Below, piece after piece: positions 1 to 64,000 of a stretch of DNA of 64,000 nt. This DNA comes from Diacronema lutheri. Its lineage: Eukaryota > Haptophyta > Pavlovophyceae > Pavlovales > Pavlovaceae. The position numbers and the translations under genes were made by a program. The notes beneath the pieces are model-generated. The model saw nothing but the letters and a program-made list of their open reading frames with translations, had not been told where the DNA came from and searched no databases. Numbering within the stretch: the stretch's first letter is position 1; each line of letters begins with the position of its first letter. The stretch is from NCBI GenBank assembly GCA_019448385.1, contig JAGTXO010000061.1, forward strand, positions 124,001 through 188,000, read 5' to 3'.

Positions 1-37
1 CAAACTTTGAACTTTCGCGCGCGAGGTCCGAGGCGCC

Positions 38-1725
38 ATGCTGCTCGCCGCGGCGCTCGTGGTCGCGGCGTCGATGGGCAGCGGCGAGGCGGCCGTGGCG
101 GCGTCGGCGCCGCGCATCGGCGCGCGGCCCGTTGGCAGGCTCGCGCCGCGCGCGCGCGCCGTCGGCGCGCGCGCGCGCCCCTCGCTCTGCGCGGCGGCGC
201 GCGGCGGCGACGCGTCGGCGCGCGGGGCCCCGCACGCGTCGGCTGCGCGGGCCGTCGACGCGCAGCTCGTCGCGATCGCGCTGCCCGCGCTCGCCGGCCT
301 CTTCATCGACCCGCTCGCGACGCTCGTCGACACGGCGTGGGCCGGCAGCCTCGGCGCGACCGAGCTCGCCGCGCTCGGCGCGGCGGCGTCCATTTTCGGG
401 CTGTGCGCAAAATCGTTTTCGGGCTGTGCGCAAAATCGTTCAACTTTCTCCTCTCGGCGACGACGTCGGCCGTCGCCGCGGCGGCGGCGACGGCCGGCGC
501 CGCGAGCCCGCGCTCGACGGCGCCGGCGCGCGCGCGCGGCGCGCCGCCGCCTCCGCTCGCGGACGAGGTCGCCGAGATCGCCGCGTCGGCGCTCGCGCTC
601 GCGCTCGCGATCGGCGTCCCGCTCGGCCTCGCGATCGGCGCGTGCGCGCCCGCGATCCTCTCCGCCTCGTCCATCGCGCCCGGCTCCGCGGTGTACGCGC
701 CTGCGCTCGGCTACCTGCGCTTCCGCGCGCCCGCCGCCCCGTGCGTGCTCGGCACGATGGCGCTGACTGGCGTCTTCCGCGGGCTGCGCGACACGCGCAC
801 GCCGCTCGTCGCGCTCGCGGCCTCGACGGTGGCGAACGTTGCGCTCGACCCGCTGCTCGTCGCGCTGCTCCCGGCCGAGCTCAAGGTGGCCGGCCTCACG
901 CTCGCGACGACGCTCTCGCAGGCCGTCGGCCTCGCCATCCTCCTCGCCGCGCTCGGACGCCGGCTTCCGGCGCGCGCGCCGATCCGCCCGTCCGGCGCGC
1001 GAGTGCTCGGCCTCGCGCGCTCCGCCTCCGTCCTCACCGCGCGCACCTTTTGCGCGCTGCTCGTGTACGCGCGCGCGTCGGCCGCCGTGGCCGCGTGCGC
1101 GCCGCTCGCCGGCGCCGCGCACGCGATCGCTTTTCAAATCTGGATGAGCTCGTCGCTTCTCGCGGATGCGCTCGCCATCGCCTGCCAGGCTCTGCTCGCG
1201 TCGGCGCTCGCCGCCGCCTCCTCCTCCGCAGGCGCGCCGGCGCCGAGCGCGCGCCAGCCCACCGCGCCCTCGCCATCGCCCGCGCTCGTCGTCGCGCGCA
1301 CCGCGCGCCTGTCGGCGCTCCTCGCGCTCGCGCTCGGCGTCGCGCTCGTCGTCGCCCGGTCGGCGCTGCTGCGCGCGCTCACGTCAGACCCGGTGCGCGC
1401 GACCGCCGCACGCGTGTCGCCGTTCGTCGTCGGCTCGCAGCCCGCGACCGTAGGCGCGTTCGCCGTCGACGGCGTGCTCTTCGGCGCGAACCAGTTTGGC
1501 GGCGCGGCGGCCGCGCTGATCTGCGCGGCGGGCCCGGCGCTGCTGCTGCTGCGCGGCGCGGGCGGGCGGTGCGGCGATGCGGCGGACGCGGACGCGCGCC
1601 TCGCGCTCGTGTGGCGTGCGCTCTCCGCCTTCATGGCGGTGCGCGCGCTGGCGGGCGTCGCGATCGTGCTCGTCGGCGGCCGCCGCTTGCGAAGCGCGTG
1701 CGCCAAAGGCGCTGCGCCCGGCTGA
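38..1725 (+). CDS. MATE-family efflux transporter (DinF/EDS5-like), frame broken by a 44-bp insertion
   Basis: Multidrug and toxic compound extrusion carrier, an H+ or Na+ antiporter, probably of a plastid or other organelle membrane. The ATG at 38 opens a hydrophobic, Arg/Ala-rich leader that resembles a transit peptide. It is followed by the typical first MATE helix, which reads ALPALAGLFIDPLATLVDTA. The frame then changes at about 395-438. The rest continues in another frame with FNFLLSATTSAVA, GVFRGLRDTRTPLVALAAS and alternating hydrophobic helices up to the TGA at 1723-1725. Removing 44 bp (395-438) joins ...ATT to TTC AAC in frame and gives about 547 residues, the usual MATE length. The inserted bases are a 23-bp tandem duplication without GT-AG ends, so they are an insertion, a very odd intron or an assembly error. 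Family assignment is good; subcellular site is inferred. Confidence 0.8.
393..438. repeat. Perfect 23-bp tandem duplication inside the MATE gene
   Basis: Two consecutive identical 23-bp units (393-415 and 416-438), each TTTTCGGGCTGTGCGCAAAA plus TCG. The unit is visibly less GC-rich than the surrounding gene. It interrupts an otherwise continuous MATE reading. Confidence 0.9.
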
Positions 1726-1762
1726 CGACTCACTCTCAGTCACTCGTCTCAGAGTCTCACTC

Positions 1763-1829
1763 TCAGTCAGACACGCTGCTCTCCTCGACCTCCTCCGCAC
1801 TCAGTCAGACACGCTGCTCTCCTCGACCT
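1763..1829. repeat. 29-bp direct repeat
   Basis: The same 29 bp occur at 1763-1791 and 1801-1829, offset by 38 bp. They lie between the MATE stop codon and the small minus-strand ORF, whose last codons fall in the second copy. Confidence 0.85.
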
Positions 1830-1947
1830 TCTCGGTGAGTGCGGCCTCCGAAGCGGCCGGCGGAGCGCGGAGCACGGCGACGCCGATGACGGCGATCAGC
1901 GTCACGGCGACCGCGAAGGTCGCGACGAGCGTGCGGCGCTGCAGCAT
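1801..1947 (-). CDS. Small ORF with one N-terminal membrane segment (48 aa)
   Basis: An ATG at 1947 opens a 48-residue reading frame that ends at TGA 1803-1801. It starts MLQRRTLVATFAVAVTLIAV, a basic start followed by a clear hydrophobic stretch of about 20 residues. It ends with an acidic tail (EKVEESSVSD). It could be a small single-pass membrane protein or the signal-peptide exon of a longer gene; no splice donor decides this. It is convergent with the MATE gene. Function is unknown. Support is limited to ORF structure and hydrophobicity. Confidence 0.35.
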   Translation of the reverse strand: MLQRRTLVATFAVAVTLIAVIGVAVLRAPPAASEAALTEKVEESSVSD

Positions 1948-2013
1948 GCTTAGTGCGGCTTGGCAATCGAGAAACGACACAGGAAACCGACGTCAAACGC
2001 ACACAATTGTTAT

Positions 2014-2264
2014 AGGCAGCCCGCGCTCCCACCGTCAACGCACGAACCGACGAGCTGCTGCAGCTTGCGAAAGAGGGCGGAGCTGTGCATGTGCGGGGGC
2101 TCAATAAGGCAAACACGCGCAAGCTCGCGACCACGCTGTGCGTGCTCCAAAACAACAGGTCGCTCGACCAGATCAAGGACGGTGTTGTCGCGGCGCTTGG
2201 CAGCGCGCGGCCGAGCGATGAGGAGCTCGGTGCGTCTCGACCGGAGAAGCGCGCGCGCAAGGAA

Positions 2265-2266
<2 letters not shown>
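2014..2266 (+). CDS. Possible exon with a SAP-like helix-turn segment
   Basis: An open stretch after a TAG, which can also serve as a splice acceptor (AG at 2012-2013), encodes RTDELLQLAKEGGAVHVRGL followed by NKANTRKLATTLCVLQNNRS. The pattern of a short helix, then a G-L-N-K-A-N turn, then a basic helix resembles a SAP (DNA-binding) motif. The segment ends in a basic patch (EKRARKEE) just before a 35-bp G run. No start codon, upstream exon or downstream partner could be fixed, so this may be an exon of an unrecognised gene or a relic. Confidence 0.3.

Positions 2267-2301
<35 letters not shown>
2267..2301. repeat. 35-bp G homopolymer
   Basis: An uninterrupted run of 35 G. Similar C/G runs recur in the window, and several of them lie inside introns on the C-rich sense strand. 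Confidence 0.95.
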
Positions 2302-3438
2302 CTGGGCTGGCCCGCGGAATTCGTAAAGGCCGGGCGCTCGCCTGCTATGACGACGTAAGCGGCCGGCGTGTGGTCGGTGCCGGGCGCTCAAATCGGAATC
2401 GGCGGCCGTGGAGGCGCACATCGACGCACTCGACGCGGAAGTTGCAGCACACGCGATGCGACCGCGCACATCGTGGGCCGCCGCGCCGGCGGGGCGCGCG
2501 CGAGGGCTCGCCATCGCGCTCGGCGATAGCAAGCCTTCGCGTGGCGAGTCAGCCGATAGCAAGCCCTCGCGTGATGCCGAAGGCGTCAACGCCGAGCCCT
2601 GCGATGCGGTTCAGCGGACGACGCCCGGCTACGGCGTCGCGAAAGCTGCTCTTGTCCGTCGCGCCTGGCGAGGACCTACCCCAACCCACTCGCCGTGCGA
2701 GTGGCGGGATGGTGGCGTGCCAGCGACGCTGCCACGCCTGTGACGCACCGGGGCGCAAAGAGGGTCGAGCACACGTGCGCGAGCGGGTCAAAGTTCGCGT
2801 TCCAGCACGTTGCCACGTCAGCCGGCGGCAACCGTGCCGACTTCTCATGCCGTACAGCTGCCTGCCGTAATTTGACGAGAGCATGAGCTTGCCGTGCGCG
2901 TTCCTCGTCTGCTTTCTCGCCGTCAATCTGCGCCTGCGTTCAGGAGCTGATGTTTCTGGGCGGGAAAGGCCACGAGGATGGCGGCCGCCGGCGCCGGAGG
3001 CCAAGACGACGCGGGGCATGAAGTGCGGGCGTACGCGCTGCGACACCGTGGCACGCTTGAGGGCGTGCCGCCTCCTCAACGTCTACACACCGCCGAGCAG
3101 GGAGGACGGTGGTGGGGTCGGGATGGCGCTGGCCGATCCGGCCACGTTCCGTGTAGTTCCGCCGAGGTCCCGAGCTTGCACAGCGTCGCGTGCGGCCTCA
3201 GCCCGAAGCATTGCCAGCTCAGCACGGCGACCATCCAGGCCATGCACGTCCAGCTCTATGCCTTTGCCACACGGCGAACATCGGAAAGGGCGTCTTCCGT
3301 GGGTCGACCCTCGGACGGGTGAGATGAAGCTCATCAAGCTCGGCGTCTCGCTCTTCACCGGCAGGCACACCAATGGGCGCATCGCAAAGCACATACACCG
3401 GTGCCCACGAGTTCGGCCTGCGTCCGTATATGCGACCC
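2302..3438. other. No gene recognised
   Basis: Reading frames on both strands are short to medium, change often and show no family signature that I recognise. Part of it (about 3240-3440) has balanced codon use on the plus strand around KLIKLGVSLFTGRHTNGRIA, but without homologous motifs or splice sites that I can defend. The outer end of the left mobile element may lie here, since the Fanzor ORF stops at 3439 and the host MATE gene ends at 1725. Confidence 0.4.
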
Positions 3439-3844
3439 TTACGGGGCGTGCGAAGCCGCGAGCGGCTCGTGCTGAGGCTGAAGATCGCCATGAAGCGTTG
3501 TTCTCAGCAGGGTGTGGCAGGCGCGCTTGGTCGCGCCACCGGCTGCGCCGCCGCGCGGCGCCGCCACGCGCGGCGCCGCGTGCGCGCGCGCGCGCACGGC
3601 GGCGGCCGCGTCCTGTGCGCCACTGCGGCTCGCCCGTGCCCGCTTCGGGCCCGGGGGCGTGGCGCGCGTGCTCGGGCTGGCCGAGCCGCCCCGCCGCAAG
3701 GTCGCCGCCGACCGGCGAGGGGCTGCGCCGTTCGCGGCTGCCGTGCTGACGCGACGCTGGCGCTTCGCCTCCGGCGCCGCGTCGCGTGCGGACGCGAGCG
3801 AACCTCGCGCGTTGCCGCCGGTCGTGCCGGTGCCGGCAGCGGCA

Positions 3845-3877
<33 letters not shown>

Positions 3878-5795
3878 TGTGCGGCAGCGGCTGCGGCACC
3901 GTCGGCGGCGCCGGCAGCACCAGCACTGCCGCTGCGGCCGCGGCCGCGGCCGCGGCCGCGGCCGCCGCTGCGTCCGCCGCCGCGTCCGCCGCCGCGTCCG
4001 CCGCCGAGGACGCCAACGCCGCTGCCGCTGATGCCGGCGCCGCCGCCGCCGCCGGCGCCGCCGCCGCCGCCGCGGCTGCCGGCACCGCCGCCGCCACCGC
4101 CGCCGCCGGAACCGCCGCCGCCGCCGCCGCCGCCGCCGCCCGCCTCGTCTTCGTCCACCTGCAGCTCGCCCTTGTCGTGCTCTCTCTCGCGACCGAGGGC
4201 GCGCTGCCAAAAGGCCTTGACGCGCTTGAAGCGGCCGGGCTCGGACGTGATGCGCTCAGTCCTGCCGAGGTGGTCGGCGACCATGTCGAGCACATCGTGG
4301 TAGATGCAGCGCGCCGCCGTCCAGTCGCGGTGGTAGATGATGCCGCACGCGTCGCACCGCGTCGCCCGCCACGCGCCGCGGCCGCTCGGCGAGCTGCGCG
4401 CGTACGGGTGCAGCGTGCCTCCGCATCGCTGCAGCGGCGGCGGCTGCCCCGCCGCCTCGTCCGCCGTCGTCGGCGCGCCGTCGTCGGCGGGAGCGCCTGC
4501 GCCGGCGTCGGCGGCCGGCGCCGCGCTCGCAGCGGGCGCGCCCCGCACCTCGCGCAGCTGCGAACAGCACTTGGAGCTGAGCGGCTCGGGCACGAGCGTC
4601 GCCGCGACGCCGCGCCGGCGCAGCGCGCAGAGCACGCCGACGCCGAGCGCCGGAGCCTTGCCGCGCACGCAGCCGCCGCCGCGCGACCGGTGGAGCCAAT
4701 CGCCGAAGAGCACGAGCAGCTGGTCTGGCCGCAGCCCTCGGTCGGTCGCGTGCGCGCGCACGATCCGCGCCGCCGCGCGCGCGCACTCGCGCCGGTTCGC
4801 GCCGCCGCGCCGCTTGCGCGCGCGCAGCCGCGCGCGCGCGCCGTACACGGGCAGCGTAGCCCGTCGCACGCGCTCGTGCGCGCGCGCGTAGGCGGCCTGG
4901 TCGTTCGCGCCGAGCGCGGTGCGCCCGCCGTGCGCCGCGCCGAGCTCCGCCTCGAGCGCGGCCGCCGCGGCGGAGCACGCGGCGCGCGCGGCCGCGCGCC
5001 GCCCGGCCCCGACGGGCCGGCGCGCGCGCCCGGCTCGACGAGCGGCCGTTGCCGCGCGCCCTCGAGCTTGCTGCGCTCGCGCGCGTGCCCCGCGCGCGCG
5101 GCGCGCTCGCGCTGCGTGAGGCGAACCGAGGTGGGCTCGAGCCCGTGTCCGTTCGGCGCGTACGTCACGAAGCCGTCGGAGCCGGGGTCCACCGTGGCCG
5201 TCTTGAGGCCGTGCACCTCGATCGCCTCGGCCAGCTGCTCGGGCGTCGCCTCGTCGAACGTGCCGTTGGGATCGCGCCAATCGTCGAGGAAGGACTTGCT
5301 GCCGCCGGGCGGCGGCGGCTTGAACACCGGCACGACCACCTGCCAGGCGTGGCCGTTGTGGCGCATGTACACCGGCGGCTGCGGTCCGGCGGACGCGGTC
5401 GCGGGTGGGACGGCGGTGCCGACATACGTGGGCCGCTGCTCCGCCGTCACGTCGCTGCCGGGCAGCTGCTGGCCTGTCCACCGCATCGCCCGCTCGTCGA
5501 GGCTGACGAAGTGGCTGAAGATCATGTCCCTGACGCGCGGGTCGCTGGTCGCGTTGCGCGGCTCGTCGTGCGGCACGCCGTCGGCCGTCGGCAGCTCGCG
5601 CGCCCACTCGCGGACGAAGGCCGTGTCGTCCTCGTCGAGCAGGAGGTACAGGTCCTGCGCGGACAGGTCGACAAAGCGCTTCTGCATGCTCCCGCGCCGG
5701 GGGCAGAGCGCGTACGGCGGCGGCTCGCCGGTGACGTGCGTGTAGAGCATCGCGAGGCGCGCGAGCAGCGACGCGCCCATCGCCGCCTTATCCGG
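3439..5795 (-). CDS. Fanzor nuclease A: RuvC core and low-complexity NLS-bearing tail
   Basis: This is the C-terminal half of a Fanzor (eukaryotic TnpB-like RNA-guided DNA nuclease). The exon starts at 5795 after an intron. The RuvC-I motif reads TVDPGSDGFVTYAPNG, with Asp at 5189-5187. RuvC-II carries the Glu of PEPLSSKCCSQL (4587-4585). The zinc ribbon and RuvC-III read RCDACGIIYHRDWTAARC, with Asp at 4326-4324. A basic stretch (RARLRARKRRGGANRREC) precedes RuvC-II as in the family. The frame changes by one base between RuvC-I and RuvC-II, in a G+C run near 5005, which fits a single-base loss or an assembly error. Compared with the central Fanzor, one ribbon Cys position reads Leu (SKCCSQL). 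The tail is Gly/Ala-rich and holds two NLS-like patches, PEAKRQRRVS (about 3748-3775) and GPKRARA (about 3631-3651), then stops at 3439. Family call is firm; activity is doubtful because of the frame break. Confidence 0.75.
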
Positions 5796-6117
5796 CTGCG
5801 CGGCGCACGCAAGGGAAGGAAGGGGGGGAGGGGGGGGGGGGTGGAGGTCGGGGAGCACGCCATCAGCGCCGTCGAGCGCTCCGCGCGCCGTGGCCCTGCT
5901 GCGCGCGCGCGCGGCACGTCGTCCGCGCGGCGCGCGCCCGTCCATGCCCGGCCGCGGCGCCGCGCCGCGGAGCGCGCGCGCGCGGGGCGCGCCGCGGCAC
6001 GCGCGCGCGCCGCGCGGACGGCGCGGCCACCGTCGCGCGGCCGGCCCGTGCGTAGCCCCCTCCGTCCCCGCGCGCGCCGCGCGGCGCGCGCGCGCGCGCG
6101 CGCGCGCGCGCGCGCAC
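5796..6117 (-). other. Intron of the giant/Fanzor A gene
   Basis: The donor is ...CTGACG|GTGCGC (GT at 6117-6116). The acceptor ends ...GCCGCGCAG at 5796, after a C/T-rich tract. Both sides are in phase 0: NYFLT joins PDKAAMGASLL. The intron is 322 bp. It contains a (GC)n run of more than 40 bp at 6070-6115 and a poly-C tract on the sense strand near 5822-5840. Confidence 0.7.
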
Positions 6118-9100
6118 CGTCAGGAAGTAGTTGGTCGTGTGCCTGACCTTGGGGTCAGGCGTGCTGTAGTCGCATGGGAGCACGAGCCAGTCGGCGTGCT
6201 GCGCGAGCGCGGGCGGCAGCCGCGGCGCCGCGCCGGCCGTGTCGCCTGACCACAGCAGCTTGAGCAGCGTCGCGACGTCCGCGTCGCGCTGCTCATTCGA
6301 CGTGCGCGCGCCGCGCGGCTTGGCGGCCTCGCCCGCGTCGATCGCCGCGCGCAGCAGCTTGCGCAGCAGCTTGTACGCGACGCGGCGCGGGTGCATCTTG
6401 TACGCGGTGAAGATCTTCTCCGCCTCGGCGTCGACGCAGCCTTTTAGCGAAGGGTGCGAGCGCGCCGTCGGCGCGTCGCCCTGCGACAGCCGGTCAATGT
6501 GCCGCTGGTTGCGCGCCCGCTGCGCCGCGTTGGCCTCGCCGAGCGGATGGCCGCACTTCTGGTCGGGCGGCAGCTCGATCTGGCGGATCAGGTTCTCCAC
6601 GTCGTCCTCGCCCTTGGGGTAGCCCTTCAGCTCGTCGTCTGGGCGCTGCAGCTCGTCCCCGGGCGAGCACTGCCCGGCGTTCGGCAGCGATGTGTGCGCG
6701 CGGTCGTTGAGGACGTTGTACGTCATGCGCGTGCTGGCGTTCTCCTCGTCCACGACGTGCATCAGCTTGACGCCGTACTTTGCCCGCCCGCGAAAGGCGC
6801 CGTCGCTGAGCTCCAGGGTCCGGTACTCCGTGTGCCAGCCCTTCGGCTTCTGCAGGCAAGCGATGCGCTCGCCCGTCGCGTCCGGCGGCTCGGCCGGCGG
6901 CTCGGCGCTCGCGCAGCACGCGCAGGCGGACGCGTTGGCCGCGCCGGCCGCCGGCGCGGCCGTCCGCGCGGCGCGGCGCGGCGTCGCGGCCGGCTCCGCG
7001 CACTCGCCGCACGCGAGCACGCCCCCGCCGACCGCGCCGCCCGCGCGCGGCCGCGCCGCCGCCGCGCCGCGCCCGGACGCCGGCGCGGTGCTCACCGGCG
7101 ACTTGAGGAGAGCGGCCTCGCGCTTGGCCTCCGCGCGCAGCCACGCCTCGAGCAGCCAGCCGGCCGCCTGCGCGTCGCGCTCGCGCGGCCACACGCGCCC
7201 GACGTTGCCCAGCAGGCCGCCGCGTTCCACGCGCAGCACGCACAGCGCGAGCGCGAGCGCCCACACGCCCGCGCGGCCGGCGGGCGGAACGTACGCACGC
7301 GAGCGCTCCGACCGGCGCAGCGGCTCGAGCGTCGCGCCAAGGCCGAACACACGCGTGACGAACCCGCCCGCCCAACTTGTCGCCGCCGCGCCCGCCGCGC
7401 CATCGCGCGGCTCGCGCTCGAGCAGGAGGAACCGGCGCCAGCGGCCGCTCGGACCTGCGCCGTGCTCGTCGGCGGCGAGCAGGAGGAGGAGCTGCGGGTC
7501 GGCGCCGTCGCTCGGCGAGTGGACGAGCAGCAGCGCGTCGCAGTCGGTATCGTCGAGACGCTCGCGCAGCCGCTCTCGCGCGGCCTCGTGCCGTGCGTCG
7601 CGCGCGTCGCGCAGCACGCGCGTCTCGCCCGGGCCGAAGAAGGCGCGGAACCCGCGCGCCGGGTCGCGCACCTGGGCGAGCACGCCGTCAATGGCGGCGG
7701 GCGTCACGACCGCATGCTTGCCGCCCGATGCCTTGAGCTCGTTCAGGCACCGCGCACGAGCCTCCCCCGGCGTCGGCGCCGCCGACGCCGGCGCGGACGC
7801 GACCGGCTGCTGCGTCACCGCCGCGTCGCGCGCTCGCAGCTGCGCTGCCGTCTCGCGCAGGATGAGCGCAAACACCGCCGCGCGGTACTCGGCGAGCTGC
7901 GCCGTCGCGTGCACGTTGAGCGCAAGCACGCTCGCCGCGGCAGCGAGCGCGCTCTGGTCGCCGCCGCCATCGCCGCCGCCGACGCCGCCGCCGCCGCCGC
8001 CGACGTCGGCGGCGGCGTCACGCGCGCCGAGCGCGAGCCAGGACATGACCACGACGCAGGCGGCGCGCGAATCCGCCTTGCGCTCGACGCGCCGGCGGCC
8101 GCCGACCGCGCGCCCGTGCGCCGTCGGCTGCGCCGACCGCGCGGTCGCCGGCGCAGCGCCGTCGACGGGCGGAAGCGCGCGCAGGCGGAGCGCGCGCGCG
8201 AGCCCGCAGACGAGCTGCTCCGCCTGGCGCTCGATCTCCTTGGCGCGCTCGCGCACGGCGATCGGCTTGGCCCCCGTGGCGCGCTCCGGCGCGGCGGTCG
8301 GGTTGTAGTGCTGCACCCAGCCGCCCTCGCCGTCGCGCACGACGACCACGACGGCCGCGCCGACCCGCCGATTGGTGCTGGCGAAGAGCAGCGCGAGGTG
8401 CGTGCACTCGCCGAGGCCGTGCTCGTCCAGCGCGGCCTGCGCGCGATCGGGCTCGCCGCCGCCGTCGGCGACGGCGGCGAGCAGCGCGCGCGCGACGGCC
8501 GGGCCGGCCGTCCTCCACGGCCGGCCGGCTTTGTCCGCGGCGCGGTTGATCGCGCCGAGCTCGGCCTCGACGACGATCGAAGGCACCTCGGTGTACTTGC
8601 CCTGGAGCGCGCGCACGTCGTGCGTCGACAGCGGCCGCCCGCCACACATGTACGTGAGCGGCGGACCGCCGGGTCGCGCCGCCGCGTCGACGCGCGCGGT
8701 GTCGGCCGCGAGCCGCGCGCGCGCCTCGGCATCGCGCTTGCGCTTGCGCGGCAGCGGCGGCAGGTGCGGCGCGACGCGGCGGCCGCGCGACTCGCCGGCC
8801 GGCTCCGCGCTCGGCGCGCCGGGCGCGCCGGCCGGCGCGCCCGCCGCGCGCGCGCTCGCGCCGCCGCCGCGCGCGCGCGCGCCGTCCGGCTCGGCCGCGT
8901 ACACGAGCAGCAGCGCGCGGCCCTCGAGCGCGACCCTCGCGGTGCACGCGCGCCTGCTCGCGGCGGCAACGCGCATCCAGTCGCGATCGCCGGGCGCGAG
9001 GGCAGCGCAGGCGACGAGCCGCTCCTTGTCGTCGCACGCGTCGCGCAGCACGACGGCGACCAGCCTGAGCACGGCGGCGGGCTCGGCGGCGGCGTCGGCC

Positions 9101-9400
9101 CCGGCGGCGTCCGCGGTCGGCTCGGCCGGCTCGGCGCCGCGCGCGACGCGCAGCGCGAGCCGCTCGGGCATCTCGAGCAGCGACTCGGTCGCGTCCGCGA
9201 CGTGCACGACGACGAGCCGCGGCGGGTTGCGCACCCCGTGCGCGCCGAGCGCGCGCGACACGGCGGCGCTGGCGCTCGCGCCGCGCGCGTCGGCGGCGCG
9301 CAGCGCGACGAGCGGCCACGCGGCCGACGCGCCGCGCGCCGAGGGCGCGCCCGGCGCCGGCGGCTCGCCGCCGCGCAGCGCGCGCTCGCTCGAGCTCGTC
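6118..9400 (-). CDS. Middle part of the giant gene, including the probable Fanzor A N-terminal region
   Basis: This continuous frame of about 1,090 residues joins the Fanzor core through the phase-0 intron at 6117-5796. The last 300 residues before that intron are compositionally normal and globular (KGWHTEYRTLELSDGAFRGR, RQIELPPDQKCGHPLGEANA, YKMHPRRVAYKLLRKLLRAA). They are likely the N-terminal part of Fanzor A. Upstream lie repeated hydrophobic-strand modules such as LALLFASTNRRVGAAVVVVV and a Cys-rich stretch (ACACCASAEPP). A basic RKRKRDAEAR patch near 8750 could be nuclear targeting. A frame change near 9400 separates it from the protease/nuclease part; I found no convincing splice sites there. 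Whether protease, nuclease and Fanzor are one polypeptide or two genes is unresolved. No enzymatic family is assigned to this middle part. Confidence 0.5.
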
Positions 9401-12400
9401 GCTCGCGCCGCACGCGCGCAGCACGTCGAGCAGCGCGCGCAGCGCGCCGTCGGCCGACAAGCCGCGCGCCGTGCCCGCCGGCCAGCCCGCCGACTGCTCG
9501 AGCGCGGCGGCGAGCGGCGCGACGCGCGCCGACTCGGGCGCGCTCTCGTCATCGGGCTCGAGCGCGTTGTGCAGGCGCGCGAGCGCGCGCGCGACGGCCG
9601 CGGCGCCACTGTCGGGGGCGCGGCTCGCCGCGCGCACCGCGCGCCGCCAGGCCGGCACGAACATGAGCGCCGACACGAGCGCCGCGAGCGCGCGCGCCTC
9701 GCGCGCGTCGCTCGCGCCGAGGCGCGGCGGCACGCGCGCGGCGCCGCGCGGCGCGGTGCCTCGGAAGCGTGGGCTTAGCGTGTAGGCGAGGTGCTGCGGC
9801 ACGCCGCGCGCCTCCGCGAGCGCGCGTCCGTCCTCGACCTCGCGCCACGCCTCCTCGATCGCCGGCGTGGCGCGCGCGAGCCAGTCGGGGTCGGCGGGCA
9901 GGTGGATCACGACGAGAATCGGCGCCCAGTCCAGCCGCGGGTTCTTGTGACGGTCGGGCACGACCCACACGAGCAGCACCGTGCCCTCCGCGCCGCACGC
10001 CGCCTCGTAGATCCTGGGCTGCGAGCGCCAATCGGGCTTGACGCGCAGCGCCCGCGCGTGGACGATGGCAGCGGCGCGGTCGCCATCGAAGTGAACCGTC
10101 TTCACCTCGCCGATGACGGACCGGCCGGACGGCCAGCAGAACACCGCGTCCGCCGACCCGCCGGCGATGGCCGCGAGCGGTTCGGGCGCGGCGAGCCGCG
10201 GCAAGCCCTCGAAGACGGCAAAGTCCTCGTCCGCATTGTACACGCCGCCCCAGCCGTCGAGCGCGTACGCGCGCGCGGCCGCTCGTACCGCGTGCAACTG
10301 GTTCTCCACGCCCGACGTCATGTGCCATGTCGTCCCCGCGAAGCCGGGCTCGCCCAGCTTGGCCAGCACGACGTTACCGTACCCCGCGCCCTGCGTCGGG
10401 GCGGCGAGGCGGTGCATCTCCGCGCCGGTCATGACCTCCGGGCGCTGCTGCGTGACGATCGTGCCCGTCGCGTGCGCGTCGAGCGTGTCGACCACGGCGG
10501 GCGCGCGCCCGCTGTTCGCCCGTAGCCGCGCCCTGCCCGCTTTTAGCTTCTCGGGGTCCTTGGCGTCGTACACGCGCGCGTCCGCGTCGTCCTGTCCAAG
10601 CGCAGTGTAGACGCAGCGGCGTTCGCGTTCGAGCGGCGCCGAGCCACCGCCGTCCGCCGCCGCCGGCGAGGTTGGCGCCGCGCCCGCCGCCACCGCGCTC
10701 GTCGCCGCCGTGCCCGTCACCACCACCGCCGCGTCCGCCTCGCCCGCGTGTGGCGCGCACGGCGCCCTCGGTGCCGCGACGGCCGCCGCCGCCGCCACGA
10801 CGAGCGCGCCCGCCGCCGCGTTCGCCGCCACGTGCGCCACCGGCGCGCCGAGCGGCGCCGAGCCACCGCCGCCCGCCGCCGCCGGCGGGGTTGGCGCCGC
10901 GGCCGGGGACGCGGCGGCGAAGCGCGCCGCGAGCGGCACGTCCCTCCGCCAGCGACGCGCCGCAACGGCCACGGCCGCGCGCTCGACACCGTCGCGCGCG
11001 TCGGGCAGGCCGGCGATGTGCGCGTTCGCACTGCGGCGCATCTCGTCTGCGCTCGTGCAGCGCGCCCACGCGTCGCCGAGGTCGTGGCACACGACCGCAC
11101 GCGCGAGCAGCGCGAGCTCGAGCGCAAGGACGGGCGGCTTCACGCGCGCGACGCCGCCGATCGCGACGTGCGTCGGCTCCGTGCTGAGCAGCTCCGCGCT
11201 GCGCAGCTCGCCGACGTGCGCGCGCGCGATGCGCCAGTCGTCGTCGCCGCCGACGCGCGGCGCGACGAGCAGCGGCCTCGCGGGGGCGCCCGCCGCGCGC
11301 GGCGGCAGCACGACGAGCAGCGCCACGACCCGTCCGCCTGTGCCATCGCGCAGCGCGACGACGAGCCTGGGGCGGAGTGACGGCGTCGACCGGCGCGTGC
11401 GTTTGCGGAAGCCGTCGGCGCCGGCCGCGCTGCGCGCCTCCGCGAGCACAACGTCGCCGTCGATCGCCGCCCACGCGCCGTCGACGTGCGCGCGCGCGAA
11501 GAGCGGCGCGAGCTCGGCGGCCGCGAGCGCGGCGCACGCCGACGGCGCGTCCGCCCCGACGCGCAGCACGTCGAGCGCGTCGCGGAGCGGCGGCGCCGTG
11601 TCCGTCGCCCACCGCCACACCTGCTCGCCGTGCGCGTCGAGCGCGCGCGCGACAGCGCACAGGCGCGCCTCGTCGGCCGCGCCGACCACTCGGCGCGCCG
11701 GCGCGTGCGGCTCGACGCGCTCGTACAGCGCGACCACGGCGAGCTCGCGCGCCTCGGCCGCCGCGCTGCCAGCGTTGTCTCGCTGCTTGCCGCCGCCGTC
11801 GACGCGCCACCAGCCGCCGTCGGGCGCGGGCGCGAGCACGGCGCACGCGTCGCGCTTGCGGCCGCGGCGCTGGACGAGCACGCTCGCCAGCGCGAACGTC
11901 GCGTCGGGGCCGCCGACGGTGCCGAGCACGAGCGCGCCGCCACCGCCGCCGCCCGGCCCGCCGAGCTCGACCGGCTCCTTGTCGGCCGACGGGCGGTCGA
12001 TCGCGACCAGCAGCGCACGCGGCGCGCTCGAGAGCCGCACTCCGCCGAGCAGCTGGGTGACGTCGCGCACGCCCGGCGTGCCGCGCTGCCCCGGCCGCGG
12101 CGCGACGCGCAGCATCGTGAACGGCGCGTCGGCCGAGCCGTCTTCGCCGGCGCAAACGCCGGAGAAGAGCTGCCAGTCGGGCAGGGCCACGTGCAGCTCG
12201 GCGACGAGCCGCTCGGCGACGCGGCGCGCGTCGCGCAGCTCGTCCGTGCGCCGCCGCGAGCGCTTGGCAGCGCAACGCGGGTCGCGCAGCGCGAGCAGCA
12301 GCTGGCGGAGGCGCAGCCGCGCGCGCACGTCCGACAGCCGCGCGACGCGCGCCAGCAGCGAGCGCAGCACCTCAAAGGGCGCGCGCTTCGCGTCCAGCGC

Positions 12401-13780
12401 GTCGCCGCGCGCGCCGCCGGACGGCGCAAAGGCGAGCGCCAGCTGCTCGCGCACAGTCGCGGCGGCCGCGAGCAGCTCGAGCACCGCCTCGGGGCTGGCC
12501 AGCGCGAAGTCCTCTGGGGCTGCCGACGGCGAGCCTTGGCCGCCGCCGCCGCCGCCGCCGTCGCCTCCGTCGCCGCCGCCGCCGCCGTCGCCGTCGCCGC
12601 CGTCGGCGGAGTCGTCGTCGGTGTCGTGACCCGCATCGTCGTTGGAAAGGTCGTCGTCCCCGTCCTCCGCGTCCTCCCCGTCGTCAGCGGTGGTGGCGTC
12701 GCCATCGCCCCCGTCGCCCTCGCCCACGCCGAGGCTGCTGAATGGTCGGTGCCCCCACGCCGAGGCGGCGCGCCGCTGCGGCGCGCGCGGCGGTGGCGCT
12801 CGCGACGGCGGCCTTGGCGCCGCCGCGCCGCGCGGCCTGGCCGCCGTCGACAGCGCGCGGCCTGCAGCGCCCGTGAGCGCGTCGAGCGCGGCCGTGCGTA
12901 CGATGCGGTCGGCGGGCGCGCACAGCGCCGCCTCGACGGCCTGCAGCAGCCCGTCGGGCGCGGATCCGCCGACACTGGCACCGCACGCCTCGGCGAGCCG
13001 CGCGGCCTCGGCGAGCCGCGCGGCCTCGTCGCGCGACGCGCCGCAGCGCCTGGCGCCGTCGTCGAGCAGAGCGCCGATGGCGGCGCGGAGCGTGCGCTTG
13101 CGGGTCTCCTCGTACGCGGCCCTCTTGAGGTGCTCGAGGCGCGCGTCCAAAGCTTTCTTGATCCTGACCAGGTCAGTCGCGCGGCGGCCCGCCGTCGGCG
13201 CTGCGCTCGCCGCGACCTCGGCCGCGAGTGTTGCCGCGGCGAAGCAACACTCGTTCCCACTCTGCGCGGGCGCCTTCAAGGCCCCGATGGGCGGCGCTGG
13301 GATGCCGATGCGCTGGGCGAGCGTCTTGATGAGCTTGCCGGCCGCCGTGGCGTGCGCCGACTCGCCATTGCCCAAGCTGAGCGAATCGGCGTGCAGGGCG
13401 AGCGCGGCGCCGTGCGGCGCGCCGGGCTGCGCGGGCGGCGCGAGGAGCAGGTACGCCGCCGTGCAGTGCCCGACGCTGCCCGGCGCCTCGAGGAAGAGCG
13501 GCAGCACGATCGCGAGCACCCGCCCATCTGTGTGCGCACTCGCGCGTGCTTGGCCCAGTTTGTGCAGCGCCACGTCGAGCGCATGCTTCGAGCACGCCTT
13601 GTACTCCACCTTGACCACGCTCGGGCCGAGACTCTCGCCATGCAGCAGGGCGAGGACGCACTCGGGTGGGACCACGTGGGGGTGGCGCACATCGTTCGCC
13701 ACAGTGGTGCTGAGGGCCAGCGAGAAACTGTCCGAGCTGCCCAGCCCGCCGCGCAAAGCGTCCTTCACGGAGTCCTCCAT
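9400..13780 (-). CDS. Giant protein N-terminal part: C48/Ulp1-like protease plus PD-(D/E)XK nuclease (left copy)
   Basis: ATG at 13780 (MEDSVKDALRGG). The N-terminal 200 residues show the order expected of an Ulp1/adenain-type cysteine protease: His in SVGHCTAAYLLL, Asp in ALHADSL, then Gln and Cys in PAQSGNECCF. Next come an Asp/Glu/Gly-rich linker and about 600 residues that are absent from the right copy. In that stretch TFALASVLVQRRGRKRDACA followed by PDGGWWRVDGGG recalls a degenerate USP His box. Near residue 1225, GGSADAVFCW...SVIGEVKTVHF followed by RSQPRIYEAACG matches the D...ExK...Q layout of lambda-exonuclease/YqaJ-like PD-(D/E)XK nucleases; Glu and Lys are at 10108-10106 and 10102-10100. 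The paralogue is at 55070 on the other strand. Reading in this frame becomes uninformative below about 9400. Domain calls are motif-based. Confidence 0.6.
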
Positions 13781-15140
13781 CTGCAGACTGTGGACACGTC
13801 AGTGTCCGGATGGCGGCCCGGATGATACTTGGGAGAATTTACATGATGCCCTGGAGAATGCCCCGCTCTCCCACATCCCCCGCCAGCGCGCCGAGCCTAC
13901 TCGTTTGCCCGCGCCGCCTCTCTTTGCGCGCCCGAGCGCGACCTCCGAGCGCGGCCGACGTCCTCCGGGGGCGTGCATCGTGGCTGCCCGGAGGGGCTGC
14001 GACGCGGCGAAAGCTCGCTGCGCGGCCGCAACGTGAGCGCGCGCGCGCGGCCGCGCGCCGGCCTGCGCTGCTCTGCACGGCCGCGCGCCGGCCTGCGCAG
14101 CCTCGTCGCGCAGCGTGAGCGCGAGCGCGCGCGCGGTGAGCTCGGCGGATGGGTGCGCGGCGGCGTTGGCGGCGGGTGCGGCGGCAGGCTGGGCGGCGGG
14201 TTTGGACGGAGAGTGTCGGGGAAGAACGGGGCGCATCCTGGTTGGGAGTTGGACGGCGCCCACCACGCGCTGGCGGATCCTGGTTGCCACCACCACCCCC
14301 CCCCCCCCCCCCCCCCCCCGGAGACGAGGACCAGGGGCATGGCCGACTCGCTGCGCCGCACAGCGCGCGGCGCGCGGCATGCTGCGCGACCTCAAGCACA
14401 TCCAGCCGCGCTCCGCCCACGCAACGCGCGCAATGCCGCGTTGCACTGCGGGTGTGCACGTGCGGCTCTCACGCGCACTGTGTTGCACGAACGGCATCAC
14501 GCCACCGAGCTGCGTCCGGACCACGCGCTGCGCGCAGGCGACCACACAGGGGCGCGCCGCGCCGCGCGTGCGCGCCCTCGCAACCGTTGCAGCACGCTCT
14601 GCCTTGCACTGCGCCGAGCCGCCGCGCGCTGTGCGCGTGCATGCAGGGCGCACGCGTGCGACGAAGCGCGCGCGCGGCGAGGCGCGCGGGCGGCTCGCTG
14701 CGCGGGCGGCAACGCGCCCAGCTGCGCCCAGGCCAGGCGCGCGCCCGCGAGTGCCACCGGGACGCACTGCCCCCGCCGGGGTCGCCGCGCGCTCTGTGTG
14801 TGCGCTCGCGCGCTGCGAGCGCGGCGGAACGTTCGTGCATGGCGCGAAGAGCGCGGCACCCGAAGACGTCTGCCCCGAGCCCGCGCCGGGTGGCAGCGAG
14901 CGGCGGCACCTCCTCGGCGAGCCCGCCCCGCGCCTTCCCCTCCACGTGGCGTTTTGAGGCAGACGGACACGCGCCCGCACTGCGACTGGGCACGCTGCTC
15001 GAGGCAGACACGCACCCGACGCGCGCGCATCACGCGCCCGCGTCGGCGGGCCGGTGTGAACGAGCGAGAGCTCGGTGTCGCCAACGGGGGCACGGGCGCG
15101 AGTTCGGTCCGCCTCTCGACGGACGCAGGCGACGCTGCCG
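13781..15140. other. Outer part of the left arm, no gene recognised
   Basis: It begins with the short conserved leader of the giant gene (13781-13860, nearly the same as 54990-55069). It then holds Ala/Arg-rich reading frames on both strands and a C run at about 14295-14320. No frame shows a recognisable domain. Both arms have it, so it belongs to the duplicated element, perhaps as 5' sequence of the retroelement relic downstream. Confidence 0.4.
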
Positions 15141-15149
15141 GGAACTTCC

Positions 15150-15687
15150 CCGACGCCTCCACATCCAGGGCTTCGAGGTACAGAGCTGGGCAACAGTGCC
15201 GCTCGTCACCGATGAGGCGGCCAAGCTCGCTATCCTTGCTGCCCTCAGCTCCACCAAACAGCCGGGCGACCCAAAGGTTCGTGATCGCCTGGCCGCCAGG
15301 TGCGAACCGCGTTCATGCAGGCGCTTCACCCGCATTCTCCGCCCCGCTGCGGACATCCGCCTGCCGGCCGCGAACACGGCCGGTGCGCGCTGCCGCCTGG
15401 CCCAACACGAAAACCCGCACGCCCCCGAGGCCGCAGGTCCTACCTGCCCAAGCGCAGCCCAACGGCACGCAGACAGCCCGCCTTGGCAACCGACTCGTGC
15501 GCGAGCGCTCCGCCCTCCACAAGAGCCTGCCCCACGCCACCGCCGACGCGGAGCCAGCGCAGCCGACGCCCCTCCGCGACGCTCGCGCCGCAAGGCGCAA
15601 GGGCCCCGGCGAGACGGCGTCAACCAAGCCCGCCGCTGGCACAGCGCCGGCACCCGGAGCCCACCCCAAGCCCCCGCGCACGCCTCG

Positions 15688-15725
<38 letters not shown>

Positions 15726-16504
15726 ATCGGCGGACCGATTGCGTTTTGGTGCGCCAGGCTCAATGCGCCATCGCAGTGGCGGGCCCGCAGACGCAGACGC
15801 TGACATGCCCAACGCTGGGCACTGAGGCCGCAGGCCGGCCCTCCTGGACCTGGCGGGCGAGCTGCCCGCGCAGCGGCCACGCGAGCCTCGCACTGACCGT
15901 GGCGGTCGCTGCCACCGTGATAGCTGCGGGTGCGGCGGCCTTGGCCCCAACCCCATCATCCGTCTTCATCCCCGCCCTGCTCGCGCTCGCGGCCTACGTC
16001 GGCAATCCCTGCACCGGGATCCGCCCCGCGAAGTCCACACAAGACTTATCCGTGCTGCACGCCAGCCGCGCGCGCCGACGCGCGCCGCTCCCACACGCTC
16101 ACCTCCGTTTCCGCGGGCGGCCCAACGCCCCCCCCCCCCCCCCTCCCCCCCCCCCCCCCCCCGGCAGGCGGCCATCGAGCCGCATTAGCACACCCGCCCG
16201 GGGCCTCCCGCCGCACCCGCAGCGGCTCGGCGCCTTGAATCCTCCCGTCCCCCGGGGTGAGGCCTTCAACCCGGGCCCAGCGCGCTCCGACTGCCTCACG
16301 CGCGCCAGCGCCAACCTCGGCGGCATGGTAGACCCCGAGCGAAAAGCCGCACTTCTCGCCGTCCTCCTTAGGCGCAAGTACGTTATCCTGCTCCTACTGC
16401 CGACGCGGCTCCCGCGCGCGCGGACTACTACGCCGGGCAGATCGCCGCAGACGCACGTGAGTGCACACGTGCGGACAAGGCGCACACGCTCGACGTCCAG
16501 TTAG
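15150..16504 (+). pseudogene. Retroelement relic with NPGP motif and truncated EEP endonuclease start (left copy)
   Basis: The clearest coding traces are LHIQGFEVQSWATVPLVTDE near 15160 and, at the 3' end, RGEAFNPGPARSDCLTRASA followed by NLGGMVDPERKAALLAVLLR and RKYVILLLLPTRLP. The last part resembles the first strands of the endonuclease/exonuclease/phosphatase domain of non-LTR retrotransposons (Asn in the first motif, then the position of the catalytic Glu). Here that Glu position reads LPT, so activity would be lost. The domain stops after about 50 residues at 16504, overlapping the end of the convergent USP gene. C runs at 15691-15724 and near 16131-16162 interrupt the frame. No reverse transcriptase is present. 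The NPGP motif lacks the canonical 2A consensus. Confidence 0.45.
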
Positions 16505-16707
16505 CGCACGTGCACGTGCGCGCCACTGGTCACATTTGAGCGTCCGTGCTCGCCCACAGCGTCGCCATCCACAAGATGCGCGCTGGAGCCATCCAAGCAG
16601 GGCTCTGCCTGCTCGGCTTCCGCAAGGCAATTTGGGCCGCGGACAGCGGACAGCGGACGGCGTGCGCGTGCGAGGTGCGAAAGGAGGAAGAAGGTAGGGA
16701 GAGTTGT

Positions 16708-16738
<31 letters not shown>

Positions 16739-18183
16739 GGGGGGGGGGGGAGGGCACAGCGGCCGCCGGAGACGAGGACGCACTCACCGCTGTTGGCAAT
16801 GCGCGCGTCACGGAGACAACTTGGCGGGCCTCGCACGCAGCTGGGCCGATCGCCGCCGTAGAGATGTCTGCAGCCGTCTCCGCGATGCCGATCGTCGCAT
16901 CTGTTGGCACCGCTGCCATCTGCCGCACCCGCGGCCAGGCTGCCGGCAAGGTCGGCGCGTCGGGCTCCGAGCTCGGCCACGCAGGCGATGCGGCCGACGG
17001 CGGTGACGCTGAGCCCAGCGCCGGGTCCAACGGCTCCACGTCGAGCCGGCTGTAAACGAGCATGCTCGCACCACTTGCCCACGCCAGCGCGTCGGACTCT
17101 GGCACGTTGTAGATCTGCGCGGGCAACGCGCGTGCGTGCGGCAGGCGCGCGCGCGAGCTTTCAGGCCACGCGCGCGTGCCGCGCGGGAGGACGGGGCGGT
17201 TGCGGCTGCGCTCGACCGCCGGTCGCGGCACCGAGCGACCGTGCGCGCCGCCGCACGTTGTAGTCGTCGCACGGAAGCCAAGCCTCGTTGCGGAGCACGA
17301 TGGCGACAAGGTGCCCGCTCATCGGCCCCTCGCCCACGTGCACCACGCCGGCGACGAGGAGGTGGTCGCGCCCGCCGAGTAGCAGCCGCGGCGCGCACAC
17401 GAGCGCGCGGTTGTTCTTGCACTGCGAGCCATTGCCGCGCGTCGTGCGCGGCACCTCGACAGCAATGCTGGCTGGCGTGAGCACGCCCGAGTGGCCCGCG
17501 TTCGTGTGGCCATCCCGCGGCGGCCCAGCGGCGCCCCCCAGAGCGTGTGCAAGCGCGCGCGCCGCATCGCCTCCGACGCTGACGAGTACGGCGATGCCCT
17601 CGCCGGACTCTGAAGGCACGGCGATCTGCTCGAGCACTGGCCCGACGCGTGTGTCGGCTCCGAAGGCCGCAGCGAGCCCGGGCACTCGGCCGAGCAGCAA
17701 CCGGAAGAACTCAGCGGCATCCTGCGGCGTCCTTCGCGCGCCACGGCCCGAGATGACGTAAATGACGGACACAAGACACAGCTGTGTCGGCGCCTTGGTG
17801 TCCTCGATCAGCGTGCCAAAGTCCCGAAAACGCGCCCTCTCGACGCTGTTGGCACGGCGCGAAGCGGAGCGAAGCATCGCACGGAGCACGTTCAGGGCGA
17901 AGAGCGATTGCATAAGGACGGTCGTGTAGCACGCGTTGCCCTCGTTTTTCGCGCCTGCGCCGCGCCGCGCAGCGCCGGGTGTGCGGGGTGCGCACGCACG
18001 GTTTGCGGCGGGATGGAGGGAGGCTGGCTGGGCGCGCGCCGAGCCCGGCAAGCCGTGCAGGCGCTCACCACGCGGCACGCCGGGCACTCTCACCGGCCAC
18101 ATCGGGCCGTAAAACGCGTCTTCCACAGGCTGCCGACCGACGACGTAAAACTTGCCCAAGGCGCTGCGCCGTGCACGCGCCAT
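16501..18183 (-). CDS. Ubiquitin-specific protease-like (C19) gene, left copy
   Basis: A deubiquitinase-fold cysteine protease. The model is complement(16501-16608, 16788-17114, 17257-18183), 453 residues, all introns phase 0. Exon 1 starts MARARRSALGKFYVVGRQPV and contains the Cys box KNEGNACYTTVLMQSLF, the QDAAEFFRLLLG box that follows it in the family, and the His box VHVGEGPMSGHLVAIVLR before EAWLPCDDYNV. Exon 2 supplies the terminal strand ALAWASGASMLVYSRLDVEP. Donors are GTGCGG and GTGAGT. Intron 2 holds a G run on the plus strand (C on the sense strand) near 16722-16751 and a pyrimidine-rich acceptor. The length is compact for a USP; the finger region appears minimal. The right arm has an equally open copy, so it is probably retained rather than decaying. 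The natural substrate is unknown. Confidence 0.72.
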
Positions 18184-19082
18184 GCGCGCGCTGTTGCGGG
18201 CTGCGCAGCAGGGACGACGGGGGAATAGGCGAGCGAGGGTTGGGCGCAGATCAGCGTGGTGGCGCGGCAAGACGAGCGCGCGCCGGGCGCCTGGCGCGGA
18301 GGCGCCCCGCGCGAGGACGCGAGCCGCTTCTCGCACCGGACGGGCGCCCACGCGCAAGCCGGCTTTCGAGGGCTGGTGGATGGTGGCAGATGCCGAAACG
18401 GACACATGGAATGATGCGTCGGCGGCGCGAGCGCGGGACGATCTTGCCCGGGCTATTGTGCGCACGCTGCCAGCGCGCGTATGCGTGCGCATGCAGCGGG
18501 CGGCGCGCACGTTGCGCGTGACGGGGCGCCGAGCGGCACACCGGCGGGGACGCGCTCGCCGCTGCCGTGGCATCGTACGCTGCCTGCGTGCTGGCCCGCA
18601 CGCACGTTGCCGGCGCGAGGGGACGGCGAGTGCGCCTCGGCCGAACAGGCGCGAACGTTACGCCCGAGCGCGTGGCCGGGCCCCGCCGACTGCACGCAGC
18701 GCCGGCCCAGGCGCGCATCCGCCCGACGCGGATTTGGACGACGCATCGACCGGCACGCCGAGCGTCTGCGCCCGCCTCGCGGCCGGTCGCGCCGGCCCCT
18801 CTTCGGCCCGAGGCCGCACGTGCGCCGCGCGCCGCTTCGGCGCGCGGCGCGGCGCTCCCGGAACGCGCATGGCACACGCGCGGTGCGCGGGCACGCCCGC
18901 AACGCGCCATTCCAGCGCGAGCAGTTCGGCAAGCTTGCAGCGCGCGAGCAGCCGGGCATGTGCCGCGGAAACACAGTTCGCTGTGTGCGCCGGCCGCGAC
19001 GACACGGCGTAGCGGCGCGAGGCTGGCCGCCGGGGCCACGGGCGTACTGCCGTGGCGCGACGCCATGGTATGAGCATTCAAT
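18184..19082. other. Spacer between USP and helicase, left arm: no gene recognised
   Basis: GC-rich sequence with long overlapping frames on both strands, all Arg/Ala-biased and without motifs. A G run (about 19089-19104) marks the end nearest the helicase. The segment is also present in the right arm. Confidence 0.4.
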
Positions 19083-22070
19083 TCATCGGGGGGGGGGGGG
19101 GGGCGCGTTGTGCGCACTTGGCGCACTTGGCGCGCGAGTGGCGGGCGAGCCTCGTCGCCCACGGAGCCCGCCCCCGGCTCGGCGGCGCGCCGCTTGCTCG
19201 CCGGGTCGCGCACCGCCGTCGCCGCCGCTGCGCACTTGCCCAGCTTGCCGGCAGGCGGCTGGCGGCGGCGACGGCGGCGGCGGCGGCTGCGGCGCGAGCG
19301 CGACGCCGGGCGGCGGCAGCGCCGACGGCACGCGCGCAGCGGCGACCCACGCGGCGGCGGGCAGCGCGCCAGCCTGAGGCCCCTGCGCGCCGGCCGCATT
19401 GGCGCCGCCCTGCGCGCCCTCGAAGGGCGCGCAAGTACGCGGGCCGGTCGCGCGGCGCGCGGTGCTGGCGAGCACCCGCCGGCTGCGCGTCGGCCGCGAG
19501 CGGCGCGGCGGGCGTCGCGCCGGCGGGTGCTGGCCAGCACCGCGCGCCGGCGGCGCGCCCGCCGCCAGCGCGCCGCCCGCCGCCGGCGCCGCGCCGCGCC
19601 CGCCGCGCCCGCCGCCACCGCGCGCCGCCGCCGCGCATTCGCGCGCGGCGGCGACGGCGGCCGCGGCGAGCGCCGCCGCCGCCGCCTCGCCACCGCTGAC
19701 CGCGCGGAGCACCTCTTTGAAGACGACGCTGCGCGTCACGAGGTCCGGGCCGAGCGCAAAGCGGACGCGCGACGTGTGCCCGACGCGCGAAGCGGCCACG
19801 TAGAGCTGGCCGTGCGTGAAGCGCGGCTCGGCGAGCCACACGCCCGCGCACCCGAGCGCTTGCACCTGCGCCTCATTACGCCGGCCGCACCGGGGAACTG
19901 GCGGCGCATCCATGCAAACGCGAACGTGCGCCCTCGTCGGGCGAGTGGTGGTCGACACGCGCGATGAGCACGGTGCTGTCGCGCCCGGCGGCCGCGCCGG
20001 GGCGTGCGCACTCGAGCAGCCGGCCGCCGGCGCGCACGCGGCGCACGATCAGCCGCGTGCCGCTGCACAGCCCCTCGCCGGGCGAGAGGTTGCGCAGCAG
20101 CATCACCACCATCCCGGGCTTCAGGTCGAGGACGCGGTGTGGCATCTGCGCGTGCTCGAGCGAGTCGAGGAATTCGACCGACGCCAGCGCAATCTGCCCG
20201 CCCGCCACGTCGTCGCGCAGCTCGTCCGCCGACTCGCACCTCGCCGCCGCGCCCGGGAAGCGGCCGATCACCAGCTCGTTGATCCGCGCCACGTCCGTGT
20301 GCTTGGCGCAGAGCACCGCGCGGTCGCACAGCGAGCCGTCGTCGGTCCAACACGCCGAGCCGTGGACAAAGTCGTCACGAGCTTTGTCGGGTAGGCCGAG
20401 CCCTCGCGGATGGGGACGCCGCCGACGGCCTCGGGCAGCTGCACGGCATCGAGCGGGAATGCGCCGGGCATGGCCCCGGCAGCCGGCACCGCCGCGGGAA
20501 AGGCGCCGTCGCCGGGGCTGCGCAGCAGCTTCGCCCACTCGCCCGCGCCGAGCGCGTCGCCCGTGTCGCGCGCCGCGCTCGAGGCGCGAAAGTTCTCGAC
20601 CAAGGCGTGCTGCCGATCGTGCTGCCACAGCGCCGAGTACTTGAAGCAGGAGCGCACGATCCGCGCGCGCGAGCCGCGCCGCGCCACCGGCAAGCACTGG
20701 CGAAAGTCGCCGGCGAGCAGCAACGTCTCGCCGCCGAAGCGCTCGTCGACGCCCGTCACGTCGCGCCAACACCGATCAGGCGAGTCGAGGTGGCACCGCG
20801 TCTGCATCGGCGCCTCGTCCCCCACGACCAGCCGCCGCGGCGGCCAGGGAGCGCCCGCGCTCGGAGCGCGGCACGCCATTGAACGGCTTGCCCGTCTGAG
20901 TCGGCACCGCCGGGCACCTTGAAGGTCGAGTGGAAGGTGCGGCCGTCGGGCAGCAGCGTGGCGGCGACGCCCGAGGACGCTCCCACGACGACCGCGTGCC
21001 CATCCGCGCGCACGGCGGCGACGATGGCGCGCTCGACGAACGTCTTGCCCGTGCCACCCGGCGCGTCGCAAAGATGCAGCCGGTCGCCCACGCCGCGCAG
21101 CGCCGAGTCGACGACCGCGCCGTGGAGCGCGCGCTGCTGGCCGCCCTCGGCCATCGCCGCGCGCGCCGCCGCCGCGCTCGCAGCCCGCTCGGCGCGATCG
21201 TAGCCCTGCGCGCGCGCGAGCTCGCGCCCGCCCGGCCCGGCCGGCGCGCGCGCCGTGCGCAGACCGGCCACCGCCGCGAGTGCCGCCGCGCGCTCGCGCT
21301 CGTCGGGCACGTACAGCCCCGTGGAGTCGAACGTGTCGGCCCAGGCGGGCACGCTGCACGAGGCGAAGGCGTCCGAGCCGGGCTGCGGCCGCTGCTCGGC
21401 GCGCTTCAGGAGCATGACCCCGCACACGTTCCACTTGGTGCCAAACATCGAGCCCGTGAGCCCCGTGTAGACGCAGTCGAGCTGCGTGGCGATGGCGCAG
21501 ACGTCCTCGTGCCGGATCTCGTTGACCGGTTTGCGCCGCGCGTCGACGAGCGGCACGACGCGCTCGGAGCCCGCCCACGTGAACGTGCGCGTCGACATGT
21601 TCAGCCGCGTGTACGCGAGCGTGCCGTCCTTGATATTTGGGCTTGACGGTGGGCGAGAGCTTGCCGCGCACCTCCTCCTTCGAGAGGCCGCGCGTGTCGA
21701 GCAGCTCCTTCTGGCGCGCGTGCACCGTCTCGACGCGCTGATCGTCGATGGCGCGCAGGGCGCCAAAGTAGGCGTCCATCTGCGCGAGCGGCGCGCCGGC
21801 GATCGGCAGCTCCTTGTCGGTCACGCCGACCGTGTACGCCGCCTTGTCGACGTCCGTCGGCCCGTACATGGTGCCAAAGTTGCCGTCGCCCGTGAGCTCG
21901 GGCCAGTCGACGACGCAGGGCGGCGCGACGAAGGCGAGCGCGCGGCGCGACGGCCCGTAGCTCAGCTTGACGACCGTGCGCGCCTTCTCGTTCGGCTTGA
22001 CCGGCCGCGTGCTCACGATCTTGCAGTTGACGAGCGCCGCGTCGACGGCGCGCAGGTCGATGGCGGCCAT
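19083..22070 (-). pseudogene. Pif1/Helitron-type helicase with N-terminal accessory domain, left copy (frame-broken)
   Basis: ATG at 22070 (MAAIDLRAVDAALVNCKIVS) opens an N-terminal domain of about 230 residues that I do not recognise with certainty; its style resembles uncharacterised algal-virus/algal replication proteins. An SF1B helicase follows: Walker A DAPGGTGKTFVERA, ASSGVAATLLPDGRTFHSTF, Walker B GDEAPM, LLAGDFRQCLPV, ENFRASS, LKPGMVVMLLRNLSPGEGLC, RMRRQFPG and THGQLYVAASRVGHTSRVRF. This block order is that of Pif1 and of Helitron helicases. Compared with the right copy there is an extra base near 21640, so the frame is lost after VKPKYQ. Further frame changes, between Walker A and B, after the second third and before the last motif, are shared with the right copy. 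The last motif region lacks the usual FAMTINK residues. Probably inactive. Confidence 0.7.
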
Positions 22071-22281
22071 GGTCGTTTTGCGCGGGAGATCACGCTGCAG
22101 GCGGCTCCACAGTAGGTTCGAGAAAAAAAAAAGCTGGGCCAACGGTCAGTCGAGCGCCACAAGCAATCCTCGGGAGCCGGTGGCCCAACCCAACCCAACG
22201 ATCTTCGTCGCCACCCTTCGCGCGTTTTCCGTTCGCGCCCAAGCAGACAAGGAGACCACAGTGTCGGTGCTGCTCGGCGCG

Positions 22282-22545
22282 ATGATGGGCCTCAGCGGCT
22301 CGGTGGCGATCGTGCTCTACGTGCGCGCGCGACGTCGCGAGGTGCAGCACGGGCGCGTGGCGACGCCGCGCATCATCCAGCGCCAGCTCGAGCTGCAGCT
22401 GCCGTGGGGCCGGCCGGACGAGGCATCCGTCGCCTCGCGTGCCGAAACGCCGGGCGTCGAGGCCGCGTCGCGCTCGGTGCGCGACGCGGCGCCCGAGCCG
22501 GACCCGGACGAGGGCTACGTGCGCGTGGCGAGCGCGGCGTTCTGA
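22282..22545 (+). CDS. Small single-pass membrane protein, divergent from the helicase (left copy)
   Basis: ATG at 22282 gives 87 residues. It starts MMGLSGSVAIVLYVRARRRE, a short hydrophobic helix followed by a basic stop-transfer. A polar region follows and ends in an acidic DEGYVRVASAAF. The frame is open further upstream (VSVLLGAMMGLSG), so the membrane helix may start a few residues earlier. It is head-to-head with the helicase (212 bp apart). The right arm keeps the same ORF at the mirrored position with the same stop. I do not recognise the family. Conservation of the frame in both arms, while the neighbouring helicase is broken, argues that it is a real gene. Confidence 0.45.
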   Translation: MMGLSGSVAIVLYVRARRREVQHGRVATPRIIQRQLELQLPWGRPDEASVASRAETPGVEAASRSVRDAAPEPDPDEGYVRVASAAF

Positions 22546-22680
22546 GGCGCGCACGACGTCGCCCAGCCAGAGCAGCCCGGGGCGGGGCGAGTCCGGCTGC
22601 GCGGAGGTCCGGCTCGAGCGGGCGGGCGCCATGCTCTGAGGCGCCGCCGCTTTCTAAAAGGGCGTAGGGTGTAGGGTGTA

Positions 22681-22881
22681 CAGGTAATCGCGGGCATTCA
22701 GAAAGCAGGGATTTGGGGTTGGGCCTCAGTTTCTTCGCTGTTTCACAAGCCTTCTCAGTGGGCAGCCACAGTTTCTTGTGTGCAATTTCTAAAGGATGGT
22801 GAGGGGACAGCAAGGCTAACGTCAGAGTAGCGGCCCCAGTTTCTTAATGGTACGGTTTCTTAATGCCCGCGATTACCTGTA
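22681..22881. mobile_element. MITE with 18-bp perfect TIRs and TA target duplication
   Basis: The ends are CAGGTAATCGCGGGCATT and its exact reverse complement AATGCCCGCGATTACCTG (22862-22879), flanked by TA on both sides. The right arm has the empty site: GGGTGTAGGGTGTAGGATGC runs without interruption where this copy is interrupted. Size and TA duplication fit a Tc1/mariner-type non-autonomous element. It has no coding capacity. Confidence 0.9.
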
Positions 22882-23004
22882 GGATGCAAAACAAGCCCTC
22901 CCCACATTTGGGCCCGACGTCATCCTTCTTCGAAGCCGTGACGTTACTCACATACGAGTACTTTTACTTAGTGTAGGATGTATCTATTCTCCAAGTATTT
23001 ACAT

Positions 23005-23242
23005 TTTAACGACGCTTACAGGCGGGTCAGCAGGAGGGGCGCGCATGGGGCCGAGGCTGGGCAAACGGAGCGAGCGAAAGGGCGCACGCAACATCAGGCC
23101 GAAATCAGGACGTCGACCCTGTGCACGCCGGCAGCGGGAACGGCCGGGACGGCAAGGACGTGGCAGGACGCGTCATGGGCGGACACCCACACACGCCTAG
23201 CCACCCCTCGCCGGCCCCCGCCGGCCGCCGCCGCCGTTACAT
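23005..23242. mobile_element. 238-bp insertion with 6-bp target duplication, related to the TATATAG array
   Basis: TTACAT occurs directly before it (22999-23004) and at its end (23237-23242). The right arm shows the uninterrupted site at the matching place. Its first bases TTTAACGACGCTTACAGGC are the inverse of the terminus CCTGTAAGCGTCGTTAG at 26265-26281. Most of 23112-23240 is an inverted copy of 26158-26275. Confidence 0.75.
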
Positions 23243-23813
23243 AGTGTAGGGTGTAGGATAAGTACGGTTGTGAAAGTCCCATAGGGGGAGAAGGAATGAC
23301 GCTGTGACGAAAGAAGGAATGACGTCGGGCCCAAATGTGGGGAGGGCTTGTTTTGCATCCTACACCCTACACCCTACACCCTTTTGAAAAGCGGCGCCGA
23401 AGGTGGGAGGAAGCCACCCGTATGCGCGCGTTTGAACGTGCGCGGACGGCCGTTGGCTTCGCGCCCTTTTGCCCACGGTTTGCGCGCCAACGGACCAGTC
23501 CTCCGCAGGCGCCGCGCATCGTCTCAGGGGCGGTCGGTGTGGTACGCCGCGCGCATCGTCAGCGCCGCGGCGTCGAGCTCGGCGGGCGAGGGCGCGTACG
23601 TGACGCCGCTCAGCACCTCGTCCGCGCCCGCCCTCGTCGCGCTCGCCGCCTCCGCAGTGCGCGCAGGCGGCTTCGTGACGGCACGCGAGGCCACGCCGCG
23701 CGCTGCAGGTGCCTTCGCTCGCTGCATCGTCTGTCTGCCGGTCCGACGCGCTCTGCTCTGAACGAACGGACGGCACGCCCGACGAGATCTCGTCGCGTGC
23801 ACGCTCGCACAAC

Positions 23814-24360
23814 ATGTACCCCCAGAACGTCTCCGAGCTGCTGCCCGACGAGATCTTCGGCGACGAGCTGCTCGTCGACCGGCACTACCGCGTGCGCATC
23901 CTGCTAGACTTCCCGATCAACTTGTCGACGCAGTAGCTCACTCCGCCGCCGCGATGCGGCCGAGGCCAACCTTTGGCTCGACGGCGGGCCCGCCGACTCG
24001 GTCGTCGGCGCGTGCATGTGCGGCCGAATCTACGCGCTCAAGTGCATGGGCCGGCTCGTCCGCGGCGCCCGGATCCTCGCGCTGCTACGCAAGAATGTCG
24101 CGCTCGCCACGTGCCGCGCGCACCTCATGGGCCACATGCTCCAGCGCATCGTCGGCGACAGCGGCGTCGCGCGGCTGCTGCAGCTCGTTGCAGCTCGTTC
24201 GTGAGGATCACGACACGCTAAACGCCGAGCACCAGGCCTTGGAAGCACAGCATGACACCGGCCAAATCATGCGACGGCATGTGCGCGCGCGCCGACGCGC
24301 TCTCCAAGGACCTCGCACGGGCGCACGAGCACGCTCACAAGCTCGATGGCTATCTGGTGT
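23814..24360 (+). pseudogene. Broken copy of a small helical ORF (left arm)
   Basis: ATG at 23814 starts MYPQNVSELLPDEIFGDELL. The frame runs into a replaced stretch (LDFPINLSTQ) and stops at TAG 23934-23936. The right-arm copy continues through ILQRVARRRDAAEANFWLDG. The downstream part MCGRIYALKCMGRLVRGARI is still present here, from 24016 to 24204. Then come coiled-coil traces, REDHDTLNAEHQALEAQHDT, in a different frame. Family unknown. Confidence 0.5.
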
Positions 24361-24424
24361 AATGCAGCGAGCGCCTCCGTGAGAGTGACTCTTTCAACGG
24401 AGCGCTCAAGAGCCTGATCACGCG

Positions 24425-25287
24425 GTGCAGCATGAGATCTGCTGGCTCCACGCCGAGATGTCGTCGCTCGTTGCGAGTTCGCCCGAGGCTCACGCGAACG
24501 ACAGCGAGGCCACCGACTTCAAGGACCACGGCGTGTGCGTCGAGTTCGATGTCTTCAACCGCGACGGGGTCGAGGGCGCGCCCGTGCCCGCGACCGCGCC
24601 CACGAAGGCAGAGCCGGGCATCGAGTCCGAGTGCATCGCGCCCGCACAGGCAGAGCCGGGCAGCGAGTCCGAAGCGTCGCGCCCGCGCCCGCGCACGCGC
24701 CCGCGCCGGCAGAGCCGCGCACCGAGCCCAAGTGAGCCAACATGCTGTCGAGGCGCTGGTTCCGGCCACCGGCGCATCGAGGCGCTGGCTGCGCAGCACG
24801 GCCGTGCGCGGAACCCGCAGCTCGGCCAACGGCAAGCAGCGCGCCGGCGCAGCGCACGGTATGCCGCGGCTAGCTCCGTAGCGAAGGGTGTCCGACTGGC
24901 CGCGCCCTCCACGGGGTGCACGCGCACTCGGCGCGGTCCGGTCAGTCAGAGGGCCTCAGCTTGCGCGATGCCAGTTGAGATCCCCCCCGGAATCCGCCAT
25001 TCTATTCTACTGGGCGTCAATCACCCAAGCCCTTCCGGTCGCCCGCATTCCGGGGTCGGACCCTCCGTCGGCCCGGCTCGGGCCCTCCGTCCGCCGCGCC
25101 CGCTCGACCCCAAATTCTACTCAAAATCGGCCGGTCAGGAGGGGGGTCTCGGTCCTAGGCTCGTCCTAAGCCTCGCCCCGACCCCTCGAGCGCTCATTGC
25201 CTGGCTTTTAACCCTTGAGTGTACGACCCGGGTCGTACTCTCAGCCTTACACACACAAAAAAATGGCCGGACCAGCCCGGACCGCGC
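24425..25287 (+). CDS. Unrecognised acidic/Pro-Arg-rich ORF at the inner end of the left arm
   Basis: The frame encodes ICWLHAEMSSLVASSPEAHA, an acidic middle (NDSEATDFKDHGVCVEFDVF) and two near-repeats built on AEPGIESE and AEPGSESE, followed by Arg/Pro-rich sequence. No confident ATG sits at the start (first in-frame ATG lies within HAEM). The same ORF is present inverted at 43355-44337 with few changes, but the C-terminal halves differ in frame between the copies. It may be the end of the helical ORF upstream, joined by an intron or frameshift. Function unknown. Confidence 0.35.
25221..25238. repeat. Perfect 18-bp palindrome near the inner end of the left arm
   Basis: GTACGACCCGGGTCGTAC, a perfect self-complementary sequence about 50 bp from the inner element end. 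The same palindrome is at 43395-43412 in the right arm. Confidence 0.85.
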
Positions 25288-25289
25288 CC

Positions 25290-26288
25290 TATATAGTACG
25301 ATGCAACGTACTTTTCGCCCCGGTCGGTGGGTTTGGGGGTGGCGGGGCGCGCGTGCGCGGCCACGCGGCCAGCATCGCGGCGCTTGCCACGCTGGCGGCG
25401 GGTGGCGGTGCGCTTCGCGGCGGCGGCAGGGGGCTGCGACGCGGCGGGGAGGGCGGCGGCTCGCTGGCGGCGGGCGTCGCGCTCTGCAGCGGCGGCGGGC
25501 GGCTTGGCGACGTGGCAGGCGGCGGCTCGGGGGTGGCGGTCGTCGCCGACGATCTTCGGGCCTCGGCGTGCGCGTGCGCGTCGGCCGGTGGTGTGATTGA
25601 CGGCGGCCACCGGTGCGGCGGCGCGCGGGCGGCGGCGCGCGGTGGCTAGGCGCGTGTGGGCCTTTGGGCCTGCTCCGCCTGGCGCCGCGACCCGTCGGAA
25701 AGCGTCGTTAGTATATAGTACGATGCTCGGGAATCGACGACATTGGTGGCTACTCGATTCCCCCGCAGCTGGTGCTGACCCCGCTGTCCTGACGTAAGCG
25801 CCGTTAGCGCTGTCCTGACGTAAGCGCCGTTAGTATATAGTACGCTGGTCATCGGCTCGTTCGGCGAGTGGTCGGCCGGCCTCGCCGACCTGCTCGCCAC
25901 CTTCTCGCACATGGGCGCGGACGCGTGGATGGCGCGCATGGGCGCGCCCTCGCGCGACGTCGCCCGCGCGGCCCTCGAGCGCCACATGCGCCTCCAGCTC
26001 GCCGCGTGCGTCGTGCGTGGGCACGCGCAGCTCCTGCTCGCGCGCGCGCAGATGGCGCGCGGACAGGCGCCGCCGCACCGCCACGCGGCTCACGGCGTCC
26101 AGGCGGATGTGGACGCCTGCGGCGGTGTGGACGGCCTCTGCTTCCGGCGCGGCGACGGCGGCGGCGGCCGGCGGGGGCCGGCGAGGGGTGGCTAGGCGTG
26201 TGTGGGTGTCCGCCCATGACGCGTCCTGCCACGTCCTTGCCGTCCCGGCCGTTCCCGCTGCCGGCCTGTAAGCGTCGTTAGTATATAG
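25290..26288. mobile_element. Array of short segments punctuated by TATATAG
   Basis: TATATAG occurs at 25290, 25712, 25834 and 26282, each followed by TACG. The last three are preceded by AAGCG(T/C)CGTTAG. Segments of about 415, 115 and 441 bp therefore share their left and right ends, as expected for short mobile elements repeatedly inserted at the same TATATA-type target. A 26-bp tandem duplication, ending in GACGTAAGCGCCGTTAG, lies at about 25783-25833. The first segment has Gly/Arg-rich frames without a recognisable domain. Confidence 0.6.
25845..26195 (+). CDS. Possible captured exon in the TATATAG array
   Basis: An open frame directly after a TATATAG junction encodes IGSFGEWSAGLADLLATFSH and MRLQLAACVVRGHAQLLLAR, amphipathic helical sequence with normal codon use. 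It has no start of its own at the junction. It ends at 26195 after a Gly/Arg-rich stretch. This looks like a piece of a host gene carried between two element ends. Family not recognised. Confidence 0.3.
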   Translation: MVIGSFGEWSAGLADLLATFSHMGADAWMARMGAPSRDVARAALERHMRLQLAACVVRGHAQLLLARAQMARGQAPPHRHAAHGVQADVDACGGVDGLCFRRGDGGGGRRGPARGG

Positions 26289-26290
26289 TA

Positions 26291-26342
26291 CGACTCGGGC
26301 GCGGCCGCACACTCGTACGAGTGTGCGTCCACGCCCGAGTCG
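26291..26342. repeat. Large two-part palindrome left of Fanzor B
   Basis: The outer arms are CGACTCGGGCG (26291-26301) and its exact complement (26332-26342). Inside is a perfect 22-bp palindrome of CGCACACTCGT and its inverse at 26306-26327, separated by two 4-bp internal loops. It starts right after the last TATATAG and could mark the left end of the Fanzor B unit. Confidence 0.85.
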
Positions 26343-26588
26343 GTAGGCAGCACTGAGACCATGCCCGGGCGCTCGGCGCGCGTGCGCGGTCGACCGCATC
26401 GTGAGTATCACCGCGCGGACGCGCTTTCGGCAAGCGGGGCAGCGGCACGCTCCACTGTTCCGACTCGACGCACACTCGAACCGGCCTCGTACATTCGCCG
26501 GACGCACACTCAAACCGTCCGGACTTGCGGCGCGCTGTGTGTTCGACCCGCCGCCGCCGCCATCCACCCAGTTCGGCGGCGCTCGACC

Positions 26589-27767
26589 ATGACGGCGCGG
26601 CTCGTGCCCATCACGCTCGCCATCGCCGCCTGCTTTGGCGCGGCGCGCGGCACAGGGCTGCTCGAGACCGCGCCGCTCGCCCTCTCCGCGTCTTCGTCTT
26701 CGGCCTCGCCTCTCGCCGACGCCGTCTCAGTTGTCGCGCTGCGGCCCGCCGACATGCTCGCCGGCGGCACCGTCGTTCCGAGCCTGCGCAACGTCGGCGG
26801 CATCGTGGCGCGCTCCGCATCCTCCGCTCTGCTCGCCGACGCCAAGGACGGCCGCACGTACGCGCCGCCCGACGGCGGCGCGCGCCGCACGGCGCAGGCG
26901 TCGCGGCCGCCGCCGTCGCCGTTCGCGTCGATCGTGCACGAGCGCCGACGCAGCCGGCGGGAGCGCCGGCAGGAGGCGCTCGCAGCGCGGCGGCGGGCGA
27001 GGCGGCTCTGCCGCCGCCGGCTCTGCACGAGCGCGCGCGTGCCGCCGCGCGCGCGAGCGGCGCGCGGCGCGCGCGCCGCTGCGCTCGCGCTGTGCTGCGC
27101 AGGGCTGGCGTGCTCAGCCGCGTGCATGGCCGGCCGCTGCGCGACCGTCGCGCTCCCGCCCATCGCCGCCGAGCTCGCCGTGCTTGCCAAGCTGAGCGCG
27201 CGCGCCGCGTGCGAGTGGGCGCTCGCTGGAGGCGTTTTACGCGACGGCGCGATCGCGGCTGCCAGCGCGTTGGCGCAGGTGTGGGCGACGACGCGGCTGC
27301 ACACCGCCGCCCGCGCGATGCTCGGCGGCGGCCGCCGCCGCCGCCACGAGCCTGCGCGCGGCGCGCGCGCTGCTGCGCTCGCGCTGTGCTGCGCAGGGCT
27401 GGCGTGCTCAAGCGCGTGCATGGCCGGCCGCTGCGCGGCCGTCGCGCTCCCGCCAATCGCCGCCGGGCTCGCCTTGCTTGCCAAGCTGAGCGCGCGCGCC
27501 GCGTGCGAGTGGGCGCTCGCTGGAGGCGTTTTACGCGACGGCGCGATCGCGGCTGCCAGCGCGTTGGCGCAGGTGTGGGCGACGACGCGGCTGCACACCG
27601 CCGCCCTCGCGATGCTCGGCGGCGGCCGCCTGCGCGCGGCGCGCGCGCTACAGCGCTCGCGCTGTGCCGCGCAGGGCTGGCGTGCTCAAGCGCGTGCATG
27701 GCCGGCCGCTGCGCGACCGTCGCGCTCCCGCCAATCGCCGCCGGGCTCGCCGTGCTTGCCAAGCTGA
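26589..27767 (+). CDS. ORF with signal-like N-terminus and repeated hydrophobic modules, upstream of Fanzor B
   Basis: ATG at 26589 gives MTARLVPITLAIAACFGAAR, which looks like a cleavable signal or membrane anchor. It is followed by about 130 residues of Ser/Ala- then Arg-rich sequence and two copies of a module with AALALCCAGLACS, VALPPIAA and LAQVWATTRLHTAA. The frame ends at 27767, inside the third module. There the 278-bp repeat spacing shifts the reading frame into that of Fanzor B. It could be the original N-terminal part of the Fanzor B gene, separated by repeat-length change, or an independent membrane protein. No family recognised. Confidence 0.35.
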   Translation: MTARLVPITLAIAACFGAARGTGLLETAPLALSASSSSASPLADAVSVVALRPADMLAGGTVVPSLRNVGGIVARSASSALLADAKDGRTYAPPDGGARRTAQASRPPPSPFASIVHERRRSRRERRQEALAARRRARRLCRRRLCTSARVPPRARAARGARAAALALCCAGLACSAACMAGRCATVALPPIAAELAVLAKLSARAACEWALAGGVLRDGAIAAASALAQVWATTRLHTAARAMLGGGRRRRHEPARGARAAALALCCAGLACSSACMAGRCAAVALPPIAAGLALLAKLSARAACEWALAGGVLRDGAIAAASALAQVWATTRLHTAALAMLGGGRLRAARALQRSRCAAQGWRAQARAWPAAARPSRSRQSPPGSPCLPS

Positions 27768-27910
27768 GCGCGCGCGCCGCGTGCGAGTGGGCGCTCGCTG
27801 GAGGCGTTTCACGCGACGGCGCGATCGCGGCTGCCAGCGCGTTGGCGCAGGTGTGGGCGACGACGCGGCTGCACACCGCCGCCCACGCGATGCTCGGCGG
27901 CGGCCGCCGC
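27060..27910. repeat. Three tandem copies of an approximately 280-294-bp unit
   Basis: Equivalent bases recur with offsets of 294 bp and 278 bp (TGTGCTGCGC at 27091 and 27385, TGTGCCGCGC at 27663). Copies are nearly identical. The first offset keeps the reading frame and the second changes it by two. Each unit contains CAG|GTGTGG and TGCGCAG|GGC, which could act as splice sites. Confidence 0.85.
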
Positions 27911-30900
27911 CGCCACGAGCCTGCGCGCGGCGCGGACGCTTGCGCGCGAGCGAGCGACGAGGCGTCCGCGCCCGCGCCCGAGCCGTGCGCGCAGTACGGC
28001 GCGTGCGAGCCTCCACACGCCGCCGGCGGACGCGGGTCGCGCTGCGATTCGCGCTCGCGCGTGCCGCCGCGCGAGCAACCGCCGCGCGTTTGGCCGCCGT
28101 TCCTCCTCTCCGAGCCGCGATGCGACTTTCGGCGCTACCTCTACCAAGGCGGGATCGAGCGGCTGGAGCATTACGTCGGCGCGCACAGGACCGACATGGT
28201 GATGGCCCACCTCGCCGAGCAGGACAAGTTGTACGCCAAGAACTGCGACGAGATGGGCCAGCCACGCATGCGCACTGCCGTGCAGCTCGCGGCGGCGGCG
28301 GCTGCGCGCGCTTCCGACGCTGCGCGCAGCGCCGCCGCCGCGCTGCCCGCGCCCGCCGCGCCGCTGCCGGCCGCCGCGCCGCCTGCCGCCGAGCCCGCGC
28401 CGCACGCCGAGGCCGAAGTGTGTGGCGAGTGCGAGCCGGGCGCGCCACGAGCGTGCGCCGATGGCGGCGAGGCGGAGGCGCGCGCCGGCGCAGCTCGCGC
28501 CGACCGCTCGCCGCTGCCGCCCGCCGCTGCTGCCGACGCACGCGCAACGGCGGGCGCGCGTGCGCCGCGCATGCCGTCGCGCCGCGCGTGCGGTGCGCGC
28601 TGCGCGCACGGCTGCGCTGCCACGGGCGGCGATGAGCGCGCGAGCCGTGCAGCCACCGGTGCGACCAGCTGCGCTGACGCCTCCTCTGACGCCTCCTCCT
28701 CGGGCGAATCCCTCTACGCGGGCTCGGACTCTGACTCCGACAGCGGCGACGGCGGTGGCGGGCGCGGCGGCGGGCGCGGCGGCGGGCGCGGCGGCGGGCG
28801 TGGCGGGCGTGGCGGGCGTGGCGGGCGCGGCGGCGGGCGCGGCGGGCGTGGCGGGCGTGGCGGACGCGGCGGACGCGGCGCCGGTGGCGGCGGTGGCGGC
28901 GCCGGCGGCGGCGGTGGCGGGCGTGGTGGCGGGCCACCGCGGAAGCGGCGGCGGCACGTGCGCGCCACGCAGCGGACGAACGCGCTCGACGACGCGGACC
29001 GCGCCCAGTCCATCAAGCTGCAGCTGAAGACCATCGTGCGCCCCGCCTACCTACAGCGCCTGCAGGACTTTGCGGTCAAATTTGACCGCATCGCCGCGCT
29101 CGCGATCGAGGTCGGCGTCGACTTTGCCGAGCGCGCGCTGCGCTCCGGCGAGGAGCTGCCCGCCGTGTGGACGGAGTCCTACTGGAGGGCGGTCATCTGG
29201 GCCGTGACGCGGAGGGCAAACGCGGGAGGCGCGCCTCCGCAGCACGGCCAGCTCGGCGCTGACCTCGCGGACTTTGCCGGCGCGCACCACGCCGTGCTCG
29301 CGGCGGGCGGGCCGATCGAGGTCGCGTACATGAAACCGCCGCTTAACTTCCTCGCCGCGCAGCTCACGGCCAACTACGCGAACCACGTGCGCACGTCGGG
29401 CCTGTACGGCGCGCTCGAGGCGCTCGTCAAGGTGCACCTCGCGAGGGCCACGCGCGCCGAGCAGGTTGCTGCGGCTGGGCTCGCCGCGCCGCCGGCCGGC
29501 AACGGCGCGCTGTCCGCACAGACGATGCGGCACGCGCGCCGCCGCTGCACGCGGCTCATCTGGCGCGGCCAGATCGACGACGCGTCGCTGCCCGCGGCGC
29601 TGCGCGACGACGACGACCTGCTGCGCGAAGTGCTGCCCGCTTGGGAGCTCTTTGACGCCGACTACGATGGCGACCACAACATGGGTTGGTACCTCAATCG
29701 CCCGCCGGGCGAGAGCAACAACGTGGGCGACGGGTACAGGGCGATGCTCCGCGTGCTCGACGCCGCGCGGCAGGCCAACGGCGACAAGCCGATCGGCCCG
29801 AAGCGCCTTCCGGGCAAGAAGAGCCTCATCGTCGGCCACTTCCTCCGCATCGACGCCGAATTCCTCCAGCAGTGGCTGCGCTGCACCGAGGACTTTGAGC
29901 GGGCGTTTGGCAGAGGCAGCGACGCGGGGCGGCCGATCACCGCAGGCAACAACCGCACGCGCATCTTCAACGTGGTGTTCAAGATGGACGTGTCGCGCGC
30001 GCTCCGGCGCGCCAACCGCACGGGTGGCCACGTCTCGTCGATCCAGACGGACGGCAAGGCCGCGTCCGTCCTGCGCACGTGCGACGCGCCGCTCGCGAGT
30101 CGCCTTGGCGGGCGCGACGAGCTCGGGCGCACCGACTACCTCGACCGCGAGACGCTGCGCCGCTACACGCCCGAGCAGATCGTCGTGTTCGACCCGGGCA
30201 AGAACAAGCACTTCTTCGCGTGGGCGTGCGCGCTGTTCGGCGCGACGCGTCCGCGCACGCTCAGCTGGTCGGCGGCGCGGCACCGGCGGCTCGCCGGCGA
30301 GCGCCGCGCGACGGAGCGGATGCTGCGGCGCAAGAAGATGACGGTCGTGCGCGGCGACCCGCAGCGCCGCTCGATCGCGCAGCTCGAGGAGGCGCTCGCG
30401 GGCCGCGACGGCCACGGCGCGCCGCTGCTCAACGAGGACGAGCGCCGCGAGGCGCGCGAGCTGCTGCGAGGCGCGTACGGGCACGAGTGGTTCCGCACGC
30501 GCCGCATGCACGCCTACTCCAACCACCAGCGCGCGCACAGCAGGATGGTCGACGCGTTCGCGGCGACGTACGGCGGGCCGGGCGAGGTCGTGATCGCGGT
30601 CGGCGACTGGAGTCTGCAGCTGCACTACCCCAAGTTTGGCAAGTGGCACGAGCGCGGCAAGATGCCGTCGCAGACGATGGGCATCGTCGACGCCTTCCGC
30701 GCGCGCGGCTACACGATCGGCTTCATCGACGAGAGCTACACGTCGCAGGACTGCAGCAAGTGCGACGGCAAGAGCTGCTGCGACTTCTTCACCAAGACGC
30801 GCCGGCAGGTCCGCGTGCGCAAGCACGACCCGTCGAGCCCGATGACCAACCGCGTCGTCAAGACGCTCGTGCGCTGCGCGTGGTGCCGAACCATCTTTGA

Positions 30901-30961
30901 CCGCGACTTCAACGCCGCGCGCAACATCTACAAGAAGGCGCTCGAGCTGCGCGGGCCGTGA
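27698..30961 (+). CDS. Fanzor nuclease B, intact RuvC domain
   Basis: Eukaryotic TnpB-like RNA-guided endonuclease. The frame is open from about 26525 to TGA 30961; I give the first ATG that falls in a non-repeat frame context (27698), 1,087 residues, but the true start is uncertain. The globular part begins near FLLSEPRCDFRRYLYQGGIE (about residue 138). An Arg/Gly low-complexity linker (residues about 350-420) follows, then a basic KRRRHVR patch. The RuvC-I motif is VVFDPGKNKHFF (Asp832). RuvC-II is GFIDESYTSQDCSKC (Glu1012), with both ribbon Cys pairs (CSKC and CAWC). RuvC-III is IFDRDFNAARNIYK (Asp1070). All three catalytic acidic residues and four zinc-binding Cys are present, as in active family members. 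No transposase lies in the unit. The gene is convergent with the MBOAT gene. Confidence 0.85.
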   Translation: MAGRCATVALPPIAAGLAVLAKLSARAACEWALAGGVSRDGAIAAASALAQVWATTRLHTAAHAMLGGGRRRHEPARGADACARASDEASAPAPEPCAQYGACEPPHAAGGRGSRCDSRSRVPPREQPPRVWPPFLLSEPRCDFRRYLYQGGIERLEHYVGAHRTDMVMAHLAEQDKLYAKNCDEMGQPRMRTAVQLAAAAAARASDAARSAAAALPAPAAPLPAAAPPAAEPAPHAEAEVCGECEPGAPRACADGGEAEARAGAARADRSPLPPAAAADARATAGARAPRMPSRRACGARCAHGCAATGGDERASRAATGATSCADASSDASSSGESLYAGSDSDSDSGDGGGGRGGGRGGGRGGGRGGRGGRGGRGGGRGGRGGRGGRGGRGAGGGGGGAGGGGGGRGGGPPRKRRRHVRATQRTNALDDADRAQSIKLQLKTIVRPAYLQRLQDFAVKFDRIAALAIEVGVDFAERALRSGEELPAVWTESYWRAVIWAVTRRANAGGAPPQHGQLGADLADFAGAHHAVLAAGGPIEVAYMKPPLNFLAAQLTANYANHVRTSGLYGALEALVKVHLARATRAEQVAAAGLAAPPAGNGALSAQTMRHARRRCTRLIWRGQIDDASLPAALRDDDDLLREVLPAWELFDADYDGDHNMGWYLNRPPGESNNVGDGYRAMLRVLDAARQANGDKPIGPKRLPGKKSLIVGHFLRIDAEFLQQWLRCTEDFERAFGRGSDAGRPITAGNNRTRIFNVVFKMDVSRALRRANRTGGHVSSIQTDGKAASVLRTCDAPLASRLGGRDELGRTDYLDRETLRRYTPEQIVVFDPGKNKHFFAWACALFGATRPRTLSWSAARHRRLAGERRATERMLRRKKMTVVRGDPQRRSIAQLEEALAGRDGHGAPLLNEDERREARELLRGAYGHEWFRTRRMHAYSNHQRAHSRMVDAFAATYGGPGEVVIAVGDWSLQLHYPKFGKWHERGKMPSQTMGIVDAFRARGYTIGFIDESYTSQDCSKCDGKSCCDFFTKTRRQVRVRKHDPSSPMTNRVVKTLVRCAWCRTIFDRDFNAARNIYKKALELRGP

Positions 30962-30966
30962 GCGAC

Positions 30967-31033
30967 GGGGCTGCCGCCGGACACGAGCGCGCGCGCGCGC
31001 GCACCGCGCGCTCGTGTCCGGCGGCGCAGCCCC
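30967..31033. repeat. 27-bp-stem hairpin starting 6 bp after the Fanzor B stop codon
   Basis: GGGGCTGCCGCCGGACACGA... (30967-30993) pairs with 31005-31033, apart from a 2-base bulge. An 11-base GC-rich loop lies between. Weaker pairing extends outward towards the stop codon. In TnpB and Fanzor loci this position, directly 3' of the gene, is where the guide (omega) RNA is encoded; that role is inferred here. Confidence 0.75.
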
Positions 31034-31236
31034 CTCGCCGCTCGCTCGCGCCCGAGCTGACGCGCGCGGCCGCGCGCGTGGCGAGCTCCTCCGCTCGCCA
31101 CGCACCGCGGTTGCCGACGCGCGCTCGCGCAAGCACCACCACCACGCCGCAAGGCGCACAGACCTGCACGCTCCGTACGGCGGCGCTGCTGTCGGAGACA
31201 AGTTGCTTGCCTCCAGCAGCAGGCCGTCGGGCCGAT

Positions 31237-31262
31237 CCGCCCCGTGCATGTGCACGGGGCGG
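31237..31262. repeat. Perfect 12-bp-stem hairpin
   Basis: CCGCCCCGTGCA (31237-31248), a 2-base loop TG, and the exact complement at 31251-31262. It lies 276 bp downstream of Fanzor B. Confidence 0.9.
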
Positions 31263-31338
31263 TCGGGCACTTGGGTTACCGCGTCCGCGGATCGCGCGCG
31301 CACAGGCGCGCGCGGCTGCGTTCGCGCACAGGCCGCTA

Positions 31339-32691
31339 CTAGGTGTGCGGTCCCCTCTGCTCGGAGTTTGCGCCGATGGCACAGGCCGCCGGCGTCACGC
31401 AAACGAGGTCACATCGTCTGCCGCAGTTTGGGCGAGCCCAGTTTGGGCGAGCCCAGCTGTGGGCCCCCGGCCGCGCTGGCCGGGGGCGCGTTGCTTTCTG
31501 GATGCGGCGGCCCCAGAGAGCGCGCCCCTGCCCCTGCGGTCGGCGCGCGTGCGCGCGCCGACCGCAGGGGCCAGGGTTGCGATCATGTATGGGGCGCACA
31601 GGCGCCCTATATATGAAGACGAAGATCTCGTGCACGCAGATCAGCGCGCGCGCGACGAGCGCGACGCCGCGCGGCGCGCGCGCGCGCAGCAGCGCGAGTG
31701 TCGGCTCGTAGACGGCAGTGCGCATGGCGGCGGATGCGAGGAGGAGAAATGGCACGTGCAAGAAAAAAGCGTAGTAGCGCAGCTGCACCGGGGCCGCGTC
31801 GTGCCACCACGCCGAGACGGCGAAAACGCAGAGCTGACGCGCCCACGCCGCGCGCAGAGGCGCGCGCCTGTACACAATGTCGGCCAACCAGCGCGAGACG
31901 GAGGTGTTCCACGCGCGCACGCGCTGGCGCGCGCAGCTGCCAAACTCGATCGTCTGCACGTCGGTCGAGGCCGCGAGCTCGGCCGGCAGGCCGAAGAGCC
32001 GCCCGGCCGCCTCAGCAACGCTCCACGCGCAGTAGAGACGCAGCCGCACTTGCGCGAGGGAGAGCTGAGCGTACAGCAGCCGCGCGCCCAGCCACGGCAG
32101 CCGCGCGGCGAAGTCGGCCGTGCCGATCGGCGCGATCGGGAAGCGCTCGCGCAGCACGATGAAGCCGCACGCGTAGCACGCCGCGCGGCATAGCGCGGCG
32201 AGCGCGCCCAGCCAGTCGCGATGCGCGTGCCCGTGGTGGATCGCCGCCTCGTGCTGCGCAAAGGTGAGGTAGGGCATCGTGAAGAGGCCGTAGAAAGAGA
32301 GCGAGTAGGCCACGTGCTCGTACATGCTCTGCGCGCACGGCGCGCCGTCGGCCAAGTGGAAGCCGAGCGCGGCGTGCCGCAGCGTCAGCACGAGGTGCAG
32401 GCCGTTGCCGATCCCGCTCAGCCCGCCGGGCGCGAGGCGCAGCGCGAGCTGCACGCCGAAGGCGAAGGCTAGCGATGCGATGGGCGCACTCGCGCGCGGC
32501 ACCGCGCGGAGCAGCACGTAGAGCGCCGCCGAGCAGGCGGGCGCGTGCCACAGCCGGAAGAGGCCGCACAGGAACGCGCCGGGCAGCACGCACGCGAGGC
32601 GGCGGTGCGTCGGGTGCGCGAGCTGCGCGATGAGGCCGCCCCACAAGAGCGCCAGCGCGAGAACGAGCAAATAGGCATCCTCGCTCCGCAT
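31339..32691 (-). CDS. MBOAT-family acyltransferase (lysophospholipid acyltransferase-like)
   Basis: A multi-pass ER membrane protein that moves acyl groups from acyl-CoA to a lysolipid or related acceptor. ATG at 32691 starts MRSEDAYLLVLALALLWGGL. Several hydrophobic helices follow. The first conserved family block is RVRAWNTSVSRWLADIVYRR. The active-site block is VFAVSAWWHDAAPVQLRYYA, where the His fits the family's invariant histidine (commonly SAFWHG). The enzyme-like sequence ends with ALICVHEIFVFIY at about 31608. The remaining 90 residues (RAPVRPIHDRNPG..., with repeated WARPN) run through hairpins and a TATATAT motif. They look like sequence gained by insertion of the adjacent mobile unit. 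The gene shares a 105-bp divergent promoter interval with the SDR gene. The substrate cannot be told from sequence. Confidence 0.78.
   Translation of the reverse strand: MRSEDAYLLVLALALLWGGLIAQLAHPTHRRLACVLPGAFLCGLFRLWHAPACSAALYVLLRAVPRASAPIASLAFAFGVQLALRLAPGGLSGIGNGLHLVLTLRHAALGFHLADGAPCAQSMYEHVAYSLSFYGLFTMPYLTFAQHEAAIHHGHAHRDWLGALAALCRAACYACGFIVLRERFPIAPIGTADFAARLPWLGARLLYAQLSLAQVRLRLYCAWSVAEAAGRLFGLPAELAASTDVQTIEFGSCARQRVRAWNTSVSRWLADIVYRRAPLRAAWARQLCVFAVSAWWHDAAPVQLRYYAFFLHVPFLLLASAAMRTAVYEPTLALLRARAPRGVALVARALICVHEIFVFIYRAPVRPIHDRNPGPCGRRAHARRPQGQGRALWGRRIQKATRPRPARPGAHSWARPNWARPNCGRRCDLVCVTPAACAIGANSEQRGPHT
31424..31453. repeat. 15-bp tandem repeat, two copies
   Basis: CAGTTTGGGCGAGCC occurs twice in direct succession. 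On the minus strand it gives a repeated WARPN in the unusual tail of the MBOAT protein. Confidence 0.9.
31463..31487. repeat. Perfect 10-bp-stem hairpin
   Basis: GCCCCCGGCC (31463-31472), loop GCGCT, complement at 31478-31487. One of four hairpins in the 600 bp after Fanzor B. Confidence 0.9.
31531..31570. repeat. Perfect 19-bp-stem palindrome
   Basis: CCCCTGCGGTCGGCGCGCG (31531-31549), a 2-base centre, and the exact complement at 31552-31570. It ends 38 bp before the TATATAT at 31608, a candidate right end of the Fanzor B unit. Confidence 0.95.
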
Positions 32692-32796
32692 AGGCGAGGC
32701 CGACGCGCTGCACGACGCGCTGCCAGTGCAGCACCAGTCCCCCACGCGCGTCCCGGGCGTCCGGTGCAAAGCAAAAACAGTCAGTTCGGAGTCGGC
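32692..32796. promoter_or_regulatory. Divergent promoter interval (MBOAT / SDR gene)
   Basis: A 105-bp gap between the two start codons of head-to-head genes, so both promoters must lie here or overlap the first exons. No TATA box or other element is evident. If the SDR gene starts at the later ATG 33211, the interval would be longer. Confidence 0.3.
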
Positions 32797-35700
32797 ATGG
32801 CGTTGAGGGGGGACGGGCAGGCGTCCCGCCCGCCGGCGCTGCGCGTGCCCGCGCAGCCGGGCGGGTTCGAGGTCCGACCGGTGGGCCCGCCGCGCCCCGG
32901 CCGTCGCGCGTCCGACGCCGGGCGTGCGCTGCGTGCGAGTGCGAACGCGAGGGCGGCAGAAGGCGGCGGCGGCGGCTCGCGCGGCTCGTGCGGCTCGCAC
33001 CGGTCATTGTCGTCAGGTGGCGCGCGGGGCGGTGGGGCGCAACCGCGGCCGTGCACGCCGCACACGGCGCGCACATCCAGCTCGGGGCGGCGCCGCTCGC
33101 CGCGCAGCACGTCGAGCGGCCCGACCAGCAGCGTCGGCTTCCTGACGCCGCGCGTCAACCCGAGAGGCGCGCTGAGCAGATGGGTCGCGCGCCGGCGCGG
33201 CTCGCGCGAGATGCGGCTCGAGGCGCAGCCGGCGGCTGATGTGGACGCGGCGCGGCAGCCAGTCGTGGTGCTCACCTTCACGCTGCTCACGCGCGCCGAC
33301 CTCGACCTCGCCGCCACATTTGCGCTCAACGGTTGGCGGGTGGTGCTCGCCGGCGGGTGCGGCACGCGCGGCTTTGCCGACGGCCTCCATGCGGTCGACG
33401 AGGTGAAGGCGGAGGTGGCCCGGCGGCGCGAGCAACTTGCAGGCCGAGCTGCTGCGCGGACTGGCGCCGCCGCCGCCGCGGCTGCTGCTGCCGCCGCCGG
33501 ACCGGCTGCTGCTGCCGCCGGACCGGCGGCGAGCGGCGGCGAGCCGTACGCGCCGGCGCACCCGCGCGCGGCGCAGCTGGCCGGGCTCGTGCGCACCGAG
33601 GCGCCGCACGAGGGCACGCCCGCATGCTCGGATGCGCGCGCGGGCGCAGCGGCGCTCGTGGGCGCCGGCCCGTCGCAGCCCACGCCCGCCGCCACGGCCA
33701 TCGGCGACACCTCGGGCGAGCGGCGCGCAGACGGCGGGCGTGGCGTCGATGCGGAGGGCGCGAGCGTCAGCTTCATGCGGCTCGATTGCGGCTCGCTGCA
33801 GTCGGTGGTGCGCTTCGCGCAGCGCGCGCGATCCAAGCTGCCCCAGGTCGACGCGCTCGTCCTCTGCGCGGAGGTGAACTACGGACTGGCAGAGGCACGC
33901 GCTGGGTCGCGCCGCGGCCGGCCGCTCGTTGGCGTCGACGGGTATGAGTACCTGCTCGCGGCAAATGTGCTCTCGCCTTTCCTCGCAGCGTCGCTCCTCC
34001 TGCGCCAGCTCGCGAGCGCGCCGCAGGTGCGCGCCGCGCCGCGCGACCCCGCCGGCGCGAGTGCGCGCGCCGCGCGTGACGCGTGACGCGTGACGCGTGA
34101 CGCGCGGGATGTGCGCGGCGCGGTCGCAGGCGCGCATCCTCGTCTCAAGCTCGGGCGCGGCCGCGCACTGCCTCGGCTCTGCGGGCCTGTCGGCGCGCTC
34201 CCTCTCCGAGCTCTTTGATCTGCAGGGCGCGTGGGACGAGCACCGCTGGGCGGGAAAAATCCATTCGGGCGTGCTTGGACGGCGGACGGCGCGCGGCGAC
34301 GGCAGCCGCTCGCGTGCGCTCCGCGTCGATTGCCTCGACGCGATCGGCTGGCCGGCAGATGAGGACCGGTTCTCGCCGGGCGCGCAGGCCGCCGCCGCGC
34401 AGCTCTGTCGCCTTCTCCTCGCCACGCAGCTCGCGAAGGCGCTCGCGCACACGCGCGTGCGCGTGTGCACGTACGACCCGCGCGAGCTGCTCGCCGAAAC
34501 GGCCGGCGCGCGCGCGGGCGCGGGCGCGGGCGCGGCGCGCGACGCGCTCGCCGCGCTGCGTGGCGCGGCGCGCGGCGCGCATGGGCGCGCCGCCGTCGTC
34601 GCGCCGTTCGCGCCGGCGCACGGCGCGCGCGCCGGCGCGCGCGCGCGCTCGCCACCTCCCGCCACGTTCTCGCGGCGGCCGCGCGCGTGCGCGCACACGC
34701 ACGCGGACGGCGCCGGCGCGCGCCGTCCATCGCCGCGACGTGCGCCGCCGCCTTTTGCGGGGTGTGCGAGCAGCGCGGCCGCGCGGCGCGCGCCCGCCAC
34801 GGCGCAGCCGACGGCGTTGCCGCCCGTCGCGGCGGGCGGCTCGACGGGCGTTGCGGCGTTGGCCGGCGTGCCCGCGATTCGCGTCGCGCAGGCCGCCGCT
34901 GAGCTCGCGCCGCGGCCTCTGTACACCGTGCGCGAGTCGGACTACTCGACGCGCTCGTCCTTCATCCACTCGCCGCTCCACTCGCCGTCCGTCGTACTGC
35001 GACGCTCCGTAGCGCCGCCTGCGGGCGGCAGTTGGGCGGCGATGGCTGAGGCGACAGTGGCCGGGCGCGTTGCGCGCGGCACGCCGGCCGCGAGCCCGCC
35101 GCCGTCGCCACCCTGGCCGCAGCCGAGCGGCGGCGAGTCGCCGACGACTGCGGCCGCGCCCGCCATCGCGACGCCGCTTGGGCCGGGCAGCGCGCCGTCG
35201 AGCGGCCGACCGTCGCCGCCGCGCGCGCGCTGCGGCGACCTTTTCCGCCAGCCCGCGCCGCCGCAGCCGCGTGCGGCCCATGGCGAGTGCGGCCGCCGCT
35301 CGCGCAGCTCCGAGCCGATTTCAATGTTGGGCGCCGAGGCTTTGGGCGGTGGACCGATCGATCAGTCGGCCTCCGCCGCGGCGTGCGGCGCCGGTGCGGG
35401 CACGTTGGAAGGCGCGGTCGCGCGAGCAGCCGGCGCGTTCGGCGGAGATGCGGGCGTGGGCGCCGGCGCCGGCGCCGGCGCCGGCGCCGGCGCGCGGCGT
35501 GGCAAGCGCTGGTCGATGCAAGGGCTGCCAACACAAATCGCCGCTCTCTCGCGGCAGGTGGCGATGGGCGGCGACAGGCAGGCGCGCAACGTTTCGCCGC
35601 CGCACCGCGCACGGCCCGTCCTCCCGCCCGACCGCTCGGCCTTGGAGCTGGCGACGGCTGTGTACGCCATGGCCTCGTGCCGCGAGTTTGGCGCGCACGC

Positions 35701-36212
35701 GCCGGCCGCAACCGCCCGCTCGCGCGCGGACGCGGCCAAGGGGATGCCCACGGGCGTCTTTTACGCGCTCCGCGCCAAGAAGTGGCTGCAGCTCTCCATC
35801 GTACGCGCGCGCGCGCGCGTGCGCGCCGGCGGCCACCGTTGCGCCGCGCCGCGCGCCGCTTACGCGCCGCGCGCCGTCACGTCGGCGCGGCGCAGGACGC
35901 CAAGCCCACGGGCGCGCTTTCGCTCGTCAACGCCGCCTCGCGCGGCCTCTCGGCGGCGGTTGGCGCGGACGCGGCCGCGCAGCCTCCGGCCGAGCTCAGC
36001 GTCGTGCACGTTGATTTAAGAAGCGCGGGTGCGGCGCGCCTGCTCGTCGAGGAGGCGATCGAGCGGACGGGCGTCGAGATCCGCGTCGAGCAGTTCCAAT
36101 CGGGCGCGCTGCAGCCCGCCGTCGAGGAGGACGAGGCGAGCGAGCTCTTGCGCAGGCGTGCGCTCGCCGCGCGCGCCGCGTCCGATCTGTTGCTTCGGAA
36201 GAAGAGTGGGCT

Positions 36213-36255
<43 letters not shown>

Positions 36256-36415
36256 GGCGCAGGCGCGGGCGCGCGCGCGCTCGGCAACGCATCGCCCGGC
36301 CTCAAGCCGAGCCGGCAGGAGAGCGGCAACTGGACGAGCGCCGCCGGCTGGATCTCGAGCAGGCGCGGCACGGGGAGCGATTGGGGCCCGTCCTTGGAGC
36401 GAGAGCGTTCTGAGC

Positions 36416-36454
<39 letters not shown>

Positions 36455-37359
36455 GTGCGCAGCCGCAGCCGCAGCCGCGCACGGCGGGCGCGGCGGGCGG
36501 TGGCGGGGCGGGCGGCTTCATCGGGCAGCTCGCCGCGCACAGCCCGTCGCGCCGCTCACCCGCGCACGCGCAACAGCCGTGGGCGGCCGTTACGCCCAGC
36601 GGCTGCGGCGGGCCGCACGCACAGCCCGTGGCGGGCGGCGCGGGCGGATTCGTGTCTGTCCTTGCGTCGGGGCTGTCGGCGGGCGTCGCGACGGTGCTCA
36701 GCCCGGGCAGGCGCTCCGTCGGCCATTCCACGCGCAACTCGTCGCTCGCGCCGTCCGCGCGCGGCTCGCCGTTGCACACAGCGCGCGTGCTTGACGCCCT
36801 CGGCCGTGCAGCGAGCGGCGCGGCGCAGCCGCCGCTGCGCTCGGTGGCGGCCGGCGGTGATGGCGCGCCGTTCTGGATGCGCGCGCCGTCGGCGAGCCGC
36901 CCGCTGTGCGCCGGCGGCGACGCGGCCTGGCCCAGCGCCCCCCCGGGCGGACGTGCTGTGCGCTCGGAGGAGGCGGCGGGGCGCGCGGACGACGGAGGTG
37001 ACGCCCACACGGGCGCGATGACGCTGCGCTTGCCCGGCTCGGCGGCGTGCGCCGTGCAGGCTGGCCGCCGTTCGAGCTCACCTACCCCTCCCGCGAGCGG
37101 CTTGCCGGCGCGCAAGGCGCCGGCGCGCTCGCCCTCCGGCGGGAGCTGCGCAAGCAGCGGCGCGCGCGGTGACGATGCGGCGGGCTGCGGCGTGGGGTAC
37201 GGCACGTCGTCGCCGCCCTCCATCCTACGCTTGTCGCGCTTCGTCTCGTCTGGCGGCTCGTCCGACGACGGCGGCGGCGAGGGCGCGCTTGTGCGGTCTC
37301 CGAGCGGCAGGCCGACGCTCGACATCACAAGGAGTGGCGTCGCGCTTGTGCAGATCTGA
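32797..37359 (+). CDS. Short-chain dehydrogenase-like protein with a long low-complexity C-terminal region
   Basis: The model is join(32797-34026, 34130-35800, 35896-37359), 1,454 residues, both introns GT-AG and phase 0. The SDR part (from about residue 150) shows RQPVVVLTFTLLTRADLDLA for the dinucleotide-binding strand, the DCGSLQSVVRFAQRARSKLP segment, VDALVLCAEVNYGLAEA in place of the usual NNAG strand, and ARILVSSSGAAAHCLG across the first splice. The catalytic Tyr-x3-Lys region appears replaced (AAAAQLCRLLLATQLAKAL), so it may not be an active reductase. The rest is Ala/Gly/Pro/Ser-rich. It contains a conserved-looking island around LELATAVYAMASCREF and KKWLQLSI/DAKPTGALSL across intron 2, which I do not recognise. 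The start could also be ATG 33211. Intron 1 carries a 7-bp tandem repeat. Confidence 0.6.
34074..34101. repeat. Four tandem 7-bp units within intron 1 of the SDR gene
   Basis: GCGTGAC repeated four times. It introduces stops in all readings, consistent with its position inside the intron 34027-34129. Confidence 0.9.
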
Positions 37360-37659
37360 CCGCGAGACCTCAGCCCGACCTCTCAGCAAAGAGAAGCGCC
37401 TTTCAGCGCAACGCTCTTGCCCCGCATCAGTCTCAAAAAAGAATCTGCGCGCTCTGTGTGCCGCACGGGGCGAGGCCGTCGGCCGGCTTATGTGCGAGGC
37501 CAGAAACGCGCTTGTTCGGGCAAGCCGAAGGGCCTCTCTCGTCCTTCGCGAGCTGCGCGCGTGGCGTGGCAGCGCGACGCGCATATCCGCGTGCTGCGGG
37601 GCGACGTGCTTGCGAACGACTCGACGGGAGACGCGCGCTCCGTGTGAGCGTGCGTGCGC

Positions 37660-37818
37660 TCAGCGTTGGGTCCTCGTCGCGGCGCTGTGCTCGCGCGTGT
37701 CGGAGGAGCGCTGCGCCTGCAGGCGGGTCAGGATGGCGGAGAGGAGCGACGCGACTTGCAGCAGGACGGCCACGTAGACTGCGTACAACGCCGCGAGCGC
37801 AGTCGTGCCGCCGAGCAT
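37660..37818 (-). CDS. Small membrane ORF (52 aa) downstream of the SUV3-like gene
   Basis: ATG at 37818 gives MLGGTTALAALYAVYVAVLL then QVASLLSAILTRLQAQRSSD, a long hydrophobic helix with a short polar tail. It lies on the same strand as the SUV3-like gene, 117 bp after its stop. It could be a tail-anchored microprotein or a terminal exon of an unrecognised gene. The rest of 37360-37934 shows no other supported gene. Confidence 0.3.
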   Translation of the reverse strand: MLGGTTALAALYAVYVAVLLQVASLLSAILTRLQAQRSSDTREHSAATRTQR

Positions 37819-37934
37819 CTGCACGACCGCGGCCGCGGCGGCACGACGGGCGGCACGCCGGGCGGCACGATGGCGGCGCAACGTTTTGAAAATGGAGGGC
37901 CTTCTCTTTTTAAAATCGGTGCGATGAGCGGCGC

Positions 37935-40202
37935 TCACCGGCGCGACGGCGTGCGACGCCGCGCGCCGCCCCGTGCTCCGCCGGCGCTGCCGCCAGCCAG
38001 CGCGCGCCGCGGACCGCGCTCGCGTTCGCGCGACTTCCCGCCGGCGCGGCGCAGCGAAGGCCGTTCGGCGCGTCCGGCCGCGCCCGAGCCTCCGGCCGCG
38101 AGCGCGCCTTCGAGCCCTTGCGAGATGAGTCGGCCGACGAGCTCGCGCAACTCGGCGGCGCGCGCGCGCTCGGAGAAGGTGGTCTCGAAGCGGTGCGACA
38201 GCCACAGGTAGGCGTCCAAGATCGCGTGTGCCGTCTCGAGCGTTGAGATCTCCCGATCAGTCGCGGGCACGCGCTTCGTTGCGCGCACGCCGACACGCAC
38301 CGTGCCGCCTGAGCTGTTCGCGGCGGCGTGCGCCTTGGCGTAGCGCACGAAGGAGGCGGCGACGGCGGGCTCGGACGTGTCCACGGGCGCGGCGCAGAAC
38401 CCGAGCCGCTCGTCCACGGAGAGCGGCACGTCGTCAATCAGCCGCGCCGCGCGGTACATGTCGTCGGGCGCGCAGACAAAATAGAGACCGCCGTCCGTGC
38501 GCACCGCGCTGAAGAACTTGCGCAGCAGCACGGAGAAGGGGCCGGGCGCGCACGAGCTCGCGAAGGCCTCGAGCTGCGCGGCGGACGGCAGCAGGCCGCA
38601 CGCCTCGAGCGGCGGCAGCGGCGCGCCGAGGGCAGCGGCGACCATGGCGAGCTCGGCGCTGCCGCCAAAGACGGTCACGATGCCGCCCTGCTCATACGAG
38701 GACGAGTACCGGCCGGCCCTGCCGCCGATCTGCTTGACCTCGGTGGGCAGCAGGTCGCGCACCGTGTCGCCGTCAAACTTGCGCGTTGACGAGAAGACGA
38801 CGCGCCGAATATTCAAATTGAGGCCCATCCCAATCGCATCGGACGCGACGAGGACTGCACCGCCACCGCCGCTCGCGCCGTCGCCGTGCATCGTGCTGTT
38901 GAAGGTGGCGGCCTGCTCCTTGCGCGTCTCGGGCGGGAGCGAGCCGTAGATGACGCAGCAGCGCAGACCGCGCGTCCGCTCGACGAGCGCCTTGAGCCGG
39001 TAGATCTCGCGCCGCGAGAAGGCGATGAGCGCGTCGCCCGCCTCGACGGCGCGCACGCCGCCGAGCGGCCGCCCGACCGCGAGCGGCGAGAGGCGCTCGT
39101 AGCGGAGCACGCGCAGGCTGTCGCCTGTCAGCGCGCACAGCCGTCGGACAAGATCGACGGCCGTGTCGTCGCCGCACACGTGCAGCTCGTCCGCCTGCAG
39201 CCCGAGCAGCGCGCGCGTCCATGCCCACCCCCTCTGCTCGCTGCCGAGCATCTGAATCTCGTCGAGCACCGCGCAGGCGACGTGTGCATTCAGCGGAGCC
39301 ATCTCGATCGTGCAGGCGGCGTGGCGTGCGCCGTCGTGCTCGACGCGCTCCTGCCCGGTGAGCAGATTGCACGCCACGCCCTCCCCGTTCAGCCGGTCGT
39401 GCACCTCCCACGCCAAGAGCCGGAGCGGGCCGCAGTAGATGCCCGAGCGCGCGCTCTTGAGGGCGCCCATCGCTGCGTGCGTCTTGCCCGAGTTGGTCGG
39501 GCCGACGTGCATCACGATGGCGCGCGCCATGCTGCGCGCGGCCGGGTACCACTCGTGCGGCTCGGTCATATCCGTCGAGCGGCCCATCGTCTCCTCCCGC
39601 TCGCCGCTCTGCTCGAGCGCAAACGCGCCGAGCTGCCGGAGCAGATCAGCCGTTGTGCGCTGGTCGAGCCCGCCGGGCGCGCGCGCGGCGGCGGCGGCGG
39701 CGGCGGCGGTGTCGGGCGCGCGGTCGCGCAGCCAGGGCACAAACCCCGACTCGGCGTCCACAATGCTCATCCGCGCGCATGGCCAGCTGCCCAGCTCGGC
39801 CGCGAGCCGCTTGGCGGTCGACTTGCGCGCGAGCATCGCGTCGATCGCGAGCTCGAGCGCGTCGCGCGCGTCGGTGGCGTCAGCGACGGAACCGTCGGCG
39901 CCGTCAGCATCATACACGTCAGACGCGCCATCGCCCGCCCATACCGCACCGCCGAGCGACACGCCCTCGCTGCCGTCCGCGCCGTCGTCCTCGCGCCACT
40001 CGTACTCACTCGCTAGCGCCGCCGGCGGCGGCTGCGGCTGTGGCGGCGGCAGACCGGACCGGCCGCGCGCGCGGGCGGACGTCGTGTCACTCGCGGGGCG
40101 GCCGCCACCGGGCGCGCGCCGCGGCTGCGCGCACAGCCGGCGCATCGCGCGCGCGCTCGCGCTCCACGCCGGCCGGCCGAGGGCGCGCATCATGCTCCGC
40201 AT
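37935..40202 (-). CDS. SUV3/SUPV3L1-like mitochondrial RNA helicase
   Basis: ATP-dependent DExH RNA helicase of the mitochondrial or plastid RNA degradosome family. I chose ATG 40202 because it starts MRSMMRALGRPAWSASARAM, a basic, Ser/Ala-rich presequence. Motif I is VGPTNSGKTHAAM (about residues 233-245). Family blocks follow in order: SGIYCGPLRLLAWEVHDRLN, LLTGQERV, motif II VLDEIQML, LHVCGDD, CCVIYGSLPPETRKEQAATF, LVASDAIGMGLNLNIRRVVF and motif VI QIGGRAGRY. The C-terminal SUV3 segment is recognisable (ILDAYLWLSHRFETTFSERA). It ends in a basic Arg/Gly tail. 755 residues, no intron needed. It is transcribed in the same direction as the upstream DEG9-like gene, with 387 bp between them. Confidence 0.88.
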   Translation of the reverse strand: MRSMMRALGRPAWSASARAMRRLCAQPRRAPGGGRPASDTTSARARGRSGLPPPQPQPPPAALASEYEWREDDGADGSEGVSLGGAVWAGDGASDVYDADGADGSVADATDARDALELAIDAMLARKSTAKRLAAELGSWPCARMSIVDAESGFVPWLRDRAPDTAAAAAAAARAPGGLDQRTTADLLRQLGAFALEQSGEREETMGRSTDMTEPHEWYPAARSMARAIVMHVGPTNSGKTHAAMGALKSARSGIYCGPLRLLAWEVHDRLNGEGVACNLLTGQERVEHDGARHAACTIEMAPLNAHVACAVLDEIQMLGSEQRGWAWTRALLGLQADELHVCGDDTAVDLVRRLCALTGDSLRVLRYERLSPLAVGRPLGGVRAVEAGDALIAFSRREIYRLKALVERTRGLRCCVIYGSLPPETRKEQAATFNSTMHGDGASGGGGAVLVASDAIGMGLNLNIRRVVFSSTRKFDGDTVRDLLPTEVKQIGGRAGRYSSSYEQGGIVTVFGGSAELAMVAAALGAPLPPLEACGLLPSAAQLEAFASSCAPGPFSVLLRKFFSAVRTDGGLYFVCAPDDMYRAARLIDDVPLSVDERLGFCAAPVDTSEPAVAASFVRYAKAHAAANSSGGTVRVGVRATKRVPATDREISTLETAHAILDAYLWLSHRFETTFSERARAAELRELVGRLISQGLEGALAAGGSGAAGRAERPSLRRAGGKSRERERGPRRALAGGSAGGARGGARRRTPSRR

Positions 40203-40560
40203 GGCTGCCGCAATTGTGATGAAAGTCAAGAGTCCATGCTCACCAGTCACCTGATGTGACGGACATGCACCTAGCAGACGACGACGCGCACGACGAGTCG
40301 ATGACGCGCAACGTCGCGCCAATTCACGCAAGGTGTCGACGTCAAGCCTTGCACCGTGCGCAGCCCCGCGCGACGCCGTACGATGGATGCGGCCCAGCTG
40401 CTCCTTGCACGGGTCGGGGCCTCGGGTGACCAGTGCAAGGGTTTTGCAGTAGCTCAAATGGCAAGCTTGCAAAATGGCAATCGCACAGCTGGCAGCGACG
40501 GCGAGCCTTGGGCCACGCAACACGCCGCCTTGGGCCTCGGGCGGCTTCGACGCCGCGGCG

Positions 40561-40607
40561 TTCAGTTGTCGCCACCGAGGTGCGGCGTTCACTTGTCGCC
40601 ACCGAGG
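40561..40607. repeat. 27-bp direct repeat overlapping the DEG9-like stop codon
   Basis: TTCAGTTGTCGCCACCGAGG and TTCACTTGTCGCCACCGAGG follow each other at a 27-bp offset. The protease stop codon (40589-40591) lies at the start of the second copy. The remaining interval back to 40203 shows nothing else that I can support. Confidence 0.8.
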
Positions 40608-42402
40608 TAGGTGCGGAGCGCAGAGAAGGCACCGGGCGCCTGCGCGCCGTCCGAGCGCGGCGAGCGGCCCGGCGGCAGGCCGGCGGGCACGGCAGCGCGC
40701 GGCTGCGCCGGCGGCGCGCTCGGCCGCGGCGGCGGCGTGGGCGGGCGCGCATCGGCGGCAATCGGCTCGGCGCGCGGCGGCTCGGCGGGCGGCGGCGTGG
40801 GCGGCCGCTTGTCCGCCGGCGTGTCAGCCGCGTCGGAGGGCGGCGCGCGGTGCGCCGGCGGCGGCGGGCCGGCCGACGCGGGCTGCTCGCGCCCCGCGGG
40901 CACGAGCTGCACGGGCGCGCCGCCGGCGAGCGCGTACAGGAGCGCCATCGGGTCGGCGAGCATGCGCGACGCGCCGCTTGCGGCCGCACGCGCGCCGGCG
41001 TGTGCGGGTATGCAGTCGTCAGAGCACCAGTTTGGGATCTTGTGTTGCGAGAGGATCTCGAGCTGCGTGAGCTCGCACAAGGAGTGCTCGAGCACGACGG
41101 CCTCGGCGTGCTTCTCCTTGCGCCCGCCGCCGCCAAACTCGATGTGCAAGAAGGGCTCGGTGTTGGCCGCGTAGTGCTGCGCGAGGTGCTTGAGCGAGCG
41201 GATCTGCGTGCCGTTGATCGAGTGGAGCAGCAGCCCGCGGTACGCCTCGTACGACACGTTGATGTCGTGCGCGAGCACGTCCATGAGCAGCACGGCCTCG
41301 TCGACGCCCGCCTTCTCCGAGTCCTTGTCGAAGAGGGACATGAGCGACGAGACGTGCGTGAAGCCGCCGCCCGCGCCGCGCGAGATGATCTGGTCGAGGA
41401 GCGGCTGGCCCGCGCGCAAGAAGACGAGGCCTCCGAGGATCACCCAGCCCGGCGTATAATCGACATCGAGGAGGGAGGGGAGGAGCGATGGCGTCGGTGC
41501 GAGGGGCACATCGAGCGTAATATGCTGCAGGCTGCCGCGACCCGGTGCGACCGCCGCCTTGCCACCGGCCGCGGCCGCGCCGCCGTCCGGCCGGCGGAGG
41601 AGGTCAAGCTTGATGCGCGAGCCGCTCGGCTTGCGCGTGACGAGGAAGACCCAGTCAAGGCGCTCGTGCCCGCGGAAGCGTACGTCTCCCTTCTCCGAGA
41701 TCGCCTCTCCGTCGATCCGCACGAGCACGTCGCCCGGCTGCACGCCCGCGCGCGCGGCGCAGCCACCCGCGAGGACCTCGGTGACGAGGATGCCGTCGCG
41801 CGAGGGCGGCATCGTGCCGCCAAAGCAGAGGCGGCGGAGGGACGGGTTGACCAGGTCCTGCGTCGAGATGCCGAGCATCGGCAGCGGCGGGAAGTGCGCC
41901 GCCTTGGTCCGCTCGTAGCTTTGGATGAAGAGCTTGATCACCGGCACGGGGATGATGAAGGCCATGCCCTGCACGTCGAGCCGGCCGGCAAACGCGACGC
42001 CGACGACGGCTGCGGTCTTGTACGAGAAACAAGGGCCGCCAGAGTTGCCCGGGTTGATCGCCGCGTCGATCTGCACGGCGAGCAGCAGGTTCTCGTCGTT
42101 CCAGCCACGCAGCGACAAGTCCTTCATGTGCACGTTGCTCACGACACCGCGCGTCACCGTGATCGACGTTGCGCCGAGCGGGTAGCCGAGGCAGATCACC
42201 GTGTCGTCGAGCTCGGGCACGTCCTCCTGCAGCCGAACGGCAGGCAGTCCGTCGAAGAAGTCCTCGTTGTCCACCGTCACGATCGCCAGGTCGCACATGA
42301 CGCCCTCGCACAGCACGCGCGCAGGGAAGTTGCCCGGCTGATGGCGCGCGCCGGGGCGGCGCGGGGGCGGCGTGCGCGCCCGGGCGTGAGCGTCGGGAAA
42401 AG

Positions 42403-42433
<31 letters not shown>

Positions 42434-42947
42434 CGAGAGTACTGCATGGAGGTAGGGGAGGCGGTGTAGGGGAGGCTAGGCTAGGCTGGGGCAGAGCGAC
42501 GGGATGGAAGCGCACCTAGTACGCGGCGCTTGCGGGCCGCAAAGCGCGACGCCGAGCGCCGGCCAGGGGACGCGCGCGCGCGCGCACCTGGCCGTGCCGC
42601 TCGACACGGAGCGACGTCGCGTGGCGGATCACGTGCGAGTTGGTGAGGATGCGGCGGTTCCCAATGTAGAAGCCCGTGCCCGTCGAGACCTGCGGCTTCT
42701 TCATCATCCACGGCTTGGAGAGCTCGGGCTCGGTCGAGAAGGTCATGAAGTGGATCAGCGCGTTGAAAGGCACCGTCGCCTCCGACCGGTGCATGTTGGA
42801 CGTCGCGCCCTGCACGCCGTCGCCGTCGTCGTCGTCGCGCGCGTTGGTTGACTCAGCAAAGCGCTGCGCCGCCATCACGGTGCGCGCCGCCGTCTTGAGC
42901 GAGTGCTTAGGGCGTGTGCCCTCGCGGCCCGCCTTGGTGCGGAACAT
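40589..42947 (-). CDS. DEG9/HtrA-type serine protease with PDZ domains
   Basis: ATP-independent serine endopeptidase of the DEG9/DEG10 branch (nuclear or organellar in plants). The model is complement(40589-42337, 42588-42947), 702 residues. The phase-0 intron 42338-42587 joins ERHGQ to PGNFPARVLCEGV, exactly as expected for the family. The catalytic triad is visible: His in RRILTNSHVI, Asp in MCDLAIVTVD, Ser in INPGNSGGP. PDZ1 begins near LPMLGISTQDLVNPSLRRLC, with AGVQPGDVLVRIDGEAI. A second PDZ-like part contains LAHDINVSYEAYRGLLLHSI and ends with the DEG9-typical LEILSQHKIPNWCSDDC. The last 110 residues are Pro/Ala-rich. Start chosen at ATG 42947 (MFRTKAGREG). The intron carries an approximately 28-bp poly-C run on the sense strand. 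Confidence 0.87.
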
Positions 42948-43106
42948 GGTGCTGCGCACTCGATCTCGCGCGCGTCAAGTGGGTGCGAAACCGCCACCTA
43001 CAGTCAGAGACCAACTTTCACTCTGTCAAAATCGTCTGTTGTCGGCACTCGTCTTGTCGCTGGGATCGAGTGGGACGAGACCTCCCGCTCGTTGACGCTG
43101 TGCGCC

Positions 43107-43107
<1 letters not shown>

Positions 43108-43147
<40 letters not shown>

Positions 43148-43162
43148 CCCCCCCCCCCCCCC
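43108..43162. repeat. C homopolymer tract (37 C, T, 17 C)
   Basis: An almost pure C run between the DEG9-like gene and the ABCG fragment. The rest of 42948-43184 is noncoding as far as I can see. Confidence 0.95.
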
Positions 43163-43184
43163 TCCCCCTCCTTCCTCCCCTCTC

Positions 43185-43349
43185 TCATCCAAACCTGTAC
43201 TTGCGGCTCGTCTTGAGCGCGACAAACACGGAGAGGCGCATCACGAGCGCGAAGATGCACGCGATCGCAATGTTGGTCGTGTAGCCGAGCGGGCTGAAGC
43301 TCGGGCTCGGCGCGCCAAAGATCGCCTCGACGAGCACGGCGCTCGCGCT
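43185..43349 (-). pseudogene. C-terminal stub of an ABCG-type transporter, truncated by the right element copy
   Basis: The frame reads SASAVLVEAIFGAPSPSFSP and GYTTNIAIACIFALVMRLSV, ending FVALKTSRKYRFG before the TGA at 43187-43185. A last membrane helix with a basic short tail is the usual end of ABCG/WHITE half-transporters. Upstream coding sequence is missing: at 43349-43354 (TATATA) the sequence becomes the inner end of the right inverted-repeat arm. The remainder of the gene should lie beyond the other end of that element, outside the window. The ABCG call rests on this short segment only. Confidence 0.45.
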
Positions 43350-43354
43350 ATATA

Positions 43355-44066
43355 CGGCGCGGTCCGGGCTGGTCCGGCCAGTGTAAGGCTGAGAGTACGA
43401 CCCGGGTCGTACAATCAAGGGTTAAAAGCCAGCCAATGAGCGCTCGAGGGGTCGGGGCGAGGCTTATGACGAGCCTAGGACCGAGACACCCTCCTGACCG
43501 GCCGATTTGGAGTAGAATTCGGGGTCGAGCGGGCGCGGCGGACGGAGGGCCCGAGCCGGGCCGACGGAGGGTCCGACCCCGGAATGCGGGCGACCGGAAG
43601 GGCTTGGGTGATTTACGCCTAGTAGAATAGAATGGCGGATTCCGGGGGGGCTCGCAACTGGCATCGCGCAAGCTGAGGCCCCCTGACTGACCGGACCGCG
43701 CCGAGTGCGCGTGCACCCCGTGGAGGGCGCGGCCAGTCGGACACTCTTCGCGACTGAGCTCGCCGCGGCATACCGTGCGCTGCGCCGGCGCGCTACTTGC
43801 CGTTGGCCGAGCTGCGGGTGTTGCGCACCGCCGTGTTGCGCAGCCAGCGGCTGGATGCGCCGGTGGCCGGAACCTTGGCGCGCTTTGGCTAAGCGACCTC
43901 GGCCTGCACAGACTCGAACGCGTGCGTAAACTCGAGGCGTTGCAGGTGGCGAGCACGTGAGTTCGCGTAGGAGGTCTTGTACTCGGTGGCCTGACTGTCG
44001 ACCGACGAGAGCTTGGGCGAGTTCGGCGGCACGTTGGCTCACTTGGGCTCGGTGCGCGGCTCTGCC

Positions 44067-44099
<33 letters not shown>

Positions 44100-44337
44100 C
44101 TTCGGACTCGCTGCCCGGCTCTGCCTGTGCGGGCGCGATGCACTCGGACTCGATGCCCGGCTCTGCCTTCGTGGGCGCGGTCGCGGGCACGGGCGCGCCC
44201 TCGACCCCGTCGCGGTTGAAGACATCGAACTCGACGCACACGCCGTGGTCCTTGAAGTCGGTGGCCTCGCTGTCGTTCGCGTAAGCCTCGGGCGAACTCG
44301 CAACGAGCGACGACATCTCGGCGTGGAGCCAGCACAT
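43355..44337 (-). CDS. Unrecognised acidic/Pro-Arg-rich ORF, right copy
   Basis: ATG at 44337 starts MCWLHAEMSSLVASSPEAYA. The acidic middle and the AEPGIESE/AEPGSESE near-repeats match the left copy. After SPSEPTC it has about 200 residues not in frame in the left copy. The frame runs to the element end with no stop of its own inside the arm and terminates at 43348 in flanking DNA. Probably non-functional or a 3'-truncated gene. Upstream coiled-coil traces (ADALSKDLARAHEHAHKLDG) lie in another frame. Confidence 0.35.
43395..43412. repeat. Perfect 18-bp palindrome near the inner end of the right arm
   Basis: GTACGACCCGGGTCGTAC, identical to 25221-25238 and at the mirrored distance from the element end. 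Confidence 0.85.
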
Positions 44338-44518
44338 CTCATGCTGCACCGCGTGTTCAGGTTCTCGAGCGCTCCGTTGAAAGAGTCACTCTCACCGAGG
44401 CGCTCGCTGCACCACACCAGATAGCCATCGAGCTTGTGAGCGTGCTCGTGCGCCCGTGCGAGGTCCTTGGAGAGCGCGTCGGCGCGCGCGCACATGCCGT
44501 CGCATGACTTGGCCGGTG

Positions 44519-44932
44519 TCATGCTGTGCTTCCAAGGCCTGGTGCTCGGCGTTGAGCGTGTCGTGATCCTCGCGAACGAGCTGCAACCAGCTGCAGCAGC
44601 CGCGCGACGCCGCTGTCGCCGACGATGCGCTGGAGCATGTGGCCCATGAGGTGTGCGCGGCACGTGGCGAGCGCCACATTTTTGCGCAGCAGCGCGAGGA
44701 TCCGGGCGCCGCGGACGAGCCGGCCCATGCACTTGAGCGCGTAGATTCGGCCGCACATGCACGCGCCGACGACCGAGTCGGCGGGCCCGCCGTCGAGCCA
44801 AAAGTTGGCCTCGGCCGCATCGCGGCGGCGGGCGACGCGCTGAAGGATGCGCACGCGGTAGTGCCGGTCGACGAGCAGCTCGTCGCCGAAGATCTCGTCG
44901 GGCAGCAGCTCGGAGACGTTCTGGGGGTACAT
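44519..44932 (-). CDS. Small helical ORF, more complete right copy
   Basis: ATG at 44932 gives 137 residues. It starts MYPQNVSELLPDEIFGDELL and contains VDRHYRVRILQRVARRRDAA, FWLDGGPADSVVGACMCGRI and HMLQRIVGDSGVARLLQLVA. It is predicted to be mostly helical and basic. In the left arm the same frame is interrupted by a replaced segment and a stop, so this is the better copy. I do not recognise the family. It is followed in other frames by coiled-coil sequence that may belong to the same gene. Confidence 0.4.
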   Translation of the reverse strand: MYPQNVSELLPDEIFGDELLVDRHYRVRILQRVARRRDAAEANFWLDGGPADSVVGACMCGRIYALKCMGRLVRGARILALLRKNVALATCRAHLMGHMLQRIVGDSGVARLLQLVAARSRGSRHAQRRAPGLGSTA

Positions 44933-45364
44933 GCTGTGCGAGCGTGCACGCGACGAGATCTCGTCGGGCGTGCCGTCCGTTCGTTCAGAGCAGAGCGCGT
45001 CGGACCGGCAGACAGACGATGCAGCGCGCGAAGGCACCTGCGGCGCGCGGCGTGGCCTCGCGTGCCGTCACGAAGCCGCCTGCGCGCACTGCGGAGGCGG
45101 CGAGCGCGACGAGGGCGGGCGCGGACGAGGTGCTGAGCGGCGTCACGTACGCGCCCTCGCTCGCCGAGCTCGACGCCGCGGCGCTGACGATGCGCGCGGC
45201 GTACCACACCGACCGCCCCTGAGACGATGCGCGGCGCCCGCGGAGGACTGGTCCGTTGGCGCGCAAACCGTGGGCGAAAGGGCGCGAAGCCAACGGCCGT
45301 CCGCGCACGTTCAAACGCGCGCATACGGGTGGCATCCTCCCACCTTCGGCGCCGCTTTCTAAAA

Positions 45365-45648
45365 GGGTGTAGGGTGTAGGGTGTAGGATGCAAAACAAGC
45401 CCTCCCCACATTTGGGCCCGACGTCATTCCTTCTTCGAAGCCGTGACGTTACTCACATACGAGTACCTTTACTTAGTGTAGGATGTATCTATTCTCTAAG
45501 TATTTGCATAGTGTAGGGTGTAGGATAAGTACGGTTACGAAAGTCCTACAGGGAGTGAAGGAATGACGCTGTGACGAAAGAAGGAATGACGTCGGGCCCA
45601 GATGTGGGGAGGGCTTGTTTTGCATCCTACACCCTACACCCTACACCC
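45365..45648. mobile_element. Foldback element, intact copy 1 (284 bp)
   Basis: Starts GGGTGTAGGGTGTAGGGTGT and ends in the inverse. TIRs extend about 70 bp inward through GGATGCAAAACAAGCCCTCC to about AATGACGTCGGGCCC. No coding capacity. Confidence 0.85.
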
Positions 45649-45915
45649 TTTTGAAAAGCGGCGGCGCCTCAGAGCATGGCGGCTCGACAGCATGGCGCCT
45701 ATACAGCATGGCGTCGTCCAGCGTCACGCCGCGTCGTGGTCCTGCCGCTCCTCCGTGGCGCACGGATGGCGCTCCTCCGTGACGCAGCCGAACGACGTCG
45801 CGGCGTCACGGCCCGGGCGCAGTCGCCATCCTGGACGCCACGCTGGACGACGCCATGCTGTCGAGGCGCCATGCTGTCGAGCCGCCATGCTCTGAGGCGC
45901 CGCCGCTTTTCAAAA

Positions 45916-46199
45916 GGGTGTAGGGTGTAGGGTGTAGGATGCAAAACAAGCCCTCCCCACATCTGGGCCCGACGTCATTCCTTCTTTCGTCACAGCGTCA
46001 TTCCTTCACTCCCTGTAGGACTTTCGTAACCGTACTTATCCTACACCCTACACTATGCAAATACTTAGAGAATAGATACATCCTACACTAAGTAAAGGTA
46101 CTCGTATGTGAGTAACGTCACGGCTTCGAAGAAGGAATGACGTCGGGCCCAAATGTGGGGAGGGCTTGTTTTGCATCCTACACCCTACACCCTACACCC
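45916..46199. mobile_element. Foldback element, intact copy 2 (284 bp)
   Basis: Same ends and length as copy 1, in inverted orientation. Its flank next to the small membrane-protein gene corresponds to the single left-arm copy. Confidence 0.85.
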
Positions 46200-46313
46200 T
46201 TTTAGAAAGCGGCGGCGCCTCAGAGCATGGCGCCCGCCCGCTCGAGCCGGACCTCCGCGCAGCCGGACTCGCCCCGCCCCGGGCTGCTCTGGCTGGGCGA
46301 CGTCGTGCGCGCC

Positions 46314-46577
46314 TCAGAACGCCGCGCTCGCCACGCGCACGTAGCCCTCGTCCGGGTCCGGCTCGGGCGCCGCGTCGCGCACCGAGCGCGACGCGGCCTC
46401 GACGCCCGGCGTTTCGGCACGCGAGGCGACGGATGCCTCGTCCGGCCGGCCCCACGGCAGCTGCAGCTCGAGCTGGCGCTGGATGATGCGCGGCGTCGCC
46501 ACGCGCCCGTGCTGCACCTCGCGACGTCGCGCGCGCACGTAGAGCACGATCGCCACCGAGCCGCTGAGGCCCATCAT
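46314..46577 (-). CDS. Small single-pass membrane protein, right copy
   Basis: ATG at 46577 gives the same 87-residue protein as the left arm (MMGLSGSVAIVLYVRARRRE to DEGYVRVASAAF). By eye the coding part is unchanged at protein level, while the sequence just upstream differs (TISVLLGAMM against TVSVLLGAMM). It is divergent from the helicase at 46789. Confidence 0.45.
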   Translation of the reverse strand: MMGLSGSVAIVLYVRARRREVQHGRVATPRIIQRQLELQLPWGRPDEASVASRAETPGVEAASRSVRDAAPEPDPDEGYVRVASAAF

Positions 46578-46788
46578 CGCGCCGAGCAGCACCGAGATTG
46601 TGGTCTCATTGTCTGCTTGGGCGCGAACGGAAAACGCGCGAAGGGTGGCGACGAAGATCGTTGGGTTGGGTTGGGCCACCGGCTCCCGAGGATTGCTTGT
46701 GGCGCTCGACTGACCGTTGGCCCAGCTTTTTTTTTTCTCGAACCTACTGTGGAGCCGCCTGCAGCGTGATCTCCCGCGCACAACGACC

Positions 46789-49788
46789 ATGGCCGCCATC
46801 GACCTGCGCGCCTTCGACGCGGCGCTCGTCAACTGCGAGATCGTGAGCACGCGGCCGGTCAAGCCGAGCGAGCAGGCGCGCACGGTCGACAAGCTGAGCT
46901 ACGGGCCGTCGCGCCGCGCGCTCGCCTTCGTCTCGCCGCCCTGCGTCGTCGACTGGCCCGAGCTCACGGGCGACGGCAACTTTGGCACCATGTACGGGCC
47001 GACGGACGTCGACAAGGCGGCGTACACGGCCGGCGTGACCGACAAGGAGCTGCCGATTGAAGGCGCGCCGCTCGCGCAGATGGACGCCTACTTTGGCGCC
47101 CTGCGCGCCATCGACGATCAGCGCGTCGAGACGGTGCACGCGCGCCAGAAGGAGCTGCTCAACACGCGCGGCCTCTCGAAGGAGGAGGTGCGCGGCAAGC
47201 TCTCGCCCGCCGTCAAGCCCAAGTACGAGGACGACACGCTCGCGCACACGCGGCTGAACATGTCGACGCGCACGTTCACGTGGGCGGGCTCCGAGCGCGT
47301 CGTGCCGCTCGTCGACGCGCGGCGCGAACCGGTCGACGAGATCCGGCACGAGGACGTCTGCGCCATCGCCACGCAGCTCGACCGCGTCTACACGGGGCTC
47401 ACGGGCTCGATGTTTGGCACCAAGTGGAACGTGTGCGGGGTCATGCTCCTGAAGCGCGCCGAGCAGCGGCCGCAGCCCGGCTCGGACGCCTTCGCCTCGT
47501 ACGGCGTGCCCGCCTGGGCCGACACGTTCGACTCCACGGGGCTGTACGTGCCCGACGAGCGCGAGCGCGCGGCGGCGCTCGCGGCGGTGGCCGGTCTGCG
47601 CACGGCGCGCGCGCCGGCCGGGCCGGGCGGGCGCGAGCTCGCGCGCGCGCAGGGCTACCATCGCGCCGAGCGGGCTGCGAGCGCGGCGGCGGCGCGCGCG
47701 GCGATGGCCGAGGGCGGCCAGCAGTGCGCGCTCCACGGCGCGGTCGTCAAATCGGCGCTGCGCGGCGTGGGCAACCGGCTGCATCTTTGCGACGCGCCGG
47801 GCGGAACGGGCAAGACGTTCGTCGAGCGCGCCATTATCGCCGCCGTGCGCGCGGATGGGCACGCGGTCGTCGTGGGCGCGTCCTCGGGCGTCGCCGCCAC
47901 GCTGCTGCCCGACGGCCGCACCTTCCACTTGACCTTCAAGGTGCCCGGCGGTGCCGACTCCGACGGGCAAGCCGTTCAATGGCGTGCCGCGCTCCGAGCG
48001 CGGGCGCTCCCTGGCCGCCGCGGCGGCTGGTCGTGTGGGACGAGGCGCCGATGCAGACGCGGTGCCACCTCGACTCGCCTGATCGGTGTTTGCGCGACGT
48101 GACGGGCGTCGACGAGCGCTTCGGCGGCGAGACGCTGCTGCTCGCCGGCGACTTTCGCCAGTGCTTGCCGGTGGTGCGGCGCGGCTCGCGCGCGCAGATC
48201 GTGCGCTCCTGCCTCAAGTACTCGGCGCCGTGGCAGCACGATCGGCAGCACGCCTTGGTCGAGAACGTTCGCGCCTCGAGCGCGGCGCGCGACACGGGCG
48301 ACGCGCTCGGCGCGGGCGAGTGGGCGGAGCTGCTGCGCAGCCCCGGCGACGGCGCCGTTCCCGCGGCGGTGCCGGCGGCCGGGGCCATGCCCGGCGCATT
48401 CCCGCTCGATCCCGTGCAGCTGCCCGAGGCCGTCGGCGGCGTCCCCATCCGCGTGGGCTCGGCCTACCCGACGGAGCTCGTGACGACTTTGTCCACGGCG
48501 CGACGTGTTGGACCGACGACGGCTCGCTGTGCGACCGCGCGGTGCTCTGCGCCAAGCAGACGGACGTGGCGCGGATCAACTGGCTGGCGATCGGCCGCTT
48601 CCCGGGCGCGGCGGCGAGGTGCGCGTCGGCGGACGAGCTGGCGCGACGACGGGGCGGGCAAGCAGATTGCGCTGGCGTCGGTCGAATTCCTCGACTCGCT
48701 CGAGCACGCGCAGATGCCGCACCGCGTCCTCGACCTGAAGCCCGGGATGGTGGTGATGCTGCCGCGCAACCTCTCGCCCGGCGAGGGGCTGTGCGGCGGC
48801 ACGCGGCTGATCGTGCGCGGCATGCGCGCCGGCGGCCGGCTGCTCGAGTGCGCACGCCCCGGCGCGGCCGCCGGGCGCGACAGCACCGTGCTCGTCGCGC
48901 GTGTCGACCACCACTCGCCCGACGACGGCACGTTCGCGCTTGTGCGGATGCGCCGCCAGTTCCCGGTGCGGCCGGCGTAACGAGGCGCAGGGGCAAGCGC
49001 TCGGGTGCGCGGGCGTGTGGCTCGCCGAGCCGTGCTTCACGCACGGCCAGCTCCACGTGGCCGCTTCGCGCGTCGGGCACACGTCGCGCGTCCGCTTTGC
49101 GCTCGGCCCGGACCTCGTGACGCGCAGCGTCGTCTTCAAAGAGGTGCTCCGCGCGGTCAGCGGTGGCGAGGCGGCGGCGGCGGCGCTCGCCGCGGCCGCC
49201 GTCGCCGCCGCGCGCGAATGCGCGGCGGCGGCGCGCGGTGGCGGCGGGCGCGGACGGCGCGCGCGGCGCCGGCGGCGGGCGGCGCGCTGGCGGCGGGCGC
49301 GCCGCCGACGCGCGGTGCTGGCCAGCACCCGCCGGCGCGACGCCCGCCGCGCCGCTCGCGCCGACGCGCAGCCGTCGGGTGCTCGCCAGCACCGCGCGCC
49401 GCGCGACCGGCCCGCGTACCTGCGCGCCCTTCTAGGGCGCGCAGGGCGGCGCCAATGCGGCCGGCGCGCAGGGGCCTCACGCTGGCGCGCTGCCCGCCGC
49501 CGCGTGGGTCGCCGCTGCGCGCGTGCCGTCGGCGCTGCCGCCGCCCGGCGTCGCGCTCGCGCCGCAGCCGCAGCCGCCGCCGCCGCCGTCGCCGCCGCCT
49601 GCCGCCTGCCGGCAAGCTGGGCAAGTGCGCAGCGGCGGCGACGGCGGTGCGCGACCCGGCGAGCAGGCGGCGCGCCGCCGAGCCGGGGGCGGGCTCCGTG
49701 GGCGACGAGGCTCGCCCGCCACTCGCACTACTCGCGCGCCAAGTGCGCACAACGCGCCCCCCCCCCCCCCCACCCCACCCCCCGATGA
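46789..49788 (+). CDS. Pif1/Helitron-type helicase with N-terminal accessory domain, right copy (partly frame-broken)
   Basis: ATG at 46789 (MAAIDLRAFDAALVNCEIVS) opens 430 uninterrupted residues: the unrecognised N-terminal domain (TMYGPTDVDKAAYTAGVTDK, GLTGSMFGTKWNVCGVMLLK) and the first helicase motifs, DAPGGTGKTFVERA (Lys342) and ASSGVAATLLPDGRTFHLTF. Later motifs are present but in other frames: VVWDEAPM (about 48033), LLAGDFRQCLPVVRRGSRA, ENVRASS, DRAVLCAKQTDVARIN, LKPGMVVMLPRNLSPGEGLC and THGQLHVAASRVGHTSRVRF. At least three frame changes are shared with the left copy, so they predate the duplication or mark unrecognised tiny introns. The last part is Ala/Gly/Arg-rich. No HUH Rep domain is seen, so a Helitron origin is not established. 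Confidence 0.65.
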
Positions 49789-50687
49789 ATTTAATGCTCA
49801 TACCATGGCGTCGCGCCACGGCAGTACGCCCGTGGCCCCGGCGGCCAGCCTCGCGCCGCTACGCCGTGTCGTCGCGGCCGGCGCACACAGCGAACTGTGT
49901 TTCCGCGGCACATGCCCGGCTGCTCGCGCGCTGCAAGCTTGCCGAACTGCTCGCGCTGGAATGGCGCGTTGCGGGCGTGCCCGCGCACCGCGCGTGTGCC
50001 ATGCGCGTTCCGGGAGCGCCGCGCCGCGCGCCAAAGCGGCGCGCGGCGGACGTGCGGCCTCGGGCCGAAGAGGGGCCGGCGCGACCGGCCGCGAGGCGGG
50101 CGCAGACGCTCGGCGTGCCGGTCGATGCGTCGTCCAAATCCGCGTCGGGCGGATGCGCGCCTGGGCCGGCGCTGCGTGCAGTCGGCGGGGCCCGGCCACG
50201 CGCTCGGGCGTAACGTTCGCGCCTGTTCGGCCGAGGCGCACTCGCCGTCCCCTCGCGCCGGCAACGTGCGTGCGGGCCAGCACGCAGGCAGCGTACGATG
50301 CCACGGCAGCGGCGAGCGCGTCCCCGCCGGTGTGCCGCTCGGCGCCCCGTCACGCGCAACGTGCGCGCCGCCCGCTGCATGCGCACGCATACGCGCGCTG
50401 GCAGCGTGCGCAAAATTGCCCGGGCAAGATCGTCCCGCGCTCGCGCCGCCGACGCATCATTCCATGTGTCCGTTTCGGCATCTGCCACCATCCACCAGCC
50501 CTCGAAAGCCGGCTTGCGCGTGGGCGCCCGTCCGGTGCGAGAAGCGGCTCGCGTCCTCGCGCGGGGCGCCTCCGCGCCAGGCGCCCGGCGCGCGCTCGTC
50601 TTGCCGCGCCACCACGCTGATCTGCGCCCAACCCTCGCTCGCCAATTCCCCCGTCGTCCCTGCTGCGCAGCCCGCAACAGCGCGCGC
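49789..50687. other. Spacer between helicase and USP, right arm: no gene recognised
   Basis: Mirror of 18184-19082. Frames are long but Ala/Arg-biased on both strands. One plus-strand stretch (HARLLARCKLAELLALEWRV) looks more protein-like but has no start or partner exon. Confidence 0.4.
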
Positions 50688-52357
50688 ATGGCGCGTGCAC
50701 GGCGCGGCGCCTTGAGCAAGTTTTACGTCGTCGGTCGGCAGCCTGTGGAAGACGCGTTTGACGGCCCGATGTGGCCGGTGAGAGTGCCCGGCGTGCCGCG
50801 TGGTGAGCGCCTGCACGGCTTGCCGGGCTCGGCGCGCGCCCAGCCAGCCTCCCTCCATCCCGCCGCAAACCGTGCGTGCGCACCCCGCACACCCGGCGCT
50901 GCGCGGCGCGGCGCAGGCGCGAAAAACGAGGGCAGCGCGTGCTACACGACCGTCCTTATGCAATCGCTCTTCGCCCTGAACATGCTCCGTGCGATGCTTC
51001 GCTCCGCTTCGCGCCGTGCCAACAGCGTCGAGAGGGCGCGTTTTCGGGACTTTGGCACGCTGATCGAGGACACCAGGGCGCCGACACGGCTGTGTCTTGT
51101 GTCCGTCATCGACGTCATCTCGGGCCGTGGCGCGCGAAGGACGCCGCAGGATGCCGCTGAGTTCTTCCGGTTGCTGCTCGGCCGAGTGCCCGGGCTCGCT
51201 GCGGCCTTTGAAGCCGACACACGCGTCGGGCCAGTGCTCGAGCAGATCGCCGTGCCTTCAGAGGCCGGCGAGGGCATCGCCGTACTCGTCAGCGTCGGCG
51301 GCGATGCGGCGCGCGCGCTTGCACACGCTCTGGGGGGCGCCGCTGGGCCGCCGCGGGATCGCCACACGAACGCGGGCCACTCGGGCGTGCTCACGCCAGC
51401 CAGCATTGCTGTCGAGGCGCCGCGCACGACGCGCGGCAATGGCTCGCAGTGCAAGAACAACCGCGCGCTCGTGTGCGCGCCGCGGCTGCTGCTCGGCGGG
51501 CGCGACCACCTCCCCGTCGCCGGCGTGGTGCACGTGGGCGAGGGGCCGATGAGCGGGCACCTTGTCGCCATCGTGCTCCGCAACGAGGCTTGGTTTCCGT
51601 GCGACGACTACAACGTGCGGCGGCGCGCACGGTCGCTCGGTGCCGCGACCGGCGGTCGAGCGCAGCCGCGACCGCCCCGTCCTCCCGCGCGGCACGCGCG
51701 CGTGGCCTGAAAGCTCGCGCGCGCGCCTGCCGCACGCACGCGCGTTGCCCGCGCAGATCTACAACGTGCCTGAGTCCGACGCGCTGGCGTGGGCAAGTGG
51801 TGCGAGCATGCTCGTTCACAGCCGGCTCGACGTGGAGCCGTTGGACCCGGCGCTGGGCTCAGCGTCACCGCCGTCGGCCGCATCGCCTGCGTGGCCGAGC
51901 TCGGAGCCCGACGCGCCGACCTTGCCGGCAGCCTGGCCGCGGGTGCGGCAGATGGCAGCGGTGCCAACAGATGCGACGATCGGCATCGCGGAGACGGCTG
52001 CAGACATCTCTACGGCGGCGATCGGCCCAGCTGCGTGCGAGGCCCGCCAAGTTGTCTCCGTGACGCGCGCATTGCCAACAGCGGTGAGTGCGTCCTCGTC
52101 TCCGGCGGCCGCTGTGCCCCCCCCCCCCCCCCCCCCCCCCACACACACACACAACTCTCCCTACCTTCTTCCTCCTTTCGCACCTCGCACGCGCACGCCG
52201 TCCGCTGTCCGCTGTCCGCGGCCCAAATTGCCTTGCGGAAGCCGAGCAGGCAGAGCCCTGCTTGGATGGCTCCAGCGCGCATCTTGTGGATGGCGACGCT
52301 GTGGGCGAGCACGGACGCTCAAATGTGACCAGTGGCGCGCACGTGCACGTGCGCTAA
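50688..52357 (+). CDS. Ubiquitin-specific protease-like (C19) gene, right copy
   Basis: The model is join(50688-51614, 51757-52083, 52250-52357), 453 residues, with intron phases as in the left copy. Cys box KNEGSACYTTVLMQSLF, box QDAAEFFRLLLG, His box VHVGEGPMSGHLVAIVLR with EAWFPCDDYNV, and terminal strand ALAWASGASMLVHSRLDVEP after intron 1 (51615-51756). Intron 2 (52084-52249) has a GTGAGT donor, a C run, a (CA)n tract and a CT-rich acceptor. Differences from the left copy are conservative single residues (Asn to Ser in the Cys box, Leu to Phe before PCDD). This suggests that both copies stay under coding constraint. The role may be removal of ubiquitin to protect element proteins; that is inference. 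Confidence 0.72.
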
Positions 52358-53134
52358 CTGGACGTCGAGCGTGTGCGCCTTGTCCGCACTTGTGCACTCA
52401 CGTGCGTCTGCGGCGATCTGCCCGGCGTAGTAGTCCGCGCGCGCGGGAGCCGCGTCGGCAGTAGGAGCAGGATAACGTACTTGCGCCTAAGGAGGACGGC
52501 GAGAAGTGCGGCTTTTCGCTCGGGGTCTACCATGCCGCCGAGGTTGGCGCTGGCGCGCGTGAGGCAGTCGGAGCGCGCTGGGCCCGGGTTGAAGGCCTCA
52601 CCCCGGGGGACGGGAGGATTCAAGGCGCCGAGCCGCTGCGGGTGCGGCGGGAGGCCCCGGGCGGGTGTGCTAATGCGGCTCGATGGCCGCCTGCCGGGGG
52701 GGGGGGGGGGGAGGGGGGGGGGGGGGGGGGGGCGTTGGGCCGCCCGCGGAAACGGAGGTGAGCGTGTGGGAGCGGCGCGCGTCGGCGCGCGCGGCTGGCG
52801 TGCAGCACGGATAAGTCTTGTGTGGACTTCGCGGGGCGGATCCCGGTGCAGGGATTGCCGACGTAGGCCGCGAGCGCGAGCAGGGCGGGGATGAAGACGG
52901 ATGATGGGGTTGGGGCCAAGGCCGCCGCACCCGCAGCTATCACGGTGGCAGCGACCGCCACGGTCAGTGCGAGGCTCGCGTGGCCGCTGCGCGGGCAGCT
53001 CGCCCGCCAGGTCCAGGAGGGCCGGCCTGCGGCCTCAGTGCCCAGCGTTGGGCATGTCAGCGTCTGCGTCTGCGGGCCCGCCACTGCGATGGCGCATTGA
53101 GCCTGGCGCACCAAAACGCAATCGGTCCGCCGAT

Positions 53135-53166
<32 letters not shown>

Positions 53167-53708
53167 CGAGGCGTGCGCGGGGGCTTGGGGTGGGCTCCGG
53201 GTGCCGGCGCTGTGCCAGCGGCGGGCTTGGTTGACGCCGTCTCGCCGGGGCCCTTGCGCCTTGCGGCGCGAGCGTCGCGGAGGGGCGTCGGCTGCGCTGG
53301 CTCCGCGTCGGCGGTGGCGTGGGGCAGGCTCTTGTGGAGGGCGGAGCGCTCGCGCACGAGTCGGTTGCCAAGGCGGGCTGTCTGCGTGCCGTTGGGCTGC
53401 GCTTGGGCAGGTAGGACCTGCGGCCTCGGGGGCGGGCGGGTTTTCGTGTTGGGCCAGGCGGCAACGCGCACCGGCCGTGTTCGCGGCCGGCAGGCGGACG
53501 TCCGCAGCGGGGCGGAGAATGCGGGTGAAGCGCTTGCACGGGCGCGGTTCGCACCTGGCGGCCAGGCGATCACGAACCGTTGGGTCGCCCGGCTGTTTGG
53601 TGGAGCCGAGGGCAGCAAGGATAGCGAGCTTGGCCGCCTCATCGGTGACGAGCGGCACTGTTGCCCAGCTCTGTACCTCGAAGCCCTGGATGTGCAGGCG
53701 TCGGGGAA
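52354..53708 (-). pseudogene. Retroelement relic with NPGP motif and truncated EEP start, right copy
   Basis: Mirror of 15150-16504. The sequence RGEAFNPGPARSDCLTRASA and NLGGMVDPERKAALLAVLLR is kept, and the end again overlaps the USP stop by four bases. G runs on the plus strand (52685-52731, about 53138-53166) split the frame. Confidence 0.45.
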
Positions 53709-55069
53709 GTTCCCGGCAGCGTCGCCTGCGTCCGTCGAGAGGCGGACCGAAGTCGCGCCCGTGCCCCCGTTGGCGACACCGAGCTCTCGCTCGTTCACAC
53801 CGGCCCGCCGACGCGGGCGCGTGGTGCGCGCGCGTTGGGTGCGTGTCTGCCTCGAGCAGCGTGCCCAGTCGCAGTGTGGGCGCGTGTCCGTCTGCCTCAA
53901 AACGCCACGTGGAGGGGAAGGCGCGGGGCGGGCTCGCCGAGGAGGTGCCGCCGCTCGCTGCCACCCGGCGCGGGCTCGGGGCAGCCGTCTTCGGGTGCCG
54001 CGCTCTTCGCGCCATGCACGAACGTTCCGCCGCGCTCGCAGCGCGCGAGCGCACACACAGAGCGCGCGGCGACCCCGGTGGGGGCAGTGCGTCCCGGTGG
54101 CACTCGCGGGCGCGCGCCTGGCCTGGGCGCAGCTGGGCGCGTTGCCGCCCGCGCAGCGAGCCGCCCGCGCGCCTCGCCGCGCGCGCGCTTCGTCGCACGC
54201 GTGCGCCCTGCATGCACGCGCACAGCGCGCGGCGGCTCGGCGCAGTGCAAGGCAGAGCGTGCTGCAACGGTTGCGAGGGCGCGCACGCGCGGCGCGGCGC
54301 GCCCCTGTGTGGTCGCCTGCGCGCGGCGCGTGGTCCGGACGCAGCTCGGTGGCGTGATGCCGTTCGTGCAACACAGTGCGCGTGAGAGCCGCACGTGCAC
54401 ACCTGCAGTGCAACGCGGCATTGCGCGCGTTGCGTGGGCGGAGCGCGGCTGGATGTGCTTGAGGTCGCGCAGCATGCCGCGCGCCGCGCGCTGTGCGGCG
54501 CAGCGAGTCGGCCATGCCCCTGGTCCTCGTCTCCGGGGGGGGGGGGGGGGTGGTGGTGGCAACCATGATCCGCCAGCGCGTGGTGGGCGCCGTCCAACTC
54601 CCAGCCAGGATGCGCCCCGTTCTTCCCCGACACTCTCCGTCCAAACCCGCCGCCCAGCCTGCCGCCGCACCCGCCGCCAACGCCGCCGCGCACCCATCCG
54701 CCGAGCTCACCTCGCGCGCGCTCGCGCTCACGCTGCGCGACGAGGCTGCGCAGGCCGGCGCGCGGCCGTGCAGAGCAGCGCAGGCCGGCGCGCGGCCGCG
54801 CGCGCGCGCTCACGTTGCGGCCGCGCAGCGAGCTTTCGCCGCGTCGCAGCCCCTCCGAGCAGCCACGATGCACGCCCCCGGAGGACGTTGGCCGCGCTCG
54901 GAGGCCGCGCTCGGGCGCGCAAAGAGAGGCGGCGCGGGCAAACGAGTAGGCTCGGCGCGCTGGCGGGTCCTGGTTGTGGGAGAGCGGGGCATTCTCCAGG
55001 GCATCATGTAAATTCTCCCAAGTATCATCCGGGCCGCCATCCGGACACTGACGTGCCCACAGTCTGCAG
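53709..55069. other. Outer part of the right arm, no gene recognised
   Basis: Mirror of 13781-15140. It ends with the leader of the giant gene, which is nearly identical in both copies right up to the ATG. Confidence 0.4.
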
Positions 55070-58000
55070 ATGGAGGACTCCGTGAAGGACGCTTTGCCCG
55101 GCGGGCGGGGCGGCTCGGACAGTTTCTCGCTGGCCGTCAGCACCATTCTGTCGCCGGGAGATACCCACCCCCACGTGGTCCCATCCACTTGCCTCATCGC
55201 CCTGCTGCGTTACGCGGATTTCGGCACGAGCAGGGTTAGGGTGGGCGACACGGGGTGCTCGCAGCATGCGCTCAAGGTGGCGCTGCGCAACCTGCGCAAA
55301 GCATGCGCGGATGCGGACCGGTTTGGGCAGGTGCTCGTGGTCGTGCTACCGCTCTGCCTCCGCGCGTCCAGCGGCCTCGTGCACTGGACGGCGGCGTACC
55401 TGCTCCTCGCGCCGCCCGCGCAGCGCGGCGCGCCGCCCGGCGCCGCGCTCGCCCTGCTCGCCGATTCGCGCACCTTGGGCAACGGCGAATCGGCGTACGC
55501 CACGGCGGCCGGCGTGCTCATCAAGAAGCTTGCGCAGCGCATCGGCAGAACAGCGCCGCCCATCGATGCCTTCAAGGCGCCCCCGCAGAGTGGGGCCGCG
55601 TGTTGCTTCGCCGCGGCAACAGTCGCGGCCGAGGTCGTGGCGAGCGCATCGACGCTCTACGGCCGCCGCGCGAGTGTCCTTGTCGACATCAAGAAGGCTT
55701 TGGACGCGCGCCTCGCGCGCCTCACGACGGCCGCGTACGAGGAGACCCGCGCGCGCACGCTCCGCGCCGCCATCGGCGCTCTGCTCGGCGACCGCGCCAG
55801 GCGCTTCGGCCCGTTCACCCGCGAGGCCGCGCGGCTCGCCGAGGCCGCGCGGCTCGCCGAGGCGTGCGATGCCAGTGTCGGCGGATCCGCGCCCGACGGG
55901 CTGCTGCAGGCCGTCGAGGCGGCGCTGCGCGCGCCCGAAGACCGCATCGCACGCACGGCCGCGCTCGACGCGCTCACGGGCGCTGCAGGCCGCGCGCTGT
56001 CGACGGCGGCCAGGCCGCGCGGCGCGGCGGCGCCAAGGCCGCCGTCGCGAGCGCCACCGCCGCGTGCGCCGCAGCGGCGCGCCGCCTCGGCGTGGGGGCC
56101 CCGACCATTCAGCAGCCTCGGCGGGGGCGAGGGCGACGGGGACGATGGCGACGCCACCACCGCTGACGACGGGGAGGGCGCGGAGGACGGGGACGACGAC
56201 CCCGCGGGCGCGGCGGCTGCGGCGGTGGCGACGGGCACGGCGGCGACGAGCGCGGTGGCGGCGGGCGCGGCGCCAACCTCGCCGGCGGCGGCGGACGGCG
56301 GTGGCTCGGCGCCGCTCGAACGCCGCTGCGTCTACACTGCGCCTGATGAGGGCGACGCGGACGCGCGCGTGTACGACGCCAAGGACCCCGAGCAGCTAAA
56401 AGCGGGCAGGGCGCGGCTACGGGCGAACAGCGGGCGCGCGCCCGCCGTGGTCGACACGCTTTTCGCGCACGCGACGGGCACGATCGTCACGCGGCAGCGC
56501 ACGGAGGGCGTGACCGGCGCGGGCATGCACCACCTCGCCGCCCCGACGCAGGGCGCGGGGTACGGTACCGTCGTGCGGGCCGAGCTGGGCGAGCCCGGCT
56601 TCGCGGGGACGACATGGCACATGACGTCGGGCGTGGAGAACCAGCCGCGCGCGGTACGAGCGGCCGCGCGCGCGTACGCGCACGACGGCTGGGGCGGCGT
56701 GTACAATGCGCACGAGGACTTTGCCGCCTTCGAGGGCTTGCCGCGGCTCGCCGCGCCCGAATCGCTCGCGGCCATCGCCGGCGGGTCGGCGGACGCGGTG
56801 TTCTGCTGGCGGTCCGGCCGGTCCGTCATCGGCGAGGTGACGACGGTTCACTTCAATGGCGACCGCGCCGCCGCCGTCGACCACGCGCGGGCGCTGCGCG
56901 TCAGGCCCGATTGGCGCTCGCAGCCCAGGATCTACGAGGCGGCGTGCGGCGCGGAGGGCACGGTGCTGCTCGTGTGGGTCGTGCCCGACCGTCACAAGAA
57001 CCCGCGGCTGGACTGGGCGCCGATTCTCGTCGTGATCCACCTGCCCGCCGACCCCGACTGGCTCGCGCGCGCCACGCCGGCGATCGCGAAGGCGCGGCGC
57101 GAGGTCGAGGACGGACGCGCGCGCGCGGAGGCGCGCGGCGTGCCGCAGCACCTCGCCTACACGCTGAGCCCACGCTTCCGAGGCACCGCGCCGCGCGGAG
57201 CCGCGCGCGTGCCGCCGCGCCTCGGCGCGAGCGACGCGCGCGAGGCGCGCGCGCTCGCGGCGCTCGAGCCGGCGCTCATGTTCGCGCCGGCCTGGCGGCG
57301 CGCGGTGCGCGCGGCGAGCCGCGCCCCCGGCAGTGGCGCCGCGGCCGTCGAGCGCGCGCTCGCGCGCCTGCACAACGCGCTCGAGCCCGATGACGAGAGC
57401 GCGCCCGAGTCGACGCGCGTCGCGCCGCTCGCCGCCGCGCTCGAGCAGTCGGCGGGCTGGCCGGCGGGCACGGCGCGCATGGCGGCAAGCGTGACCAAGG
57501 GCCCCGGCGTCGGAGATGGCGCAGGTGGCGACGAAGTGACCAAAGTGGAGGAAACGGCGAAGACGAGCGGCGACGGCTGCACCGGCACGCCTCCTCTGCG
57601 CCCGGCCGCGCGCGCGGCCGGCGCGGCGGACGACGGAGGGGCGGCGGTCGTGGCGGGCGTCGAGGGCGAGCGCGACGCACTCGCCAAGACGGGTGCCGGC
57701 GGCTGCGACGACGACGCTCGCGAGCCGCTGTCGGCCGGCAAGCCCGGCGCACTCGCCGCCGCGGCGACCGTCGGGGGTCTCGGCGAGCTCGTCGGCAGCC
57801 TATGCGCGTGGCTGGCGCGCGGCGCGGCTGGCGGCGCCATCGCGGCCATCTCCCCCGGGACGGCCGCGCGCGGAGCAAACGGCACGCCGCAGCGCGCCGA
57901 GCCGCCGGCCGCCGGCGATCCCGTCGCTCCGCACGCGCGCGTCGCCGCTGCGGCGCCCTTGGCGGGCAGCGCGGCGGCGCCGTCGTCGGCCGCGCGCGAC

Positions 58001-61000
58001 GCGCAGCGCGGCGTCGCGGGATTCGACGCGGCCGCGCACGCGCACGCGCGCGACGGCAGGCGGGCGGCACGGCGGATGCGCGAGCAGGAGGGGGCGGTGC
58101 ACAGGGCCTTCCGCATGTCCCTCTGGCGCGACGCGACGTTTGTCGAGTTCGTTGAGAAGCTGCGCCCCGACGGCGGCGCGCAGCTGCTCGCGCGCGAGCC
58201 CACGCGGCGCGCGGCGGCGGTGCTGTGCGAGCTCGCGCGCGGCCGCGACGGCGCGAGCGGCGCGGCCGGGCTGCTGCACGAGATGAGAGCCGCCGATGCG
58301 CGCGCGCGCGAGGCCGCCAAAGCGGCGGAGGCAGCGCAGCTTGCGCACGGGACGCTGCGCATCGTGGCAACCGTGGCGCTGGGCGGTGCGGTCTTCGCCG
58401 GCATGTCAGCGCTGGTCGTTGCTTGCGCGGCGCGCACGGCGACCGGTGCGCTTTTTGGGGCCCGCCGCCCGCGGGCGGCCGCGCGCGGAGCCGACGACGC
58501 GCTCGGCACGCTGCAGCGCGCCAAGCCGCCGCCCGCCGACAAGGGCAAGCGCAGGCGCGCCAGAGCCAACGACGACCCCGTCGACGCGGCGCGCAAGGCC
58601 GTGGGCAAGGCGGAGGGCAACTGCCGCAAGGCAGCCCGCCGGCTGCACCTCGCTGCACTGGGCGAGGAGGAGGCGCAGCAGCGCGTGCTCGACGCCGAGG
58701 CGGCGGAGCAGCTGGCGCGCTCGCGCGAGCCGGCCGGCGGCTGGGTAGGCAGCGCGCGCGCGCGCGCGCGCGCGCGCCCCGCCGCGCGCGCGCCCGTCGA
58801 TTGGCGTGCGCGCAGCGCAGAACGGCGCGCCAGCTCCGTCACCTGCGCGCCGCCGCGCCCGTGCCCCTCGCGCGCAGGGGCGCCCTGCGGACCTGCGGCT
58901 GCAACAGGCGCACTTTGGCATGCGCGAAGATGCCGACGCGGATGTGCGCCGCGCGCACGAGGCGCTGCGCCGGGCGAGACAGGGTGTGGCGTGCGCCAAG
59001 GCCAGCGTGCGGCAGATGGAGGCGGCGTTGCTCAACGCGACGCGCTGCGCCACCGCGGTGCTCGCGCCGCGTGGCGTGCCGGAGGGTGACGAGCAGGCCG
59101 CGGCGAGAGAGCAGGCGGCGCTGGACCGGGAGGCGCCGCCGGCCGCGCAACGCGCGGCGCCGACGGCGCGCTCGCCCTCGGAGCCGCCGTCCGAGTGGGG
59201 CCCGCCAGCGGTCGGCCGGCGCCCGACGCCGCGTGCACTGTCGCACGCCGCGGGTCGCGGGGACGACAACCCGTTTGCGCCGCTCGCAACCGTCAGCGGC
59301 GATTGGTCGCCCACGCCGAGCTCGCGCTCGCCGTCCTCGCCGCCGCGGCAGCCGCTGTCCGACCGCCGCAGCGCGCAGCGTCGCAGCGCGCGCGCGCGGC
59401 CGCCGAGGCCGACCGTTTCGCCCGAGGACGCGCTCGCAGCCGAGCGCCAGGCGCGCGCGCTGTCGGAGCAGGCGGAGCAGAGGCGCGCCAAAAAGGCCGC
59501 CGCCAAGGCCGCGCGCCGCGCCGCGCGCGCCGCCGACAAGCGGACGGCGCGCGTCGTCCACGCGTGCGTAAGCGCCGCCTTGCGGCGCGTCTGCACGAGC
59601 GTCGCCACGGGCACGCCGCTCGCCGTGCTCCGCGAGCGCGCCGAGGGGCCGCGCGCGCCGAAGCCCGCGCCCGCGCCGCCACGCCGCGCAGCGGACGGCG
59701 GCCGCGCGCTCCGCCACGCGCGCCGTGCGGCCGCCGCGGCGGCGGAGCGCGAGGCGGCGGTGGCGGCCGACGCCGACGAGCGGTTCGAGCGGCAGCCCTC
59801 CGCCGCCCGGTTCGACGGCGGCGATGGCGGCGGAGGCGGCCACGTCGAGGCGAGCGCGCGACCGCGCGCCGGCGAGGCCGGCGAGGCTGGCGCGCACGGC
59901 GCGCCTGGCGCAGCGGGGACCCCGGCGGCGTCGCTCGCGTCGCGCAGCCCGTGTGATGCGCGCCGCACGGCACGCCTCCCGCACGCACGCGCCGCAGCCA
60001 CCTGCGCACGCAACGGCGGCTGGGGTGGCAACGTCGGCGGCGACGTGTGCGGCGGTTGTTTCGGCGGCGGCGGCGTCCGTCGCGACGCCTGCGGCGGCGG
60101 CGACGCCACCTGCGGCTGCGGCGATGGCGGCGTCGGTGCTGGCGCTGGCGAGGCCCCTGCACACGGTGCGCCGGCGCGCGCGACGGCGTCGCGCTTGCTG
60201 CGCTTGCTCGGCGCGCCACGCGCCGTGCTCGGTGCGATGGCGCACGCCGCGGCCGTGTTGGCGCGCGGCGTGGCCGCAGCCGTCGCTGGCGTGCGCGCCG
60301 CCGCGCGCGCCGTGCGGCGCGCGCGCCGCCGAGCGCCTCGCGCGCGCCGCACGGCTGCGCGGCGGGCTCGCGGCCCGCCGATGCGCGACGTCGACGGCGC
60401 CCTGCGGCCCTCGCCGTCCTGGTTGCGCACACGCCTCGTCTGCGGCCGGCGCCTCGCGCCTCTGCGCCGCGCGGGCGCGCGCCCGCCGCCCGCACACGCC
60501 GCGCCGAGTTCCCGCGCGCGCGCTGCGCAACCCGACAGCGACGCGCCGGCGTGCGCGCCGCGGCGCTCGGCGCCTGTCGGTGCGCCGCCGCGCGCGCGTG
60601 GCCTGCGCGCGGCGCGCGCACGGCGCTTCCTCGACGTCGCCGGCCGCGCGGCGCGGAGCGCGCGCCTCGGCGCGCGCATCACGCGCCAGCGCACGCCGGG
60701 TTCGCCATCGGAGCCCTGCACGGCCGAGAGCGGCGACGGCGCGGGCGCCGGCGGCGTCGGCGCGGCGGCGCCTGGCGCGGCGACGATGCGCGCCACCGGC
60801 GCGCGCGCAGCGCGCGCTGCGGCGGCGGCGGTCGGTGGCGCCTCGCGTCTCGCGCGCCGCGCGATGGCAAGCGCCGCCGCCGCTGCCACCTCCATCGCCG
60901 GCGCTGCCGCCTCCACCGTCGCCGCCGCCGCCGTTGCCATCGGCGCGGCCGTCACGTCACCGGCGTTCGCCGCGGCGCGCGGCATGGCGGCCGCATGCGT

Positions 61001-63326
61001 CGCTGCCTGCGCCCGCCCCACCGCCGCGCAGGCGGCCGCGTCGCGCGCGCTCGGCGCGCTCTTCGTGCTCGTCGACGCGGCCGACGCGGCGGGCGACAGC
61101 GACGCCGCGCTCGGCGCGCTCGCGGCCGCGGTCGACGCGACGGAGCTGCGCCCGCCGCCGGCCTTTTGGCGCGCGGGCCGCGCCGCGGCGTACGCACCGC
61201 GTCCGCCGCCCCTCGACTCGGCGCGGCCGCGCTACAACCGGCGCGCGCGCGCACCTAGCCCTCCCGTCGCGGCCCGCGCGGCGCAATCTCGCGCGCGCGG
61301 TGCGCGAGCTCACGCGCGCCGCGCGCGCTGAGCGCGAGCGCGCGCCGGCGCCGCGCGGCGCGCGCGGCGGCGTGCTCCACGCGCTGCGCGCGTCGCTCCC
61401 CGTGCACGCGCGTGCCGCGCTCGGCACGGACGCGGAGCTGCGCGCGGACATCGCCGCGTTCGCGCGCGCGCGCCGCGAGCTGCACAGCCTCACCGACGCC
61501 GAGGTGGCGGCGCTCGCGCGCCCGGACGGGCCGCCGCTGCCCGTGCGGCTCGCGTGCACGGCGGTCGCGCGCGCGCGCGGCGTGACCGTGCTGCTCGACA
61601 TCGTGCCGCGCGGCGGCGGCGCGCCCGAGCGGCTCGTGTGCCGCGCCCGTCGCCGCGGCGCCGCCACGCGCACGCCACGGCCGACAGCCGCCGTTATCGC
61701 GCGCGCGCCTTGCATAACGGCGCGCGTTGGCCACACTGAGCCGGCGCGCGCGTGCGCGGGCGGATCGATCGGGGTCGCGCGCCTCCGTTCAGCGCGCCGC
61801 CGCTCTTGGCGTGGGGCGCGGCTCGACGTGCACACCCGCGAGCGGCTGGCCACACCGGTGCCAGGCCACGTCGTGGCCTGCGCCGCCGCCTCGGCCATCG
61901 GCGCGTGCGTCGCTCGCGCGCGGCTTGGGCTTGCACGGCTGGCGCGCGCGTGGCCCTGCGCCTCCGCTCCACTGGCCGCTGCTGCTGTCGCCTTCGCGCC
62001 TGCCGCCGACGGTGTTTTCTGCGCCCCGCTGGGCGCTCCTGCATCCGCCTTCGCGCCTGCCGCCGACGGTGTTTTCCCCGCCGCACTAGCCGCTGCTGCA
62101 TCCGCCTTCGCGCCTGCCGCCGATTTTCCCGCCCCACTAGTTGCTCCTGCATTCGCCTCCGCGCCTGCCACCGACGGCGTTTTCCCCGCCCCACTAGCCG
62201 CTGCCGCTGCCGCGTCCGCGCCCGCCGCCGCGGGCGCGTCTTCCGCCCCACCAGCCATCGCCGCCGCGCCCGCCGCCAACGCGCGCACCGCCAACGTGCC
62301 CGTTGCCAACGAGGCTACCGCCACCGAACCAGCCGCCCTTGAGCTTCCCCTCCAACCCGCCAACTCGGCGCTGCTTGCGTGGGCGGGCGACGCGGCTGCG
62401 CGCCGGCTGGCCTCCGCCGCCGCGAGCGCCGGCCTCCCGCAGGCAGAGGTGGAGCGCATCGCCAGCGGCGACATGCTCGCCTCAACCGTCGACGCGTGCT
62501 GCGAGGTCGTGCTACGCGTGCACGGGCAGGCCGGCGGCGGGCATGTCTGCCACGTGCCGCTCGCCGCGCAACCCGCGGTGTTCCAGGACGGCGCCGAGCG
62601 CGCCGCGCTGCTGCACCGCCTGCGCAGCGAGGCGACGACGCAGGCTGTCATCGGCGTGTGGAGCCCGTCGGACGAGCGCGGCGGCGCGGGCGGTGACGAC
62701 GGCGCGCAGCTCGCCTCCGGCCATTTCACCGCGTTGCGCCTTGTGCGCGTCGCGCGCGCGGGCGAGCGTCGCTACGACGCGGTGCTCGTCGACACGCTCG
62801 CGTCGCCCTGCAGGCGGGCGCTCGTGCTCGCCACGGCGATAACTGCCACGCTGCACGCGGCGGGTCTCGACATTTCGCGCGTGCGCCGCGCGCGGCTGCT
62901 CGACGAGGCGGCGCAGCGTGGCGCGACGTGCGGCCTCGCGATAGTGGGCGCGCTCAACGACGCGCTCGCCGCGGCGGGCTGCTCGTCCGCGCCGCGCACG
63001 TTCAGCGTGGCGGACATGTACGCTGTCGGCGAGCGCCTCCGCGTCGCGCTGACCGGCGCGGCCAGCGATCGTGCGCCGGGCGGCGTCTGCGCGGGCACGA
63101 GCGCGGTGCGTGGCGGGGGCAGCCCCGATCGCGCCGAAGCGCCGCCGCAGACGCGCGTCGCCAAGGCCGCCGCTGGCGTCACCGCCGCCGCCACCGCCGC
63201 CGCCACGCCGCCGCCGCCCGCGCTGGGCGCCGCCGCCGCCGCCACCGCCGCCGCCGCCGCTGCTGCCGCCGCCGTGGCCGCGCCGTCACCGCCGCCACCG
63301 CTGCCGCCGGCCGGCGACGCGGGCGA

Positions 63327-63413
<87 letters not shown>

Positions 63414-64000
63414 GCGCACGTTCTTGAGGCTCGCGCCCAGGGCGCGCGCGGCCGCCTCGGCGCGTGAGGCGTTGCGCGCCGCGTGTGCGCGCGCGGACGC
63501 GGCGGCGTCGTCACACGCGTCGGCGCCGCACGCGCCCGCCGGTGCGCGCCGCCGGCGGCGCGCGGGCGCAGGCGAGCTGGCGCTCGCGGCTGCGCGCGCG
63601 CTCGCCTCGACGGAGCACGGCGATTTGACGGACGACGCGCTCGAGGCCGCCATCGAGCAGGAGCTGGGCGACGAGCGCGGCCAACTGCTGCTGTGCACGC
63701 GGGGCGCAGCGGCGCAAAGGCCCGCGCTTTGCCGGCTCCTGAAGCACGCGTGCGCGTCGGCGCGCGCGGCGAAGCGCGCGCAATTCACGGTGTTCGTCGT
63801 GCGCGCGCCCACGCGCGGCGAGCGGGGGGGCGCCGCCGCGACGCGCGTGGACTCGGTGGTCGAGCTGTCGTGCGCGCTGCACGAGAAGGCGGGCGCGCTC
63901 GGCGGCCTCCAGAGCGTCTGTGTGCGTGGCTTTGCCCTCGAGCGCCGCCGGACACTCGACGGTGGCGCCGAGGCCGGCGCGTCCGCCATCGGCCAGGACG
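55070..64000 (+). CDS. Giant protein with two C48/Ulp1-like domains and a PD-(D/E)XK-like domain, right copy (3' end outside window)
   Basis: ATG 55070 (MEDSVKDALPGGRGGSDSFS). The model is join(55070-58744, 58821-61200, 61259-64000), about 2,930 residues and open at the window edge. Intron 58745-58820 is phase 0 with a (GC)n tract; intron 61201-61258 (58 bp, phase 1) is more tentative. The first protease domain has LVHWTAAYLLLAP (His105), LLADSRTLG (Asp132) and PPQSGAACCF (Gln173, Cys178). The nuclease-like domain reads GGSADAVFCWRSG then VIGEVTTVHF, with Thr591 where the left copy has the catalytic Lys. A hydrophobic helix lies near residue 1100 (IVATVALGGAVFAGMSALVV). Exon 2 is Ala/Arg-rich. 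Exon 3 has a second protease signature: ASGHFTALRL, VLVDTLASP, AAQRGATCGLAIV. It lacks about 1.9 kb present in the left copy. Confidence 0.6.
61981..62200. repeat. Imperfect approximately 60-bp tandem repeat coding for PAADGVFPA units
   Basis: Four imperfect copies of a unit encoding (S/V)AFAPAADGVF-PA(P/A)LAA within exon 3 of the giant gene. The units keep the reading frame. Confidence 0.7.
63328..63416. repeat. GCC trinucleotide run encoding about 30 Ala
   Basis: A nearly pure (GCC)n run in the reading frame of the giant gene, between the second protease-like domain and the last visible segment. Confidence 0.85.

Follow-up and report, generated by a model that had tools for sequence, protein, structure and literature searches.

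A high-copy family of giant mobile elements, possibly Helitron-like, at TATATA sites in the genome of Diacronema lutheri

Most well-documented giant transposons with cargo come from fungi. Starship giant transposons share giant size and cargo with the family described here, and have a tyrosine recombinase, which was not found in it. Helitron2 of Chlamydomonas (CRe-1,2,3; Bao and Jurka 2013) carries Fanzor1 as cargo and inserts 3' of the fixed tetranucleotide TTTT without a target site duplication (TSD) at its full-length ends; other insertions carry TSDs of 7-19 bp (PMC3627910). The D. lutheri family is like Helitron2 in its Helitron-type helicase, its Fanzor cargo and the usual absence of a TSD. 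Both have a fixed short insertion motif (TATATA in our family), and the 13-bp TSD of one copy here parallels the TSDs of Helitron2. Unlike Helitron2, our family has no detectable Rep, no asymmetric terminal inverted repeats above chance and other ends, and at 21-31 kb it adds a RecE-like exonuclease, a chromodomain and a UCH. The FoHeli elements of Fusarium (PMC5148889) have non-canonical ends and signs of recent activity, as found here, and one FoHeli group has its own target preference, as does this family; however, FoHeli elements measure ~5 to 11 kb and have asymmetric terminal inverted repeats, whereas the present elements measure 21-31 kb and lack such repeats. Helentron/HINE elements (PMC4067079) resemble the family in a rolling-circle type helicase, a T-rich target and non-autonomous companions, but have a Rep motif and an endonuclease, neither of which was found in it.

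The genome paper of D. lutheri reports 22.9% repeats, with LTR elements and LINEs making up 32.7% and 3.8% of the masked bases (PMC8379373); its main text contains neither "transpos" nor "helicase" and does not mention the family. We analysed a stretch of 64,000 nucleotides of this genome (the window), in which a first-pass annotation had proposed that host genes are flanked by an inverted pair of copies of a mobile element at least about 20 kb long. Self-BLASTN of the window bears this out, aligning 9464-25296 with 57478-43348 in inverted orientation at 93-96% identity. The block comprises matches at 12524-22680/56314-46179 (96.2% over 10,184 columns), 23311-24751/45435-44023 (95.8%), 9464-10748/57478-56203 (95.5%) and 24758-25296/43874-43348 (93.3%), together with further shorter ones. 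The inner mirror pair 25,289/43,355 given by the annotation proved to be the base after TATATA at each copy's 5' end. Its claim that similarity continues outward survives in part: DNA similarity stops at 9464/57478, and further out a likeness could be detected only in protein (30-40%), for the Fanzor-like tail and the part of ORF2 next to it. Pfam confirmed MBOAT, SUV3 and a DEG-type trypsin/PDZ protease among the host genes named between the copies. The copies, their ends and the spacer are as follows.

3426..25288, minus strand: left copy, a separate member of ~21.9 kb with its own 3' half; 5' end at 25288
3426, minus strand: 3' end sequence of the left copy, ...GGTCGCATATAC, inferred from one copy
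25221..25238, no strand: palindrome GTACGACCCGGGTCGTAC, left copy
25290..25295, no strand: TATATA target of the left copy
25296..26287, minus strand: three copies of the small repeat B, (C)TAACG[AG]CGCTT..., one after another upstream of the left copy, each adjoining TATATA
25297..43348, no strand: spacer with host genes between the copies (Pfam)
26405-30958, plus strand: Fanzor-like ORF, spacer (Pfam)
31342-33003, minus strand: MBOAT gene, spacer (Pfam)
37938-40823, minus strand: SUV3 gene, spacer (Pfam)
40592-42475, minus strand: DEG-type protease (trypsin/PDZ), spacer (Pfam)
43349..43354, no strand: TATATA target of the right copy
43356..64000 and on past the window, plus strand: right copy, member of the 31-kb class; 5' end at 43356, after TATATAC
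43395..43412, no strand: 18-bp perfect palindrome GTACGACCCGGGTCGTAC near the 5' end, right copy
45347..46217, no strand: imperfect palindrome of 870 bp (92.8%) within the right copy (self-BLASTN)

The right copy is 99.2% identical to a copy on contig C9 with the identical start base and 99.0% identical to that on contig C100. It reaches the contig end at window-coordinate 73600, and comparison with C100 suggests that its 3' end would be expected near 74360, ~760 bp beyond. The left copy appears to have its 3' end at ~3426, where the motif ...GCATATAC just past its Fanzor-like ORF was seen in this one copy. The 5' flanks of the two copies are visibly different. Because the left copy has a different 3' half, the blocks are neither one unit in duplicate nor the arms of a single unit, but distinct members of one giant transposable element family.

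The proposal of two copies thus describes a real inverted pair, but the family is far larger: the 43.5-Mb genome holds 239 recognisable 5' ends and 220 3' ends. These were found genome-wide with end patterns allowing at most one mismatch each, and the same patterns read backwards, used as a control, gave no matches. The fixed ends are GGCGCGGTCCGGG... (5') and ...GACCATCTATAC (3'), with family termini GGCGCGG... and ...CTATAC. Positions were listed for 100 of 223 and 100 of 239 5' ends and for 100 of 220 3' ends. For the first 100 listed of the 223 5' ends, a 3' partner was sought within 60 kb and found for 61, leaving 39 without. One pair (C27, 37,842 bp), whose 3' end is common to another pair, was left out of the size tally. 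Lengths cluster near 31, 29, 26 or 21.5 kb in 55 of the remaining 60 (27 at 30.4-31.1 kb, 7 at 29.0-29.5, 8 at 26-27, 13 at 21.4-21.65, and 5 of other sizes). That the blocks belong to a mobile family is close to certain, and the family appears to be recent, judging from the 98-99% identity among the copies that were read. Given its very high abundance at 21-31 kb, this single family seems to account for a sizeable share of the genome.

An estimate of only three copies, from a search with the arm DNA that gave just two other contigs, was rejected, as that search skips words common in the genome; a Pif1 family search (150 scored of 414 candidates) revealed the true scale. Contigs begin at element ends in both orientations, yet a chromosome-end element was rejected: (TTTAGGG)3 has no match genome-wide, and other telomere motifs had none in the contig stretches examined. 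We attribute the contig breaks at element ends to read length instead.

Among the 100 listed 5' ends, 84 follow an exact TATAS and 83 TATATAS, while 16 do not. The window holds six TATATA sites where base composition predicts 0.24, and five of the six stand at ends of the giant element or of repeat B. The C or G after TATATA is mixed within every size class, and on contig C75 a single TATATA is common to the giant element and repeat B; TATATA is therefore part of the target. TATA is present at both element junctions. The first-pass annotation had suggested a search for further copies and their target duplications. Of the 11 insertions for which both ends were read, 10 lack a TSD (direct-repeat scores 2-5). 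Mismatched end pairs, used as a control, have a mean score of 3.6, like those 10 true pairs. The remaining insertion carries a 13-bp direct repeat; as a set, the direct repeats of the 11 pairs have a permutation p of 0.12. A palindromic target centred on TATA was tried and rejected (permutation p 0.07, 11 pairs). No empty site was found in the contig stretches examined.

The genes within the two copies are listed below.

3442..5787, minus strand: diverged Fanzor-like tail, left copy (37% to the C100 tail); its TNB match falls short of Pfam's cut-off
8021..13798, minus strand: ORF1, left copy, an open frame of 1926 aa, alike at 74% in one block and 90% in another
17164..18657, minus strand: UCH/USP, left copy (Pfam, E 1.5e-09)
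46789..48099, plus strand: helicase, reading frame 1 (motifs I/Ia; Pfam)
47061..48977, plus strand: helicase, reading frame 2 (motif II to RRQFP), best PDB match Helraiser
48811..49785, plus strand: helicase, reading frame 3, holding ...HGQLHVAASR
50214..51707, plus strand: UCH/USP (ubiquitin carboxyl-terminal hydrolase), right copy (Pfam, E 4.3e-08)
55052..59086, plus strand: ORF1, right copy, 1345 aa, without a family match
59572..64000, plus strand: start of the giant ORF2, right copy, frame-split here; a single frame of 4518 aa at C100:6765-20318

The helicase had been called Pif1-type. It belongs to the Pif1 family, but by its sequence is of Helitron (RepHel) type, unlike the PIF1 of the genome: it scores 96 and 74 bits against Helraiser versus 29 and 36 against PIF1, and the best PIF1 gene of the genome, as a control, shows the opposite preference (PIF1 360, Helraiser 63). 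The string ...HGQLHVAASR in frame 3 resembles what we take to be a Helitron motif. The part of frame 1 ahead of the helicase matched no family or relative. In each of 11 copies the frame shifts once from motif Ia to motif II and a second time ahead of the last motif, so the helicase may be spliced or broken in a way that all share; its frames remain open on either side of the change. Two single-sequence structure models were uninformative, with a pLDDT of 35 (helicase N-terminus) and 38.

Other cargo named in the annotation was largely recovered. The USP matches hold in both copies, and the lambda-exonuclease-like nuclease corresponds to a RecE-like exonuclease (PHROGs 1.5e-15; the NCBIfam lambda-exonuclease match, 1.6e-5, lies below its cut-off), borne with a chromodomain by the 4518-aa ORF2; those of the right copy lie past the window. 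A Fanzor-like protein is present in the element and also in the spacer; against the PDB it gave a weak match to Cas12f1 (E 0.3) and two chance matches. The C48-like protease was not substantiated, Pfam C48 having nine matches genome-wide and none on contig C1. Further matches were a weak Cas4-domain exonuclease and a weak Dda-like helicase in PHROGs and a weak TnpB in NCBIfam (0.027), each beside chance-level matches. ORF1 and most of ORF2 had no match in the scans made, and internal repeats sought in them were absent at E 0.01. Of three protein searches with 8000 candidates scored each, the first returned the element's own protein and a 640-aa PIF1-like protein (54% identical over 12% of the query), the second nothing, and the third only the element's own protein. 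Rfam at gathering scores found nothing in the window.

Compared with Helitron hallmarks, the picture is mixed. The ends GGCGCGG.../...CTATAC are not the canonical Helitron1 5'-TC...CTRR-3' ends with A/T insertion. As in Helitrons, a TSD is absent from 10 of 11 insertions and the ends of the two copies have no terminal inverted repeats above shuffles; as in Helitron2, copies insert just 3' of a short constant motif, TATATAS preceding 83 of the 100 listed ends. Scores for asymmetric terminal inverted repeats do not exceed chance (191 and 198 of 500 shuffles reach the score in the two copies). For the hairpins that Helitron2 has at both ends, folding against shuffles gave z of -2.09 at the 5' end of the right copy and +0.73 at that of the left (a shorter stretch), and at the 3' end -0.33 (31-kb class) and -1.00 (left copy); the values of +0.73 and -0.33 mean folding no stronger than in shuffled sequence. 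No HUH Rep was found in the element: PF14214 (Helitron_like_N) has one place genome-wide, C63:35738, and a scan of window-coordinates 43349-73600 and 3301-25300 found none of the HxH then Y/K motifs tried.

On balance we think it somewhat probable that the family is a giant Helitron-like rolling-circle element. A nuclease, either an unrecognised Rep within the element or one supplied in trans, would nick the target 3' of TATA..[C/G] and the 3' end ...CTATAC of the element itself, one strand would be unwound by the Helitron-type helicase, and that strand would be joined 3' of TATATA[C/G] with the target not duplicated; rolling-circle replication, single-strand nicking and the nuclease itself are here what we infer. 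A possible but doubtful alternative is an unrecognised non-HUH recombinase in ORF1 or ORF2, with the helicase and RecE-like exonuclease as replication/repair accessories and TATATA as the recombination site. In its favour are the lack of matches in the scans for ORF1 (1345 aa) and the greater part of ORF2 (4518 aa), the failure to find a Rep and the TATA at both junctions. In its fuller form, which we regard as no less doubtful, this would be a giant eukaryotic DNA transposon of an altogether new class: its targets would be promoter-like TATATA sites, ORF1/ORF2 would encode a nuclease of unknown fold, the Helitron-type helicase and the RecE-like exonuclease would be partners in replication, a Fanzor protein and a chromodomain could steer or protect copies, and the family would occupy on the order of a tenth of a compact algal genome if the extrapolation holds. 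However, helicases of this type are the ones joined to Rep in Helitrons, and the usual absence of a TSD and the fixed 3' terminus suit single-strand transfer.

It is improbable that the family is a non-autonomous giant Helitron that lost its Rep, and perhaps a working helicase, and was moved in trans, e.g., by the Helitron at C63:35738. The single Helitron_like_N match in the genome and the frame change common to 11 of 11 copies would fit, but the UCH and ORF1 frames of both window copies are open although the copies differ, and the helicase frames are open on both sides of the change. Large size, cargo, usual TSD absence and TATA at both junctions would also suit a Starship- or Crypton-like tyrosine-recombinase transposon; this is very unlikely, since PF00589 matches just 16 places in the whole genome and lies in neither window copy, versus 239 5' ends. 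The annotation had left open a giant transposon or a degraded integrated virus-like element; the latter was not supported. The RecE/lambda-type exonuclease and the occurrence of Fanzor proteins in viruses too (PMC3627910) speak for an integrated or degraded virus, yet Pfam scans of the ORFs given, which short exons may escape, found no polymerase, capsid, packaging ATPase or integrase, and three scans of viral contigs, sensitive to close relatives only, found no relative or hallmark, which makes a virus extremely unlikely. We give just as little credence to an assembly artefact in which two haplotypes were wrongly joined. Many contig ends fall on element ends (of 20 picked because a helicase lies as far away as expected, 14 are within 12 nt), and the read N50 of 23.458 kb (PMC8379373) is below the 31-kb class; but the 5' flanks differ visibly and the family is present at many other places whatever the window join is. 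Two things lessen this worry: the 3' half peculiar to the left copy, and the recurrence of both 5' ends at many other sites.

The element combines in one unit a helicase of Helitron type, a recombination exonuclease of phage type and a Fanzor-like protein, so that the roles of these cargo genes can be tested. The family probably explains many contig breaks and much of the unclassified repeat fraction of the assembly. In a streamlined haptophyte genome, hundreds of recognisable ends of an element as long as 31 kb would be evidence that giant cargo carriers can also reach very high copy numbers, and the TATATA target bears on gene regulation and on targeted insertion tools.

Comparison of the window with itself finds the two inverted copies where the first-pass annotation had put them: 9464-25296 matches 57478-43348 at 93-96% identity, and the inner pair of positions, 25,289 and 43,355, marks in each copy the 5'-end base that comes right after TATATA. 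Of the host genes it had described between the copies, MBOAT, SUV3 and a DEG-type protease are found in the spacer. The window spans positions 124001-188000 of contig C1 (197,600 bases) of a genome of 43,492,796 bases in 103 contigs, and the copies and genes discussed here are as follows.

3426-25288, minus strand: left copy, with its likely 3' end at 3426
17164-18657, in the left copy: UCH/USP
43356 onward, plus strand: right copy
46789-49785, in the right copy: helicase, in three reading frames
50214-51707, in the right copy: UCH/USP

The left copy carries an extra stretch of 1.8 kb (10748-12524) relative to the right copy, its Fanzor-like tail beyond 9464 has just 30-40% identity to the tail of the copy on contig C100, and the giant open frame ORF2 is missing save its far end. 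The left copy is therefore a different family member and no fragment of the right copy: two members inserted in opposing directions, with about 18 kb between them. The 3' end of the left copy, read from this one copy, is likely the ...GGTCGCATATAC motif at 3426. Between and outside both copies lies a 1518-aa ORF (26405-30958, plus strand) that has a Cas12f1-like TNB (Fanzor-like) domain at its end and includes 3.1 copies of a 278-bp unit (27041-27934). Left of the window, C1:84001-124000 (L014-L017) holds direct and inverted repeats nested in one another, many of them 1.5-6.5 kb long and 90-99% identical; a tyrosine-recombinase match is located at C1:83672-84154.

The right copy extends past the window. 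Read to the end of its contig, it shares 99.0% identity with C100:6-21636 and 98.3-98.8% with the end of C97; the likeness of C97 and C100 persists to C97:278704 and C100:22395, and its stopping there places the 3' end of the element. On C9 lies a copy whose first 5' base is that of the right copy, which it matches at 99.2% over 15,209 columns. Across the genome, the pattern GGCGCGGTCCGGGCTGGTCCGG with at most one mismatch finds 239 5' ends, 223 if TATAS is demanded in front and 181 with exact TATATAS, and a pattern search finds 220 3' ends; the reversed end patterns gave no matches. These are counts of ends and not of whole copies.

Among 100 5' ends listed, 84 follow exact TATAS (83 of them TATATAS) and 16 do not. 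The S base is C or G in each size class (7/6 at 21.5 kb, 3/5 at 26 kb, 5/2 at 29 kb, 15/12 at 31 kb). On C75 the giant element and the small repeat B adjoin opposite sides of one TATATA, and in the window and L063 repeat B likewise adjoins TATATA, but different sequence lies beyond; TATATA is therefore part of the target. The window holds six TATATA where base composition predicts 0.24, and five of these adjoin the element or repeat B. Ten of the 11 copies read at both ends show no more target-site duplication than mismatched pairs do; the other (C9b) has one of 13 bp. As a set, the direct repeats at the junctions of the 11 copies are not above shuffled pairings (p 0.12). A palindromic target fell short of significance in these copies (p 0.07), and no empty insertion site was found in the stretches of DNA examined. 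Small repeats with the common end (C)TAACG[AG]CGCTT lie in a row at 25296-26287 (minus strand), each adjoining TATATA, and recur in L016, L053, L057, L063 and L067; elsewhere their flank varies (TTAATA, TACATA). They look like small companions with the same target.

The best PDB match of the helicase is the Helitron transposase Helraiser, at 96 bits for the window copy and 74 for the C96 copy, against PIF1 scores of 29 and 36 bits; for the best-scoring PIF1 gene of the genome (on C86) the order is reversed, PIF1 360 versus Helraiser 63. In each of the 11 copies that could be read at both motifs Ia and II, these are 110 nt apart and the frame changes between them; a second frame change spans 97-99 nt; these are either introns or frameshifts common to the copies. 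An 870-bp imperfect palindrome (92.8%) lies inside the element at 45347-46217, where GC is low for the window. Of the other large frames, ORF1 has 1345 aa in three copies (C1, C97, C100), and family scans and protein searches gave no match. ORF2 is a single 4518-aa frame in C100, is recorded at 4518 aa in C71, is shorter in C97 (2843 aa) and is split in the window copy. It contains a RecE/lambda-type exonuclease (phrog_434, 1.5e-15; below cut-off, TIGR03033 at 1.6e-5 and Pfam YqaJ at 0.015) and a chromodomain match (3.5e-12); in C71, YqaJ exceeds the cut-off (5.9e-5), the sole match among 150 scored. The Fanzor-like protein that follows has a TNB domain over cut-off (2e-6), and the label of C48-like protease given in the first-pass annotation found no Pfam support. 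Structure models of element proteins were uninformative, at pLDDT 35 and 38.

A fixed 3' end reading CTATAC, insertion 3' of TATATA[C/G], the usual lack of a target-site duplication and the Helitron-type helicase fit rolling-circle transfer of a single strand, with a nuclease that would recognise one motif both in the target and at the element's own 3' end. Movement by a tyrosine recombinase would account for the element differently, but matches to that enzyme are too few, at 16 places in the genome and none of them in the window copies. A viral origin is likewise disfavored, as viral hallmarks were not seen in the element ORFs scanned, although short exons might escape such a scan. We lean slightly towards an element that works like a Helitron. 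As described (PMC3627910), Helitron2 of Chlamydomonas inserts 3' of TTTT, has no duplication at full-length ends and 7-19 bp in others, and carries Fanzor cargo; the giant element resembles it in inserting 3' of a fixed motif, in usually lacking a duplication and in its Fanzor cargo, but differs in having no asymmetric terminal inverted repeats above chance in the two copies tested. Since no Helitron Rep nuclease domain was detected in the element either (a motif scan was negative), we claim Helitron-like working and not membership. The genome's only Helitron_like_N (Rep) match is at C63:35738-36019, a possible autonomous partner. When four element ends were folded, the 5' end of the right copy alone was clearly better than its own shuffles.

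We found no published description of the element in the literature searched, and "transpos" and "helicase" are absent from the main text of the genome paper (PMC8379373). Of 20 contig ends picked for a helicase at the expected distance (L030-L049), 14 begin no more than 12 nt from an end of the element, with both orientations represented; the assembly seems to be interrupted by the element. Among the first 100 listed of the 223 5' and of the 220 3' ends, 61 5' ends have a matching 3' end at most 60 kb away and 39 have none. Leaving out one pair that shares its 3' end with another, 27 of 60 pairs measure 30.4-31.1 kb, seven 29.0-29.5 kb, eight 26-27 kb and 13 21.4-21.65 kb, with five of other sizes. 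Together they cover 1.66 Mb, or 3.8% of the genome; because under half of the ends were among the matches listed, the share of the whole family is an extrapolation, which would put it at roughly 8-10% of the genome.
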